From contig JAPOYV010000010.1 of NCBI GenBank assembly GCA_026706385.1, positions 1 through 64,000 of the forward strand: a stretch of 64,000 bases of DNA, read 5' to 3'. The position numbers and the translations under genes are program-made. Of this stretch, positions 1 through 64,000 are shown in pieces. How positions within the stretch are numbered: the stretch's first letter is position 1; each line of letters begins with the position of its first letter. The notes below the pieces were generated by a model. It saw only the letters and a list, made by a program, of their open reading frames with translations, searched no databases and had not been told where the DNA came from. The DNA is from Gammaproteobacteria bacterium. GTDB taxonomy: Bacteria; Pseudomonadota; Gammaproteobacteria; Pseudomonadales; Azotimanducaceae.

Positions 1-797
<797 letters not shown>

Positions 798-927
798 CAA
801 GCAAAGCCGCCCATCCCAAAGCTCATGCGTCCCGACTAGCGAAACCGCACGGTCCAAGGGCTGGACAGCCAAAAGGTTTGCTCGTGGCTTAGCATCGAGC
901 GCCCACACGAATGGCTTGTCTTCAATC

Positions 928-939
928 TCTTAAAGAGCG
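928..939 (-). promoter_or_regulatory. boxA-like antitermination element of the rrn leader
   Basis: The minus strand reads GCTCTTTAA, matching the core of the rRNA boxA consensus TGCTCTTTAACA, and lies about 130 bases upstream of the mature 16S end. BoxA recruits NusB-S10 in rRNA antitermination in other proteobacteria. The match and position are seen; the function is inferred. Confidence 0.6.
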
Positions 940-1018
940 CCCCGACGCCAACCGAGGGTCGTGTCGGGGCATACGCTGCCCAAAGGGGCTAGGCCTTGCC
1001 CAAGGGCAAGGGGGCCGT

Positions 1019-1046
1019 ATCTTACGCCCGGCATCCGGTCTGTCAA
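1019..1046 (-). promoter_or_regulatory. rRNA operon promoter (-35 TTGACA, -10 TAAGAT)
   Basis: On the minus strand TTGACA (1046-1041) is followed by a 16-base spacer and TAAGAT (1024-1019), the spacing typical of rrn P1 promoters. The region after the -10 is very GC-rich, as in promoters under stringent control. An A-tract lies just upstream of the -35. Transcription would start near 1011 and run into the 16S gene. Confidence 0.8.
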
Positions 1047-1100
1047 CGCCTTTTTGCGCTTCGCGCCCGAAGGCCCCGCTTCGAGGCCTCGCGGACCTGC

Positions 1101-2369
1101 TCAGCCTTCGACAATCACCATGTGCCAGTTCTTCCGGCCGCGGCGCACGACGTGGTAGCGACCATGCAAGGCGTCGGCCGCCTCCAGGCGCATCCCGGCA
1201 TCCACGACCACATCGCCGTTCACCCGCACACCTCGGCTCTGAACCAACCGCCGTGCCGCGCCGTTGGAGGGCGCGAGGCCGGCGCCGGTCATCGCGTCAA
1301 GCAGACCCGTGCCAGGAGCGACGGTGCTCACCGCCATGCCGTCACGGGCCAGCTGAGACAAGTCGTCCTTGCGCAATGCCCGAACCTGGCCGTCGAAGAG
1401 CGCAGTCGTGATGCGTTCCGCGGCGTCCACGGCCTCGGCGCCATGGACGAGGCGGGTCACCTCTCGAGCCAGCGTGCGCTGGGCATCGCGTAGCTCCGGT
1501 CGTTCGAGGACCGCTTCGGCCGCCGCCTCGATCTCGCTTTCTTCGAGCAGCGTGAAGCAGCGCAGATAGGGGACCGCATCGGCATCTGCCGCGTTCAGCC
1601 AAAACTGGTAGAAGGCGTAAGGGGAGGTGCGCCCGGCGTCCAGCCAGATCGCACCGTCCGCGCTCTTGCCGAACTTCGTGCCATCCTGCTTCGTGATCAG
1701 CGGGTGGGTGAATGCGTAGGCCTGCCGCTGCAGCACGCGACGCACCAAGTCGACGCCGCTCACGATGTTGCCCCACTGATCACTGCCACCGACCTGGACC
1801 GTGCATCCGTATCGACGCGCCAACTCGAGGAAGTCAAACGCCTGCAGCAGCATGTAGCTGAATTCCGTGTACGAGATGCCGGCGCCGTCCCGGTCCAGGC
1901 GCGAGCGGACGGAGTCGCGCTGCATCATCGCATTGACCGAGAAGTGCTTGCCCACGTCGCGCAGAAAGCCGATGACGTCCTGACCCCGCGTCCAGTCCAG
2001 GTTGTTGATCACCAAGGCGGCGTTGTTACCTTCGAGATCGACGAATCGCGACACCTGTGCGCGCATGGCATCGACCCAGGCTTCGACGGTGGCCACATCG
2101 TTCAACGCGCGTTCGTCGATACGCCCGGAGGGGTCGCCGATGAGGCCCGTCGCGCCCCCGACGACGGCGATCGGTCGGTGGCCAGCTAGCTGGAACCGGC
2201 GTAGCATCAACAACGTGACGAGGTTGCCAACCTGGAGGCTCGACGCGGTTGGATCGACGCCCGCATAAACGACGCGCGAGCCGCCCGCGAGGTGCGCATC
2301 GAGGCCTGTCCGATCGGACACCTGGGCGAGCAGCCCGCGTCCCTCGAGTGCTCGGAGTAACGAAGCCAT
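1101..2369 (-). CDS. tyrS: tyrosine--tRNA ligase
   Basis: Charges tRNA-Tyr in the cytoplasm. The protein aligns along its whole length with E. coli TyrS: the GGATGLIGDPSGR block, the tyrosine-binding YTEFSYMLLQAFDF block, GGSDQWGN, the KFGKS version of KMSKS, and a C-terminal S4 RNA-binding domain. The start is set at the ATG giving MASLLRALEGRG, which matches E. coli (422 aa). An in-frame ATG at 2402 has a better AAGG ribosome site and would add 11 residues. The HIGH-motif region reads SLQVGNLV (residues 45-52), so the first His is Gln and the last is Asn. The neighbouring rrn, M23, anmK and erpA genes match the Pseudomonas order. Confidence 0.96.
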   Translation of the reverse strand: MASLLRALEGRGLLAQVSDRTGLDAHLAGGSRVVYAGVDPTASSLQVGNLVTLLMLRRFQLAGHRPIAVVGGATGLIGDPSGRIDERALNDVATVEAWVDAMRAQVSRFVDLEGNNAALVINNLDWTRGQDVIGFLRDVGKHFSVNAMMQRDSVRSRLDRDGAGISYTEFSYMLLQAFDFLELARRYGCTVQVGGSDQWGNIVSGVDLVRRVLQRQAYAFTHPLITKQDGTKFGKSADGAIWLDAGRTSPYAFYQFWLNAADADAVPYLRCFTLLEESEIEAAAEAVLERPELRDAQRTLAREVTRLVHGAEAVDAAERITTALFDGQVRALRKDDLSQLARDGMAVSTVAPGTGLLDAMTGAGLAPSNGAARRLVQSRGVRVNGDVVVDAGMRLEAADALHGRYHVVRRGRKNWHMVIVEG

Positions 2370-2494
2370 GGGGGAGCGACGGATTCGAAGGCCGTGCACC
2401 ATAGCAGTGCCTTGGGGTTCCCATCAATCACGATTTCGTTTAATAATCGGCGTTCGCCTGGGCTTGGGTGCTTGATGGGCCGTAGGCTCGCTAG

Positions 2495-3829
2495 GTGAAG
2501 ACAAGGGAAGTTCGTCGGATCGTGGTCGCGCCGCCAAAGAAACACGCCATCGTCGTCGCAGCCGTTTGCACGATCTTGCTGAGCGTCGCGCTCGCAGGCC
2601 GTAGCCCCAACCAGACCGCGAACGCCGCCAGCGTGCCCGCCGTCGAGCCCGCCAGCCCTGCCCCCCCAGCGGTCACGGCCGCACCGCCCTCGCCACCCCC
2701 CACCCTACCGACACCGAGCGACTTCACCGCGCCGGTGAAGTCGGGGGACAACCTCGCGAAGATCTTCGATCGCCACGGCTTCCACCCGCGGGATCTGCAC
2801 CTCGTAGTCCACAGCGGGCCTCATGGCAGACGCCTAGCATCGATCATGCCCGGGCACGAGTTCGACTTTGCCGCGGACGACGAGGGCAACCTGCAACACC
2901 TGACCTATCGGCCCGATCGGCTGCAGAGCCTCGAGTTCCGCCGCATCGGCGACCGGTTCGAAGCCACCGAGACGGTTCGCCAACCGGACCATGAACGCGT
3001 CTACAGAGCCGGACGTATCCAAGCCGACCAGTCGCTCTTCACTACCTGCATGGATCTCGGTTTGAGCGATGCGTTCGCGATCCGCTTGGCCGAGCTATTC
3101 CAGTGGGACATCGACTTCGTTCACGACGTCCGCCCCGGGAACGAGTTCCACGTCCTCTACGAAGAACGCCGCGTCGACGGGGAGTTCATCGGCTACGGCG
3201 AGATTCTCGTTGCGGAGTTCGTGACCCGCCGTCGCTCGCATCGGGCCGTGCGCTATGTCGGCGTGGACGGCGTAGCGAGCTACTACGCCCCGGAAGGCAG
3301 CACGATGCGCAAGCGATTCGTGCGAACGCCGCTCGACGCTCGCGTCAGTTCGCCGTTCAATCTGAACCGCGTGCACCCGCTATGGAAGAGGGTCATGCCG
3401 CATAGGGGGATCGACTACGCCGCGCCGACCGGCACGCCCGTGAAAGCGACCGGCGACGGCAAGGTCGTCACGCGCTCGCGCACCGGTCCAAACGGCAACT
3501 ACGTCGTGATCCAGCACGGCGAGCGCTACCAGACCAAGTACCTGCATCTTGCCCGCTTCGCCCGCAATCTCAAGGAGGGGCAGAGCGTCGCGCAGGGACA
3601 AGTGATCGGTTTTGTCGGCGCTACGGGCTGGGCGACCGGCCCGCATCTCCACTACGAGTTCCTCGTCGACGGCGTGCACAAGAATCCCAGCACCGTCGGC
3701 CTGCCCGAAGCCGAACCGATCCCGGACGCGCTACGCGAAGATTTCCTCGCCACCACGACGCCGCTATTGGACGACCTCCAAGCGCGCAAGGACAGCGACC
3801 AGATCGCGTTCCAGACCACGCGACCGTAG
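2495..3829 (+). CDS. M23-family murein DD-endopeptidase (MepM/YebA-like)
   Basis: A periplasmic peptidoglycan hydrolase anchored in the inner membrane. A GTG start gives a basic N-terminus and one hydrophobic segment (about residues 15-35), followed by a Pro/Ala-rich linker. Next is an OapA/LysM-like segment (SGDNLAKIF), a middle domain, and a lysostaphin-type M23 domain at about 290-400. The zinc ligands are visible: HRGID (H303, D307) and HLH (H384, H386). At 444 aa it fits the MepM group, which cleaves cross-links to let new glycan strands insert. It is 9 bases from anmK, so murein cleavage and recycling genes sit together. The ribosome site is weak and the GTG is the only sensible start before the membrane segment. 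Confidence 0.92.
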   Translation: MKTREVRRIVVAPPKKHAIVVAAVCTILLSVALAGRSPNQTANAASVPAVEPASPAPPAVTAAPPSPPPTLPTPSDFTAPVKSGDNLAKIFDRHGFHPRDLHLVVHSGPHGRRLASIMPGHEFDFAADDEGNLQHLTYRPDRLQSLEFRRIGDRFEATETVRQPDHERVYRAGRIQADQSLFTTCMDLGLSDAFAIRLAELFQWDIDFVHDVRPGNEFHVLYEERRVDGEFIGYGEILVAEFVTRRRSHRAVRYVGVDGVASYYAPEGSTMRKRFVRTPLDARVSSPFNLNRVHPLWKRVMPHRGIDYAAPTGTPVKATGDGKVVTRSRTGPNGNYVVIQHGERYQTKYLHLARFARNLKEGQSVAQGQVIGFVGATGWATGPHLHYEFLVDGVHKNPSTVGLPEAEPIPDALREDFLATTTPLLDDLQARKDSDQIAFQTTRP

Positions 3830-3838
3830 CGCGCCGCC

Positions 3839-4942
3839 ATGAAATATGTCGGCGTCATGACCGGCACCAGCATGGACGGTCTGGATGTCGCCCTGCTCGA
3901 GACCGACACCTCCCCCCCGGCCGTCGTCGCCGTGTCCACCGTACCCCTGCCGAGCGAGCTTGCGCGCGCACTCGCACGCCTGGTGGTTCCGGGCGATGGT
4001 GAGATCGACCGCCTTGGCGTGGCCGACGCGGCCCTTGGCGAGTTCATCGGCCAATCCGTGCTCGACTGCCTGGCAAGTTGGGATATCGCCGTGACCGAGG
4101 TGCGTGCCATCGGCTCCCATGGGCAGACCGTCCGGCACCGCCCGACCGCCGACCGTCCGTTCAGCCTGCAAATCGGCGACCCCAGCCGAATCGCCGAGAT
4201 CACCGGCATCGACACCGTCGCCGATTTCCGTCGCCGCGACGTTGCCGCCGGCGGCCAGGGGGCACCGCTCGTGCCCCTTTTTCACGAAGTTCTGTTCCGC
4301 AACCAGGCTCGCCACCGCGTAGTCCTCAACATCGGCGGCATTGCCAACGCGACCATGTTGCCCGCTCAGACGTCCGCCGTCACCGGATTCGACACCGGGC
4401 CCGGCAACGCCCTGCTCGACGCCTGGTCACGGCATTGCCGGGATGAGCCCTACGACCGCGACGGCGCCTGGGCCGCCGGTGGCCAGGTCATGGCACCCCT
4501 CCTGGCTGTTCTGCAGCGCGATCCGTTCGTCCACGCTTCACCACCGAAGAGCACCGGCAAGGAGACCTACCATCTGGGCTATGTTCAGCGCGCCGGACAA
4601 CACGCGATGCACGATCACGACGCGATCGACGTGCAGGCGACGCTGGCCGAATTCACCGCTTGGAGCATCGCTTTCGCCCTACGCCGCTGGGGACCAGAAT
4701 CCGGCGACGTCGTGGTCTGCGGCGGAGGGCGGCACAACGCCGACCTGATGGGACGGCTCGGCCGCCATCTCGACGATTTCGACCTGGCCACGAGCGATGA
4801 CCTCGGTGTCGATGGCGACGCGTTGGAGGCCGCCGCGTTCGCATGGTTCGCGCACCGCACTCTTCTCGGCAAGCCCAGCAATGCGCCCGCCGTCACGGGT
4901 GCCAGCGGCGACCGCGTCCTCGGTGCGATTCACACGGCTTGA
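3839..4942 (+). CDS. anmK: anhydro-N-acetylmuramic acid kinase
   Basis: Phosphorylates and opens 1,6-anhydro-MurNAc to MurNAc-6-phosphate in cell-wall recycling. The start MKYVGVMTGTSMDGLD is the family hallmark. Other conserved blocks are GSHGQTVRHRP, GQGAPLVPLFHE, NIGGIANAT, GFDTGPGNALLDAW and the VVCGGGRHN nucleotide-binding loop. The length (367 aa) is normal. It follows the M23 peptidase closely and probably shares its transcript. It converges with erpA, as in Pseudomonas. Confidence 0.97.
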   Translation: MKYVGVMTGTSMDGLDVALLETDTSPPAVVAVSTVPLPSELARALARLVVPGDGEIDRLGVADAALGEFIGQSVLDCLASWDIAVTEVRAIGSHGQTVRHRPTADRPFSLQIGDPSRIAEITGIDTVADFRRRDVAAGGQGAPLVPLFHEVLFRNQARHRVVLNIGGIANATMLPAQTSAVTGFDTGPGNALLDAWSRHCRDEPYDRDGAWAAGGQVMAPLLAVLQRDPFVHASPPKSTGKETYHLGYVQRAGQHAMHDHDAIDVQATLAEFTAWSIAFALRRWGPESGDVVVCGGGRHNADLMGRLGRHLDDFDLATSDDLGVDGDALEAAAFAWFAHRTLLGKPSNAPAVTGASGDRVLGAIHTA

Positions 4943-4990
4943 GCGTCCGGCGGTCTCGGCCATCGAGATGCGGGGGGCGAATCTAATCGA

Positions 4991-5323
4991 TCAGATCGCG
5001 AACGAGTTGCCGCAACCGCAGGTTGAGGAAGCGTTGGGGTTCGCGACAATGAACTGTGCGCCGGAGAGGTCCTCGCGGTAGTCGATCTCGGCACCGGCGA
5101 GATACTGGTAGCTCATCGGGTCGACGACTGCGGTCACTCCGTCGCGGACGATCACCGCGTCGTCGTCCGCGACACCGTCGTCGAATGTGAACCCGTACGA
5201 AAACCCGCTGCAACCGCCCCCGGTGATGAACACGCGCAACTTCAGCGCGGGGTTGCCTTCGTCGTCGATGAGTTCACGTACCTTGTCCGCGGCACGCGAT
5301 GAGAATTCGATGGTCGCGTCCAT
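4991..5323 (-). CDS. erpA: iron-sulfur cluster insertion protein ErpA
   Basis: An A-type Fe-S carrier that delivers clusters to apoproteins, including isoprenoid-pathway enzymes in E. coli. The 110-residue protein has the three conserved cysteines, in GGGCSGF and in the C-terminal CGCGNSF. The start [12 protein letters not shown] fits the family; the open frame continues 30 codons upstream, but that extension has no family resemblance. A TATAAT hexamer lies only 6 bases before the ATG and there is no Shine-Dalgarno, so the message may be leaderless. It converges with anmK and diverges from the CLC gene. Confidence 0.95.
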
Positions 5324-5329
5324 GGTGCC

Positions 5330-5335
5330 ATTATA
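5330..5335 (-). promoter_or_regulatory. -10 element of erpA, possibly leaderless
   Basis: The minus strand carries a perfect TATAAT ending 6 bases before the erpA ATG. The sequence 17 bases further upstream (ACGCTT) is a poor -35. If this hexamer is used, transcription would start at or within a base or two of the start codon. Confidence 0.4.
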
Positions 5336-5454
5336 GCCCCGTGAACCCGAGTAAGCGTCCCGGTGGGTCGCGGTTATAGTACGGTCGTTGACAACCGCGC
5401 ACAGGAACCGCACTGCTACCCCGTCTCGCCGTCAAACGCCCCTCCCTGGACTTC

Positions 5455-7290
5455 TTGCGTCGTCAGTTGGCGGGCGTCCAGTCGTTGCCACCGCTGATAC
5501 TCCTCGCGATCGCGGCCGGTCTGCTGACCGGCCTGGTGGTTCTGCTGTTCCGGGCCGGCCTCGAAGGCGGCGCGTGGCTGACCGGTCGTCCGGACGCCGA
5601 GAACTTCGAGGTCTTTGGGCCGTGGACGGCGTTGCTGATGCCGCTCCTCGGCGCGACCCTGCTCGGCTTGATCCTGAATCGGCTGTCGCCGGAGTCCCGG
5701 CGCTTCGGGGTTGTGCATGTGATGGAACGGTTGTCGCGGTACCAAGGGCACATGCCGCTGCGCAGCGCGCTCTACCAGTTCGCCGGCGGGATAGCCGGGC
5801 TGACGGTCGGCCTGTCCGGCGGTCGCGAAGGGCCTGCGGTGCATCTTGGCGCCGCCACCTCGAGCCTGCTCGGCAACGCGGTGCGGTTGCCGAACAACAG
5901 CATTCGAACCCTGGTCGCGTGCGGATCCGCCGCGGCCATCGGCGCTTCCTTCAATACCCCGATGGCAGGCGTCATCTTCGCGATGGAGGTGGTGATGATG
6001 GAGTACACGATCGCCAGCTTCATTCCGGTCATCATCGCGTCGGTCACGGCAACCGTGGTCAACCGCTGGTTCTTCGGCGACGTCATCGCGTTCTCGGTCC
6101 CGGACACCGAACTGCGCTCCCTGCTCGAGATTCCCTACATCACGCTCGCCGGTGTCGCAGTCGGCTTGGTCGGCAGTGCGTTCATCGTGATGGTCAGGAC
6201 TATTGCGCGCTTTCAGGTGGGGCCGTTCTGGATTCGCGCCATGGCCGCCGGCGCGGTGACGGGACTCGCCGCCATGGTGGCACCCGCCGTGCTCGGCGTC
6301 GGCTACGACACGGTCAACCAAGCCTTGCTCGGCCAACTCGCCTGGACTGCGCTCCTGATCATCCTGATCGCGAAGACCGTCGCGTCAGCCGCCTGCGTCG
6401 GGGTCGGACTGCCGGTCGGGATGATCGGGCCGACCCTCGTGATGGGCGCCATGCTCGGCGGCCTGCTCGGCGTCATCGGCAACGCGTTCGCGCCAGGACT
6501 CGCCTCCGAACCGTCGTTCTACGTCATGCTGGGCATGGCCGCGATGATGGCCGCCGTGCTACAGGCACCGCTGGCAGCGTTGCTTGCCGTCTTGGAGTTG
6601 ACGGCCAATCCGGCGATCATCCTGCCCGCCATGCTCATCATCGTCGTGGCATCGTTGACCGTGACGCTGTTCGCAAAGCAGCGGTCGATCTTCCTCACGA
6701 CGCTGGGCGCGCTCGGCTTGCAGTATCCACCGGATCCGGCGTCGCAACACCTGATGCGCGCCGGCGCCGCCGGGCTGATGACACGCAGCGTGGTGCGCGT
6801 CCCGAGGTCCGCCCGCGTGCGCGACCTGCGCTCGGCATTGGAGGGCTCGCCCACCTGGCTCGTAATCGAAGAAAACGGCGGCTTTCGCGCCGTTTTGAAC
6901 GCCACCGATCTCGCTGACCACCTGATTGCCCTGAGCGAAGCCTTGGCCCCCACTGACACGACGCCGGACGACTCGCGGCAGTTCGACCCCCGTCTTGATG
7001 CCGACGTGGTCGATCTCATGGAAGTGCCGGGCATGCGCAAGGACGCAGGTATCATCAACAATCGCGCCACCTTGCTCGAGGCGCTCGCCGAATTCCGCTT
7101 TACCGGCGTCGAGGCACTTTGCGTCGTGCGCGACGCGACCGCTGCGCGGTCGCCGGCGGCCGGGCGGCGCCGATCGCCTGGCAACAAGCGGAGCGTCAGC
7201 TACACCGAAAGCGAGAGCGACGTCGAGGTCGTGGGCGTGCTCACGCGCGACGACATCGACCGCTACGCGCAAACGCCGCAGGACCACTGA
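5455..7290 (+). CDS. CLC-family chloride channel/antiporter with C-terminal CBS domains
   Basis: An inner-membrane anion transporter. About ten hydrophobic segments fill residues 10-420. The GREGP motif with the gating glutamate is intact (near residue 122). The first filter motif, usually GSGIP, reads GHMP here, and the later GxFAP region reads GMIGP, so ion selectivity is uncertain. Residues 430-610 form a cytoplasmic region with CBS-like repeats and a low-complexity insert (about 560-580). The first canonical start is this TTG, which has no ribosome site. A CTG at 5413 in the same frame is preceded at good spacing by AGGA and would add 14 residues. It diverges from erpA. Confidence 0.88.
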   Translation: MRRQLAGVQSLPPLILLAIAAGLLTGLVVLLFRAGLEGGAWLTGRPDAENFEVFGPWTALLMPLLGATLLGLILNRLSPESRRFGVVHVMERLSRYQGHMPLRSALYQFAGGIAGLTVGLSGGREGPAVHLGAATSSLLGNAVRLPNNSIRTLVACGSAAAIGASFNTPMAGVIFAMEVVMMEYTIASFIPVIIASVTATVVNRWFFGDVIAFSVPDTELRSLLEIPYITLAGVAVGLVGSAFIVMVRTIARFQVGPFWIRAMAAGAVTGLAAMVAPAVLGVGYDTVNQALLGQLAWTALLIILIAKTVASAACVGVGLPVGMIGPTLVMGAMLGGLLGVIGNAFAPGLASEPSFYVMLGMAAMMAAVLQAPLAALLAVLELTANPAIILPAMLIIVVASLTVTLFAKQRSIFLTTLGALGLQYPPDPASQHLMRAGAAGLMTRSVVRVPRSARVRDLRSALEGSPTWLVIEENGGFRAVLNATDLADHLIALSEALAPTDTTPDDSRQFDPRLDADVVDLMEVPGMRKDAGIINNRATLLEALAEFRFTGVEALCVVRDATAARSPAAGRRRSPGNKRSVSYTESESDVEVVGVLTRDDIDRYAQTPQDH

Positions 7291-7443
7291 CCTCTCATTA
7301 GGGACGCGCCAAGGGAACGAAGTGACCGCAGGTGCGCTTTCGTCAAAGGACAGCGGAGCCTTGGGCCGAGGCGGAGTAAGCGCACAGCGCAGCGCGAGTC
7401 AGGTCCTCGGGCGCGCACCCCCACGGTCGCTCGCAAAGACCTT

Positions 7444-7449
7444 TACAAT
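7444..7449 (+). promoter_or_regulatory. -10-like TACAAT upstream of hemL
   Basis: TACAAT followed by CCGCCG lies 30 bases before the hemL ATG. The same TACAATCCGCCG string precedes pcnB (20718). The -35 region is weak. The rest of the 190-base gap between the CLC gene and hemL (7291-7479) contains nothing I recognise. Confidence 0.35.
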
Positions 7450-7479
7450 CCGCCGATTCTTGAACATAGCAAGGCTGCC

Positions 7480-8766
7480 ATGCACCGGAAAACCTCGGAG
7501 GACCTGTTCGAGCGGGCGCTGAAGAGCATCCCTGGCGGCGTGAATTCGCCGGTGCGCGCTTTCCGCGGCGTTGGCGGCACGCCGGTGTTCTTCGCCCACG
7601 GCGACGGCGCCTGGCTCACCGACGAGGATGGCAATCGCTACGTCGACTACGTCGGCTCGTGGGGGCCCATGCTGCAGGGCCACGCCTTCCCCCCGGTGGT
7701 GGACGCGGTTCGCGACCAGGCCTTGGCAGGACTGGGGTTCGGCGCGCCCACCCGCGCCGAGATCGCCATGGCCGAAGCCATCACCGAACGGTTCCCGGGC
7801 ATCGAAAAGGTGCGCATGGTCAACTCGGGCACCGAAGCGACGATGTCGGCGATTCGCCTGGCCCGCGCCGCAACGAACCGCGACAAGATCGTCAAGTTCC
7901 AGGGCTGCTACCACGGCCACGCAGACGCCTTGCTCGCCGCCGCCGGCTCCGGACTGTTGACGCTCGGACTGCCGGACTCACCGGGCGTGCCGGCCGATAC
8001 GGCCAAGCACACCTTGACCGCACCGTTCAACGAGGTCGATGCCGTACAAGAGATTTTCGACGGTGTCGGCCGCGAAGTCGCGGCGGTGATCGTCGAACCG
8101 ATCGCCGGCAACATGGGCTGCATACCGCCGGCACCGGGCTTCCTCGAAGCGCTCCGCCAGATCACCGCCGATGCGGGGAGCCTGCTCATCTTCGACGAGG
8201 TGATGACTGGTTTCCGCGTCCACCGGGGCGGGGCTCAAGGCGCCTACGGCCTCGACCCGGACTTGACCACGCTCGGCAAGGTGATCGGAGGCGGCCTGCC
8301 CGTCGGCGCGTTCGGCGGCAAGGCCGAGATCATGGAGCGCATCGCGCCGGCCGGGGACGTCTACCAGGCGGGCACGTTGTCGGGCAATCCCCTGGCGATG
8401 CGCGCCGGCTTCGCCCTCCTCGGTTCACTTGACGAGGCGTTTTATGACGCGCTCGACGCGACCACGCGCCATCTCGCCGAAGCGATCGAGGCATCGGCAG
8501 AACGGCAAGGCGTGCCACTGGTCCTCAACGCCGTATGCGGCATGTTCAGCCTGTTCTTCACCGATCAAGACGTGCGCAGCTTCGCCGACGTTCAGCGCGC
8601 CGACGCGGCGAAATACGCCCGCTTCTTCCACTCCCTGCTGGCGCGTGGCGTGTACTTCGCACCATCGGCCTTCGAGGCGGCTTTCGTGTCGGGTGCCCAC
8701 GACGAGCGCGCCGTCGATGCAACCGTTGAGGCCATCGACGAGGTCTTCCGGGATCTCGGCTCGTGA
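7480..8766 (+). CDS. hemL: glutamate-1-semialdehyde 2,1-aminomutase
   Basis: A PLP enzyme that converts glutamate-1-semialdehyde to 5-aminolevulinate in the C5 tetrapyrrole pathway. It is 428 aa, the usual length. Family blocks include SIPGGVNSPVRAF at the N-terminus, VNSGTEATMSAIRLAR, GCYHGHAD, IFDEVMTGFRV and LGKVIGGGLPVGAFGG, where K267 is the expected PLP lysine. AAGG lies 6 bases before the ATG. The last bases overlap the next gene by GTGA. The partner hemA, usually next to prfA in this group, is not at its expected place near 63 kb. Confidence 0.97.
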   Translation: MHRKTSEDLFERALKSIPGGVNSPVRAFRGVGGTPVFFAHGDGAWLTDEDGNRYVDYVGSWGPMLQGHAFPPVVDAVRDQALAGLGFGAPTRAEIAMAEAITERFPGIEKVRMVNSGTEATMSAIRLARAATNRDKIVKFQGCYHGHADALLAAAGSGLLTLGLPDSPGVPADTAKHTLTAPFNEVDAVQEIFDGVGREVAAVIVEPIAGNMGCIPPAPGFLEALRQITADAGSLLIFDEVMTGFRVHRGGAQGAYGLDPDLTTLGKVIGGGLPVGAFGGKAEIMERIAPAGDVYQAGTLSGNPLAMRAGFALLGSLDEAFYDALDATTRHLAEAIEASAERQGVPLVLNAVCGMFSLFFTDQDVRSFADVQRADAAKYARFFHSLLARGVYFAPSAFEAAFVSGAHDERAVDATVEAIDEVFRDLGS

Positions 8767-9755
8767 CCTATGACATCTACGGGATCGGCAACGCGCTCGT
8801 CGACGCCGAATACGCGGTAGACGAGACGTTCCTGCGCGACCAGGGCATTGCCAAGGGGCACATGACGCTCGTCTCGCAGGAGGAGATCGAGGTCATCGCA
8901 ACCGGGCTTGAGGGGCGTCAATCCCGCCGCATGTCCGGCGGGTCGGCTGCCAATACCGTGTACGCGGTTCAAGGCTTCGGTGGACGGGGCTTCTATTCCG
9001 GGCGCGTCGGCGACGACGAGACCGGCAGACACTTCCTCGACGACCTGCGCGTGGCTGGAATCGACACCGGGGGACGCCCGACGAGCAACGGCCGGTCGGG
9101 GCGCTGCCTGACGCTCGTCACCGCCGACGCCGAGCGCTCGATGACCACCTATCTCGGGGTGTCCGCCAGCTTGTCGTCGGACGACGTGAACGAGGCCGCA
9201 CTCGCCGCATCGCGCTATCTCTACGTGGAGGGCTACCTGGCTTCGACCGAGCCTGGCTGCGCGGCCGCCGTTTTCGCCCGCGAGGTCGCCGAATCGGCCG
9301 GCGTCAAGACCAGTCTGTCGCTGTCGGATCCTTCCATGGTGCAGGGTTTCCGTGCCGCGCTCGAGGTCATGCTCGGCAACGGCGTCACGCAACTGTTCTG
9401 CAACGAGGAGGAGGCGCTGGCCTGGACCGGCACCGACCGTCTGGACATCGCCGCCACCGAACTTGGCGATGTCGCACCGTTCGTGAACATCACCCTCGGC
9501 GCGCGCGGCAGTCTCGCCTTGAGCCCCCGCGGGCGCGAACTCACCCCGGGCCGAGGCGCCGATGCGGTCGACACCACCGGCGCAGGCGACATCTACGCCG
9601 GTGCCATTCTGTATGCGCGCAACGCCGGCGCCGCACCGCGGGAGGCTGCCGGTTTCGCGAACTTCGCCGCCGCCCACCTGGTGTCTGTCCACGGCGCGCG
9701 GCTGCCCGATCTCCCCGCCTACGCCGCCGTGAAGAAGGCGTTCGCTGGCCCCTGA
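8763..9755 (+). CDS. PfkB-family kinase, adenosine kinase-like
   Basis: A cytoplasmic ribokinase-fold kinase of 330 aa. The first motif is GGSAANTVYAVQGFGG (about residues 59-74). The C-terminal DTTGAGDIYAGA motif contains the catalytic base Asp276. The closest pattern I recognise is the bacterial adenosine kinase branch, but fructokinase or another sugar kinase is not excluded. The GTG start overlaps the hemL stop by four bases (GTGA), implying translational coupling. It converges with the CoA-transferase gene 16 bases away. Confidence 0.85.
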   Translation: MTYDIYGIGNALVDAEYAVDETFLRDQGIAKGHMTLVSQEEIEVIATGLEGRQSRRMSGGSAANTVYAVQGFGGRGFYSGRVGDDETGRHFLDDLRVAGIDTGGRPTSNGRSGRCLTLVTADAERSMTTYLGVSASLSSDDVNEAALAASRYLYVEGYLASTEPGCAAAVFAREVAESAGVKTSLSLSDPSMVQGFRAALEVMLGNGVTQLFCNEEEALAWTGTDRLDIAATELGDVAPFVNITLGARGSLALSPRGRELTPGRGADAVDTTGAGDIYAGAILYARNAGAAPREAAGFANFAAAHLVSVHGARLPDLPAYAAVKKAFAGP

Positions 9756-9771
9756 CGCACGAACCGGCCGG

Positions 9772-12120
9772 TCAGTTGCCGACCACTTTGCAGGCCGTTA
9801 GCCGATCCACCTCCGACGGCGGCATGCCCAGGAGTTCGTAGAGAACCGCCTCCGTATGCTCACCGAGCAAGGGTGAGCGACGGGTCGCCGGCCGACCGCC
9901 GCCACGACGCAGCAAGGGCAACGCCGTATAGGCACGGGTCCCCGACGTCGGGTGCGCGACGGCCGGAAAGAAGCTGGTCTCGGTTGCGGCCATGTCATCG
10001 GCCGTCACGACCCGGGATACGGGAACGCCGGACGCCCGCAAGGCGCGCTCGACATCCTGGACCGACCGAGTCGCCGTCCAGCGGCCAAGATGCTCGTCCA
10101 GGACGCGTGCCTCCTCCAACCGGCCCCCGCTTTCGGCAAAAGCCGGGTTCGCCGCCCAGTCTTCACCAATGACCGCGGCAAGGGACCGCCAATGCGAATC
10201 GTCCTCCGCAGCAATCGCGACCCAGCGTTCATCATCCCCTTCATTCAAGCAGCGGTAGCAGCCGTGCGGTGCGATATCGGGACTCGCGTTGCCAAGCGGT
10301 GCCAGATCCTTCTCGGCGAAGAACTGGCCGAGGTGTCGGTCGCCGATCAGCCCGGCCGCCGCCTCGAATTGGGCCGCATCGATCAGGCAGCCTTCCGGCG
10401 GACCATCGAGCCACGCGCCGAGAACGGCGACCAGGTTCTGCTTGCCGGCGATGTGATCCGGGTGATTCAAGGTCGTGCCGACCGGGAACGGGTCGTCCGG
10501 GTGCGCCCACTGATGCGTCACTCCCGAGAAGGTCTGCAAGTTGGGCCCGAAGGTCTGGTAGCCGTCGTACGGCCCGGTGCCAAGGCCTTGGCTGCGGAGA
10601 TAGACCACGCCGGGGCGCAGCGCACACGCTCCGGCGAAGTCGAGCCCCCAACGCGCGGCCACCGGACCGCGGTTGTTCTCCATCACCGTGTCGCAGCAGG
10701 TGGCCAAGCGATGGACCACGCGCACCCCCTCGGCCTGGGACAAGTCGATCGCGACGCTCCTGACGCCCAGGTTCAGTTGATTGAACGTCGGGCTGTTGTT
10801 CACGTCCATCGCGCCCGCCAGGCCGTTTCGGCGCAGGAAATCCACGTGCACGAGGGACTCGACCTTGATCACTTCGGCGCCGAGCAGCGCGAGCAACGAG
10901 GCCGCCTCGGGGACGACTGCGCCGACACCGAGTTCCAGGATGCGCCGGCCGCGCAAAGGCCGGTCCACGTCGAAGTCGGTGTCCAAACCCGCCGTGAAGC
11001 GATCTGGCGTCGACGCCGCGAGCGCGCGCGCCTCGGCGCCGTGCCCATCCAACGCCGGCGCGGGGCTCACCGAGACGTTCAACGCCGCAGGCTCCAGGAC
11101 GACCGGTGGGCGCATCAGTTCCATCGCGCCGAACTCCGGGTCATCGACCGCGACGAAGACCGAGCGGGTCCGGACGTGGTCGTCGTTGCGAAAGTCGCGC
11201 AGACTGCAAAGCGGCGAAATGGTCAGTCCCCGCTGCTGCCCTTCCTTGAAGAGTTCGAGAACCGTCCGCTCGCGAATCAACTCCGCGCAGAACAGTTTCA
11301 GCGCGTCCGCGTTCTCCGCGCGGAAGCGGCGGTCGCTCCACGCGCCCGTGACCAGTTCCTCGGGTCGTCCCAAGAGATCCACGAAGGCCTGCCACTGTTT
11401 CGGCGTGGCGGCCAGAATGCGAACGTAGCCATCCTTCGCCTCGTAGATCGGGAAGCCGTCCGGACCCAGCCGAGCGGTCAACGTTCCCTGACCAGCGGCC
11501 TGCATGCCGTAGGAATGCAGCGGGCGCGACCACGGCGTCACCGCGGACACCGCGGCCTCCGCGTAGGGAATCTCATAGTGGACGATGTGCCCGCGGCGCC
11601 GGCACAGAACCGCGACGGCCGCCATCACCGCGGCGTAGACGCCCGCGCCATCGAGTGCGAGCCACGACGGCGCATTGCAGGGCGGCTGGTGCGGCCAACC
11701 ACTCGACGCCAAACCACCACTCGCGGCAAAGCCGACGATCGACGACGTGCCGAGCCCCAAGGCATCCGTGACCGTGACGGTGGGCGTGGCGGCACGCAAG
11801 CGCAAGGTGTGGAACGGCGACGCGTCGGCATCGAGCACCACGTCGGCCCGTTCGCAGAGGTCGCGCAGCAGCCTGACCTGGGTCGGATCATCCGGATCGA
11901 CCACGACGCTCTTCTTGTTGGTGTTTCGGGTCAGGAACGCCAAGCTGGACCGGGGCGATTCAGCCCCCGGCACGGTTGGCCTGCGGAACCGGGTCGCCGC
12001 CCCGCGCGGCGGCTCGACCAGCCAGACCTCCGCACCGAGCCCGGCCCATATGGCGCCGGCATACTCCGTCAGCGGGTGCGCCATCTCGACGATGCGCAAA
12101 TTGCGGAGCAGCCCTGGCAC
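9772..12120 (-). CDS. CaiB/BaiF (family III) CoA-transferase, tandem two-domain protein
   Basis: Family III transferases move CoA between carboxylic acids through an aspartyl intermediate. This 782-residue protein is about twice the single-domain length and repeats the fold. Domain 1 (about 1-390) starts LRNLRIVEMAHPLTEYAG and domain 2 (about 400-782) starts LRGRRILELGVGAVVPEA. Each half keeps a candidate catalytic Asp (LALDGAGVYAAV and HPDHIAGKQ). The GTG start lies 10 bases after the upstream gene's stop; the open frame extends further upstream but into that gene. It is the last gene of the kinase-amidohydrolase-SelA-like operon. The substrate cannot be read from sequence. Confidence 0.88.
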   Translation of the reverse strand: MPGLLRNLRIVEMAHPLTEYAGAIWAGLGAEVWLVEPPRGAATRFRRPTVPGAESPRSSLAFLTRNTNKKSVVVDPDDPTQVRLLRDLCERADVVLDADASPFHTLRLRAATPTVTVTDALGLGTSSIVGFAASGGLASSGWPHQPPCNAPSWLALDGAGVYAAVMAAVAVLCRRRGHIVHYEIPYAEAAVSAVTPWSRPLHSYGMQAAGQGTLTARLGPDGFPIYEAKDGYVRILAATPKQWQAFVDLLGRPEELVTGAWSDRRFRAENADALKLFCAELIRERTVLELFKEGQQRGLTISPLCSLRDFRNDDHVRTRSVFVAVDDPEFGAMELMRPPVVLEPAALNVSVSPAPALDGHGAEARALAASTPDRFTAGLDTDFDVDRPLRGRRILELGVGAVVPEAASLLALLGAEVIKVESLVHVDFLRRNGLAGAMDVNNSPTFNQLNLGVRSVAIDLSQAEGVRVVHRLATCCDTVMENNRGPVAARWGLDFAGACALRPGVVYLRSQGLGTGPYDGYQTFGPNLQTFSGVTHQWAHPDDPFPVGTTLNHPDHIAGKQNLVAVLGAWLDGPPEGCLIDAAQFEAAAGLIGDRHLGQFFAEKDLAPLGNASPDIAPHGCYRCLNEGDDERWVAIAAEDDSHWRSLAAVIGEDWAANPAFAESGGRLEEARVLDEHLGRWTATRSVQDVERALRASGVPVSRVVTADDMAATETSFFPAVAHPTSGTRAYTALPLLRRGGGRPATRRSPLLGEHTEAVLYELLGMPPSEVDRLTACKVVGN

Positions 12121-12130
12121 CGACCCAAGC

Positions 12131-13198
12131 CTAGCTTGCCGACTGCGACGCAAAGAACGCGCGCACGCGGCCAACCACGGCGGGCACCTGGTCGAGACGC
12201 ATTTCGCGTGGATCGAACAGCACGTAACCCTCGCCGAGCTGATGGTTGCGGGTGCGGATGCTCGGCCGGCCGTCGCGCAGGAACGCCACGAAATCCCGCA
12301 ACTGGGCAACAGGCAGATCCAGGGCGACGCGTCGGATCTCCCGCCCGGCGCGATCCGGGACAATCCGCACGTCGGCCGTTGCTGCGAGGCCCAAATGCAA
12401 CGCGTCCAACACGGCCGAAACGGCTTGCGTGTCCGCCGGCTCGTCCAAGGCCGTCAAGAGGCCGGCAATCTGCTCCTTGCCGACCTTCATCGGCCGGGCG
12501 ATCCCCCGCTCCTGCAATTCACAGGCTTCGATCATCGTCGCCCGGCCGGCGATGAAGCCGCAGGTCGGGCTGCCGATCGCCTTGCCCCCCGAGTAGGTCA
12601 CCAGATCGGCCCCGGCGGCGATGTAAGTCCGGAGGTCGGCTTCCGCGGCGGCATCGACCAGCACGGGGATGCCGCGTCCGACCATGACTTCGAGCGGCAA
12701 CCGACCGTGCTGCACACAATGGTGCGACTTGACGAACAGGATCGCGACTGCGCGATCCGACAGTGCCTTGGTCAGATCCGTTTCCGTGACCGCATCGTGC
12801 GACCCGAACACGACAGGCCGCCCCCCCGCCACCCGGATCATCTGCGACACACGCGCACCGAAGTCGACGTCGTGGCCGGCTTGGAGGAGGACTTCGTTGG
12901 GCCCCTCGACCTCGGGCAGACGGCGAACCCGTTGCAGGTCCTTGCCGGTCAGGACGGCCGCAACGCTGATCGCAAGGCCTGCCGCGGCCCCACTCGTGAC
13001 GCACGCGGCCTCGGCGCCGGTCACTGCCGCGATGCGCCTACCCGCGGCAAGTCGCAGCGCCGCCAAGTCCACATGCGCCCTTGACGCCGCGGCCTGGGCC
13101 TCGGCGACGGCCGCAGACTGCGCCGAGCCGCCGAGGGCCGTCAGCTTGCCGGCCGCGTTGATCACTGACGCGACGTCGACCTGGCCGTAAGGATTCAA
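12131..13198 (-). CDS. SelA-like PLP-dependent enzyme
   Basis: A 355-residue fold-type I PLP enzyme of the selenocysteine synthase/DgaE group (COG1921-like). Visible features are VTSGAAAGLAISVAAV, the VDAAAEAD aspartate block and YSGGKAIGSPTCGF, where the lysine should bind PLP. It lacks the long N-terminal domain of true SelA, so a role as ammonia-lyase or aldolase on an amino-sugar or amino-acid derivative (as for DgaE) is more likely than selenocysteine synthesis. The TTG start overlaps the stop of the amidohydrolase (TTGA). Its place in the operon supports a joint catabolic step. Confidence 0.82.
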   Translation of the reverse strand: MNPYGQVDVASVINAAGKLTALGGSAQSAAVAEAQAAASRAHVDLAALRLAAGRRIAAVTGAEAACVTSGAAAGLAISVAAVLTGKDLQRVRRLPEVEGPNEVLLQAGHDVDFGARVSQMIRVAGGRPVVFGSHDAVTETDLTKALSDRAVAILFVKSHHCVQHGRLPLEVMVGRGIPVLVDAAAEADLRTYIAAGADLVTYSGGKAIGSPTCGFIAGRATMIEACELQERGIARPMKVGKEQIAGLLTALDEPADTQAVSAVLDALHLGLAATADVRIVPDRAGREIRRVALDLPVAQLRDFVAFLRDGRPSIRTRNHQLGEGYVLFDPREMRLDQVPAVVGRVRAFFASQSAS

Positions 13199-14325
13199 AG
13201 CGGCTGCGTCCGCTCGTAGTACGCGTCGCCGAGAACAACGCCCCTCGTCTCGATCCGTGACGGCGATTGCCGCTTGTCGCCGGTCGAGTCCTCGATATCC
13301 ATCGGCTCGTCACGTTCATCGAATACGGTCAGGCATGCCCTTTGGCCCGACCGGATCGTCCCGAAACCGTGCCGGTCCAGACCGACAGCGATCGCGGGAT
13401 TCCGGGTCACCGCGCGCACGACGTCCATGAGCGACATGCCGAGCGCGCGCAACTTGGTCATCGTCCGCGCCAGCGAAACGGCATAGCGGTCGACGTTCCC
13501 CCGATGGAGATCAGAACTGATCGTGTGCACGGGCATGCCTTGCGCCAGAGCGGTCTCGCAGACGCGGAAGCAGAACGAGGACCGGCCGTGTCCCACGTCA
13601 ACGACGATGCCACGCTCGACCGCCTCCTTGAACGCCGGGATCACCGCGTCGGCAAAGCCCAGTACGCCCCCGATCTTGCCGTGGTAGGTGTGCGTCACGA
13701 TGTCGCCGGGCCGCAACAAATCGAGCACATCGTCGATCAACGGTGGCGCGTTGCCGACGTGCAGCATCAGCGGCTTGCCGACGAGCTCCGCCGCCTTGCG
13801 CGCGAGTTTCACCGCCTCGAGACCGAAACTCCCGGTGTGCGAAGCGGATGCGAGGACCTTGACACCGACCAACCAGTCATGCCGCTCGAAGGCTCGCACC
13901 GTCCCGGGCAGGTCGCACAATTCCGGTCGCGATGCGTGGCCACCACCCAGGTTGGGCAAGCCCGGACTGCCGATGTTGATGAACGCGAACGTCGCGGTCG
14001 CCTGCGTCCGCCGGACGAATCGCTCGAAGGCGTCGATCGTGGCCGCGCCGGATGAACCGGCATCGACGACGCACGCGACGCCCTGTTGAACCCCGATGCG
14101 GTCGGCCTCGAGCCTTGAGGTGTCGAACAACGGGTGGCTGAAGACGTGCGTATGCAGGTCGATGAACCCGGGCGCCACGTAGGCACCGTCGACATCGACC
14201 ACACGGTCCGCCTCTCCGGCCAAGGCGTCGACGACAATGCCGTCGGCGACGTGGACATCCGCGCCAGAGACTGTGCCCGCCTCCAGGTCGAAAACCTGGC
14301 CTCCCGTGAGCTTCAACGTCGCCAT
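13195..14325 (-). CDS. amidohydrolase/deacetylase (EF_0837/AHA_3915-like)
   Basis: A 376-residue metal-dependent hydrolase of the dihydroorotase-like group. Metal-binding features are HTHVF (about residue 60), the VGVKVLAS lysine that would be carboxylated, MLHVGNAP, VTHTYHGK and ISSDLH with the final Asp. The start MATLKLTGGQVFDLE was chosen because it begins the family's small beta domain and lies 10 bases after the kinase stop. Relatives often sit beside SelA-like PLP genes, as here. Substrates of this group are N-acetylated or cyclic amides; the exact one is unknown. Confidence 0.85.
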   Translation of the reverse strand: MATLKLTGGQVFDLEAGTVSGADVHVADGIVVDALAGEADRVVDVDGAYVAPGFIDLHTHVFSHPLFDTSRLEADRIGVQQGVACVVDAGSSGAATIDAFERFVRRTQATATFAFINIGSPGLPNLGGGHASRPELCDLPGTVRAFERHDWLVGVKVLASASHTGSFGLEAVKLARKAAELVGKPLMLHVGNAPPLIDDVLDLLRPGDIVTHTYHGKIGGVLGFADAVIPAFKEAVERGIVVDVGHGRSSFCFRVCETALAQGMPVHTISSDLHRGNVDRYAVSLARTMTKLRALGMSLMDVVRAVTRNPAIAVGLDRHGFGTIRSGQRACLTVFDERDEPMDIEDSTGDKRQSPSRIETRGVVLGDAYYERTQPL

Positions 14326-14335
14326 GGTGTGTGGT

Positions 14336-15742
14336 TCACCGCAGTCCATCCAACGCGCGCATCGTATCTCGCACCACGTGCCAGCGCGCGCGCAAGTCCC
14401 GGTAGGCAGCCGCGGCTGCCGGTCCGGGTTCGACGCGCTGCCCCGGAGGGACCATGGCGGCGGCGGCGGCCGCATAGTCCGCGTATAGGCCAAGCGCGAC
14501 AGCGAGAAAGATCGCCGCGCCCCGACCTTCCACGGCATCGTCCGATGCCTCCACAGCGTGGTCGAGAATGTCCGCCAGGATCTGCCGCCACACCGGACTG
14601 GCCGCGCCGCCGCCCGTCAGACGAATGCGGTTCGGCGCACCGCACCAGGTCGCCACTTGGTCGACGATGTCCGCCACCGCGAACCCGACGCCTTCGAAGA
14701 GCGCGCGAGTCATCGCGCCGCGACCGTGGCCGAGCCGCAAGCCAGCGAAACCAGCGCGCGCATGGGGCCGTCGTTCCGGGGCCACCTGCCCGCCAAGGAA
14801 GGGCAGGAAGCTGACCCCGTCCGCGCCGGGTGGCACGGCGGCCGCCATCGATTCGGCCTCACGATAGGCCTGTTCCCTGTCGGTCGCACCAGCGCTGATG
14901 TCGAGCAGCCAATCCAAGGCCCGGCCGCCGAGAATGGCGTTGCCACCAATCACGTGCCGATCCGGCGGCATCGCATAGAAGCGGGTCGCGCCCGCCGGCG
15001 CACGCGCGCTGATCGTACGGGTTACCGCGTGGGTGCCCAGGGTAATCGCATAATCGCCCGGTCCAATGGCGCCGGCCCCGACGTTGGCACATACACCGTC
15101 GTGTGCGCCGACGGCGACCGGCGTGCCTACGGCCAGCCCGGTTTCCCGCGCAGCCGCGCCGGTCAAACGGCCAGCCACTTGCCAAGGCAGCGCCGGTCGC
15201 GGCAGCAGTCCGGCGGGCAGATCCCAGTCGCGCACCAATGCGGCATCCCATGCCGACGCATCGGGTCCAGACGACCAGTCGGTGCAATGCGCACCGGTGA
15301 GCCGGAACAGCAGGAAGTCCTTCCCGTACAAGGCGAGCCGGCAGCGTCGCGCGCGACCGATGGCGTGTTCACGCAGCCACGCGTACTTCGCCACGAGCGC
15401 CGCGCCGTAGTTCGACAACGGCCGCCCGGTCTCAGTTCGCCAAGCACGCAGCCTCGCCAACTGCTCGGCATGCCGATCGTCCGACCACGCATCGGCCAAC
15501 ACGTTCCCACCGCGGTCCACGAATACACCGACGCCGGCTCGCCCCGACAGTGAAATCCCGAGGACGTCCGCCGTATCCAGACGACGAAGCGCGTCGGTCG
15601 TGTCTCGCCACCAACCGTCCGCCCGCTCATCGCCGGCGGCGTGCCGCTTGACGACCTGGGCAAGCAGCCGCCCGGCCGTCGAGAACGACGATACCTTGAG
15701 CCGGGTCGTGCCGAGATCGATGCTGATCAACGTCGCCGGCAC
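14336..15742 (-). CDS. FGGY-family carbohydrate kinase (xylulokinase-like)
   Basis: A 468-residue sugar kinase. The N-terminal phosphate-binding motif IDLGTTRLKVSSF, the catalytic GAHDGVCANVG and the C-terminal GGGAASPVWRQILADIL adenosine motif are all present. GTG 15742 was chosen because it begins directly before the ATPase fold and follows the sfsA stop by 5 bases. It is the first gene of the four-gene catabolic operon and probably phosphorylates its sugar or polyol. Neighbouring genes suggest an amino- or acyl-modified substrate, but this is inference. Confidence 0.87.
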   Translation of the reverse strand: MPATLISIDLGTTRLKVSSFSTAGRLLAQVVKRHAAGDERADGWWRDTTDALRRLDTADVLGISLSGRAGVGVFVDRGGNVLADAWSDDRHAEQLARLRAWRTETGRPLSNYGAALVAKYAWLREHAIGRARRCRLALYGKDFLLFRLTGAHCTDWSSGPDASAWDAALVRDWDLPAGLLPRPALPWQVAGRLTGAAARETGLAVGTPVAVGAHDGVCANVGAGAIGPGDYAITLGTHAVTRTISARAPAGATRFYAMPPDRHVIGGNAILGGRALDWLLDISAGATDREQAYREAESMAAAVPPGADGVSFLPFLGGQVAPERRPHARAGFAGLRLGHGRGAMTRALFEGVGFAVADIVDQVATWCGAPNRIRLTGGGAASPVWRQILADILDHAVEASDDAVEGRGAAIFLAVALGLYADYAAAAAAMVPPGQRVEPGPAAAAAYRDLRARWHVVRDTMRALDGLR

Positions 15743-15747
15743 GGCAC

Positions 15748-16443
15748 TCAGCGCAGGTTGACCGGCAGGATGTCCGCCGGGACGATGCCCTTGAGCGAGA
15801 TGTCGCAGCGCAGCGCCAGGACCGTAACGCCAGCGGCGGCTGCACGGCGCAATGCATCGCCGTACGCGGGATCGATCTCGTCGGCCGGGCGCACGGCCTG
15901 AATCCCCGCGTGCAGGACGCAGAACACCAGCGCCGTAGACCAGCCCGACCGTGCCAAGCTCGCGAGCGCGTCCGCGTGCCGGGTCGCACGCACGCTGACC
16001 GCGTCCGGGAACGCCCCCGAATCCGTGGCCTTCAAGGTCACCGACTTCACTTCGATGTAGGTCTCCCCGGCCAAGAGGTCGAAGCGTCCCCTGCCCGATG
16101 CGCCCGGAATGGCCACTTCCCTGCGGATCGGCAGCCCCGCGCGGAACCCCGGCAGCAAGCCGCGGTCGATCGCTTCCGCGACGAGGCCGTTGGCCCGGGC
16201 CGTGTTGACCGCGATCAGGTCCGCATCGGTGTCGCGCACCAGTTCTAGCGTGTGCGCATATTTGCGGCGTGGGTTCGCTGAGGTCGAGTACCAGACCGGA
16301 CTGCCCGGTTCCGCGCAACCGAGCATCGCCCCGGTGTTCGCGCAATGCATCGTCAGCGCCCCTCTGCCCGTCCGAACGTCGGCGAGAAAGCGCTTGTAGC
16401 GCCGGATCAGCGTTCCAGGACGGAGCCTTGGCTGGAATTCGAC
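15748..16443 (-). CDS. sfsA: sugar fermentation stimulation protein homologue SfsA
   Basis: The body matches SfsA: LIRRYKRFLADV, HCANTGAMLGC, GLLPGF, GRFDLL and EVKSVTL, consistent with its nuclease-like fold. Biological role in the family is poorly defined. Family length (about 230 aa) and the EFQPRLRPGTLIRRYK start require translation from about 16443. No ATG, GTG or TTG exists in frame there. The codon at 16443-16441 is GTC, placed 6 bases after a strong GAGGAG ribosome site. The first in-frame ATG (16350) would remove a conserved 31-residue block. It lies 20 bases after the aminotransferase stop. Confidence 0.85.
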   Translation of the reverse strand, partial: VEFQPRLRPGTLIRRYKRFLADVRTGRGALTMHCANTGAMLGCAEPGSPVWYSTSANPRRKYAHTLELVRDTDADLIAVNTARANGLVAEAIDRGLLPGFRAGLPIRREVAIPGASGRGRFDLLAGETYIEVKSVTLKATDSGAFPDAVSVRATRHADALASLARSGWSTALVFCVLHAGIQAVRPADEIDPAYGDALRRAAAAGVTVLALRCDISLKGIVPADILPVNLR

Positions 16444-16463
16444 CGGTCTCTCCTCGCCGCCCC

Positions 16464-17771
16464 TCAGCCGAGGCTCCGCAACGCCTCGCCGATCCGCTCG
16501 ATCCCCTTGGCGATCTCGCGCTCGTCCACCGTGTAGGCGAAGCGAACGTGTTCATCAGCCCGAAACGCCCCGAAGTCGGTCCCCGGGGTGACCGCCACGC
16601 CGAACTGCTCGATCAGACGCTCGCAGAACGTCTCGCTGTCCAAACCCGTCGCGCCGATGTCCGCATAGGCATAGAAGGCCCCGGTTGGCCGCTGGGCAAC
16701 GGACAAGCCAAGACTGGCGAGGCCGTCCAGAAGCACCTCGCGGCGCCGCGCGAAGATCCGGCGACGTTCCTCGTGGACCGCCATCGCGGGAGCCTGCAGG
16801 GCGGCCAGCGCCGCGTACTGCGCTACGCTCGGGGGCGCGATGTACAGATTCTGGGCAACGCGCTCGATCGCATCCATCGCGGATGCCGGTGCGATCAGCC
16901 AACCCAAGCGCCAGCCCGTCATGCCGAAGTACTTGGAAAAGCTGTTGACCACGAAAATGCCGTCGTCGACGGTCAAGGCCGACTCAAAGAGCAGGTCTTC
17001 CCCTGCCAGGGCATCTTCCGCGTCGTAGACCAGACCGTTGTATATCTCGTCGACGATCACGAAGCCGCGGTCGGCGACGAAGTCACGCATGGCCACCAAG
17101 TCGGCGCAGCGGAGGACGCTGCCCGTGGGGTTCGCCGGGCTCCCGAGCAATACGCCCGCAGTGCGCGGCGTCCAGGCGTCCTCAAGCGCCCCGCGGTCGA
17201 GCTGGAACCGTGTCGAAGCGGAGACCGGCACGCGGCGCGCCACGCCCCCGGCCGCCTGGATGAACACATCGTTGCAGGGGTACCCGGGATCCGGCACGAG
17301 CACCTCCGCGCCGGGATCGACGAGCACCTGTGCGAGCAGATTCAAGGCGCCACTGGCACCCGTGGTCACCGCAACGCGACCGGCCTCGACCCCGTAGCGC
17401 GCGGCAATGGCGGCCCGCAAAGCCGGCAAGCCCAGCGCCTGCGTATAGCCCGTCCGCCCCGTCGACAGCGCCTCGATCCCCGCCGCGACCACGGTCGGCG
17501 CGGTGGGAAAGTCCGGCTCACCCACCTCGAAATGCACGACGTCGCGACCGGCCCGCTCGAGTTCGCGCGCCCGTTCGAGGATCTGCACGACCCGGAATGG
17601 CGCAATTCCACCGACCCGGCGCGCGAGTTTGGGAGCCCTCAGCCGGGGAGCGCGAGGGGCCTGCCCCTCGCAAGAAGGAGCCCTCAGCCGGGGAGCGCGA
17701 GGGGCATCCCCCTCAGAAAAAAGACCGCGCCACGAAGGCCCGTTTTCGGCAGCCCCGGAGGCGCTATTCAT
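16464..17771 (-). CDS. PLP-dependent class I/II aminotransferase
   Basis: A 435-residue aminotransferase with VHFEVGEPDFPTAPTV, TTGASGALNLLAQVL, GSPANPTGSV, FVIVDEIYNGLVY and the PLP-lysine block NSFSKYFGMTGWRLGW. Relatives start MNPKLARRVGGIAPF; here about 45 extra residues lie before KLARRVGG. Part of that extension is the antisense reading of two 45-base copies of a repeated element (17633-17722). No start codon lies between the repeats and KLARRV, so the repeats appear to be translated. ATG 17771 is the best start; 17792 is an alternative. It diverges from dksA, the arrangement I recall in Pseudomonas. Confidence 0.87.
   Translation of the reverse strand: MNSASGAAENGPSWRGLFSEGDAPRAPRLRAPSCEGQAPRAPRLRAPKLARRVGGIAPFRVVQILERARELERAGRDVVHFEVGEPDFPTAPTVVAAGIEALSTGRTGYTQALGLPALRAAIAARYGVEAGRVAVTTGASGALNLLAQVLVDPGAEVLVPDPGYPCNDVFIQAAGGVARRVPVSASTRFQLDRGALEDAWTPRTAGVLLGSPANPTGSVLRCADLVAMRDFVADRGFVIVDEIYNGLVYDAEDALAGEDLLFESALTVDDGIFVVNSFSKYFGMTGWRLGWLIAPASAMDAIERVAQNLYIAPPSVAQYAALAALQAPAMAVHEERRRIFARRREVLLDGLASLGLSVAQRPTGAFYAYADIGATGLDSETFCERLIEQFGVAVTPGTDFGAFRADEHVRFAYTVDEREIAKGIERIGEALRSLG
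17633..17722 (+). repeat. two tandem copies of the CCCTCAGCCGGGGAGCGC element
   Basis: Two 45-base units (17633-17677, 17678-17722) share the first 30 bases and differ at only a few positions after that. Each starts GAGCCCTCAGCCGGGGAGCG and continues into a GAGGGGC/GCCCCTC hairpin-like tail; in copy 1 the stem is perfect (GAGGGGC-CT-GCCCCTC). The 45-base period keeps the reading frame of the aminotransferase, which is on the other strand. Read on the plus strand each unit would give EPSAGEREG, the peptide seen in sense in pcnB and in the lipoprotein at 62 kb. Confidence 0.9.
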
Positions 17772-17917
17772 CGCTCGTTTCTGTATGGCCATTTGCAGAC
17801 GGTTTTGGTAGGTTACGCGCCCCGCCGAATCCGGCTCTCGCGGTCGGAAGCATACGGGCAAGGCGCAACGCTTGCGAGCGACCGGCCATTCTCAAGAAAT
17901 CGAGAGGTTCAAAGCAA

Positions 17918-18400
17918 ATGTCCGCAAACGCGAATTCCGGCCAGGCGCCGGGCCAAGCACCCAACCGCAGCGCCGCGCCGGCGGATTCGCAGTTCGTCAA
18001 CTTCACCCCGTATGCGCCCGAAGACGGCGAGGAGTACATGAGCGCCGGACAGGTCGAGCACTTTCGCGCGATGCTCGAGACATGGCGCCGCGAGCTGATG
18101 GAGCAGGTCGACCGGACAGTCAACCATCTGCAGGACGAGGCGTCGAACTTCCCTGATCCGGTCGACCGTGCCACGCAGGAAGAGGAACTCGGCATCGAAC
18201 TGCGCACCCGCGACCGCGAACGACGGCTGATCCGCAAGATCAGCGACACGCTGGCGCGGATCGACCGTGACGACTACGGCTACTGCGACACGTGCGGCGT
18301 CGAAATCGGCTTGCGCCGCCTCGAGGCGCGCCCCACGGCAACGCAATGCGTAGACTGCAAGGCGCTCGAGGAATTGCGCGAGCGGCAGCTTCGCGGCTAG
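17918..18400 (+). CDS. dksA: RNA polymerase-binding transcription factor DksA
   Basis: Binds the RNA polymerase secondary channel and, with ppGpp, adjusts rRNA and biosynthetic promoters. The 160-residue protein has the coiled-coil tip motif DPVDRA (the DxxDxA motif), followed by EEELGIELRTRDRERRLI, and a C-terminal four-cysteine zinc finger (CDTCG...CVDC). An N-terminal Ala/Gln-rich tail of about 25 residues is longer than usual. GAGAGG lies upstream, 11 bases from the ATG. It is followed by gluQ, the classical gammaproteobacterial pair. Confidence 0.96.
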   Translation: MSANANSGQAPGQAPNRSAAPADSQFVNFTPYAPEDGEEYMSAGQVEHFRAMLETWRRELMEQVDRTVNHLQDEASNFPDPVDRATQEEELGIELRTRDRERRLIRKISDTLARIDRDDYGYCDTCGVEIGLRRLEARPTATQCVDCKALEELRERQLRG

Positions 18401-19296
18401 GCGCGTCGCCTGGCGGCGACGCGAGATTCGCGGGGACGCGTTACCGGGGCCGATTCGCGCCCACGCCGTCCGGCCCGCTGCATCTCGGCTCGCTGCTCAC
18501 CGCGGTCGCCTCATGGCTTGACGCCCGCGCACAGGGCGGACACTGGGCGGTGCGCGTCGACGACCTCGACACGCCGCGCGTCGCGCCGGGCGCCGAGTCC
18601 GGGATTCTCAGATCGCTCGAAGCGCACGGCCTTACGTGGGACGGACCCCTCGTTCGACAAAGCCACCACGTCGACCTCTACCGTGACGCTCTGGGTGAAC
18701 TGACCGAGCACTGCTACGCCTGTCGCTGCAGCCGCCGGGATCTACGCGGCTCGACGGCGTATCCCGGCACATGCCGACACCTCGGACTGGCTCGGCAAGG
18801 CAACGCTATACGCGTCCGCGTTCCGGCCACACCCATCGCATTCGAAGACCGCATCCAAGGCCCCTACGGCGAAAACCTGGCGGCGACAACGGGCGACTTT
18901 GTCGTCTGGCGGCGGGACGGTATGGCGTCCTACCAGCTTGCCGTCGTGATCGACGACGACGCAATGGACATCAACGCCGTCGTCCGCGGTGCTGACCTGC
19001 TCGACAATACGCCGCGACAGCTCTATCTGCTGCAACGGCTCGGCCGGCCCGCGCCGCGCTACGCCCACGTCCCGGTCGTCGTCGAAGCGACGGGCGTCAA
19101 GCTCTCCAAGCACAATGCCGCCACCGCGATCGACGACCGCGCCGCTCCGCACAACCTCGCGACCGTTCTCGGGCTGTTGGGCTTCGACCCGCCCTGGGAT
19201 CGGGTCGACGCGATGCTCGACTGGGCGCGGCGGCGCTGGGACATCGCCGCGCTGCCTTCGGAAGCGTCGATTCGCGGTTTCACCGCCTTGGCATGA
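18346..19296 (+). CDS. gluQ: glutamyl-Q tRNA(Asp) synthetase
   Basis: Attaches glutamate to queuosine-34 of tRNA-Asp. It is a truncated GluRS-like enzyme: RGRFAPTPSGPLHLGSL (HIGH region), CYACRCSRRDL with a later Cys for zinc, and KLSKHNAAT (KMSKS-like). The catalytic body begins at about 18442. No ATG, GTG or TTG occurs in frame between the dksA stop and that point. The nearest starts are ATG 18346 and GTG 18292, both inside dksA, so the gene overlaps dksA by at least 55 bases. A stem-loop (18402-18423) sits in the extra segment. Identity is firm; the start is not. Confidence 0.88.
   Translation: MRRLQGARGIARAAASRLGASPGGDARFAGTRYRGRFAPTPSGPLHLGSLLTAVASWLDARAQGGHWAVRVDDLDTPRVAPGAESGILRSLEAHGLTWDGPLVRQSHHVDLYRDALGELTEHCYACRCSRRDLRGSTAYPGTCRHLGLARQGNAIRVRVPATPIAFEDRIQGPYGENLAATTGDFVVWRRDGMASYQLAVVIDDDAMDINAVVRGADLLDNTPRQLYLLQRLGRPAPRYAHVPVVVEATGVKLSKHNAATAIDDRAAPHNLATVLGLLGFDPPWDRVDAMLDWARRRWDIAALPSEASIRGFTALA
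18402..18423 (+). repeat. perfect 9-bp stem-loop at the dksA-gluQ junction
   Basis: CGCGTCGCC and GGCGACGCG flank a TGGC loop immediately after the dksA stop. It has no T-run, so it is not an obvious terminator. It lies within the frame of gluQ and could instead be a translational or RNA-stability element. Confidence 0.6.
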
Positions 19297-19328
19297 GTGC
19301 CATTCGGTAGATCAGTTAGACTCCAACG

Positions 19329-20672
19329 ATGATGCGCGTCCTCGTCCTGGAGCGTGACGCCGCCAAACGGCAGCGGCTGCGTGCCTTGCTCGAAGACAAC
19401 GCCTTTGAGGTTTTCGAAGCCACAGCCGCACCCGGCGCGCGCCAAGCCCACGGCAACCGCGTGCAGACGGTGTTGGCCGACGCGCTGTTGCTCGCCGAAC
19501 ACGACATCATCGCGCTCGCCCATCCGGTGCCGGTGATACTGATCGCTCACGCCCCGAGCGTCGGCCAAGCGGTCGAGTGCATGCGCAAGGGCGCCAGCGA
19601 CTACCTCGCTTGGCCATGCGAACCCGAACGACTCGTGGCCGCGGTCACAGCCGCAACCTCCCGGTTCCCCAACGGCGCCACCGGCACCGACGACCTGTCC
19701 GCCTTCGTCGGGGCCTCGCCCCCGGTCCGGGAACTCAAGGAACGCATACACGAGGCGGCGGCAGCGGCTGGCCCGGTCTTCCTGCGAGGGGAGCCGGGTA
19801 CGGGCAAGGAACTCGCCGCGCGCGCCCTGCACCATGCCAGTGATCGCCGCTACGCACCACTGATCGTCCTCAACTGCGCGACAACGGACGAAGCCTCGAT
19901 CGAACCGGCGCTGTTCGGCTACGACGTGGCACCCGGCGAGGGCGGGAGCGGCGGACTGATCGGCGCCGCGCACGACGGTACATTGCTCATCAAGGACATC
20001 GACCTCATGCCGGTCGCCGCACAGACCCGGTTGGTGCGGCTTCTCGACCACGGTGCTGCGCGGGAGAACAACACTTCAGCCGGCGCGCAGACCACGACGG
20101 ACGCGGCGGTTCGAGTCGTGGCGACGTCGCATCAGGACCTGCCGCAACTCGCGGCCAACGGACACTTCCTGGACCAACTGCTCGATGCCCTTGGGCAGAC
20201 CACGTTGCACGTCCCGCCACTGCGCGACCGGGGGGACGACGTCGTGCAAATCGCTCAGGCCGTCCTCGACCGGACCTCGGCCAAGCTCAACAAGCCAGGC
20301 ATCGGGTTCTCGGCCGCCGCCCTCGCGGCGCTGTGCAACCACCCGTGGCCCGGCAACGTCCGCGAGCTGAAAAACACCGTCGAACGCGCAGCGGGACTGT
20401 GCGATGCACCCGCCATTGATACGGACCTGCTGCCGTTCGACTTGAGCGAAGGCGGCACTTCGGCCGAACCGGCACCGGAGACCACGGGCAGTCTCGAGGA
20501 CTTTTTCGTGAGGTTCGTGCTCGCAAACCAGGACCAATACACGGAGACCGAGCTCGCCAGCCAACTCGGCATCAGCCGCAAGAGCCTGTGGGAACGGCGC
20601 CAACGCCTGAACATCCCGCGGCGGCGAACCCGGAAACGGGGACCCAGGCGACCTGCGGCGGGTCTGCGATAG
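19329..20672 (+). CDS. CbrB/NtrC-family regulator with degenerate receiver and AAA+ motifs
   Basis: A 447-residue receiver-AAA+-Fis regulator lying between gluQ and pcnB, the place of cbrB in Pseudomonas. The C-terminal HTH (ELASQLGISRKSLWERRQRL) is very CbrB-like. The rest has decayed from the active form. The receiver lacks the paired acidic start (LVLERD instead of VDDD), and its conserved Lys is Trp (YLAWP). Walker A is kept (GEPGTGKE), Walker B is changed (TLLIKDID instead of TLFLDEI), and GAFTGA, which contacts sigma-54, is missing (VAPGEGGSGG). No CbrA kinase is adjacent. It may regulate without phosphorylation or sigma-54. Confidence 0.85.
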   Translation: MMRVLVLERDAAKRQRLRALLEDNAFEVFEATAAPGARQAHGNRVQTVLADALLLAEHDIIALAHPVPVILIAHAPSVGQAVECMRKGASDYLAWPCEPERLVAAVTAATSRFPNGATGTDDLSAFVGASPPVRELKERIHEAAAAAGPVFLRGEPGTGKELAARALHHASDRRYAPLIVLNCATTDEASIEPALFGYDVAPGEGGSGGLIGAAHDGTLLIKDIDLMPVAAQTRLVRLLDHGAARENNTSAGAQTTTDAAVRVVATSHQDLPQLAANGHFLDQLLDALGQTTLHVPPLRDRGDDVVQIAQAVLDRTSAKLNKPGIGFSAAALAALCNHPWPGNVRELKNTVERAAGLCDAPAIDTDLLPFDLSEGGTSAEPAPETTGSLEDFFVRFVLANQDQYTETELASQLGISRKSLWERRQRLNIPRRRTRKRGPRRPAAGLR

Positions 20673-20717
20673 CCGGCTGCATCGCGGGCCTCACGACACT
20701 TGAGGCTCGTTAACCGC

Positions 20718-20723
20718 TACAAT
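20718..20723 (+). promoter_or_regulatory. -10-like TACAAT upstream of pcnB
   Basis: TACAATCCGCCG repeats the string found before hemL and lies 21 bases before the GTG start of pcnB. Because it would sit inside the reading frame if an upstream TTG (20700) were used, it argues for the GTG start. The -35 region is weak. Confidence 0.35.
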
Positions 20724-20744
20724 CCGCCGCTGTCGGAAGCACCT

Positions 20745-22121
20745 GTGCCCGCCCAAGCGCTAAGTTCCTTGCCAACGCGGATCGACGACTCCCGCCTTGA
20801 CCCCGCCCGGGTATCCCGCGCCGCGGTTGCCGTGATCGATGGTCTACGCGATGCCGGCTTCGACGCCTACCTGGTCGGGGGTTGCGTGCGCGACCTCCTG
20901 CTCGGCCGCACGCCAAAGGACTTCGACATCGCAAGCGATGCCACACCGGAAGAGGTGCGCGAGGTGTTCCCTCGCGTGCGTGTCGTGGGGCGCCGCTTCC
21001 GCATCGCCCATGTCCGCATCCGTCGGGAGGTGATCGAGGTCTCCACCTTCCGCCGCGCTCTCGACGAAGGCGACGGGCGTCGTCCGGTGGTGTCGAGCGA
21101 AGGTGTGATACTGCGCGACAACGCCTACGGCGCCATCCACGAGGATGCCTTCCGTCGCGACTTCACGGCCAATGCGCTCTACTACGACCCGATCGGGCAT
21201 GTCCTGCTCGACTACTGCGACGGCCTGAAGGACCTCGAGGCACGCACGCTGCGCGCCATCGGAGACCCCGAGACCCGGTTCCGCGAGGATCCCGTGCGCA
21301 TCCTGCGTGCCGTCCGTTTCGCCACCAAGCTCGACCTCACGCTGCACGCCGAAACACGGAGAGCCATCGCGCCGACGCGCGCCATGCTCGACGCCATACC
21401 GCCTGCACGTCTATTCGATGAATTCGGCAAGCTGTTCATGGGTGGCGCCGGCGAGCGGACCTTCGAGGCGTTGCAGCAACACGACCTGATGTCGCACCTG
21501 GTCCCCTTGAGCGAGGACGGGGGCGACCTCGCGCGACTGGCGCTGGCCAACACGGATCAACGGATCCGCGAGGGCAAGCCGGTGACACCCGGATTCCTGC
21601 TCGCTGCGTTCCTGTGGCCTGAATTCGTCCACCGCACGGAAACGGCCGGGCCTCGTCAGCCGACCGAGGAGCAACTCGACAGCGCTGCCATGGCGGTCCT
21701 CGCCGCGCAGCAGTCCACCTTGGCGATTCCGCGTCGGCACGCCTACTTCGTGCGCGAGGTTTGGCGATTGCAGCCCGCCTTGGCGTGGCGAACCGCCAAG
21801 AATGTGCCGCGAGTGCTGGCCCACCGCCGGTTTCGTGCCGCATACGACTTCCTGCTGCTGCGCAGCGAGGTAGACGAAGAGCCCTCAGCCGGGGAGCGCC
21901 CCCGCCGCGAAGCGGCGGGCAGGGGCACTGCCCCTCACAACGGCGAACTCCGCGAGCTTGCGGATTGGTGGACCGAGGCCCAGACGCTCGACGCCGACGA
22001 CCTGGCCCAACGGCTGCCCCGCGAACGCTCCCCGCGACGGCGACGACGCCGTTATGCGCATGGCAACCGCCGCAAGAGCAACCCCATGGCGACTGCCAAC
22101 GGGGCCGCCGCGGCGCCATAA
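20745..22121 (+). CDS. pcnB: poly(A) polymerase I
   Basis: Adds 3' poly(A) tails that promote RNA decay. The nucleotidyltransferase core shows LVGGCVRDLLLGRTPKDFDI with the DxD metal pair, then the RFREDPVRILRAVRFA neck motif and a basic Arg-rich C-terminus. GTG 20745 was chosen because GGAAG lies 5 bases upstream. Near the C-terminus the line LLLRSEVDE...ELRELADWWTEAQ is interrupted by about 20 extra residues starting EPSAGERPRREAAG. These come from a copy of the dispersed element (21879-21936), inserted in frame. The order dksA-gluQ-cbrB-pcnB-pan is Pseudomonas-like. Confidence 0.95.
   Translation: MPAQALSSLPTRIDDSRLDPARVSRAAVAVIDGLRDAGFDAYLVGGCVRDLLLGRTPKDFDIASDATPEEVREVFPRVRVVGRRFRIAHVRIRREVIEVSTFRRALDEGDGRRPVVSSEGVILRDNAYGAIHEDAFRRDFTANALYYDPIGHVLLDYCDGLKDLEARTLRAIGDPETRFREDPVRILRAVRFATKLDLTLHAETRRAIAPTRAMLDAIPPARLFDEFGKLFMGGAGERTFEALQQHDLMSHLVPLSEDGGDLARLALANTDQRIREGKPVTPGFLLAAFLWPEFVHRTETAGPRQPTEEQLDSAAMAVLAAQQSTLAIPRRHAYFVREVWRLQPALAWRTAKNVPRVLAHRRFRAAYDFLLLRSEVDEEPSAGERPRREAAGRGTAPHNGELRELADWWTEAQTLDADDLAQRLPRERSPRRRRRRYAHGNRRKSNPMATANGAAAAP
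21879..21936 (+). repeat. dispersed palindromic element inserted in frame in pcnB
   Basis: The head GAGCCCTCAGCCGGGGAGCG is identical to the copies at 17.6 kb. It is followed by two perfect hairpins: CCCGCCGC-GAA-GCGGCGGG (21901-21919) and AGGGGCA-C-TGCCCCT (21921-21935). The second ends in TGCCCCTCACAA, similar to the tail TGCCCCTCGCAAG at 17.66 kb. The reading frame of pcnB passes through without a stop. Confidence 0.88.
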
Positions 22122-22127
22122 CGGACC

Positions 22128-22808
22128 GTGCCCGCCGCGCCAGGCGACGCCGTCCTCACCCGGCCGTTCGCGCCCAAGTTCATTGCCATTGAAGGTCCCA
22201 TCGGCGTTGGCAAAACCACCTTGGCACGCCGCTTGGCGGACACCTTCCGGCGCCCACTCCTCCTTGAGCCCGCCGCCGAGAACCCTTTCCTGGACCGCTT
22301 CTACCGGGAGGGACGACGCTACGCGCTGCCGACCCAGCTCTTCTTCCTGCTCCATCGCGCCGACCAGGTCGCCCGCCTGGCCGACGAAGACCTGATCGGG
22401 CCGCTCCTGGTCGCCGACTTTCTCATCGAGAAGGACCGCCTGTTCGCGGAGGTCACGCTGGACGCCCATGAGATGACGCTCTATGAGCAGATCTATCGCA
22501 CGCTCGACATACGCCCGCCACGGCCCGACCTAGTGATCTACCTGCAAGCACCCGTGCCGGTGTTGCTCGACCGAATCCGCCGCCGCGGAATCGGCTACGA
22601 GCAGCGTATCGACACGGAATACCTCACGTCCTTAAGCGATGCCTACGCCGAGTTCTTCCACTTCTACGAAAACGCGCCGCTGTTGATCGTCAACGCCGCG
22701 GAGATCGACTTCGCACACAACGAGCGTCACTACGGCGCGCTGGTCGCACAGATCGAGGCGATGGACAGCGTCCGCCAATACTTCAACCCGAATCCCACCT
22801 TGCTATGA
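22128..22808 (+). CDS. deoxynucleoside kinase family protein
   Basis: A P-loop kinase of 226 aa that should phosphorylate deoxyribonucleosides in salvage. It has FIAIEGPIGVGKTTLARRL (Walker A), then EPAAENPFLDRFY, DRLFAEVTL, and an RIRRRGIGYEQ LID-type segment typical of the deoxyadenosine/deoxyguanosine kinase group. GTG 22128 starts 6 bases after pcnB. In Pseudomonas folK occupies this position before panB; no folK is seen here. Substrate preference cannot be read. Confidence 0.85.
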   Translation: MPAAPGDAVLTRPFAPKFIAIEGPIGVGKTTLARRLADTFRRPLLLEPAAENPFLDRFYREGRRYALPTQLFFLLHRADQVARLADEDLIGPLLVADFLIEKDRLFAEVTLDAHEMTLYEQIYRTLDIRPPRPDLVIYLQAPVPVLLDRIRRRGIGYEQRIDTEYLTSLSDAYAEFFHFYENAPLLIVNAAEIDFAHNERHYGALVAQIEAMDSVRQYFNPNPTLL

Positions 22809-22818
22809 TCGGCTCGCC

Positions 22819-23640
22819 ATGAGCGCCCAGGCCCGCAAATCCCCCGTCTCGCTGAATACGCTCCGGCAGATGAAACGTCGGGGCGAACACTTCGCTTCCC
22901 TCACCGCCTACGACGCCTTGTTCGCCGAGTTGATCTCGTCCTCCGGCGTCGACGTGCTACTGGTCGGCGACTCCTTGGGGATGGTGCTGCACGGGCATGA
23001 CAGCACGTTGCCCGTGACCTTGGACGACATGGTCTATCACATGAACTGCGTGCGCCGAGGCAACAAGGGCGCCCTGATCATGGCCGACCTGCCGTTCATG
23101 AGCTACGCATCGGAGTCGCAGTCGCTAGAGAGCGCCGCGTCGCTCATGCGCGCCGGCGCCCACGTGGTCAAACTCGAGGGGGGCGCTTGGCTTGCGGAGT
23201 CCACGCGGCTCTTGACCGAACGCGGCATTCCAGTCTGCGCGCACATGGGACTCACGCCGCAGTCCATCAACCGCATCGGCGGTTACCGGGTGCAAGGCCG
23301 CAACCCCGACCATGCCCAGACCATGATCGACGAAGCGCTGATCCTGCAGGACTCGGGAGCCTCCATCATCCTGCTCGAATGCGTACCGGTCGACCTCGGT
23401 CAGGAGATCAGCGAGAAGCTCGAAGTCTGCGTCATCGGCATCGGTGCGGGGCCGCACACCGATGGCCAGATCATGGTCATGCACGACATGCTCGGACTGA
23501 CGCCCTCGAGCATCCGCGTACCCAAGTTCGTCAAGAACTTCCTGCCGGAGAGCGACAACGGCATACCCGGGGCCTTCCGCGCCTATGCCGACGCCGTGAA
23601 AGCCGGCACATTCCCCGCGCCGGAGCACTGCTTCACCTGA
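22819..23640 (+). CDS. panB: 3-methyl-2-oxobutanoate hydroxymethyltransferase
   Basis: Makes ketopantoate from alpha-ketoisovalerate with methylene-THF, the first step of pantothenate synthesis. The 273-residue TIM-barrel protein has the conserved LTAYDALFAELISSSGVD block, LLVGDSLGMVLHGHDSTLPV, the RRGNKGALIMADLPFMSY loop, MGLTPQSIN and the EISEKLEVCVIGIGAG block. It starts 10 bases after the kinase and is followed by panC 12 bases on, so the three are probably cotranscribed. No panD follows. Confidence 0.97.
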   Translation: MSAQARKSPVSLNTLRQMKRRGEHFASLTAYDALFAELISSSGVDVLLVGDSLGMVLHGHDSTLPVTLDDMVYHMNCVRRGNKGALIMADLPFMSYASESQSLESAASLMRAGAHVVKLEGGAWLAESTRLLTERGIPVCAHMGLTPQSINRIGGYRVQGRNPDHAQTMIDEALILQDSGASIILLECVPVDLGQEISEKLEVCVIGIGAGPHTDGQIMVMHDMLGLTPSSIRVPKFVKNFLPESDNGIPGAFRAYADAVKAGTFPAPEHCFT

Positions 23641-23652
23641 CGGGCTAATCCC

Positions 23653-24495
23653 ATGGAAGTTGCCCATCGGATCGACGAAGTGCGCACTAGGCTTGCCGGA
23701 TTCGGCGGCCACGCTGTCGGCCTCGTGCCCACCATGGGCAACCTGCACGAGGGTCACCTGGAATTGGTCCGCACCTGTCGGCGGCAATGCGACGTCTGCG
23801 TGGTGTCCATCTTCGTCAACCCCACCCAGTTCGGTCCGAGCGAGGACTACGCCAACTACCCGCGCACGCTCGACGACGACTTGGCGCGCCTCGACGAGGC
23901 GGACGTCGACGTGGTCTTCAAGCCTGACGTGGAGGAGATGTACCCCGCCGGTCAGGACGATCACGTCACCGTCACCGTGCCGGGCCTCGCCAACACGCTC
24001 TGCGGCGCGAGCCGGCCCGGACATTTCGACGCCGTCGCCACCGTGGTCGCCAAGCTCTTCAACATCGTCCAGCCCAAGCACGCCTTCTTCGGCGAGAAGG
24101 ACTGGCAGCAGCTCGCCGTGATCCGGGCGATGGGGCGGCAACTCGACATGCCCATCGACGTGGTCGGCGTGCCGACCGTCCGGGCGGAAAGCGGGCTTGC
24201 GCTGTCGAGCCGCAACAACTATCTCAGTGATGCGGAGCGTGACCGCGCGGCACTCCTCAATGCGACGCTGGTGGATGTCAAGCGGGCCATCTCGACCGGC
24301 AATCAGCGATACAGCGAGCTAGAAAGCCAGGCCGCGACCTCGCTGGCGGACGGCGGATTCGACGTCGACTACGTCGCCGTGCGGGATGCCCATAGGCTGT
24401 GCGAGCCCGACTCGGCATCGACTGATCTGCGTGTCCTGGCCGCTGCCCGGCTTGGCCGCGCCCGCCTGATCGACAACGTCGGCGTCGATCGCTGA
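23653..24495 (+). CDS. panC: pantoate--beta-alanine ligase
   Basis: Condenses pantoate and beta-alanine with ATP to give pantothenate. The 280-residue protein has VPTMGNLHEGHLELV (the HIGH-like nucleotide motif), SIFVNPTQFGPSEDYANYPRT, FFGEKDWQQLAVI and the LALSSRNNYLS KMSKS-like loop. It directly follows panB. Aspartate decarboxylase (panD), which supplies beta-alanine and is next in Pseudomonas, is missing here, so it must lie elsewhere or beta-alanine comes from another route. Confidence 0.97.
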   Translation: MEVAHRIDEVRTRLAGFGGHAVGLVPTMGNLHEGHLELVRTCRRQCDVCVVSIFVNPTQFGPSEDYANYPRTLDDDLARLDEADVDVVFKPDVEEMYPAGQDDHVTVTVPGLANTLCGASRPGHFDAVATVVAKLFNIVQPKHAFFGEKDWQQLAVIRAMGRQLDMPIDVVGVPTVRAESGLALSSRNNYLSDAERDRAALLNATLVDVKRAISTGNQRYSELESQAATSLADGGFDVDYVAVRDAHRLCEPDSASTDLRVLAAARLGRARLIDNVGVDR

Positions 24496-24554
24496 TGGTT
24501 CGGCGTGACGCGCGGACGTCCGCGTCCGCATCGACCGCTCGCTAGACGCAACGT

Positions 24555-26141
24555 ATGTGGACGTCAAGGAATAGGCCCCCCGAGGAACTCGCTTCCTGGC
24601 ATCGCCTGGCCGCCCTGGCCGAGCAACGGGCCGGCCAACCCATCGAACCCGAACAGGGTCGTTTCGAGACGTACTCCGCGCGCGTCGGTCGTATGTTCAT
24701 CGACTACTCCAAGCAACGCATCGACGCGGCCGTCATGGCGGCGCTCATCGATCTGGCCGAGGAATGCGGCCTCGACGACGCCATCCAGGCGATGTTCGTC
24801 GGCGAGCACGTCAATACAACCGAAGACCGACCGGCCCTGCACACGGCCTTGCGCGCACCCGACGGCGAAGGCCCAAAGGCTGTCGCCGGGCTCGTCGAGG
24901 CGGAGCGCAATCGCTTTCTCACGTTCGCCGAGGACGTCCGCAGCGGCCGTTGGCGCGGGCACACCGGCGAGGCCATCTCTACGGTCGTGCACATCGGAAT
25001 CGGCGGCTCGCACCTAGGACCGGAGTTGGTCTGCCAAGCCCTCCGCCCGGACAGCGACCCCGAGATCCGGTTCCTCGCCAATATAGACGGCGACGCCGCG
25101 ACCCGAGCGCTCACCGGGCTCGACCCGGCAACCACACTCTTCATCGTCGCCTCCAAGAGTTTCGCAACGCTAGAGACGCGGACAAACGCCGCAACCGCGC
25201 GAAGCTGGTTCGTCGAACGCACATGCGACCCGCACGCGGTCGCGCGGCACTTCGTGGCCGTGACGGCCAACGACGAGGCTGCGCAAGCGTTCGGCATGCC
25301 CCCCGCAAACCGTTTCGCGACGTGGGATTGGGTCGGCGGCCGCTACTCGCTCTGGTCGGCCGTTGGACTGCCCATCGCCATCGCCCTGGGGCGCTCCGGC
25401 TTCGACGACCTACTCGCCGGTGCCTACCTCGCAGATCGACACTTCCGCACGACGCCAACGGCTCGCAATCTACCCGTGCTGCTGGCGCTGCTGCAGGTCT
25501 GGAACAGCAACTTCCTGGGTGCCGCGACCCACGCGCTGTTGGCGTACGACCGCCGACTGCGGCTGTTGCCGGACTACCTCCAACAACTGGAGATGGAGAG
25601 CAACGGCAAGTCCACGCGCCACGACGGAACCCGGGTGGCGATGCACACCGCACCGGTCGTTTGGGGCGGAGAGGAAACCAATGGCCAGCATGCGTTCCAC
25701 CAACTGCTGCACCAGGGCACGCGGGCGTTCACCGCCGATCTCATCGCCACGATACGTCCGGGTCACGATCTTGAGGAACATCACCGCTGGTTGCTCGCGA
25801 ACTGCTTCGCGCAAGGTCAAGCCCTGCTGGCCGCCGACACGACCGGCGGCGAGACGCAAGGCGGCCACGTTCGGGGCAAGCATCCCGTCACGACCGTTTT
25901 GTTGGACGCGTTGACGCCCCGCGCTCTCGGCACGCTACTCGCGCTTTTCGAACACCGGGCCTTCTGCACCGGCGTCATCTGGGGGATCAACCCGTTTGAT
26001 CAACCCGGCGTCGAGCTCGGCAAGGCCTTGGCGGGCCCAATCCAGGACCAGCTAGGGGACTCGCAGCCGACCGAATCCGCAATCGACTTCCCCACCGCCG
26101 CTTTGCTCGCGCACACCAAGAAGGTCGCGTCCGCCCGGTAG
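24555..26141 (+). CDS. pgi: glucose-6-phosphate isomerase
   Basis: Interconverts glucose-6-phosphate and fructose-6-phosphate. Hallmarks of the 528-residue protein are HIGIGGSHLGPELV, the FIVASKSFATLET phosphate loop, ATWDWVGGRYSLWSAVGLP, EMESNGKSTRHDG with the catalytic Glu and GQHAFHQLLHQGT with the catalytic His, and a C-terminal Lys in the HTKKV tail. ATG 24555 lies 59 bases after panC. The position between panC and acs is the Pseudomonas one. Confidence 0.97.
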   Translation: MWTSRNRPPEELASWHRLAALAEQRAGQPIEPEQGRFETYSARVGRMFIDYSKQRIDAAVMAALIDLAEECGLDDAIQAMFVGEHVNTTEDRPALHTALRAPDGEGPKAVAGLVEAERNRFLTFAEDVRSGRWRGHTGEAISTVVHIGIGGSHLGPELVCQALRPDSDPEIRFLANIDGDAATRALTGLDPATTLFIVASKSFATLETRTNAATARSWFVERTCDPHAVARHFVAVTANDEAAQAFGMPPANRFATWDWVGGRYSLWSAVGLPIAIALGRSGFDDLLAGAYLADRHFRTTPTARNLPVLLALLQVWNSNFLGAATHALLAYDRRLRLLPDYLQQLEMESNGKSTRHDGTRVAMHTAPVVWGGEETNGQHAFHQLLHQGTRAFTADLIATIRPGHDLEEHHRWLLANCFAQGQALLAADTTGGETQGGHVRGKHPVTTVLLDALTPRALGTLLALFEHRAFCTGVIWGINPFDQPGVELGKALAGPIQDQLGDSQPTESAIDFPTAALLAHTKKVASAR

Positions 26142-26241
26142 CGCCCAAGGCTTCCCCGCCGAGCGGATGCGTCAATTGCATTGCGCACCAGCCCCCGGCT
26201 AATCTCACTCGCCCTCGCCCCACATCCGCTCAGGAGCAGCC

Positions 26242-28170
<1,929 letters not shown>

Positions 28171-28173
28171 GGC

Positions 28174-28187
28174 AAGCCCCTCGCAAG
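28174..28187 (+). repeat. possible tail remnant of the dispersed element
   Basis: Just after the acs stop, GCCCCTCGCAAG matches the tail of the element at 17.66 kb (TGCCCCTCGCAAGAAG) over 12 bases. The head sequence is missing. It could be a decayed copy or chance. Confidence 0.3.
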
Positions 28188-28205
28188 TAGATGGAGGAAA
28201 TCGCC

Positions 28206-28655
28206 ATGGCCATTCTGAAATGGTCGGGCATCGTCGCCGCCGCGCTCATCCTGGGGTTGTTGGCCCTCAGGATGCTGTACGGCTTGATCGCCAATCCACG
28301 CGTGATGGACGAGATCACCACGAATCCGAACGGGGAGCGGGCGACCGTCGTCATGGCACTCACGTTGCCGGACGGTCGAACCTTGCCGGTCAACTATCGT
28401 CGCGAGGACAACAACGTCTACGCCGGCGCCGACGGTCGCTGGTGGCGCACGCTGCGGGACGGCAACGCGCCCGTCACCGTGCTGATCCGTGGCGAGACCC
28501 TCACGGGACGCGCGCACGTGGTGTTCGACGACGCCGCATTCAAGGCGGACGTCTTCAGCCGCCTGCGACCGACGGTTCCAAGCTGGCTACCCGCTTGGCT
28601 GGATGCCCACCTCGTCGTCATCGAACTCGACGGTTCGGGACCTGCGCCACCGTAG
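28206..28655 (+). CDS. small membrane-anchored protein, possible deazaflavin-nitroreductase-like fold
   Basis: A 149-residue protein with one N-terminal membrane segment (about residues 6-26). The following domain has the pattern GADGRWWRTLRDGNAPVTVLIRGETLTGRAHVV, which recalls the split-barrel Ddn/DUF385 group. That resemblance is by eye and uncertain. GGAGGAA lies 6 bases before ATG 28206, which decides against the ATG at 28191. It follows acs by 35 bases and converges with pnp. Confidence 0.7.
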   Translation: MAILKWSGIVAAALILGLLALRMLYGLIANPRVMDEITTNPNGERATVVMALTLPDGRTLPVNYRREDNNVYAGADGRWWRTLRDGNAPVTVLIRGETLTGRAHVVFDDAAFKADVFSRLRPTVPSWLPAWLDAHLVVIELDGSGPAPP

Positions 28656-28670
28656 GGACCCGGTTTAAGA

Positions 28671-28702
28671 AAGGCGGTGCGGCCGCCGCATCTAGCCGCC
28701 TT
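28671..28702 (-). terminator. nested stem-loop terminator of pnp
   Basis: AAGGCGG (28671-28677) pairs with CCGCCTT (28696-28702), with an inner TGCGG-CCG-CCGCA stem. On the minus strand the stem is followed by TTTCTTAA, so it resembles an intrinsic terminator for pnp. It overlaps the pnp stop codon and may also slow transcription from the convergent small gene. Confidence 0.6.
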
Positions 28703-30797
28703 GACGGTAGTTCTCGACTTCCTTCATCGACAGTTTGATGCGACCGCGCTGGTCCGTGTCCAGGCACACGACTTCGACCTCCTGGCCTTCCTCGAGGTAG
28801 TCGGTGACCTTCTCCACCCGCTCCTGCGCGATCTGGGAGATGTGCAGGAGACCGTCCTTGCCGGGCAGGATCGTGATGAAAGCGCCGAAGTCGACGATCC
28901 GTGCCACGCGGCCGCTGTATATCTTGCCGACCTCCGCTTCGGCGGTGATCTCCTGGACCCGCGCGACGGCGGCATCCTTCGACTCACCGTCCTCCGCGTA
29001 GATGCGCACACTGCCATCGTCCTCGACGTCGACCTCGGCTCCCGTGTCTTCGACGATGGAGCGGATGGTGGCGCCGCCTTTGCCGATGATGTCGCGGATC
29101 TTGTCGGGATCCACCTTCAACACGACCATGCTCGGGGCGTTTTCCGAGACAGTCGCCCGGGACTCGGAGATGACGTTGTTCATCTCGCCTAGGATGTGCA
29201 GCCGGGCGTCGAGAGCCTGCCCGAGCGCCGTCTCCATGATCTCCTCGGTCACACCCTCGATCTTGATGTCCATCTGCAGCGCGGTAACGCCTTGCGCCGT
29301 CCCCGCGACCTTGAAGTCCATGTCGCCGAGATGGTCCTCGTCGCCGAGGATGTCCGTCAGGACCGCAAACCGGTCGCCTTCCTTGACGAGGCCCATGGCC
29401 ACGCCCGCAATGGGCGCCTTCATCGGCACGCCCGCATCCATCAGGGCGAGCGAACTGCCACAGACGCTGGCCATGGAACTCGAGCCATTGCTTTCCGTGA
29501 TCTCCGATACCACCCGCACGGTGTACGGGAACTCCTCCTCGGTCGGCAGGCAAGCGGCGATGCCGCGGCGCGCCAGGTTGCCGTGGCCGATCTCGCGGCG
29601 CTTCGGGCCGCCCAGGAAGGCCTCCTCGCCGACACTGAACGGCGGGAAGTTGTAGTGCAGCATGAAGTTGTCCTTGTAGGTGCCCTCCAGCGCTTCGATC
29701 AGCTTGGCGTCGCGCAGCGTACCGAGGGTCGCCACCACGATGGCCTGCGTCTCACCGCGCTGGAACAAGGCCGAACCGTGCGCCTTCGGCAGCACGCCGA
29801 CCTCGACGTTGATCGGACGCACGGTCTTCGTGTCCCGCCCATCGATGCGCGGGTCGCCGTCCAGGACGCTCGTCCGGACGATTTCCTTCTCCAGCTTGTA
29901 GAACGCGTCGACGATGTCGTCGTTGTCGAAGTCGCCGTCGTCGCCGCCGAGTTCCGCGAGCAGCATGTCCCGGGCCACACGGACCGCGCCTTGGCGTTCC
30001 TGCTTGTCGTGGACCCGGTAGGCGTCCTTGAGCGGCTGCCGCGACAGGCCGTCGACGCGGTCGACGAGGGTCGCGTCCATCGCGGGCGACTGAAACTCCC
30101 AGCGCGGCTTGCCAGCCTCGGCGGCCAGTTCCTTGATCGCGTCGATGGCGACCTGCATCTCCATGTGGCCGTAGAGCACACCGCCGAGCATCTGATCCTC
30201 GGACAACTCCTGCGCTTGGGATTCCACCATGAGCACGGCCGACTCGGTCCCTGCCACCACCATGTTCAGTGCCGAGGACTCCATCTCCTCGTAACCGGGG
30301 TTGAGCAGGTAGCGGCCGTCGGCGAAACCGACACGCGCGGCGGCAATCGGCCCGGCGAACGGAATGCCGGACACGGCGAGAGCCGCCGACGAACCGATGA
30401 GCGCAATGATGTCGGGATCCATGTCGCGGTCGACGGACATCACCGTAGCGATCACCTGCACGGCATTCATGAAGCCATTCGGGAACAAGGGCCGGATCGG
30501 GCGATCGATGAGCCGCGACGTCAGCGTTTCCTTGTCGCTTGGGCGTCCTTCGCGGCGCAGGAAGCCGCCGGGGATCTTGCCCGTGGCGTAGAACTTCTCT
30601 TGGTAGTTCACGGTCAGGGGGAAGAAGTCCTGGTTGGGATTGGGGTTGGGATTGGCGACCACGGTGCAGAGCACCACGGTGTCGCCCATGGTAGCCATCA
30701 CCGCGCCGGTTGCCTGGCGGGCGATCTTGCCCGTCTCGAGCACCACGCGGTGACCGCCGAACTGGAATTCCTTCCGTACTGGATTGACTGGTTTCAA
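28692..30797 (-). CDS. pnp: polyribonucleotide nucleotidyltransferase (PNPase)
   Basis: A phosphorolytic 3'-5' exoribonuclease of the RNA degradosome. Of its 701 residues, two RNase PH-like domains fill 1-550, followed by a KH domain ([22 protein letters not shown]) and an S1 domain ([20 protein letters not shown]). [17 protein letters not shown] and the catalytic [16 protein letters not shown] block are conserved. The start is TTG 30797, 6 bases after AGGAG. An ATG AAT TGA mini-frame overlaps it, just after the same ribosome site. It follows rpsO as in other proteobacteria. Confidence 0.97.
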
Positions 30798-30843
30798 TTC
30801 ATTCTCCTAAAAAAGGGGTTGTTTCTTCTTTTTCGCTTCTTGG

Positions 30844-30888
30844 GAGATTTCGCGCAGCGAAATCTCGGGGCGATCGCGAAGCGATCGC
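30844..30888 (-). repeat. two perfect hairpins in the rpsO-pnp spacer
   Basis: GAGATTTCGC-GCA-GCGAAATCTC (30844-30866) and GCGATCGC-GAA-GCGATCGC (30870-30888) lie just downstream of the rpsO stop. In E. coli this spacer carries a terminator and the RNase III hairpin through which PNPase controls its own message. A similar processing role is likely but inferred. The second hairpin has the same GCGAAGC core as the hairpin inserted in pcnB. Confidence 0.75.
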
Positions 30889-30892
30889 GTCG

Positions 30893-31162
30893 TCAACGGC
30901 GCAGGCCCAAGCGCGCGATCAACGACGAGTAGCGTTGTTGATCGCGATCCTTGAGGTAGTCCAGCAACTTGCGGCGTTGGTTGATCATACGGATCAGGCC
31001 TCGCCGCGAGTGATGGTCCTTGGCATGCGCACGAAAATGCTCCTGTAGCGAGTTGATGTTGTAGGTGAGCAACGCCACCTGCACCTCCGGGGAACCGGTG
31101 TCGTTGTCGGCGGTGCGGTAATCCTCCACCACCTTCCGTTTCGTATCGGCGTTCAAAGCCAT
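30893..31162 (-). CDS. rpsO: 30S ribosomal protein S15
   Basis: Binds 16S rRNA helices 20-22 early in 30S assembly. The 89-residue protein is the usual length, with [48 protein letters not shown] and a C-terminal [16 protein letters not shown] 31162 is preceded by a GGAG-containing leader. It lies between truB and pnp, the standard order. Confidence 0.97.
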
Positions 31163-31230
31163 GTCCTATCTCCAATATGCTTGTGTTGGGGCGAGGGGGC
31201 CGCGCATAGGTACAGCGATTTCCCTCGTCG

Positions 31231-32145
31231 TCATTTCACGATCAACCGGCGTGGGGCGACCCGACCATCGTCGAGTATCTCGCCCACGCCGATAAACGTT
31301 CCTTCGGTGTCCGTGCCCTCGATCAGCCGCACCCAGCCCGTTGTCGGGGCGTGCGGCACCAAGACGGGCTGGCCTTGCTTCAAATAAAAGGCCGGGGCGC
31401 CGGTGAGGGCCACTTCCGGCCACTGCCCCACGGTAGAGGCCACCGGGCGCAACAGGCCGTCAAGCCTGTGTTCGAGGCGTGCCGTCTCGATGTCTTCGAG
31501 CGTCGCGAGGTCGTCCTCGCCATAAGGTCCCGCCTGCGTGCGCCGTAGCGCGTCGACGTGCGCCCCGCAACCGAGCGCCTCGCCCAGGTCATGCGCGATG
31601 GTGCGCACGTAGGTGCCCTTGCTGCAGTGGATGTCCAAGCTCAGTCGCGTCCCTTCAAAGGCGACGATGTCGTTTTGATAGACCGTCACCGGCCGCGCCT
31701 CGCGTTCGATCTCGATGCCAAGGCGTGCCAGCTTGTAGAGCGGCTTGCCATGATGCTTGACGGCCGAGAACATGGACGGCACCTGCTCGATCTCGCCGCG
31801 GAAGGCATCCAGGGCACGCTCCAGATGAGGGCGGTCAATGCCTTTCACCTCGCGCTCCTGCAAGACCTCCCCGTCGGCGTCGCCGCTATTCGTGGAAATG
31901 CCGAGGCGAACGTGCGCGAGGTAGCGCTTGTCCGAGTTCAACAGGTATTGCGAGAACTTCGTCGCGTCACCGAGACACAGCGGCAGGACGCCCGTGGCCA
32001 ACGGATCCAGGCTCCCCGTATGGCCGACCTTGCGCGCGTTGAATGCCCGCTTCACACGCTGCACGGCGTCGCTCGAACTCATCCCGGCCGGCTTGTCGAG
32101 CACGATCACGCCGCTCACATCGCGGCCTCGACCCCTACGTGCCAA
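31231..32145 (-). CDS. truB: tRNA pseudouridine(55) synthase
   Basis: Makes pseudouridine 55 in the T-loop of tRNAs. The 304-residue protein has GVIVLDKPAGMSSSDAV, the catalytic GHTGSLDPLATGVLP with its Asp, KRYLAHVRLGI and CSKGTYVRTIAHDLGEALG. A PUA domain follows at the C-terminus. The start is TTG 32145, which aligns with E. coli TruB and overlaps the end of rbfA by 11 bases. A GTG nine codons later would cut the conserved RRGRD start. Confidence 0.95.
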   Translation of the reverse strand: MARRGRGRDVSGVIVLDKPAGMSSSDAVQRVKRAFNARKVGHTGSLDPLATGVLPLCLGDATKFSQYLLNSDKRYLAHVRLGISTNSGDADGEVLQEREVKGIDRPHLERALDAFRGEIEQVPSMFSAVKHHGKPLYKLARLGIEIEREARPVTVYQNDIVAFEGTRLSLDIHCSKGTYVRTIAHDLGEALGCGAHVDALRRTQAGPYGEDDLATLEDIETARLEHRLDGLLRPVASTVGQWPEVALTGAPAFYLKQGQPVLVPHAPTTGWVRLIEGTDTEGTFIGVGEILDDGRVAPRRLIVK

Positions 32146-32545
32146 TGCCGGAGCCCGTTGCGTGAGGCGACCCGGGGTCGACGTCGCCTTCCCCGTCCGC
32201 TTGGACGGCGCGGTCGATCAGGGCTTCCAGACGCGGGCCGCCCTCGATCAGTTCATCGTAGTGGAAGCGCAAACGCGGCGTGGTGCGCATCGTGTGACGT
32301 CCGGCGAGGGCCGAGCGCAGAAAGCCGGCGGCGCCGTTGAGTACCGCGAGCAGTTCCGTGCGTTGCCGGGCTTCACGCGCGTTGAGCGACGTCACGTACA
32401 CGTCAGCCACGCCCAGATCGCGGCTGACACGCGTATCTGTGATCGACAGCAGCGACACGCGCGGGTCACGCATTTGGTTCTGCACGATGTCTGCTAGTTC
32501 CGAACGGATGAAGTCGGCAACACGGTTGGCACGCTCAGGCGTCAT
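32135..32545 (-). CDS. rbfA: 30S ribosome-binding factor A
   Basis: A KH-fold cold-shock factor for late 30S maturation. The 136-residue protein shows [38 protein letters not shown] and [15 protein letters not shown]. Its ATG overlaps the infB stop (ATGA) and its end overlaps truB, so the three genes are tightly coupled. Confidence 0.95.
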
Positions 32546-35208
32546 ACCGCCTGTTCGTGCACGACGTTTTCCGTCCGAGGCGGGCCGCCGAGCGCCCGGG
32601 CGATTTCTCGGGACTCGAAGACCTCGATCTTGTCGCCGGCCCGGACATCGTTGTAGTTGCGCACGCCGATCCCGCACTCGAGACCGTTGCGCACCTCGTT
32701 GACATCGTCCTTGAAGCGCCGCAACGACTCGAGTTCGCCTTCGAAGATGACGACGTTGTCGCGTAGCACGCGGATCTTGCGGTTGCGGGCGACCACGCCT
32801 TCCACAACCATGCAGCCAGCCACCTGGCCGTAGCGCGGCGACCGGAAGACATCCCGCACCTCGGCCATGCCGACGACTTCCTCGCGCACTTCTGGTGCGA
32901 GCATGCCCTCGAGCACCGCCTTGATGTCGTCGAGCAGTTCGTAGATCACGCTGTAGTAGCGCAGGTCGATCGACTCCCGCTCCACAATCGCCTTGGCCGC
33001 ACTGTCGGCCCGCGTGTTGAAACCGAAGATCGCAGCGCCGTAGGTGAGCGCCATGTTCGCATCGGATTCGGTGATGCCGCCGACCCCGGAACCGAGGATG
33101 TTCACGGACACCTCGTCGTCCCCGATGCCCGCGCAAGCCTGCACGATCGCCTCCAACGATCCGCGCACATCCGCCTTGATGATGAGTTTCAGGACGCGCT
33201 TCTCGCCCTGGCCCAAGTGCGCGAACATGTTCTCGAGGCTCGCCGCCTTCTGCGTCGCATGGCGCTGCGCCTGGCTGCGTCCTGCCCGGAACTCCGCCAC
33301 GTCGCGGGCTTGGCGTTCGCCCGCCACCACGGAGAATTCGTCGCCGGCGTCCGGCGTACCGTTGAGGCCCAGCATTTCCACCGGAATCGACGGCGGCGCC
33401 TCCGGAACCACGTCACCGCGCTCGTTCTGCATGGCGCGTACGCGCCCGAAGCACTGTCCCGCGATGACCACGTCACCGCGTTTGAGCGTGCCGTTCTGCA
33501 CCAGCAACGTGGCCACGGGCCCGCGGCCGCGGTCGAGCCGCGACTCGATGACCACGCCCTGGCCCGGTGCCGTCGGCACCGCGTCGAGCTCCAGGAGCTC
33601 CGACTGCAGGATCACGGCCTCGAGCAAGGCATCGATGCCTTGGCCGGTCTCGGCCGAGACATCCACGAACTGCGTATCACCACCCCAGTCCTCGGGGATC
33701 ACGTTCAACGTGCCGAGTTCGTTGCGCACGCGCTCGGGGTCCGCCGCTTCGAGGTCGATCTTGTTCACGGCCACCACGATGGGAACCTCCGCGGCGCGCG
33801 CGTGGTTCACCGCTTCCTCGGTCTGCGGCATGACACCGTCATCGGCCGCGACCACGAGGATGACAACGTCCGTGGATTTGGCGCCCCGTGCACGCATGGC
33901 TGTGAACGCTGCATGTCCCGGGGTGTCGATGAAGGTCATGTTCCCGTGCTCGGTCTCGACGTGGTAGGCGCCGATGTGCTGCGTGATGCCGCCGGCTTCA
34001 CCCGCCACCACGCGCGTATTGCGGATGTAGTCGAGGAGCGAGGTCTTGCCGTGGTCGACGTGACCCATCACGGTCACGACGGCGGGCCGGGGCCGACGAT
34101 CGCCCTCGACCTGGAGGGACTGCTCGAGCACCTGCTCCACCTCGTCTTCCGCGACCAGCTTGACCCTGTGGCCGAGCTCCTCCACCACCAGCACGGCCGT
34201 GTCCTGGTCGAGTGCCTGGTTGATCGTTGCCATCACGCCCATGCCCATCAGGGACTTGATGACTTCGCCGGCCTTGATGCTCATGCGCTGCGCGAGTTCG
34301 CCGACGGTCACCACGTCGCCGACCTCCACTTCCCGGACCACGGTATCGCTCGGCCGCTCGAATTCGCCGCCTTGCTTCTCAACGGTCAGGTGCCTGCGCT
34401 TGGCGCGGCGACCCTCCTGCTTCATCGACAATTCGCGACGCCGGCCGCGGCCGAAATCGGCTTCGCGAACGCGGTCCCGATCCCGGTTTCTGCCCGCCGC
34501 CCGGCCCGTGGCCCGGCGGTTCCCGGTTTCCGCCGCGCGGGCGGCGATCTGTGCCTTCTCGGCAGCCTCGGCCGCCGCGCGCGCTAGCGCGTCGGGGGTC
34601 TGTGCCGGTCGCTGCGTTCGTCCGGGTCCGCGGGCGTCCGTCTTCCCGGCGCGCGCCGGGCCCGCCGATCGCGCGCCCGCCTCTTCCGCCGTCGCTCTCT
34701 CGGCGGCGCGCGCTTCGGCTTCCGCCTTTTCGCGCTCTTCGGCTTCGGTGCGAAGCCGCTGTTCCTCCTCGGCCTTGCGTGCGGCTTCCTGGCGGGCTTC
34801 CTCCTCGGCTTCCTGGCGGCGCACGTCTTCGGCGCGGATGCGTTCGGCTTCAAGTTCAGCCTGGCTTGGCGTACTCGGTGCGCGCGGTGCCTCGAGCGGT
34901 GTCACGGTGCGCCGGACGAAGACCTTCTTGCGGCGGGTCTCGACTTTGACCGCGGCTCCGCGCCCGCCCTTGCCCGTGCGCAACGTGCTGACGTTCTTGC
35001 GGCGGATCGTGATCTTGCGCTGCTGTTCCGGCGTACTCTCCGTGCTTTGCCGGTTCTGGACGAAATCAAGGAACCGCACTTTCTGCTGGTCGGAGACGAT
35101 CTCGTCGTCACGCTGGTGCGGCAAACCCGCCTGGCGCATGAGCTTGAGCAGGTGGTCCGGTTCCTGCTTTAGGGTTTTCGCGAGTTGTCCGACCGTCACG
35201 TCGACCAT
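32542..35208 (-). CDS. infB: translation initiation factor IF-2
   Basis: The GTPase that places initiator tRNA on the ribosome. The 888-residue protein has the N-terminal IF2-N domain ([12 protein letters not shown]), a long Glu/Arg/Ala-rich linker (about 90-260), and the G domain from about 385 with [18 protein letters not shown] and NKID. Domain II and the C2 initiator-tRNA-binding domain follow. GGAGG lies 6 bases before ATG 35208. That ATG shares one base with the nusA stop (TGATG). Confidence 0.97.
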
Positions 35209-36731
35209 CACGCACCTCCGGATGGCGCCACGGACTCTTCGAACCATGGAGCCCGCGCCGTCATGATGAGTTCGGCGGCGCGCTCCTCGTCAATGCCCGA
35301 ATTGACGTCCAGGAGGTCGGCCACGGACAGCTCGGCCAAATCTTCCATCGTGACGATGCCCGCCCCGGCGAGTTCGAACGCGAGCGCACGATCCATGCCG
35401 TCCATTTCGAGAAGATCCTGTGCCGGGGTCGCGCCGCCGCCGATCTCACGCGTCAGCAACGCGTCCCGCGCACGATTCTGCAGCTCTTCGACGATCTCCT
35501 GGTCGAAACCCTCGATGGCCGTCATCTCTTCCACCGGTACGTAGGCGACTTCCTCGAGGTTGGTGAAGCCTTCTTCGACAAGCACCGTGGCAACGTCCTC
35601 GTGCACCGACAACGCCTCCATGAAGGTCGCCACGTAGCCGAGCGCTTCCTGCTCCTGCTTACGGGCCGCGTCCTCCTCGGTCATCACCTGGAGGTTCCAG
35701 CCCGTCATCTCGCTCGCCAGTCGCACGTTCTGGCCGCCGCGTCCGATCGCTTGCGCCAGGTTGTCCTCGGCAACGGCGATGTCCATCGTGTGGCTGTCCT
35801 CGTCCACGTAGATCGACTGGACATTCGCCGGCGACATCGCGTTGATCGCAAGCTGCGCCGGGTTCTCGTCCCAGAGCACGACGTCGATCTTCTCGCCGGC
35901 CAACTCGCCGGACACGGCCTGGACCCGGGAACCGCGCATGCCGACGCATGCGCCCACCGCGTCGATCCGACCGTCGTTGGTCTTGACCGCGATCTTCGCC
36001 CGCGAGCCGGGGTCGCGGGCAGCGGCGCGGATTTCAATCACGTCCTCGGCGATTTCCGGCACCTCGATCTTGAACAGTTCGATCAGGACCTGCGACGTGG
36101 TTCGCGTCAGGATCAACTGGGGTCCGCGCGCGTCCGGTCTGACCTCGACCAGCAACGCTCGAACGCGATCGCCCATGCGGAACGAGTCGCGCGGAATCAA
36201 GTGCTCGCGCGTCAGAATGGCCTCGGCGTTGTTGCCGAGGTCGACGATCACGCTCTCGCGGGACGTCTTCTTCACCTGGCCACTGACCAGTTCGCCCACC
36301 CGCGGTTCGTAGAGTTCGATGACCTGCGCCCGTTCGGCGTCGCGGACCTTCTGCACGATGACCTGCTTGGCGGTCTGTGCAGCGATGCGACCGAATTCGA
36401 CGGAGTCCACGGGGATTCGGTAGACGTCGCCGATCTCCAGCGTCGCATCCTTCTCCTTGGCTTCGGCGAGCGTCAACTCGGCGTCCGGATTCGGCTCTTC
36501 GTCCTCCTCGAGTTCGCGGTCCGGGTCGATCACGTCCCAGCGCCGATAGGTCTCGTAATGGCCGGATTCCCGGTCGATCTCGACCATGAACTCGGCGTCC
36601 TCTTCGTACTTCTTCTTGGTTGCCATGGCGAGCGCCAGCTCGATGGCTTCGAAGATCACGTCCTTGGACACGCCCTTCTCGTGCGACACGGACTCGACGA
36701 CCATCAACACTTCTTTGTTCATTGCCGACAT
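35208..36731 (-). CDS. nusA: transcription termination/antitermination protein NusA
   Basis: Binds RNA polymerase and nascent RNA to tune pausing, termination and rRNA antitermination. The order is the N-terminal polymerase-binding domain, S1 (about 135-200), two KH domains, and two C-terminal acidic repeats (about 370-425 and 445-495) as in gammaproteobacteria. Total length is 507 aa. GAGGA lies 6 bases before ATG 36731; another ATG three codons later matches the E. coli MNKE start. The rrn boxA at 928-939 would be one of its targets. Confidence 0.97.
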
Positions 36732-36740
36732 GACGCGTCC

Positions 36741-37238
36741 TCAACCGGCCAGAGCCGCTGGCTTGCTTGACTGCGGCCCCGAGACGTAGTCCGGCACGAT
36801 GCGGGTGCGCTGGATCTGCCCGAACGGCAACAGGAACTCGTCGCTGTCGATGCGCACCACCACGTCGTCGCCCTCGACGCCGACGAGTTGGCCTTCGAAG
36901 CGCCGCCGCCCTTCGAACGGGAAGGCGAGCCGGACATCGACGCGATCACCAATGCGCGACAGGTACTGGTCCCGCCGGAAAAGCGTGCGATCAAGCCCTG
37001 GCGAGGACACCTCCAACCGGTACGCCTCGACGATCGGATCCTCCACGTCGAGCAGTGCACTGACTTGGTTGCTGACCCGCTCGCAGTCGTCGATGGTCAC
37101 GCCGTCGGCGGCGTCGATGAAGACCTTGAGCGTGGAGCCGCGCGCCCGGGGGCGGTATTCGACACCCCAGACCTCGCAGCCGAGCGCGCGCACCGTCGGG
37201 GCGATGAGCGCTTCGAGTGCCAGCTCCTTGTTCGTCAT
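36741..37238 (-). CDS. rimP: ribosome maturation factor RimP
   Basis: Assists 30S maturation. The 165-residue protein has the two-domain layout with LGCEVWGVEY, VTIDDCERVSNQVSALLDVEDPI, the LEVSSPGLDRTL hallmark and a C-terminal SH3-like part. It begins the protein-coding part of the metY-rimP-nusA-infB operon. A stem-loop terminator (37275-37299) lies 37 bases upstream, between metY and this gene. Confidence 0.95.
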   Translation of the reverse strand: MTNKELALEALIAPTVRALGCEVWGVEYRPRARGSTLKVFIDAADGVTIDDCERVSNQVSALLDVEDPIVEAYRLEVSSPGLDRTLFRRDQYLSRIGDRVDVRLAFPFEGRRRFEGQLVGVEGDDVVVRIDSDEFLLPFGQIQRTRIVPDYVSGPQSSKPAALAG

Positions 37239-37274
37239 CTTACCTGTCGCCTCTCGTGGCGTGATTTACGCGCA

Positions 37275-37299
37275 CAAAAAATGGGCAGCTTCTGCCCAT
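37275..37299 (-). terminator. intrinsic terminator/attenuator between metY and rimP
   Basis: The minus strand reads ATGGGCAG-AAG-CTGCCCAT followed by six T residues, a textbook intrinsic terminator. It lies downstream of tRNA-fMet and just before rimP. Some read-through must reach rimP-nusA unless another promoter exists, so it may set the ratio of tRNA to mRNA. Confidence 0.8.
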
Positions 37300-37386
37300 C
37301 CCTTGAAGCGGTCGGGCACGCCCCGTCAACTCTGACGCGGCGTGCTTACCTGTTGCGTCGGGCCTCTTGAGCCCGACTCGTAAAGT

Positions 37387-37463
<77 letters not shown>

Positions 37464-37476
37464 TCAGTGGCGCGAA

Positions 37477-37504
37477 ATTATAGGTCATCAAGCGCGGATT
37501 ACAA
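37477..37504 (-). promoter_or_regulatory. promoter of metY-rimP-nusA operon
   Basis: On the minus strand TTGTAA (37504-37499), a 16-base spacer and a perfect TATAAT (37482-37477) lie 14 bases before the tRNA 5' end. The stretch up to 37671 contains small inverted repeats (for example GCGCATT/AATGCGC at about 37531-37553) but no gene. Confidence 0.7.
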
Positions 37505-37671
37505 GCTAAGCAACGACTTAGTCGAGCAGCGCATTACGCACGAAATGCGCGACGGCGCGCAGCGCGACCCTTCGTGTCGCGGTGCCGCTCAATTGGCGTT
37601 AAGCTCTTAGCCGGCTTGTCGCCTAGCGGCGGCGCGGTGACGGTCAACAACACCGAAGGGGGTTTGATCGG

Positions 37672-38439
37672 ATGGGAGCGGCAATTTGGTTCTTCGCCTG
37701 CGTCGTCGCCTTCATTGGCCCCCGCGCGCTCGCCGATGACGAGCCGCCGGCGGTAACCGCCCAGTCCTTGATCGAAGGCGCGCTGGACCTGACCCGCGGC
37801 ATCGAGTCCTCATACACCGAGATGGCCATGGTCATCCACCGTCCCGAATGGGAGCGGCGACTCGAGCTCGTGGCCTGGACCCAGGGCCGCGAAGACGCCT
37901 TGATCCGGTTCACCGCGCCGGAGAAGGACGCGGGCACCGCGACACTCAAGAAGGGCGAGCGCATGTGGACGTTTACCCCGAAGCACAAGCGGGAGATTCG
38001 CCTCCCCTCCAGCATGATGTCGCAAAGCTGGGCCGGTTCGGATTTCTCCTACAACGACCTGTCCCGCACCGACAACTACCTGCGCTACTACGACTACGCC
38101 ATCACCGGCACCGAGCAGCGCGACGGTCACACCATCTACACGCTGACGCTCACGCCGCACGACGACGCCCCCGTGGTCTGGGGCAAGGAAGAAATGGTCA
38201 TGCGCGACGACTACGTCATGATCAGCCAGACCTTCTTCGACCAGGACTTCAAGCCACTCAAGCAGATGCAGACCATGGACATCGGCGTACTCGGCGGCCG
38301 CACCATCCCGCTGACGATGCGCATGGCCGACTTCGAGGATCGCGACCGGTGGACCGAAATGCGCTATTTGAGCGCGGACTTCGACGCTGAGGTGGACGAA
38401 GGCATGTTCACGACGTTCGCGCTCCGGGGCGAACGGTGA
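37672..38439 (+). CDS. LolA-like periplasmic outer-membrane lipoprotein-sorting protein
   Basis: A 255-residue protein with a signal peptide (about residues 1-21, cleavage near ALA-DD). The body fits the outer-membrane lipoprotein-sorting family related to LolA: YTEMAMVIHRPEWERRLEL, KGERMWTFTPKHKREIRLPSSMM and GGRTIPLTMRM. These proteins have an open beta-barrel with a hydrophobic groove and carry lipids or lipoproteins across the periplasm. It is the first gene of the operon and overlaps the first permease by GTGA. AAGGGGG lies upstream of the ATG. It is too divergent from LolA itself to be called lolA. Confidence 0.85.
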   Translation: MGAAIWFFACVVAFIGPRALADDEPPAVTAQSLIEGALDLTRGIESSYTEMAMVIHRPEWERRLELVAWTQGREDALIRFTAPEKDAGTATLKKGERMWTFTPKHKREIRLPSSMMSQSWAGSDFSYNDLSRTDNYLRYYDYAITGTEQRDGHTIYTLTLTPHDDAPVVWGKEEMVMRDDYVMISQTFFDQDFKPLKQMQTMDIGVLGGRTIPLTMRMADFEDRDRWTEMRYLSADFDAEVDEGMFTTFALRGER

Positions 38440-39719
38440 CAGAGACGGCACTGCCGTTGCCGGCCACCGGCAGCGGCACCCGTGCCGGCGCGGTTTTCGT
38501 CGTCGTGGCGTGGCGCAATCTCTGGCGCCACCGCCTGCGTACCTGGCTAGCAGCGGGCGGCGTAGGATTCGCAATCCTCCTGGTCGGCGTCATGGTGGCG
38601 TTTCAGGACGGCATCTACGGCCCGTGGATCGAAAACGCCACGTCCCTGTCCGTCGGCCACATGCAAGTCCAGCACCCCGGCTATTTCGACGATCCCAAAA
38701 TCTCGCACGCCCTTGCCGGTGGCTCGTCACTGGTGCGCGAAATCGAGGAGATCCCGGGCGTGGTTGGCGCGACCGGGCGTGCCGAGGCGTTTGCCCTCGT
38801 CTCGGTGGGCGAGCGCAGCTACGGAGGCTTGGTCATGGGCGTTGACGCCGAACGGGAAGCGGCCATGTTCACATTGGCGAGCTATCTTCGGGAAGGAGAG
38901 TATCTGCCCCGCGGGGACAGCGCTTATCTCGGTTCCTCGCTCGCGACGAACCTCGGCGTCGAGCTTGGCGACGAAATCGTCGCCTTGGGGTCGGGGAAGG
39001 AAGGCGGTGTCGCCGCGCTCGTCTTGAACGTCGACGGCATCTTCGAGAGCGGTCGGGCGGACCTCGATCGCACAATCCTCCAAGCCCCGGTGGAAGCCGT
39101 GCAGTCGGCGTTCGAACTCGGGGACAGCCTTCACAGCGTCGTGCTCAAGATCGACGATCCCGAGCGGGCGGAGGTTCTCAAGCCGACCGTTGAAGCGCGC
39201 GTTCCCGCGGACGCACGCGTACTGGACTGGAACGAGTTGCTGCCCGAGCTCAAGCAGGGCATTCGGCTGGACGCCATCTCCGGACAGATGATGGCGGCAC
39301 TCCTGATCGCGGTGGTCGCCATGTCGGTCGTGAACTCGTTCATCATGACGGTGTTCGAGCGAACGCGGGAATTCGGCATGCTGATCGCCATCGGCATGCG
39401 CCCCAACGCCATCGTCGGCATGCTGACGATCGAGGCTGCGTGCGTCTGGGTACTCGGGGCCGCCATCGGCATCGCGGCCTGCGTGGCCGTGGTCCTGCCA
39501 CTGAACATCGTCGGCGTGAATATGGGCCAGATCGTCGAAGGCGTTGACGATTTCTACGCTCAACTCATGGTCCCGGACGCGCTTCGGCCCCAACTCAGTG
39601 CAGGCGCCTTGCTCCTAGCCCCCGGGATCATGCTCGCAGGCACCTTGCTCGCTGCATTGGTTCCCGCCCTTCGCGTGCGCAGAATGCACCCCGTGGAAGC
39701 CCTGCGCGAGGAGGAATAG
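38436..39719 (+). CDS. FtsX/LolC-type ABC transporter permease 1
   Basis: A 427-residue type VII ABC permease. It has one membrane segment after the WRNLWRHRLRTW start motif, a periplasmic domain of about 200 residues, then three membrane segments near 285-310, 325-355 and 385-410. The C-terminal LRVRRMHPVEALREE is the usual coupling tail. The GTG start overlaps the LolA-like stop. It is paired with two paralogues and an ATPase downstream. Confidence 0.9.
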   Translation: MTETALPLPATGSGTRAGAVFVVVAWRNLWRHRLRTWLAAGGVGFAILLVGVMVAFQDGIYGPWIENATSLSVGHMQVQHPGYFDDPKISHALAGGSSLVREIEEIPGVVGATGRAEAFALVSVGERSYGGLVMGVDAEREAAMFTLASYLREGEYLPRGDSAYLGSSLATNLGVELGDEIVALGSGKEGGVAALVLNVDGIFESGRADLDRTILQAPVEAVQSAFELGDSLHSVVLKIDDPERAEVLKPTVEARVPADARVLDWNELLPELKQGIRLDAISGQMMAALLIAVVAMSVVNSFIMTVFERTREFGMLIAIGMRPNAIVGMLTIEAACVWVLGAAIGIAACVAVVLPLNIVGVNMGQIVEGVDDFYAQLMVPDALRPQLSAGALLLAPGIMLAGTLLAALVPALRVRRMHPVEALREEE

Positions 39720-39721
39720 GC

Positions 39722-41008
39722 ATGGCCGAGTCCATACTGGCTGCCGACACATCGGCGACTCATTCCGCAAGGAGCCACGTTTCCGTCGCGGCGATCGCCT
39801 GGCGAAATCTCTGGCGCAACAAGCGCCGAACCTGGTTGATGATTTCCGGCATCGTCTTCGCCGGCTTCCTGGTGATCCTCATCAATTCCATCCAGCGCGG
39901 CGCCTTCGACATGATGATCGACATAACCGCGCGCTTCTATAGTGGCCATGTTCAGATCCAGCATCCGGCCTTCCTGGACGAGCCGCGCATGGACCGAACC
40001 GTCAAAAACGCAGCGGCGCGAGTCGCCGACCTGCGACTGCGGCAGGAGTTCACCGCCGTCGCACCCCGGGCGCAGGCGTTCGCACTGGTCGCCGCGAGCA
40101 GCGCGACCAGCGACACCGACCCGCCGGCCACAGGTGCACTCGTGATCGGCGTCGACCCGCAGCTCGAGTTCGCCGCCATACGCCATTCCATCGAAGCCGG
40201 ACGCTATCTCGCCGAGCCGGGCGACGCCTACGTCGGCTCGCTATTGGCCCAGAATCTCCGCGCCGGCGTCGGCGACGAACTCGCCATTCTCGGCAACTCC
40301 GAGGACGGCAGCGTCGCGGCCATGGTGGTGACCATCGCCGGAACCTTCGATACCGGGCAGGCGGCCGTCGATCGGTCGCAGATGCACGTCCATCTCGACG
40401 AGTTCCAGGAGGCTTTCGGTCTGCCGGACCAAGTCCATAGCATCGCCCTGACGCTCGCCGGTCCTTCGACCGCCGAGGCGCATGCGGCCAGGCTGACGGA
40501 CCCGGAATCCGTAGGCGTGCCGTGGCAGAAACTCCTGCCCGACATCGAGCAGATGGCCCGACTGAAGTACCAGAGCTCCTACATGATCTATGCGCTGCTG
40601 ATGGTCTTGGTCATCTTCGGCGTCGTCAACGCCTTCATCATGACCACGTTCGATCGCACGCCGGAGTTCGGCATGCTCAAGGCCGTGGGCATGCGCCCCG
40701 GCGCCATCATCCGGATGATGAGCCTCGAGGCGCTGTGGATGGCAGCGATCGGAATCCTCGTCACGCTGGCGATCACCGGCACGCTGACGGGCATCTTGAG
40801 CGTGACGGGGTTCTCGTTCGGTGAAGCCTATACCGAGATGGTGGGCGATTCCTTCATGATGCCGGACCGGCTGTACCCGACCTTCGGCTACCGCGCCGCG
40901 TTGGAGTTCAGCGTCGCCATGCTGATTGCCATCCAGGTCGCGGCGCTCATTCCCACCTTGCGGCTGCGCCGGCTGAACGTCGTCGACGCGCTACGCTCGG
41001 CCGAATGA
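39722..41008 (+). CDS. FtsX/LolC-type ABC transporter permease 2
   Basis: A 428-residue paralogue of the previous permease with the same topology: IAWRNLWRNKRRTWLMISGI first segment, a large periplasmic region, and three late segments with NAFIMTTFDRTPEFGMLKAVGMRPG in between. The tail is LRRLNVVDALRSAE. Its ribosome site GAGGA lies within the end of permease 1, two bases separate the genes, and expression must be coupled. Confidence 0.9.
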   Translation: MAESILAADTSATHSARSHVSVAAIAWRNLWRNKRRTWLMISGIVFAGFLVILINSIQRGAFDMMIDITARFYSGHVQIQHPAFLDEPRMDRTVKNAAARVADLRLRQEFTAVAPRAQAFALVAASSATSDTDPPATGALVIGVDPQLEFAAIRHSIEAGRYLAEPGDAYVGSLLAQNLRAGVGDELAILGNSEDGSVAAMVVTIAGTFDTGQAAVDRSQMHVHLDEFQEAFGLPDQVHSIALTLAGPSTAEAHAARLTDPESVGVPWQKLLPDIEQMARLKYQSSYMIYALLMVLVIFGVVNAFIMTTFDRTPEFGMLKAVGMRPGAIIRMMSLEALWMAAIGILVTLAITGTLTGILSVTGFSFGEAYTEMVGDSFMMPDRLYPTFGYRAALEFSVAMLIAIQVAALIPTLRLRRLNVVDALRSAE

Positions 41009-41028
41009 CCTAGGGAGCCTAAGAATCC

Positions 41029-42240
41029 ATGCCGGTGAAACTGCTCCTGCAACTGTCGTGGCGCAACCTCTGGCGTCACCGTCGTCGCAACACCATCCTT
41101 CTCGTCGCGATCGCCATCGCGGTATCCGGCGTCCTGCTGCTCAACAGCATGCTGCGCGGCATGCAGGTCAACATGCAGGAAACGGTGATCGACAACCTCA
41201 CCGGCCACGTCAAGGTGCTGCAGCCCGGTTACCTCGACGATCCAAGCATCGCGCACGGATTCGAGGTCGCGCGCGACTGGGATCTGGAAATCGACCCCGA
41301 TGCCGTCGTCGGCTGGACGTCGCGGATCCGGGTACCCGCCGTGATCATGAGCGAGCGCGAGACCCGTGGCGTGCAACTCATCGGCGTCGATCCGGCGCGA
41401 GAGAGCATCTCGTTCCTCGACGACATCGTCATCGACGGCGAGGCCCTTGGAAGCCCCGAGGATCGCCGCGTGCTCGTCGGCGCGGCCCTCGCCGAGCAAC
41501 TCCAGACCAAGGTCGGTCGACGTCTCGTGCTGATCACCCAAGGTGCCGACGGCCGCAATCGCGAAGCCGGGTACCGGATCGCCGGCGTATACCGCGCCGA
41601 AGTGGCCGGCCTCGAAAAAGCGTTCGTGTTTACCGGCGCCGAAACGCTCAAGAACATGCTCGACACCCTGGTCGTCACCGAGGTGTCGGTCCGCCTCGTC
41701 GACGACCGCTTTGAGCCCGGCATACTCGCCACGATGGTCGACGCCTTCACGGGCCTCGATGTGCTGAGTTGGAGAGACCTCGAGCCGCAGGCGGCGATGA
41801 TCGCCGAGTTCATGGACACGGCGGTGTTCATCTATTTCCTGGTGATCATGAGCGCCCTGGTCTTCGGTCTGGTCAACACGCTGGTGACCGCCGTGATGGA
41901 GCGGGTGCGCGAGCTTGGCATGCTGCGCGCCTTGGGCATGCGCCCCCGCTCCGTGGTTGCCCAGGTGGTGGTCGAATCCAGCCTCGTCATGGCCGTCGGC
42001 GTTGCCGGCGGCGTGCTCATCGCCGCAGGCGTCTTCGCGCTGGTCGCCGACGGAATCGACCTGACCGCCTTCGACGAGAGCCTGCAGAGTTTCGGCGTGC
42101 GTCCGCAATTCACCCCCGTCATGCAAGCGGGCGATGTGATCCTGGTGGTGGTATTGAGCTTGGTCCTCGGGTTGCTCGCGAGCTTCTACCCGGCGCGCCG
42201 CGCGGTGAAGCTCAGGCCGCTCGACGCACTGCGACGCTAA
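41029..42240 (+). CDS. FtsX/LolC-type ABC transporter permease 3
   Basis: A 403-residue third permease with the start motif LSWRNLWRHRRRNTILL, a periplasmic domain, and three late segments around MERVRELGMLRALGMRPRS. The tail is KLRPLDALRR. Type VII transporters usually work as permease dimers. Three permeases with one ATPase imply either alternative heterodimers or an unusual complex. Confidence 0.9.
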   Translation: MPVKLLLQLSWRNLWRHRRRNTILLVAIAIAVSGVLLLNSMLRGMQVNMQETVIDNLTGHVKVLQPGYLDDPSIAHGFEVARDWDLEIDPDAVVGWTSRIRVPAVIMSERETRGVQLIGVDPARESISFLDDIVIDGEALGSPEDRRVLVGAALAEQLQTKVGRRLVLITQGADGRNREAGYRIAGVYRAEVAGLEKAFVFTGAETLKNMLDTLVVTEVSVRLVDDRFEPGILATMVDAFTGLDVLSWRDLEPQAAMIAEFMDTAVFIYFLVIMSALVFGLVNTLVTAVMERVRELGMLRALGMRPRSVVAQVVVESSLVMAVGVAGGVLIAAGVFALVADGIDLTAFDESLQSFGVRPQFTPVMQAGDVILVVVLSLVLGLLASFYPARRAVKLRPLDALRR

Positions 42241-42279
42241 AGGCCCACTCAACAACTCATCGGCAACCAGGAGTCCTAC

Positions 42280-42960
42280 ATGCCCAATCCAGTGGTCACC
42301 TGTCGCGACGTCAGCCGGGTCTACGAAGGCGACGGTGTCCCCGTGCACGCCTTGCGCGGCGTGGACTTCGAGCTTGAGGCCGGCGAATGGGTCAGCGTCG
42401 CCGGGCCATCCGGGTCCGGAAAGTCGACGCTGCTGCACGTCATCGGCGGTCTCGATCAACCCACCGAGGGGACGGTGACGGTCGACAACGTCGAAGTGAC
42501 GGCATTGTCCGAGGCGCAGTTGTCCGACTTGCGGCTGCACAAGATCGGCTTCGTGTTCCAGGCCTACAATCTGATCCCCGTGCTGTCGGCGCTGGAGAAC
42601 GTCGAGTTCATCATGCAGTTGCAGGGCGTCGCCGGCGGCGAACGCCGGCAACGCGCCATAGACGCACTTGACGCGCTCGGTCTAGCCGACCTCGCCGACC
42701 GCCGCCCGGGAGAGATGTCCGGCGGCCAGCAGCAGCGCGTGGCGATCGCCCGGGCCATCGTCACGAACCCCGTGCTGCTGCTCGCCGACGAGCCGAGCGC
42801 AAACCTCGACACGGCGACCACGGAGGAGCTTCTCGATGTGTTGCGGCGGCTGAATCGCGAACGCGGCGTCACGATCCTGACAGCCACCCACGATCCCATG
42901 GTGATGAGCTACACGACGCGCCAAGTCAACCTGCGCGACGGTCACGTCGTCGCCCCGTAG
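42280..42960 (+). CDS. LolD/MacB-type ABC transporter ATP-binding protein
   Basis: A 226-residue ATPase that powers the three permeases. Walker A is GPSGSGKSTLLH, the Q-loop region FVFQAYNLIP, the signature MSGGQQQRVAIARAI, Walker B LLLADEPSANLD, and the H-loop TATHD. AGGAG lies 6 bases before the ATG. This is the LolD/MacB/FtsE group, whose members move lipoproteins or act mechanically across the envelope. Confidence 0.94.
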   Translation: MPNPVVTCRDVSRVYEGDGVPVHALRGVDFELEAGEWVSVAGPSGSGKSTLLHVIGGLDQPTEGTVTVDNVEVTALSEAQLSDLRLHKIGFVFQAYNLIPVLSALENVEFIMQLQGVAGGERRQRAIDALDALGLADLADRRPGEMSGGQQQRVAIARAIVTNPVLLLADEPSANLDTATTEELLDVLRRLNRERGVTILTATHDPMVMSYTTRQVNLRDGHVVAP

Positions 42961-43003
42961 GTTCCTGAACATGTCCGATTTCCAATGCAAAAGGAGTCTG
43001 CCT

Positions 43004-44803
43004 ATGTTGAGACGAAACAAACGCACCCGAAAAGACGCCGTGCCCATCGTGGCGGCGGTCGCGCTCCTGGCCTGCCAATGGGCGTACGCACAGTACTTTG
43101 TGTCGATCGGCGCCTATCGCGCAGCCGAGACCGCGGAGGAACTGGCCGCCGAGGCCACCGAGAAGGCTGCCATGACGTTCTCGTCCCGCGCCGCCGATAC
43201 CCCGGACGGCGACATCTACCGCGTCGTCGCGGGTCCGTTCGACTCCCGGGACGAGGCGCAGTCGGGGGCAACACGGGCTCGGGAAGCCGGTTATGTCGAC
43301 GGCTGGATCGTGACGTTCGGCATGCCGGCAGCGGCCCGACCGGTGCCGGAAGCGGGCGTCGACGATCTGCTCGATGCTCCGTTGGACAGCATCGGAGTGG
43401 ATGAGCTGTCCTTGGACGACTGGTCGTTGGACGACGACCTGCCGCCGATCGAAGTGCTCCTCGAGGGTCTGCCCGACATCCCCCCGGTCGAGCCGGCGCC
43501 GGCGACCGCCACTCCGATCGAGCCGGTCCAGGAAGTCGTCGTTCCCGAGAACTACCGGCTGAACCGGCTGCGACGCGATGCTCGCGCGCAGCCGGAAGCC
43601 CGCGGCGGCCCGGGGACGTTTCGCGCACGCATGAAGTGGTATACGTCGGGCCGCGCCCTGCCAGTGGGCGACGCGTTGCGCGAGCAGACCGGCGAGTCGA
43701 ACCCGTTGGCGCACAACGCCGACCTGCGCCTGATGTGGCGTCCTCGAGTCGGCGCGATCAAGCTGCACGTCGACCACTCCACGGTCTGGCTGCGGTCCGA
43801 GGCCGCAGGCCGGTCCCCGGGGTTGACGTTCGACCAGACCCCGACCGGCGACGCCCGGCGGCTCATGGACCTGACCTGGGGCGAGATGGCCGCGGATGAA
43901 GACGGCATGCAACGGCTGCACCGCCTGGACCGCTTCGCCGCCGAATACCAAGGCAAGCGCTTTCGGGTCAGCGTCGGCCGGCAAGCGTTGAGCTGGGGCG
44001 GCGGCATGGTTTTCCAGCCGATGGACCTTTTCAATCCGTTCTCGCCCACGACCGTGGACCAGGACTACAAGGCAGGCGACGACATGGTGCTGATCGAGCG
44101 CTTGTTCAGCGATGGCTCGGACCTCCAGGTACTGGCCGTGGCTCGGCGCGAAGCCGCCCAGGATGCCTCGCGCGGCGACGTGGCCGAGGGTGCCTCCAGC
44201 ATCGCGGCCAAGTACGCCATGGTCTTCAATGACAGCGAACTCGAGCTGATGGCAGCCCGACACTACGGGGAACAGGTCGTCGGTGCGGGGTTGCGGATCC
44301 CCTTGGGCGGCGCGCTGCTGCGATCGGATCTTGTCTGGACGCGGGCGGACGACGAGTTCCGTCTTTCCGCCCTTGTCAACGCGGACTACACCTTCGGCCT
44401 CGCGGGCAGCCCGGTGCACGTGTTCGCCGAGTACTTCCACAACGGCTTCGGCGTCAACGAACTTCCGGCCGACCTGGCCGACTTGCCCAGTCCCTTGCTG
44501 GAGCGCATCGCTGTACGACGCGAGCTGTTCAACCTGATGCGGAACTACGTCGCGGCCGGTACCAGCTTCCAGTGGCACTTCCTGCTCAACCAGACCCTCG
44601 CCGTGCTAGCCAACCTTCACGACTCCTCCTACGTCGCGCAAACGGCCCTCAACTACGACGCCAGCAACGCATCGCGGCTGCAGGTGGGCCTCGCCATACC
44701 CATCGGCAGCGCCGGCGACGAATTCGGTACCCTGGCTGTCGGCGACGACGTCACCGTCGGCGGCGGCGAGCAAGGCTTCGTACGCTTCGTACGCTACTTC
44801 TAG
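43004..44803 (+). CDS. SPOR-domain outer-membrane beta-barrel protein
   Basis: A 599-residue exported protein. A signal peptide (about 1-29, cleavage at AYA-QY) is followed directly by a SPOR-like domain (YFVSIGAYRAAETAEEL, IYRVVAGPFDSRDEAQ). Next comes an acidic Pro-rich linker (about 105-175) and a region of about 400 residues with alternating strands and a final Phe (FVRFVRYF), as in outer-membrane barrels. AGGAG lies 7 bases before ATG 43004; the upstream ATG 42971 lacks one. It may be the outer-membrane partner of the ABC system, with SPOR holding it to denuded peptidoglycan. That role is inferred from position. Confidence 0.78.
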   Translation: MLRRNKRTRKDAVPIVAAVALLACQWAYAQYFVSIGAYRAAETAEELAAEATEKAAMTFSSRAADTPDGDIYRVVAGPFDSRDEAQSGATRAREAGYVDGWIVTFGMPAAARPVPEAGVDDLLDAPLDSIGVDELSLDDWSLDDDLPPIEVLLEGLPDIPPVEPAPATATPIEPVQEVVVPENYRLNRLRRDARAQPEARGGPGTFRARMKWYTSGRALPVGDALREQTGESNPLAHNADLRLMWRPRVGAIKLHVDHSTVWLRSEAAGRSPGLTFDQTPTGDARRLMDLTWGEMAADEDGMQRLHRLDRFAAEYQGKRFRVSVGRQALSWGGGMVFQPMDLFNPFSPTTVDQDYKAGDDMVLIERLFSDGSDLQVLAVARREAAQDASRGDVAEGASSIAAKYAMVFNDSELELMAARHYGEQVVGAGLRIPLGGALLRSDLVWTRADDEFRLSALVNADYTFGLAGSPVHVFAEYFHNGFGVNELPADLADLPSPLLERIAVRRELFNLMRNYVAAGTSFQWHFLLNQTLAVLANLHDSSYVAQTALNYDASNASRLQVGLAIPIGSAGDEFGTLAVGDDVTVGGGEQGFVRFVRYF

Positions 44804-44881
44804 CGAGTCGCCCGAGGCGGGTGGTCGTCTCCCGCCCGCAAACTCCGCCCAACTCCAAGGCTCTCGGCGCCCCCGCGCACC

Positions 44882-44887
44882 TATAAT
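44882..44887 (+). promoter_or_regulatory. -10 TATAAT upstream of GPP34 gene
   Basis: TATAAT followed by CTGCGCCCC lies 30 bases before the GPP34 ATG. No clear -35 is present. The 114-base spacer after the ABC operon also has a GGCGGG/CCCGCC stem without a T-run. Confidence 0.4.
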
Positions 44888-44917
44888 CTGCGCCCCGCCC
44901 AACCGACGACCTCGCCC

Positions 44918-45592
44918 ATGCTTCGATTCGCCGAAGAAATCATCCTGCTACTCCTCGACGAAGACGGGCGGTTCTCGGCAACGAACCACCCCACCGTGGA
45001 TCTGGCGCTGGCGGGCGGCGTACTGATGGACCTCGCGCTCGAGTCCCGGATCGACACCGACGTGCGCAAGCTGGTGCTGCTCGACGCCGAGCCGACCGGG
45101 GATGCCCTGCTCGATCCCGTCTTGGCCGACATCGCCGCTCAAGAGCGCACGCACGATGCACGCTACTGGGTGGATCGGGTCCGCGGGCGTGCCGACGAGA
45201 TCCGCGATGCGGCCATCGCGCGGCTCGTCGAACAAGGCGTGCTGAGGCGCCGCGCGGGGCAGATCCTACGCGTGTTCCGGCCACGGCAATCTCCCGTGGT
45301 CGACGACACCGCCAATCGGGAGGTCAAGCAGCGCATCACAGCCTTGCTGTTCGGCGACGACATCCCCGGGCCACGAGACGTGGTGATCATCTGCCTTTGC
45401 GACGTCTGCGGGCTCTTCCACAGCCTGCTGACGGCCGACGAACTCGATCGCGTCTACCCGCGCATCGAGCAAATCGGCAAGATGGACCTCATCGGGCAAG
45501 CCGTGATGGCGCTCGTTGCGGATGTCCACCAAGAGGCCGACGAGCGCTTGCAGTTCCTGATCAGCCAAGGCCTCGCCGCGCGCGGGCTCTGA
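44918..45592 (+). CDS. GPP34/GOLPH3-family protein
   Basis: A 224-residue protein starting LRFAEEIILLLLDEDG, with VDLALAGGVLMDLALESRID and VVIICLCDVCGLFH, the pattern of the Golgi phosphoprotein 3 (GPP34) family. In eukaryotes these proteins bind PI4P and retain glycosyltransferases. Bacterial members are common in actinobacteria and have no assigned function. It stands alone between the ABC operon and a convergent lipoprotein gene, and carries no signal peptide. Confidence 0.85.
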   Translation: MLRFAEEIILLLLDEDGRFSATNHPTVDLALAGGVLMDLALESRIDTDVRKLVLLDAEPTGDALLDPVLADIAAQERTHDARYWVDRVRGRADEIRDAAIARLVEQGVLRRRAGQILRVFRPRQSPVVDDTANREVKQRITALLFGDDIPGPRDVVIICLCDVCGLFHSLLTADELDRVYPRIEQIGKMDLIGQAVMALVADVHQEADERLQFLISQGLAARGL

Positions 45593-45653
45593 GAACCACG
45601 CCTAGGCCTCGAGCGGATACAGTCCGCACGATGCCTCAGAAGGTCGTTTGCGC

Positions 45654-47267
45654 CTAGCGTCTGGACATCGACCGGCTGCGGGGATTCGATGAACTCGACT
45701 GGGTCGCCGGGGCGCTGTGCCGCACCGGCGGTGCCGAGCGCACGGGCGCCGGCCGACTGGGGGCTGCACGCTCGAACGAGCGTGGCGCGCTCGTACGTGC
45801 CGGCCTGGAAACCGTCGGCGCAGGCGCAGCCGCGCGTCGCTGGAATGTCCGCGAGCGGACGTTTCCGCTTGAGGAGGGCGCCGCACGGGGTTGCGGCGCC
45901 GCCGCTCTAGGCACCGGCGCAGCAGCGCGGCGAGTCGCGCCCTGATTGGCGCGCGGCGACACCGCGCGCCGGGGCGCTTGTGCCCGCTGCGGTGCCGCTC
46001 GCGTATGGGCACTGCGTCCTGCCGCCGGCCGGCTCGGGGATGCGCTACCGCGCAAAGTCGGAATGCGGCTCGGCCCGGCCGCACTCTGCCGTGCCGAGTT
46101 GTGGCGGCTGGCCCCGTAGTCGTTGCCGAGGCCGCGGCTGGGCGGTGCGGTCGCCGCGCGCGGGGCGGCCTGACGCGTGGCAGTCGCCGGGCCACGCTGC
46201 GATGCACTGCTACTGCGCACACGATCACTCCCAGCCCGGTTCAATCCCGACGCAGGACGAGCGTCCTCCTGAGGCGCGTTCGTCGCAGACCCGCGGTTGC
46301 GGTGGAACTGGCGCAAGCGCGGATGGGTGCGCTTTGCTTGCTCGTAACGTTCCCGGGCACTGTCGCGCCCCACAACCGGTGTCTCGGCGGCAGTCGCCGG
46401 CGCCGAATTCCGGTTGTGGAACGTCCGCAGGCGAACGTTGCTGCGCTTGAGAGCGTCATAGCGGGGCCGGGCGTCGCTGGCACCATGCAGTTTCCACGCG
46501 ACAGCATCCCGGCCGTGCCGGTAGCGCCGACGATCCGAGCGGTAGCGGTCGCGCCAGACGACGGTGTCGTAGTGCGGGCCGTGGTAGATGCCGAAACGGT
46601 GATAGTGCGGCCGGAACCCGACGTGGTAGTAGCGGAAGTCCCAGACGCCGGTGAAGTACCGGTACGGCCAGAGGTCGTCGTAGTAGTGATAGACGTAGTA
46701 GCGGGTCGGATCGTAGATCCAGTAGGACGGGTACGCGTGGCGACGACCATCGATGGTGCGGTAGACCGTACGCGTGCGGTAGACCGTCTTTTCCGCGACG
46801 ACGCGCGGCCGTGGCTCCATGACCACGACCAGGAAGTCCACGGTCACGTCGCCCGTCACGTCGAGGAGCCATGCGCCGCCCGGATCCTCGTCCGGCGCGG
46901 GGATGCGAACCTCGTACCAGTCGCCCTCGCTGCCCGGCGGGATGTCGAACACACCGGACCGCCACTCCAACACTAGGAGTTCGGCTTGGCCAGCGACATC
47001 GGGGTCCGCCGCGCCGTCGCTGCGGGCGACCAGGACCACTTCGTCCAACTGGAAGTCGCTTGAATCGAACTCCGTGCGTTCGTCGAGCAGTTCGTTGACG
47101 CGCAGGATCTGCTCGTCCTCGAACTCCGTGCCGTCGAGGGGGATTTCCACGCTGATCCGATAGTCGTCCGCATCGACGCTCCTGTAGTTCGTCTCGGTCA
47201 CGGTCGTGGCGCACGCGGCCACCGGCATGAGAGCGGCAAGGCAGGTGAAGGCAGTGAACCGTTTCAT
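45654..47267 (-). CDS. lipoprotein with Tyr/His-rich middle and Arg/Ser/Pro/Ala-rich tail
   Basis: A 537-residue protein of unknown function. ATG 47267 gives a lipoprotein signal peptide with lipobox VAAC (Cys19). Residues 20-150 form an ordinary soluble domain. Residues about 165-250 are rich in Tyr, His, Trp and Arg (for example YYVYHYYDDLWPYRY). From about 300 to the end the sequence is low-complexity and strongly basic, rich in Arg, Ser, Pro and Ala. A surface or peptidoglycan/nucleic-acid-interacting role is possible but speculative. It lies 90 bases downstream of ycaQ on the same strand. Confidence 0.75.
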   Translation of the reverse strand: MKRFTAFTCLAALMPVAACATTVTETNYRSVDADDYRISVEIPLDGTEFEDEQILRVNELLDERTEFDSSDFQLDEVVLVARSDGAADPDVAGQAELLVLEWRSGVFDIPPGSEGDWYEVRIPAPDEDPGGAWLLDVTGDVTVDFLVVVMEPRPRVVAEKTVYRTRTVYRTIDGRRHAYPSYWIYDPTRYYVYHYYDDLWPYRYFTGVWDFRYYHVGFRPHYHRFGIYHGPHYDTVVWRDRYRSDRRRYRHGRDAVAWKLHGASDARPRYDALKRSNVRLRTFHNRNSAPATAAETPVVGRDSARERYEQAKRTHPRLRQFHRNRGSATNAPQEDARPASGLNRAGSDRVRSSSASQRGPATATRQAAPRAATAPPSRGLGNDYGASRHNSARQSAAGPSRIPTLRGSASPSRPAAGRSAHTRAAPQRAQAPRRAVSPRANQGATRRAAAPVPRAAAPQPRAAPSSSGNVRSRTFQRRAAAPAPTVSRPARTSAPRSFERAAPSRPAPVRSAPPVRHSAPATQSSSSNPRSRSMSRR

Positions 47268-47357
47268 GGCGCTCGCTCGTCTAACGCTGTTCGGACACCT
47301 TGACAGCTTACGCGCCTTAAGTGAACCGAACCTGAACAGCGCAGCCGGCCTGCGCAC

Positions 47358-48551
47358 CTATTGGCCAAACAAGCGGCGGAAAGCCCTCCTCAAATCCGCC
47401 GGGACGACTCTCCCGACCTCGATCTCGCCGCAGCCGGTGAACGCCGCGTAGTCGCGGACCGCCTCCGCGAAGGCCGGCAGGAACCCGTCCTGCAGCGTGG
47501 CCTCGACGAACAGTGCCTTGATCTCGAAACGACCCTCTGCCCGATGCGCCTTGCAGTCCATCCGCCCAACGAACGCGTCGCGGTAGAACAACGGCAAGGA
47601 GAAGTAGCCGAATTGCCGCTTGGCCTCCGGGACGTAGCACTCGATCGTGTAGTCGAACCCGAAGACCGAGCGGCAACGCTCGCGCTGGATCACCGTACTG
47701 TCGAACGGCGAGAGAATGCGCACGACGTCGGCCGTGCGCTGCGGCGCTCGGTCGAGCGCGTCAGGACGCGCGTAGATGCGCTCACCGGTACGCGTGCGAC
47801 GCTGGACGAGGTCGCCGGACTTCACGCGTTCAGCGATCCGCCGACGCACCGCTGCCCGCACGCGGGCGTCCCTGCGGAAGTACGCCAGCGTCTTCTCCGT
47901 GCCGAAACCATGGGCGGCGAGACCCACGTCGATCACGTAGTCGGCATGCTCGGCCATGGTCGGTTCGGTGGTCTCGACATCGGCAGGCATGAATCGCTCC
48001 GTCAGTTCGTAGCGCTTCTGGAATCCTTGGCGTTCAACGCTCGTCAACTCGCCCTGCATGAACAACTGTTCCAGGGCGAGTTTGGCCGGCTTCCAGTCCC
48101 ACCACCCCGTGCGCTGGGCCTTCGGGTTCTCGAAGTCGCGCGCGAACAGGGGGCCCTCGGCGCGAATGCGGTCGCGCACCCACGCCTGCACCTTCTCGTC
48201 GCGACGGCGTCCGAAATTCACCTCGCCGCGCGCGATGGCGCGCATCATCGGCAATGCGAAGCGGTATTCGCGGATCGGCAGGTAGGACGCCGCGTGACAC
48301 CAATACTCGAAGGCTCGCCGCTTGGCGACCAGGCGGTTCAGCATCGGCTCCTGGTACTTCGACACCCGCGTGAACAGGGTGTGGTGGTGCGCGCGGGCGA
48401 CCACGGAAATGGTGTCGATCTGCACGTAGCCAAGCCGGTTCAAAACCTTCTCGACCCCTGCGAGTCCGGCACCCAAACGGCGTCGGCCGGTCAAGCCCTG
48501 GCGGCCTAGCGCGATACGCCGCAACACGGTGTCCGTCGGCGGGCGGCTCAT
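47358..48551 (-). CDS. YcaQ/AlkZ-family DNA glycosylase (winged-helix HTH_42)
   Basis: A 397-residue protein of the family that unhooks interstrand DNA cross-links (E. coli YcaQ, Streptomyces AlkZ). The catalytic Q-x-D motif appears in GYVQIDTISVVARAHHH. Further family blocks are FEYWCHAASYLPI, GWWDWKPAKLALEQLF and LSPFDSTVIQRER. The start MSRPPTDTVLRRI is chosen because the extra 20 residues upstream have no family match. It diverges from ggt. Confidence 0.88.
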   Translation of the reverse strand: MSRPPTDTVLRRIALGRQGLTGRRRLGAGLAGVEKVLNRLGYVQIDTISVVARAHHHTLFTRVSKYQEPMLNRLVAKRRAFEYWCHAASYLPIREYRFALPMMRAIARGEVNFGRRRDEKVQAWVRDRIRAEGPLFARDFENPKAQRTGWWDWKPAKLALEQLFMQGELTSVERQGFQKRYELTERFMPADVETTEPTMAEHADYVIDVGLAAHGFGTEKTLAYFRRDARVRAAVRRRIAERVKSGDLVQRRTRTGERIYARPDALDRAPQRTADVVRILSPFDSTVIQRERCRSVFGFDYTIECYVPEAKRQFGYFSLPLFYRDAFVGRMDCKAHRAEGRFEIKALFVEATLQDGFLPAFAEAVRDYAAFTGCGEIEVGRVVPADLRRAFRRLFGQ

Positions 48552-48617
48552 GTACCGATTTGAACCGTTGGGATCACAATGGCTATGGTTGCCGTTCCAG
48601 CCTGGCAGCAAACGAGC

Positions 48618-50306
48618 ATGTATAGCACATCGAAAGCGATCCTAGCCCTCGCCGTCGCGACATTCACCGCACCAGCCGTTGGGGGCGTGGCGGAAGGCGC
48701 AAACGGCGTTGTCGCGTCGCGCTCGCCCTTGGCGTCGCAAGTCGGCATCGAAGTGATGAAGGCGGGCGGAAACGCCATCGACGCCGCCGTCGCGGTCGGC
48801 TTCGCGCTAGCCGTGACCTACCCCTCAGCCGGCAATCTCGGCGGTGGCGGCTTCATGGTGGTCCGCCTCGCCAACGGCGACGTCATCGCCAACGACCACC
48901 GCGAGACGGCACCGGCGCAGGCCAGCCGGGACATGTACCTCGATGAAGACGGCGAACTGGTGGCCGGGCTGTCGACGGCGTCACATCTCGCCGTTGGCGT
49001 CCCCGGCACCGTCGCCGGGCTCCTCGATGCGCTCGCCGCGTACGGGACGCTGCCCCGGGAGGCGGTCCTGGCCCCGGCCGTGAAGCTCGCCAAGGACGGG
49101 TTTCCATTGCCCGCCGACCTGGCCGCGCAATTCGAGCGCCTGCGCGAGCGGTTCGCCCGGTATCCAGCCAGCCTGCGCCAGTTCACCAAGCCCGGCGACA
49201 AGCCATACCAAGTCGGCGATACGTTTCGACAGGCAGACCTCGCCGCCACACTCGAACGGATCGCCAAGAACGGCCGCGCGAGCTTCTACGGCGGTCGGAA
49301 TGCCGACCTCATCGTCGCCGAAATGCACCGGGGCAACGGCCTCATCACGCACCAGGACCTGATGACGTACCGGTCGGTTTGGCGGGCACCGATCCGCGCC
49401 ACGTACCGGGGCTACGAGATCCTGTCGATGCCGCCACCGTCGTCCGGTGGGGCGCTGCTGGCGCAAATGCTCAACATGCTCGAGCCCTTCGACATCGGCG
49501 CCATGGGCTTCGGCGAGCCCGCCACGGTTCATCTCATGGTCGAGGCCGAACGACGCGCCTACGCCGACCGCGCCGAACACCTCGGCGACCCCGACTTCTA
49601 CGACGTGCCGCTCGCCATGTTGACCGCCAAGGACTACGCCCGCGAGCGCTTCAGCGATTTCGACCCGGATCTTGCGACGCGCTCGGAGTTGATCGGCGCC
49701 GGCACCCTTTGGCCGGAGGAGAGTCCCGAGACGACCCATGTTTCCGTCATCGACCGCGCCGGCAACGCCGTGGCCTATACGACCACGCTCAACCACGGTT
49801 ACGGCAGCAAGATCGTCGTCGACGGCGCCGGGTTCCTGCTCAACAACGAAATGGACGACTTCTCGGCCAAGGAGAACACCGCCAATACCTACGGCTTGAT
49901 CGGCCGCGAGGCCAATGCCATCGGTCCGCGCAAGCGGATGCTGAGCTCGATGACGCCGACGATCGTGCTGAAGGACGGCGAAGTGTTCTTCGTTACCGGG
50001 TCACCCGGCGGCAGCACGATCATCACCACCGTGCTGCAGGTGGTCGTCAACGTCATCGACCACGGCATGGATCTCGGCGAAGCCGTTGCGGCACCCCGTT
50101 TCCACCATCAATGGCTTCCGGATCGCGTGGTCTTCGAGCAAGGTGCGCTGTCGTCGGAGGCACAATCGACGCTAGTTGGGCTCGGCCACGTCAACCTGGC
50201 CGAGATCGCCTTCCGGATCGGCGATGCCAACTCCGCCGTGCACATCGGCGATACGCTGATCGGCGTCGCCGATCCGCGCAACCCGGGTGGCGCAGCCGGC
50301 TTCTAG
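48618..50306 (+). CDS. ggt: gamma-glutamyltransferase
   Basis: A periplasmic enzyme that cleaves glutathione and gamma-glutamyl compounds. ATG 48618 gives a signal peptide ([20 protein letters not shown]). The proenzyme (562 aa) is self-cleaved before the Thr in [15 protein letters not shown] to give large and small subunits. [19 protein letters not shown] and [12 protein letters not shown] are conserved. An ATG at 48579 would add 13 residues and is less likely. It is followed by the acnA promoter region. Confidence 0.93.
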
Positions 50307-50341
50307 GGCGAATGGGCGGGATGAGCACAATACCGAGCGTG

Positions 50342-50347
50342 TAAGAT
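50342..50347 (+). promoter_or_regulatory. -10-like TAAGAT upstream of acnA
   Basis: TAAGATACGCGCCCC closely resembles the rrn promoter -10 region (TAAGATACGGCCCCC on the minus strand at 1024). It lies 27 bases before the acnA ATG. No good -35 accompanies it. Confidence 0.35.
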
Positions 50348-50373
50348 ACGCGCCCCGCCCGGACGGAGCCCCG

Positions 50374-53045
<2,672 letters not shown>

Positions 53046-53049
<4 letters not shown>

Positions 53050-53729
53050 AAGAGCCGCGCGAGCGCCCCAGGGCGATCGTCTTCGACATGGACGGCCTCC
53101 TCCTCGACACCGAGCGCCAAGCCCTAGAGGGGTTCCTCCATGCCTGCCGGGCGAACGACATCACGCCGCATCTCCCCACCTACTATCGCTGCATCGGCAC
53201 ACGCTCCCGCGACAGCCGGCAACTGATGATCGACGGTCACGGACCCGAATTCCCCTTCGACGACGTGGTCGCGGCCTGGGGCGACTACTATGCGGCGAAC
53301 TTCAAGCATCGTCCGCCGCCGGTGAAATCTGGTGCCCGCGAGATTCTCGAGGTGGTACGCGGTGCCGGACTGGCCTGCGCCCTGGCGACATCGACGCACG
53401 ACCCCGCCGCCACGGAGCGACTGGCGGCCGTCGGGCTCGACGGCTATTTCGACGTCAAGGTCACGGGCGACCGCATCACCCGGGGCAAGCCCGACCCCGA
53501 GATCTACCGGACCGCCGCGGCCGAACTGGGCGTCGAACCCGTGCGCGCCTGGGCGTTGGAGGATTCGCCGAACGGCGTACGTGCTGCAATCGCCGCGGAA
53601 TACTCGGTGATCCAGGTTCCCGACCTCGTCGAACCCGACGCTCGGGTCCGCGCACTCGGCCACGTCATCCTGCCATCTCTCGAAGCCGCAGCCAGGGTCC
53701 TGCGCGACGCGCTTCGCAACGGCCCATGA
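53046..53729 (+). CDS. HAD-superfamily hydrolase (beta-phosphoglucomutase-like)
   Basis: A 227-residue phosphatase-type protein. Motif [12 protein letters not shown] carries the nucleophile Asp, motif II is ATSTHD, motif III is the KPDPEIY lysine, and motif [10 protein letters not shown]. The GTG start overlaps the acnA stop, so it is translationally coupled. The substrate is unknown; the subgroup includes phosphoglycolate phosphatases and phosphoglucomutases. Confidence 0.88.
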
Positions 53730-54373
53730 GCAAGGCCTTCGAAAGCGTTTTCGACGTGGAACGTCCCGTGCACGCCGTCTGGGAGGCCTGCCGATTGCCC
53801 ACGGACGACGCACACCCGGGTTGTCGGATCCCGGGGTTCCCGTCCCTCGACGGCCAGCCGGGCTGCGCCGCGACGGTCATCGACTCAGCACCTCAGCAAC
53901 TCCTGCGCGTGCGCAAGGACGACGAGCCTTGCGCCGGCACCGAGATCGTGATCCAAGTCTCGCCGGCGACCGCGGGCGGCTGGCCGACCCGCGTCAGCGT
54001 CCGTCAGTCCGGCTTCGCGCCCTGGCTGCTCGCCGCCGGCGACGTCGTCGAAGCCCATTGGCGACACATCGTCGCGGACTTCCACTTGTATCTTGTCCAC
54101 GAGGTCACGGTGCCCGGCACGGTGTGGGGAGAGATCGGCGCCGCGCTGCGGCAAACGCCCATCGGGCTCGAAATCGCCAATCTCACCGACGGCGGCCTGG
54201 CGCGCCGTTGCGGCATGCAGTGCGGGGACGTGCTGCTGACCATGGCCGGCATCCGGATCCAGACCATCGAGCAACTGTGGACGGTGTTGGCATTCGTGGA
54301 TTCCCGTCGCGAAACGGCGATCGCCTGGGTGCGCGACGGGCGCCGGATGACCGCGAACAGCGTGCCGGGCTGA
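53726..54373 (+). CDS. SRPBCC-like domain fused to a PDZ domain
   Basis: A 215-residue protein without a signal peptide. Residues about 1-130 look like an SRPBCC/AHSA1 ligand-binding fold (SVFDVERPVHAVWEACRLP start, PWLLAAGDVVEAHWRHIVADF end). Residues about 140-210 form a PDZ domain (GLEIANLTDGGLARRCGMQCGD, IRIQTIEQLWTVL). PDZ domains usually occur in exported proteins, so a cytoplasmic SRPBCC-PDZ fusion is unusual. The ATG overlaps the HAD stop (ATGA), which makes it the third gene of an acnA operon. Function unknown. Confidence 0.75.
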   Translation: MSKAFESVFDVERPVHAVWEACRLPTDDAHPGCRIPGFPSLDGQPGCAATVIDSAPQQLLRVRKDDEPCAGTEIVIQVSPATAGGWPTRVSVRQSGFAPWLLAAGDVVEAHWRHIVADFHLYLVHEVTVPGTVWGEIGAALRQTPIGLEIANLTDGGLARRCGMQCGDVLLTMAGIRIQTIEQLWTVLAFVDSRRETAIAWVRDGRRMTANSVPG

Positions 54374-54377
54374 CGCG

Positions 54378-54815
54378 TCAGCCAGACGATCGGCGGAACA
54401 GCGGCAGCACCACGCCGTCGCCCACATCCTCGAAGACCACCTCGACCGCCATGCCGATCTCGATCTCGTCCGGGGGCACATCGACCAGGTTGGTCGTCAG
54501 GTGCGGCCCTTCGGCCAGGACCACCTCCACCGTGGCCATGGGCGTATAGCCGGTGAGCGCCGGGTGGACGGCCTGATGCGTCACCACGTACGAGTACACC
54601 TCGGCCTTGCCGCTCATCGTCTGCCATTCGAAATCGACGCCCTGGCATTGTCGACACATCGCGCGCGGGGGATGGGCCAGGGCGCCGCATGACGTGCAGC
54701 GCTGGATCGCAAGCTGCCCGGCACGCAAGGCCACGAAGAACGGCTCGGCTTCCTCCGCAGGCTCCGGCACCGGCAGGTCCGGCGGACGCTCGAATCGCCA
54801 CGGGCCGCCGCTCAC
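54378..54815 (-). CDS. DUF35 zinc-ribbon/OB-fold protein
   Basis: A 145-residue acyl-CoA-associated protein. The rubredoxin-like zinc ribbon is CTSCG and CRQC (about residues 39-56), followed by an OB-fold (YSYVVTHQAVHPALTGYTP). DUF35 proteins form complexes with thiolase-fold enzymes, for example ChsH2 with Ltp2 in steroid side-chain removal. The preceding gene is such a thiolase and overlaps it by ATGA, which supports a complex. Confidence 0.88.
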   Translation of the reverse strand: MSGGPWRFERPPDLPVPEPAEEAEPFFVALRAGQLAIQRCTSCGALAHPPRAMCRQCQGVDFEWQTMSGKAEVYSYVVTHQAVHPALTGYTPMATVEVVLAEGPHLTTNLVDVPPDEIEIGMAVEVVFEDVGDGVVLPLFRRSSG

Positions 54816-55942
54816 TGTTCGCCACGCTCCAAGATGACCGCCCCCGTGCCGATGCCCGTGTCGCAGAACGAGAAACCGACGTCAGCCACCTGCGCCGTCG
54901 ACTCGCCGCGAACCTGGCGGGTCGCTTCGATCAGGTGGTTCATACCCTGCATGTAGGCCTCGGAGAGATGCCCGCCCGACGTGTTCACCGGCATTCGGCC
55001 GTCGAAGGCGGTGCCTCCTTCCTCCACCAAGCGGCCCGCATCGGCGACGAAGCCGTAATCCTCGAGCGCGAACAAGACGAACGGGCCGAAGTGGTCGTAG
55101 ATCTGGATCACGTCGATGTCGTCCCGTTCGATACCCGCCATGGCGAACAACCGGTTGGCGATGCGTGCGGCCGGCGACCCGACCCCGGGGCCAGCCTGGG
55201 CCGCCGCGCGGATCAACGCTACCGGGCGACCGCTCCGCCGAGCGCGGTCCGCGGACGTGAGGACCAATGCGCCGCCACCGTCGGTCTCCAGGCAGCAGTC
55301 GAACAGGTGGAACGGATCGATGATGAGGCGCGATGCCTGGTGCTCCTCCAAGGTCAGCGGGCGATCGTGGAACGTCGCCCGGGGGTTGCGGTTCGCATGG
55401 GCGCGCTGGGCCACGGCCTGCATGCCAAAGTGCCGGCTCGTCACGCCAGTTTCGAACATGCGGCGGCGCGTGGCCATGGCCAGGCCGTGTTGCGGGGTGA
55501 GTAGGCCGTAGGGTTCGCTGAACGCGCCGCCGCCCCGGCCACGTTGCCCGGTCACGTCGCCGCGCCCGTAGCGCCTACCCGAGCGCCCGTTGACACCCCG
55601 GTAGATCACGATGACGTTGGCGAGGCCGGCGTGGATCGCCGCCGCGGCATGGGCGACCAAGGCGCCGCCGACGTTTCCGGCTTGGTTGATTTCGCCCCAC
55701 CAAGCGAGGTCCGGGATGCCGAGATTGGCGGCGACCTCGGCTTCGGTGCTGGTGTCCACCCACCACTTCATCAGTCCGTCGACCTCGCCCGGCTCGACGC
55801 CCGCATCGGCAAGCGCAGCGGTGATCGCCTCCAGGGCGAGCATGAGTTCGGTGCGTCCGCTGGCGCGGGAGTAGTCCGTCTCGCCAACACCGGCAATCGC
55901 GACGGAATTCGAAAAGCCCCCGATGTCTCTATGGCGCGTCAT
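54812..55942 (-). CDS. thiolase-fold lipid-transfer protein (Ltp2/SCP-x-like)
   Basis: A 376-residue thiolase-superfamily protein starting SVAIAGVGETDYSRASGRTE. The usual nucleophilic Cys region reads NQAGNVGGALV, with no cysteine, while the C-terminal GGH His block (NTSGGHLSEAYMQGMNHLIE) is kept. This is the pattern of Ltp2-type retro-aldolases rather than true thiolases. It overlaps the DUF35 gene, as expected for a two-protein aldolase. The substrate is likely a branched 3-hydroxyacyl-CoA, by analogy only. Confidence 0.85.
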   Translation of the reverse strand: MTRHRDIGGFSNSVAIAGVGETDYSRASGRTELMLALEAITAALADAGVEPGEVDGLMKWWVDTSTEAEVAANLGIPDLAWWGEINQAGNVGGALVAHAAAAIHAGLANVIVIYRGVNGRSGRRYGRGDVTGQRGRGGGAFSEPYGLLTPQHGLAMATRRRMFETGVTSRHFGMQAVAQRAHANRNPRATFHDRPLTLEEHQASRLIIDPFHLFDCCLETDGGGALVLTSADRARRSGRPVALIRAAAQAGPGVGSPAARIANRLFAMAGIERDDIDVIQIYDHFGPFVLFALEDYGFVADAGRLVEEGGTAFDGRMPVNTSGGHLSEAYMQGMNHLIEATRQVRGESTAQVADVGFSFCDTGIGTGAVILERGEQ

Positions 55943-56370
55943 CGTTGTTGCCTGACGTTGTATCCGGCGACCAGCCAGTTCCCATCCGCTTGCTGCTGCA
56001 TGTGGACCGTCTCGAAGATGGTGCCGTTCTGCCAATACGAGTCGTAGACCACAGCCGCGTAGAGTCCGGAGGGTGCACCCCAAGGGTTTCGGATGACGCG
56101 AGTCACGTTCTGCTCGCGAGACTTGAAGGCACCCAGCGGATCGCGGTAGCCGGCGGCCTTCGTGACCCAGGTCTCGCGACTCTCCGTATCTCGGAACAGT
56201 TGCGCCGCCGCGTCCCAGCAGCGCTCGTACTCCTCGGCATCCATGAGCGCAAGCCAAGGCTCCGCGGCGGCCGTAGCGGCTCTTTCCGCCGCCGGGTTGG
56301 ACTCCGCGCAGCCGCCGACCAGCACCACCGCGAAAGCCGCGAACAGGCACGCACCGCGCGTTCCGGACAT
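55939..56370 (-). CDS. DUF4019 lipoprotein
   Basis: A 143-residue lipoprotein: signal peptide with lipobox VGGC (about Cys21), then AAEPWLALMDAEEYERCWDAAAQLF, ETWVTKAAGYRDPLG and SREQNVTRV, the DUF4019 pattern. Function is unknown. ATG 56370 is chosen because it follows the amidohydrolase stop by 10 bases; an in-frame ATG at 56394 overlaps that stop. The end overlaps the thiolase start (ATGA). A lipoprotein in the middle of a CoA-dependent catabolic operon is unexpected. Confidence 0.82.
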   Translation of the reverse strand: MSGTRGACLFAAFAVVLVGGCAESNPAAERAATAAAEPWLALMDAEEYERCWDAAAQLFRDTESRETWVTKAAGYRDPLGAFKSREQNVTRVIRNPWGAPSGLYAAVVYDSYWQNGTIFETVHMQQQADGNWLVAGYNVRQQR

Positions 56371-56380
56371 CGACCGCCCG

Positions 56381-57520
56381 TCAATCCAAACCATAAAACC
56401 GTATCACGTTCTCCCCGAGGACCTTGCGCTGCGCCTCGGTCGGCAGAGCCCGGATGCTCTCCCGCATTTCCTTGACAACGCCGAAGGAGGCGTCGATGTG
56501 CGGATAGTCCGATGCCCAGGTGACGCTGTCCGCACCGATGTGGTTCACCACCTCGGTCGTCATGCCTTCGTCCGGGTCCATGGAGATCAGGCATTGACGG
56601 TAGAAGTACTCGCTCGGCTTCAAGCGGAACGGGGCGGCACGGCGCATCACCTCCGACTTGTGGTCGAGGCGGTCCAGCCACGCCGAGATCCAGTTGCCGC
56701 CGGCTTCGAGCACGGAGCATTTCAGACGGGGATAGCGCTCGAACATCCCGGCGCTGATCATCGCCGTGAAGGCGGCCATCACGTCGATGGCCAGGAATGC
56801 GAAGAAGAACAGCGCCGCTCCCGCGTTGGGCTCCGGCATGTGGTGGAAGGCGTTCTGTTCGCGAACCACGACGTGGAAGCCGATCGGCATGTCGAGATCC
56901 TGGACGGTCGCCCAGAACCGATCGTAGACGGGATCCGTTAAGCGGCGACCGTTGCGGGCCGGCGCGTCCGGCGACAGGTAGACGCCGACGCAACCCGCCT
57001 TGCGCGCCCGGATCACCTCGTCAACGGCACCGTCGGGGTCGATCAACGAGATATGTGCCACCGGGTAGAGCCGGCGCGGGGAGTGCGCGCAGAAATCGAC
57101 GATCCAGCGGTTGTACGCCCGGGCATAGGCCGTCGCCAATTCGGGATCGTCCACGTTGCCTTCCCAACAGATGCCGATCGTGGGATACAGCAGGACGCGG
57201 TCGATGCCTTCCGCGTCGAGAACCTTGATGCGCTCGGCCGGATCGTACGAACCCGGTGGCGACCCATCCTCGTAGGTGTATTCGCGCGTCAGGCTGCCAA
57301 GCTGACCCGGCTCGAGTTCGATCCCCCCGAGCGTCCCGAGGTTGCCGCGCAGCAGTTCCATCGGCTTGTTGTCGAACCACAGACGCTCGAGCCCGGTGTC
57401 GTCCCTGGCGATGCGGATCGCGCGGTCCCGGAACGCCGGATCGATGTACCGCTGCCATGTGTCGGCTGGCTCGAGGACATGGCCGTCGGAGTCGACGACG
57501 TCCATCGGTCGGCTTTCCAT
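56381..57520 (-). CDS. amidohydrolase family 2 (ACMSD-like) protein
   Basis: A 379-residue TIM-barrel metal enzyme of the ACMSD/gamma-resorcylate decarboxylase group. DSDGHVLEP at the N-terminus stands for the family's DxHxH-like metal site (only one His is kept). FHVVVREQNAFHH and WASDYPHIDASF carry later metal and catalytic residues. GAGGAG lies 7 bases before ATG 57520. It heads the operon with a DUF4019 lipoprotein, an Ltp2-like thiolase and DUF35. It may decarboxylate or hydrolyse the acid released by that pathway. Confidence 0.87.
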   Translation of the reverse strand: MESRPMDVVDSDGHVLEPADTWQRYIDPAFRDRAIRIARDDTGLERLWFDNKPMELLRGNLGTLGGIELEPGQLGSLTREYTYEDGSPPGSYDPAERIKVLDAEGIDRVLLYPTIGICWEGNVDDPELATAYARAYNRWIVDFCAHSPRRLYPVAHISLIDPDGAVDEVIRARKAGCVGVYLSPDAPARNGRRLTDPVYDRFWATVQDLDMPIGFHVVVREQNAFHHMPEPNAGAALFFFAFLAIDVMAAFTAMISAGMFERYPRLKCSVLEAGGNWISAWLDRLDHKSEVMRRAAPFRLKPSEYFYRQCLISMDPDEGMTTEVVNHIGADSVTWASDYPHIDASFGVVKEMRESIRALPTEAQRKVLGENVIRFYGLD

Positions 57521-57609
57521 GGGGACTCCTCGTTGTGTGGCGGGGCGGCCATTGTAATGACTCCGCGCCCGCCTGCGGTCAGTCGGTGTCAGCAACCGCA
57601 GAAGTAGGC

Positions 57610-57638
57610 TTGACCCATTTTACAAGTGTAAATATACT
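57610..57638 (+). promoter_or_regulatory. hicBA promoter with palindromic operator
   Basis: TTGACC (57610-57615), a 17-base spacer and TATACT (57633-57638) form a strong promoter 32 bases before hicB. The spacer contains the palindrome TTTACA-AG-TGTAAA (57619-57632). A repressor bound there would block RNA polymerase. HicB proteins often autorepress, so HicB is the likely ligand. The AT-rich composition stands out from the neighbours. Confidence 0.75.
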
Positions 57639-57670
57639 GTACCCATCATTACCAATTGTTGAAAAGCGCC

Positions 57671-58186
57671 ATGGCCATTCACGAAGAGGTACTCGCCGCT
57701 GCTCGCCGGCTCTGCCAAGCGCGAGGATCTTGGACATTTTCGCCGTCCGACATCGTCGGTGCCCTTCCGCACCTCAATGAACGGTCCGTGCGAACCCATG
57801 TTGTGAGCCGGTGCTGCGCCAACGCTCCGAGCCACCATGCGCATCGCTGGGCGTACTTCCAACGCCTCGAGCGCGGCCTCTACGAGATCCGCGCCGGCTA
57901 CCGCGACGCCGACCCCTTGCAGGTCGCCGACACTCCAGCCACCTACGAGCTTGCGACCGTGACACCGCGCCAGTCCATTCACGCGGTTGTGGTCGAAAGC
58001 GAAGGGCTCTACGTGGCGGAGTGCTTAGAGATCGCCATCGTCACGCAAGGGGCAACCTTGGACGAGACGCTCGCCCAGCTACGCGAGGCTGTCATCCTCT
58101 ACATGGCCGACGAGGATCCGCGCACGGTAGGCGTCGTTCCTAAGCCGCGTCTGCAGGTGACACTGGAAGTCGCGACAGGCTGCTAG
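57671..58186 (+). CDS. hicB: HicB-family antitoxin with N-terminal winged-helix-like domain
   Basis: A 171-residue protein. Residues about 75-165 form the HicB partial-RNase-H fold (SIHAVVVESEGLYVAECLEIAIVTQG, TLDETLAQLREAVILYM). Residues 1-72 form an extra domain resembling a small winged helix (WTFSPSDIVGALPHLNERSVRTHVVSR), a type I know from DUF7669-like domains. ATG 57671 is chosen over an upstream TTG. It lies directly before a HicA gene. The N-terminal domain probably supplies DNA binding, which in many HicBs comes from a C-terminal HTH instead. Confidence 0.82.
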   Translation: MAIHEEVLAAARRLCQARGSWTFSPSDIVGALPHLNERSVRTHVVSRCCANAPSHHAHRWAYFQRLERGLYEIRAGYRDADPLQVADTPATYELATVTPRQSIHAVVVESEGLYVAECLEIAIVTQGATLDETLAQLREAVILYMADEDPRTVGVVPKPRLQVTLEVATGC

Positions 58187-58314
58187 CCATGCGCCATCGA
58201 AAGAACCCTTGGCTAGCGCGGCTACGCCCATCCAGAAACCCGCCAAGGCCCGACGGCCAGGAACTTTGCTCAAACTGCACAGATGAACCGCGGTCGAGAA
58301 AAACCGCTAGGACC

Positions 58315-58560
58315 ATGCCGCGGCTAAGGCGGCTCGGCGCCCGAGATGCCCTGCGGGTGCTGCATGAGTTCGGTTTCGAGGTCGTGTCCATACGGGGCAG
58401 CCATGCGAAGGTCGTGCGGATCGGCATGGACGGGCGGAAGGAAATCCTTGTCGTCCCCGTCAACAGACAACTGGCGTTGGGCACCCTGCACGCCATCTAC
58501 CGTCAGGCATGCCGCTTCATTCCGGAAGATCTTCTGCGGCCCCATTTCTTCACCGACTGA
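58315..58560 (+). CDS. hicA: HicA-family mRNA interferase toxin
   Basis: An 81-residue double-stranded RNA-binding-fold toxin of the YcfA/HicA family. The FGFEVVSIRGSHAKVVRI block carries the catalytic His, and GTLHAIYRQACRFI is the conserved helix. ATG 58315 gives the usual family length. An in-frame ATG at 58189, 3 bases after hicB, would add 42 unrelated residues; neither has a clear ribosome site. The order hicB-hicA is the reverse of the E. coli arrangement. Confidence 0.82.
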   Translation: MPRLRRLGARDALRVLHEFGFEVVSIRGSHAKVVRIGMDGRKEILVVPVNRQLALGTLHAIYRQACRFIPEDLLRPHFFTD

Positions 58561-58586
58561 CCCACCGGGGGCCGGCTCTGGAGTGC

Positions 58587-58615
58587 TTGACAACCCCTTG
58601 ACGCGCTTCGACAAT
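58587..58615 (+). promoter_or_regulatory. promoter of tRNA-Met (elongator)
   Basis: A consensus TTGACA (58587-58592), a 17-base spacer and GACAAT (58610-58615) are followed by a C/G-rich discriminator, as in stable-RNA promoters. It starts 27 bases after the hicA stop. Confidence 0.75.
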
Positions 58616-58620
58616 CCCGC

Positions 58621-58653
58621 CCCGTCCTAAGGACGGGCTCCGTCCTAAGACGG
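58621..58653 (+). repeat. two CCGTC/GACGG hairpins between hicA and tRNA-Met
   Basis: CCCGTCC-TAA-GGACGGG (58621-58637) and CCGTC-CTAA-GACGG (58640-58653) follow each other. No T-run follows either. They lie just after the predicted start of the tRNA transcript, so they would be in its 5' leader. They may guide tRNA processing or end the hicBA transcript. Confidence 0.6.
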
Positions 58654-58679
58654 GCCGCGTCGGACGGGGCACGGGGCGA

Positions 58680-58756
58680 GGCTGCGTAGCTCAGTTGGTT
58701 AGAGCACAGCATTCATAATGCTGGGGTCGTTGGTTCAAGTCCAACCGCAGCTACCA
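58680..58756 (+). tRNA. elongator tRNA-Met (CAT)
   Basis: A 77-base cloverleaf with encoded CCA. The anticodon loop is TTCATAA on the stem CAGCA/TGCTG, which lacks the three G-C pairs of initiators. The acceptor stem is GGCTGCG/CGCAGCT with a G1-T72 wobble. The body resembles E. coli metT. A tRNA-Ile2 precursor with CAT is less likely given this similarity. Confidence 0.93.
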
Positions 58757-58812
58757 CCGTCCGATAATCGCTCGGTCGCGTAGACGTCACCAACCCGCGA
58801 GAAACCGAACCC

Positions 58813-59226
58813 ATGAAAACCGTGCCCACCAAAGCGAGTGTCGCCGCGTTCCTCGGACAGCTCGACGATGCCAAGCGCCGGGACGCCGAGACCGTCGCCG
58901 CAATCATGGAGGAGGTCACCGGTGCACCGGCCGTGATGTGGGGCAGTTCCATTGTCGGCTTCGGGCGATACCACTACCGCTACGCCAGCGGTCGCGAAGG
59001 GGACTTCTTCGTTGCCGGCTTCGCGCCGCGCAAACGCGCGCTGACCCTTTACATCATGGCCGGCTTCGCCGCGTACGACGCACTCCTTCTGAAGCTCGGC
59101 AAGTTCACCGTCGGCAAGTCCTGCCTATACGTCAAACGGCTCGCAGACGTCGACTTGGCCGTGCTGCGCGAACTCATCGAACAGTCAGCGGCAGCCATCC
59201 GCGACAAGTACCCGGACGAGGCTTGA
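58813..59226 (+). CDS. DUF1801 domain protein
   Basis: A 137-residue cytoplasmic protein with the DUF1801 pattern: VAAFLGQLDDAKRRDAETVAAIMEEVTG, PAVMWGSSIVGFGRYHYRYASGREGDFFVAGFAPRK and LGKFTVGKSCLYVKRLADVD. Some relatives (YdhG, frataxin-like fold) are proposed iron chaperones. Its stop overlaps the TTG start of the next gene (TTGA). Confidence 0.87.
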   Translation: MKTVPTKASVAAFLGQLDDAKRRDAETVAAIMEEVTGAPAVMWGSSIVGFGRYHYRYASGREGDFFVAGFAPRKRALTLYIMAGFAAYDALLLKLGKFTVGKSCLYVKRLADVDLAVLRELIEQSAAAIRDKYPDEA

Positions 59227-59678
59227 CCGAGGCGGCGCACCGCCAGCGCGCGGATATCAACGAAGAGGCTCTGCCCTTCCTGCGGCGACGGATCGTCGAC
59301 ATGCTGCCGGCGCGCCGCGTCACGGCCAAGCTGATTGCAGAGAACATCGCCTTCGGCGCGGCGGTTCTCGGGGCCGGGCACATCGAACTGGTCGACGACG
59401 GCCCCTGGTGGTTCATCGCCAGCGAGTTCAACTGGCTTGGCGCATCGAAGGCGGCCGAAAGCGAGGTCGAACTGTTCGAACGCCTGGTGCCGTTCCCAGA
59501 GCAGTCCCCCACGGGGCACCGCGCCGAGATCTATGTCACGGCGTTCGCCGACCACGCCTACTTCCGCATCGGCGACGTCGTCACCTGGATTCGCGGGGAA
59601 CCGATTGCCGATGGCTTGCCGGATGCCGGCGTGACGCCGCCGTGGTGCAGCAACGTGTTGGCGTTCCGGATGGCCTGA
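59223..59678 (+). CDS. hypothetical protein
   Basis: A 151-residue protein I do not recognise. A TTG start overlapping the DUF1801 stop is chosen because it gives coupled translation and no ATG lies before ALPFLRRRIVDMLP. The protein has no signal peptide or membrane segment. It has an aromatic-rich middle (DDGPWWFIASEFNWLG) and an acidic helix (AAESEVELFERL). It converges with ychF 12 bases away. Confidence 0.65.
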   Translation: MTEAAHRQRADINEEALPFLRRRIVDMLPARRVTAKLIAENIAFGAAVLGAGHIELVDDGPWWFIASEFNWLGASKAAESEVELFERLVPFPEQSPTGHRAEIYVTAFADHAYFRIGDVVTWIRGEPIADGLPDAGVTPPWCSNVLAFRMA

Positions 59679-59690
59679 GGGTTCCGGCCG

Positions 59691-60782
59691 TCAGACGTTG
59701 AAGCGAAAGTGGACCACGTCACCGTCCTGCACGGCGTAGTCCTTGCCTTCGAGGCGACGCTTGCCCGCTTCGCGCGCGCCGACCTCGCCACCGCAAGCGA
59801 TGTAGTCGTCGTAGCCGATGACTTCGGCGCGAATGAAGCCGCGCTCGAAGTCCGTGTGGATGACGCCCGCAGCTTGCGGCGCCAACGTGCCCACCGGCAC
59901 CGTCCATGCGCGGGCTTCCTTGGGACCCGCCGTGAAGTAGTGGTGCAGGCCAAGCAGCCGATAGCCCGCCCGCACCACGCGGTCGAGACCCGCCTCGGCC
60001 AAGCCGAGGTCGGCGAGGAACTCGGCGCGATCGGCGGAATCGAGTTCGCTGATCTCCGCCTCGATCTTGGCGCATACCGGCACCGCGACCGCGCCTTGCG
60101 CCGCCGCCAGGGTGACGACCTCGTCGAGCATGGGGTTGGCGTCGAAGCCGTCCTCGGCGACATTCGCGACGTACATCACCGGCTTCTGCGTGATGAAGTG
60201 ACAGTCCCGCAGCGCCGCCAACTCGTGGGCGGCCAATCCTTGCGCACGCACCGGTGTGCCCGCATCGAGCGCTTCCCGAACGCGGTCGAGGATCGCGACC
60301 AGCGCTTGTGCATCCTTGTCCCCCGCGTTGGCCACGCGCCGATGCCGGTCGTGAACGCGGTCCGCGGTTTCCAGGTCCGCAAGCGCGAGTTCCGTCTCGA
60401 TGACCTCGATGTCGTCGCGCGGCGACACCCGGCCCACAACGTGGACAACGTTGGCGTCGTTGAAACAGCGCACGACGTGGGCGATGGCATCCGCTTCCCG
60501 GATGTGGGCGAGGAACCGGTTGCCGAGGCCTTCCCCCTTGGACGCGCCAGCCACCAGGCCCGCGATGTCTACGAATTCCATCGCGCTCGGGACGACCCGT
60601 GCCGGATTGACGATTTCGGCGATCCTGTCGAGGCGCGGATCCGGGATCGGCACGACGCCGGTATTCGGCTCGATCGTGCAGAACGGAAAGTTCTCGGCTT
60701 CGATGCCGGCACGCGTCAGCGCGTTGAACAACGTCGACTTGCCAACGTTCGGAAGCCCGACGATGCCGCAGTGGAAACCCAT
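59691..60782 (-). CDS. ychF: redox-regulated ATPase YchF (Obg family)
   Basis: A ribosome-associated P-loop protein that prefers ATP. The 363-residue protein has [47 protein letters not shown] and a C-terminal TGS-type domain ([27 protein letters not shown]). Its ATG shares one base with the pth stop (TGATG), the normal pth-ychF coupling. Confidence 0.97.
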
Positions 60783-61372
60783 CAGAGACTCGGCCGCGGT
60801 GCGTGGAAGAGGTTCATCGCCCCGTCGATGTCGCCGTCGAGGACCAGATCGAGGACTTGGTCGTCGAGATCCGCGGACTCGGCCGCGGCGTCACGCTCCG
60901 CCTGCGGCATCGCAACGCCCGTGAGGTACGCCACCATGTTCTCGGCACTTCCCGGATGTCCCACCCCGATCCGCAACCGGGGGAATCCACGGTCATTGGC
61001 CAAGCCGGCGATGACGCTCTTCAGGCCGTTGTGCCCATTGTGGCCTCCGTCCTTCTTGAGCCGGCTCACGCCGACGGGGAACGCGACTTCGTCGTAGGCC
61101 ACGAGGACCTCCTGCGCGGTCATTCGGTAGAAACGCGCGACGGCTCCGACCGCCTCGCCGGAGAGATTCACGTAGGTCGTCGGCAACAGCAGTCGGACGT
61201 CCCGACCGAGGATGTCGCCGCGGCCCAACAGACCCTTGAACTTTCGATCGTCAGCCAGACGAATGCCGAACCGTTGGGCCAGTTCCAGGAGCCAGGCCGC
61301 GCCGACATTGTGGCGAGTCCGCGCATACCGTGTCCCCGGGTTGCCGAGGCCGGCGATCAGGCGAATGGCCAC
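60782..61372 (-). CDS. pth: peptidyl-tRNA hydrolase
   Basis: Releases tRNA from abortive peptidyl-tRNAs. The 196-residue protein has [22 protein letters not shown] with the catalytic His, [25 protein letters not shown] and [13 protein letters not shown]. It follows rplY by 24 bases. Confidence 0.97.
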
Positions 61373-61396
61373 GGCGGACGGACCGACGGAGGAGCG

Positions 61397-62056
61397 CTAC
61401 TCGCTGTCCGGTTCGACTTCCGCTTCGGGCTCTTGCTCTTCGTCGCCTTGGTCATCGTCCTCGCTCGGGCCGCCGCGCCGCGCCGTCACGCTGATGACCG
61501 GCATGTCGTGGTCGGCGCCGAGGCCCAAGGCGACGATGCTGACGCCTTCGGGCAACTCGAGATCGGACAGGTGCAAGGACTGCCCCACGTGCATGTCCGC
61601 GACGTCCACTTCGATGTACTCCGGCAAATGCCGCGGCAGACAGCTAACCTCGATCTCGATCAGGTTGTGCGCCAAGCGGCCACCGTCGAGTTTGACGCCC
61701 GCACACTGCTCTTCGTTGGCGAAGCGCAAGGGGACATTCATGTGCACCGGCAAGTCCTCCCGGACGCGCAGGAAGTCGACGTGTTGAACCCGCTCCGTGG
61801 CCGGGTGCCGCTGGACGTCCCGCAGCACGCACGCCTGGGTCACGTCCCCGACCTCGATGTTCAGTATCCGCGAGGAGAATGCCTCTTCCTGCATCGCCCT
61901 GGCGAGATCACGGGACGCGATGGACAACGCCACAGGGTCTCGACCACCGCCATAGAGGATGCCGGGGACCTTCTCGTCGAGACGGCGAAGGCGTCGACTC
62001 GCGCCTTTGCCCACCTGTTCGCGGAACTCCGCGCGGACGACGATTTGCTCTGCCAT
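61397..62056 (-). CDS. rplY: 50S ribosomal protein L25/general stress protein Ctc
   Basis: A 5S rRNA-binding protein of the long CTC type (219 aa): N-terminal L25 domain (VVRAEFREQVGKGASRRLRR, VPGILYGGG) and a C-terminal beta domain ending in an acidic tail. ATG 62056 is preferred because GGAG lies 9 bases upstream; ATG 62062 is too close to it. The order tRNA-Gln-rplY-pth-ychF matches Pseudomonas, but prs, which I expect just before rplY, is missing. Confidence 0.94.
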   Translation of the reverse strand: MAEQIVVRAEFREQVGKGASRRLRRLDEKVPGILYGGGRDPVALSIASRDLARAMQEEAFSSRILNIEVGDVTQACVLRDVQRHPATERVQHVDFLRVREDLPVHMNVPLRFANEEQCAGVKLDGGRLAHNLIEIEVSCLPRHLPEYIEVDVADMHVGQSLHLSDLELPEGVSIVALGLGADHDMPVISVTARRGGPSEDDDQGDEEQEPEAEVEPDSE

Positions 62057-62126
62057 GGTCATGTGCTCCACTCGCCACGGGGCAAGCAACCCCCCGCGAC
62101 GATGACATCTCATGCATTTCAAAAGC

Positions 62127-62201
62127 TGGCTGGGGCGGCAGGATTCGAACCTGCGCATGCCGGGATCAAAACCCGGTGCCTTACCGCTTGGCGACGCCCC
62201 A
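62127..62201 (-). tRNA. tRNA-Gln (TTG)
   Basis: A 75-base cloverleaf with encoded CCA. The anticodon loop TTTTGAT reads TTG on the stem CCGGG/CCCGG. The acceptor TGGGGCG/CGCCCCA with the weak T1-A72 pair and G73 are GlnRS identity elements. It lies 70 bases before rplY on the same strand. Confidence 0.95.
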
Positions 62202-62253
62202 ATTCGATGCGACGCGCATCGCGTCCAGCACGCTCTACCCAAAAGGGCGGCGT

Positions 62254-62282
62254 ATTCTGATTGGCGCGTGTCGGGCTGTCAA
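62254..62282 (-). promoter_or_regulatory. promoter of tRNA-Gln(-rplY-pth-ychF)
   Basis: On the minus strand TTGACA (62282-62277), a 17-base spacer and CAGAAT (62259-62254) are followed by a GC-rich discriminator. The -35 overlaps the stop codon of the small lipoprotein gene. The start would be near 62247, about 46 bases before the tRNA. Confidence 0.75.
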
Positions 62283-62530
62283 CGCGCGCCTTGCTCCGGC
62301 GACCGCCTGCCCGTGCGCTCCCCGGCTGAGGGCTCGAGCGCACTCGCCCGTTGCCGTTCGTACTCCTCGTACGTCGCCGGGAGAAGCTGCTCGCGACATC
62401 GTTCCCGCTCCGCCGCGCTGACCTTGAGGTCGCACTCCCTGACGTTCTCTCGATACACGGCGTCGTAGCGATCCTGTGCGGTACAGGCTGCGACGCTCGC
62501 GACCAGCACGCCGACCGAGGCCACTCGCAT
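62279..62530 (-). CDS. small lipoprotein with C-terminal EPSAGER element
   Basis: An 83-residue lipoprotein of unknown function. The signal peptide RVASVGVLVASVAAC has a lipobox with Cys at about 16. A charged helix follows (YDAVYRENVRECDLKVSAAE, RERCREQLL, YEEYERQR). The last 20 residues begin ALEPSAGERTGRR and come from a copy of the dispersed element, so the element supplies the C-terminus. The gene starts 10 bases after lolB and is probably cotranscribed with it. Confidence 0.75.
   Translation of the reverse strand: MRVASVGVLVASVAACTAQDRYDAVYRENVRECDLKVSAAERERCREQLLPATYEEYERQRASALEPSAGERTGRRSPEQGAR
62315..62335 (-). repeat. dispersed element head in the 3' end of the lipoprotein gene
   Basis: The minus strand matches the 21-base head found at 17.6 and 21.9 kb exactly (core CCCTCAGCCGGGGAGCGC). 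The hairpin tail seen elsewhere is not conserved after it, so this copy may be truncated or older. Confidence 0.85.
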
Positions 62531-62540
62531 GGCGCGCCAC

Positions 62541-63125
62541 TCAAGCAACCAACCACTCCTTGCAGACAATAACGATCCTGCGCTCACGCTGCACCGCGAC
62601 GACTCTCCCAGGGACCGGGCCGAGAGCGCTCTCGGCCCAGCGGGACACCTCGACGGTCCAGCCGAGCTGCTCGAAACGAGCCAAGGTGCCGTCGGCCGTT
62701 CGACGCTGCTCTGCGACCGTGCTCCGGGGATCGTAGCGGCCGCGCACCCAATGCGGCAACGCCGATATGGGCACCGACCAACCCAGTGCGGACGCCATGA
62801 ACGGCTCCGCGCTGATGCCGCTGGTCGTCGCCCCGCGCGCGTCTGTGACCGTGAGCCGCCCGGCATCGCCGCGCAGGTGTACACGGCCCTGTCCCAAAGG
62901 TCCCCAAAGCTCGATGTCGAAGGCCTCGCCCGTCTGAATCCAGTCGAACGACGCGCTGAAGGCATCGCCCGGACCGCGTACGGCGATCTTGCCACGCAGC
63001 CGGAACTCCGCGCCTGAGGCATCCTCGGGCAGTCTGGCAACCGTGCAGCCGGAGACCAAGACGCCGACCAACAACAAGGCGACGGCCACGCTCGGGCCGG
63101 CACGGCCTGTAGAATCGCGACCCAT
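62541..63125 (-). CDS. lolB: outer-membrane lipoprotein receptor LolB
   Basis: Receives lipoproteins from LolA and inserts them in the outer membrane. The 194-residue protein has a lipoprotein signal with lipobox VSGC (about Cys27), then [40 protein letters not shown] and WVRGRYDP, all LolB-like. ATG 63125 gives a good signal peptide; in-frame starts further upstream lie within prfA. Its start codon shares the CATG palindrome with the prfA start on the other strand. Confidence 0.93.
63110..63115 (+). promoter_or_regulatory. -10-like TAGAAT just before prfA
   Basis: TAGAAT ends 8 bases before the prfA ATG and no ribosome site is visible in between. If used, the prfA message would be leaderless or nearly so. 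The -35 is weak. Confidence 0.3.
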
Positions 63126-64000
63126 GGCCCTGTCGACGTCCATTCTCGGCAAGCTTACCGACCTAACCGAGCGGCATGAAGAGTTGGCGGCCCTGCTCGC
63201 CGATCCGGAGGTGGTGACCGACCGGGACCGGTTCACCGCGCTGTCCCGCGAGTACGCCGAACTCGAGCCCGTCATCGCGGCCTACCAGGACTACCGCAGG
63301 GCCACCGCCGACCTCGACGACGCTTTGATCCTCGAAGCCGACGAGGACGAGGCGATCCGCGAATTGGCGCGCGAAGACGCGGCCAGTACGCGCAAGACCC
63401 TGGCCGCCGTCGAAACCACCGTCAAGACTTTGCTGATCCCGAGGGACCCGAACGACGAACGCAATATCTTCCTCGAGATCCGCGCCGGCACGGGCGGCGA
63501 CGAGGCCGCACTGTTCGCCGGCGACCTGTACCGGATGTACGTGCGCTACGCCGAGGACGCGGGCTGGCGCGTCGGCATCCTGAGCGACCGCGCCGGCGAG
63601 CACGGCGGCTTCAAGGAGATCATCGCCCGCATAGAAGGCCGCCGGGTGTACAGCCGCCTGAAGTTCGAGTCCGGCGCGCACCGCGTCCAGCGTGTTCCCG
63701 AGACCGAGTCGCAAGGCCGCATCCACACATCCGCCTGCACCGTCGCGGTGCTGCCCGAGCAGGACGCCATCGACGACGTGGACATCGACAAGGCGGATCT
63801 GCGGATCGATACGTTCCGCGCTTCGGGCGCCGGCGGCCAGCACGTCAACAAGACGGACTCGGCGGTGCGCCTGACCCATCTCCCCACGGGGATCGTGGTC
63901 GAATGCCAGGATGAGCGTTCCCAGTTGAAGAACCGGGCGCGTGCGATGCAGTTGATGCACGCCAAGCTGCTGGACGCCGCGCAGGCCCGGCAGACCGCCG
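63124..64000 (+). CDS. prfA: peptide chain release factor 1 (3' end beyond window)
   Basis: Releases the peptide at UAA and UAG. The first 292 residues are present: an N-terminal helical domain, [20 protein letters not shown], the codon-reading loop [14 protein letters not shown] (PxT motif as PET), and [17 protein letters not shown] with the GGQ that triggers hydrolysis. The gene runs off the right edge, so the last 60-70 residues are missing. It diverges from lolB with overlapping start codons. hemA, its usual upstream neighbour, is absent. Confidence 0.96.

Follow-up and report, generated by a model that had tools for sequence, protein, structure and literature searches.

The window, a stretch of 64,000 nt, contains four exact copies of the 20-nt sequence GAGCCCTCAGCCGGGGAGCG, where 0.05 would be expected by chance (four were reached in none of 100 shuffles). 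These copies probably belong to a family of mobile elements that are very small and non-autonomous, in which a hairpin unit would be inserted beside GAGCCC-like sequence by an enzyme acting in trans. An earlier note on this DNA had claimed the four copies and had described them as a mobile or amplifying repeat. Both claims hold: the repeat is dispersed and amplifying, bears hairpins and is able to insert into genes with the frame kept intact, and the genome-wide count of its core, which had been set beforehand as a test, was 134 rather than a few.

Copies in the Window and Their Host Genes

The exact copies are at positions 17633-17652 (+), 17678-17697 (+), 21879-21898 (+) and 62316-62335 (-). 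When up to five mismatches are allowed, the only additional matches in the window are two look-alikes with five mismatches each (53400 + and 60511 -). The copies and their hosts are as follows.

16467..17861, minus strand: host gene 1, an aminotransferase class I/II (PF00155)
17633..17677, plus strand: unit 1, 45 bp, with head, hairpin CGAGGGGC-CT-GCCCCTCG and tail AAGAAG; it lies antisense in the N-terminal tail of the aminotransferase
17678..17722, plus strand: unit 2, also 45 bp, with a slightly decayed hairpin and the tail AAAAAA; GACCGC comes next
20778..22121, plus strand: host gene 2, pcnB, poly(A) polymerase; the element codes for residues 368-389 within PF12626 (297-425)
21879..21944, plus strand: 66-bp unit with head, extra hairpin CCCGCCGCGAAGCGGCGGG, second hairpin AGGGGCACTGCCCCT and tail, followed by GAACTC
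62282..62527, minus strand: host ORF 3, small and lipoprotein-like (label from sequence), with EPSAGER close to the C-terminus
62316..62335, minus strand: head alone, hairpin absent, a truncated or decayed copy

As the earlier note had it, the aminotransferase copies are tandem 45-bp units, read antisense, that directly precede KLARRVGG. The insert is absent from three outgroup proteins, and a single unit, its head decayed, is present in the sister species, G007. Judging from homologues, the likely start of this gene is the methionine of MAIQKR at about 17792. The pcnB unit was also described correctly: it is in the sense orientation, has two perfect hairpins and directly precedes ELRELADWW, and the GAACTC on its 3' side resembles GAGCCC. 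Fourteen other PcnB proteins of the same genus were aligned; G007 has a 45-bp form, and the insert is absent in 13 of the 13 others (a further match in G002, which does not span the insertion site, was left out of the count). The inserted segment of PcnB is predicted to be an unstructured linker, with a pLDDT below 50 for residues 368-386 and a helix on each side in the structure prediction. The insertions examined in homologues are not shared beyond G007. In the small lipoprotein-like ORF, the head and EPSAGER are present near the C-terminus; the hairpin is missing, and the ORF has no Pfam match.

Unit Architecture, Abundance and Host Range

The common unit is 45 bp and consists of a 20-nt head (GAGCCYTCAGCSGGGGAGCG), a hairpin (CGAGGGG, a variable loop of mostly 3-4 nt, and CCCCTCGC) and a purine tail of 6-7 nt; a second hairpin distinguishes the 66-bp form. 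Units are found singly or as tandem arrays. Arrays are often located at contig ends. The unit ends, GAGCCC and AAGAAA, are not complementary, and terminal inverted repeats are absent, as are GTAG, CGTC and their complements from the common unit and the tandem junction. The hairpin loops differ between copies, and the unit folds only mildly better than shuffled sequence. Five of the six reading frames of the common unit are open, and Rfam has no family at the element.

The 5.1-Mb source genome has 134 heads and three matches to the reversed control. Copy number ranges from 0 (G015) to 249 (G007) across 16 genomes of the same genus; G012, G013, G058, G059 and G061 have 4, 6, 4, 45 and 43 copies, respectively, and the set that includes the last three may overlap with the 16. 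Near-identical units are present in different genera, and 368 other members of the class contain one stray match. Putative copies also lie in an acidobacterial bin. The species range is to be read as a lower bound. No match was found in viral contigs. Because the spread is narrow and the units are nevertheless near-identical in different genera, these patterns would suggest exchange among co-resident symbionts.

Two trivial explanations were rejected. The counts (4 versus 0.05 in the window, 134 versus 3 in the genome and one match in 368 class members) rule out chance or an ancient protein motif. An assembly artefact is ruled out because the copies recur in separate assemblies, two of which are single-contig (G060 and G061).

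Occupancy and Insertion Sites

The occupancy of sites has altered since the two sister species split. Fifty-five clusters of the source genome were compared with G007; 16 have no ortholog pair there, and in 18 of the 39 that do, a recognisable copy is absent from G007. In the other direction, 9 of the 31 G007 clusters with a pair have no copy in the source genome, one of the nine being a chance look-alike (L316) and another ambiguous (L321). Homologues at the tested sites indicate gain. For example, an efflux-pump-like gene with a 66-bp unit only in the source genome is too short for the unit in 9 of the 9 other genomes listed besides G007, and at an esterase-like gene whose site is filled in G007 alone, extra bases are present in 0 of the 11 outgroup genomes listed, some of which may contribute paralogues because identity is 51-58%. 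Unit number at shared sites varies, often by 45-bp steps.

In 9 of the 22 filled/empty pairs, the insertion is exact (gap 0) with no target duplication, and the other 13 have non-zero gaps. Clean insertions consist of whole units placed immediately 5' of host sequence that resembles the first six bases of the unit, GAGCCC. In the 17 of 22 pairs used (five were dropped), 53 of 102 empty-site positions agree with GAGCCC, as compared to 31.1 at random, a total that none of 20,000 draws reached; for the gap-0 pairs the match is 31 of 54 versus 16.5 (P 5e-5). The target is a GAGCCC-like preference rather than one set sequence.

Mobilisation of the Unit

We predict that movement of the unit proceeds through single-stranded DNA or a replication intermediate, folded on its own hairpin, and that the trans-acting enzyme cuts or joins beside GAGCCC-like sequence. 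The best fit would be a Y1/HUH transposase of the IS200/IS605 or REP type, because such enzymes use hairpins and leave no target duplication. Every inserted unit would supply a new GAGCCC, so that arrays may lengthen by re-insertion or slippage. Both the self-mimicking target and the changes by whole units suggest that the mechanism is simple. Tentatively, and with less conviction, we can go further and envisage an undescribed mobilisation system, in which a 45-nt hairpin unit is pasted exactly beside a copy of its own first six bases and each copy makes the next target; it would be common to genera, perhaps phyla, of co-living sponge bacteria and would write 15-residue unstructured modules into conserved proteins.

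It is possible, although we would not favour it, that no enzyme is involved and that template switching or strand slippage during replication copies whole units, with the nascent end re-annealing at GAGCCC microhomology and overwriting it. The 45-bp steps in arrays agree with such copying. So does the right edge at L290, L081 and L292, where GAG or GAGCCC adjoins the element in the filled site and the empty site differs, which fits template switching; however, the overwriting signal is weak, since differing bases among the first six of the right flank are element-like 18 times in the filled site versus 11 in the empty one. The search for a transposase, both at the Y1 loci considered below and among 308 ORFs beside elements, was negative and is also in keeping with copying: no recurrent transposase or autonomous partner was recognised by eye in ORF clusters of at least three. 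The largest of these clusters (14 ORFs from 13 loci) is probably joined via element-coded stretches. Replication-strand bias is likewise absent in G060, where the clusters listed (n=53) are 10 plus/17 minus in one arm and 10 plus/16 minus in the other, the arms being taken from GC skew in 20 sampled stretches; this independence of GC skew argues against lagging-strand targeting. Enzyme-free copying has more difficulty with the near identity of the unit in different genera and with copy numbers of 249 (G007) and 0 (G015) in one genus when new sites share few bases with the unit, a difference that suggests a trans factor in some lineages.

If a trans-acting enzyme is the correct explanation, one candidate is the RAYT-like Y1 transposase family of the source genome, mobilising the units as in REP systems, but we regard this as doubtful. 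Its multi-copy relatives are in six genomes (G000, G007, G010, G003, G008 and G002), including the genome richest in elements within the genus, G007. Nevertheless, G008 has 13 Y1 matches but 5 elements, and the family has no match in element-bearing G021, G012, G013, G005, G009 and G014. PF01797 matches are present in 10 of the 16 genomes searched, and none were found in element-bearing G012, G013, G058, G059 and G061. Furthermore, none of 22 Y1 loci, taken with about 1.5 kb on each side, contains an element, several of these loci ending at a contig edge. The RAYT-like transposase family does not track the element.

Comparison with Known Systems

Features that define REP, MITE and Rickettsia elements are missing from the present one. 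Published work describes mobile DNA that adds protein segments and leaves genes unbroken in Rickettsia, Wolbachia and some REP-rich genomes (PMC2229807, PMC3733652). In PMC2229807, Rickettsia palindromic elements are 105-146 bp with 12-bp terminal inverted repeats, and they and the Wolbachia palindromic repeats occupy intergenic positions as well as in-frame positions within conserved genes, where the protein tolerates them. The resemblance to Rickettsia elements that the earlier note had proposed is one of outcome, i.e., dispersed palindromic DNA that is intergenic and in-frame intragenic. Structure, size and hosts differ, since the present unit is 45 or 66 bp, has a head plus hairpin and no terminal inverted repeats, forms tandem arrays and resides in gammaproteobacteria. 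An element of the classic MITE or Rickettsia type, with a DDE transposase as its mover, would also be small, dispersed and in frame within genes, but it is a very improbable reading of units that have no terminal inverted repeats and no target duplication at nine gap-0 sites, where it is contradicted.

IS200/IS605-type elements are marked by hairpins and make no target duplication. The present element has a hairpin mark too, with no duplication at 9 of 22 pairs, and its target is only a GAGCCC-like preference; it differs in that a partner transposase was not found, the 45-bp form has one strong hairpin, and G060 has no replication-strand bias. The mycobacterial MIRU are dispersed loci of variable unit number that adjoin gene ends; we know of no relation to the present unit in sequence or size, and the present units enter gene interiors too. 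The IS200/IS605 cleavage-site and guide model is set out in PMC8266576. As PMC3733652 describes them, GTAG/CGTC REPs are short palindromes with an unpaired tag at one end, in high copy and in clusters, some in frame inside genes and some near gene 3' ends. The present element shares the short palindrome, high copy, clustering and both placements; however, a conserved 20-nt head replaces the tetranucleotide, the arrays are direct tandems, and none of the 22 Y1 loci is flanked by the element.

In open-licence papers, taken without supplements or figures, neither a description of the element nor its core string was found. The element would represent an independent family of mobile DNA writing protein segments, the copy number of which differs greatly between close relatives. 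As the changes in occupancy are traceable, the neutrality, tolerance or usefulness of inserts can be tested at each site individually.

Placement and Frame in Genes

The earlier note had emphasized insertion inside protein-coding genes. In-frame intragenic copies do exist, but the element is not gene-specific: 17 of 58 clusters (of 63 in the source genome, those near contig ends being left out) are inside genes, a depletion from the 58.6% under in-silico random insertion, relative to which gene ends are enriched. The N-terminal placement class, into which the aminotransferase copy of the window falls, mixes upstream copies with true N-terminal tails. From the depletion we infer that harmful insertions are purged and that the surviving copies occupy tails, linkers and the ends of genes. 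Both unit lengths, 45 and 66, are divisible by three, and five of six frames are open, so that insertions in genes add at least 15 residues without a frameshift.

Some of these patterns might be expected if host selection had spread the sequence as a functional peptide or RNA signal. Sense copies just before stop codons account for 12 of the 58 clusters versus 2.6% expected, and 42 of 52 internal copies (repeated loci in relatives removed) are in sense, a modest excess over the roughly 69% expected from target counts. Host selection is, however, a remote prospect, given that the host genes looked at are unrelated and the loops vary. The frame count proposed in the note did yield a preferred frame, 26:11:5 among sense copies, which matches the codon phase of GAGCCC in genes, 137:60:27. 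The frame bias is therefore attributed to the codon phase of the target rather than to selection for the EPSAGER peptide.

Unit architecture and the copies in the window

Each unit runs from its conserved 20-base head through CGAGGGG, a variable loop mostly of 3-4 nt (CTTG, CCTG, GAA, GCA and others) and CCCCTCGC to a purine tail, e.g., AAGAAA. A perfect stem is present in 320 of the 442 units from all loci; the others comprise 17 units of the 66-bp type and 105 of other types or decayed. The predicted folds score only mildly better than those of shuffled controls (z from about -0.6 to -2.2). The units in the source genome are spaced 42, 45, 46 or 66 bases apart; all 30 spacings in clusters classed as intragenic are multiples of three, and both 46-base spacings fall outside such clusters. 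Steps of 41, 43 and 59 bp are also seen in certain other genomes, and loci L241 (from G007, the sister species) and L236 have arrays with a 43-bp period, which is not divisible by three.

All four head copies that the earlier note placed in the window are there (chance expectation, 0.05). The first two form a tandem of 45-bp units in an aminotransferase gene (PF00155 match), and the third, in pcnB (PF01743, PF12626 and PF12627 matches), belongs to a 66-bp unit whose two hairpins are perfect. The fourth is a head only, without a hairpin, and a Pfam search with the third host, a small ORF, gave no match. In G007, the pcnB site has the 45-bp form, and the aminotransferase site has one unit with a decayed head. 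An AlphaFold2 model of PcnB (mean pLDDT 79.7) gives residues 368-386 values below 50, between predicted helices 352-366 and 388-401.

Two other features of the window are:
31478-31522, minus strand: Guanidine-II (mini-ykkC) riboswitch match, score 32.1 (gathering score 32)
1-796, minus strand: 16S rRNA gene, truncated by the window start

Copy number and host range

The whole-genome search that the earlier note proposed (5.1 Mb, 134 contigs) found 134 heads with ≤3 mismatches, 70 of them exact, versus three for the reversed pattern. The DNA around the matches listed contains 120 heads in 63 clusters. Some arrays lie at contig ends:
G000:C7:21-85
G000:C34:96-115
G000:C52:16-278
Therefore, draft assemblies of such bacteria probably break at element arrays and undercount the copies.

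The CC head (≤2 mismatches) is present in 15 of 16 genomes of the genus, the source genome included, with 0 (G015) to 249 (G007) copies, in one of 21 further family members and in none of 21 further genomes from the order. Only one of 368 other genomes sampled from the class has a match, a single one with one mismatch. The matches listed in a scan with names belong to metagenome-assembled Gammaproteobacteria and Pseudomonadales, Candidatus Azophilus lithoversatilis and one acidobacterial bin; 16 genomes counted among them have 4 to 109 copies each. The acidobacterial copies (four, two of them with ≤1 mismatch) could be binning errors. The viral contigs searched had no copies. Presumably the SB06 bins come from sponges. 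The bin names RHO, COS, CAR and IRC agree with sponge species named in the available text of PMC8163846, and we infer that they refer to these species.

Insertion sites, probable gain and possible loss

Of 22 filled/empty pairs, two (window 17633 and L100) involve decayed copies and are not truly empty. Nine of the 22 have a gap of 0, i.e., the joined flanks equal the empty site exactly. This implies that whole units were inserted without duplication or loss. The right flanks of the empty sites resemble GAGCCC, the unit's own first six bases, with 53 of 102 matches versus 31.1 for random sites (17 pairs; five that had a decayed copy or wider gaps were left out); the gap-0 pairs alone have 31 of 54 versus 16.5. 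At L290, L081 and L292, the filled site has GAG or GAGCCC, the empty site differs and the bases further on are conserved. That the unit's next bases overwrote the target at some filled sites is only suggestive, because the differing bases among the first six are element-like in the filled site in 18 cases, in the empty site in 11 and in neither in seven.

An efflux-pump-like gene, so labeled from its sequence, has a unit only in the source genome, where the match is split into two pieces 66 bases apart; in G007 the match continues over the junction, as it does in nine more genomes that have at most 21 bases besides the aligned codons. An esterase-like gene is filled only in G007, and eleven outgroup genomes match without extra bases at 51-58% identity, which is so low that some may be paralogues. 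The PcnB insert is absent from all 13 outgroup proteins. These three sequence comparisons favor gain; at other sites, loss through recombination between GAGCCC repeats is possible.

Joined flanks from 55 source-genome clusters gave 42 matches in G007. By alignment, 39 of the 55 have an ortholog pair and 16 do not; 21 of the 39 are occupied, often with a different unit number, and 18 have no recognizable copy, although L082 and L087 are untidy and L100 contains a decayed copy. The reverse comparison, which shares part of its sites, gave 22 occupied, eight without a pair and nine empty in the source genome, including one look-alike without a hairpin and one ambiguous site.

Position and frame

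Only 17 of 58 source-genome clusters lie inside genes, versus 58.6% of 1,446 in-silico random insertions, and 12 of 58 are sense C-terminal, versus 2.6%; nine of these 12 have a stop codon ≤20 bases past the hairpin. One C-terminus elsewhere continues into EPSAGE sequence:
L282:1382-1946, minus strand: cold-shock-like protein (label based on sequence)

Internal copies (source genome and other loci, repeats removed) are in sense in 42 of 52 cases, with frames 26:11:5. GAGCCC itself has sense frames 137:60:27 in source-genome genes, and its most frequent antisense phase would bring the unit's TGA into frame. Thus, target choice and loss of stop-bearing insertions account for most of the frame pattern.

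Known systems and a putative mobilizing enzyme

RPE and intragenic REPs, as described in the available text of PMC2229807 and PMC3733652, are precedents in that units likewise decorate proteins. Unlike the RPE described there, the present family has no terminal inverted repeats, and unlike the REPs, it has no GTAG or CGTC tag. No RAYT (the REP transposase) was seen adjoining its units, and clean sites have no target duplications, which also differs from the known systems. A text search of open-licence papers did not find EPSAGER, the peptide encoded by the head, or the 17-base core string.

Single-strand transposition, in which a putative Y1/HUH-type enzyme would move the units, is favored over template switching, a serious rival for how they are produced. 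The three PF01797 matches in the source genome are marginal and belong to a RAYT-like multi-copy family with 22 matches, many being fragments. This family had no match in the element-bearing G021, G012, G013, G005, G009 and G014; G005 and G014 have a different PF01797 protein. The profile had no match in G012, G013, G015, G058, G059 and G061, all of which except G015 carry elements. None of the 22 Y1 loci examined has an element, no recurrent transposase was recognized among 308 ORFs neighboring elements, and orientation in the G060 clusters listed is independent of GC skew.

A RAYT-like Y1 transposase family with the motif RGGARPGAGRP is found at:
L109:12663-13529, minus strand
L107:5356-5865, minus strand
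L108:3-512, plus strand
Copies and C-terminal fragments of it are numerous in several genomes of the genus, frequently at the ends of contigs, and it is a dispersed repeat in its own right. At L356, L370 and L373, a peptide string resembling SGDRRRGRSVENA recurs in ORFs containing Y1 stretches and could represent another family of in-frame repeats.
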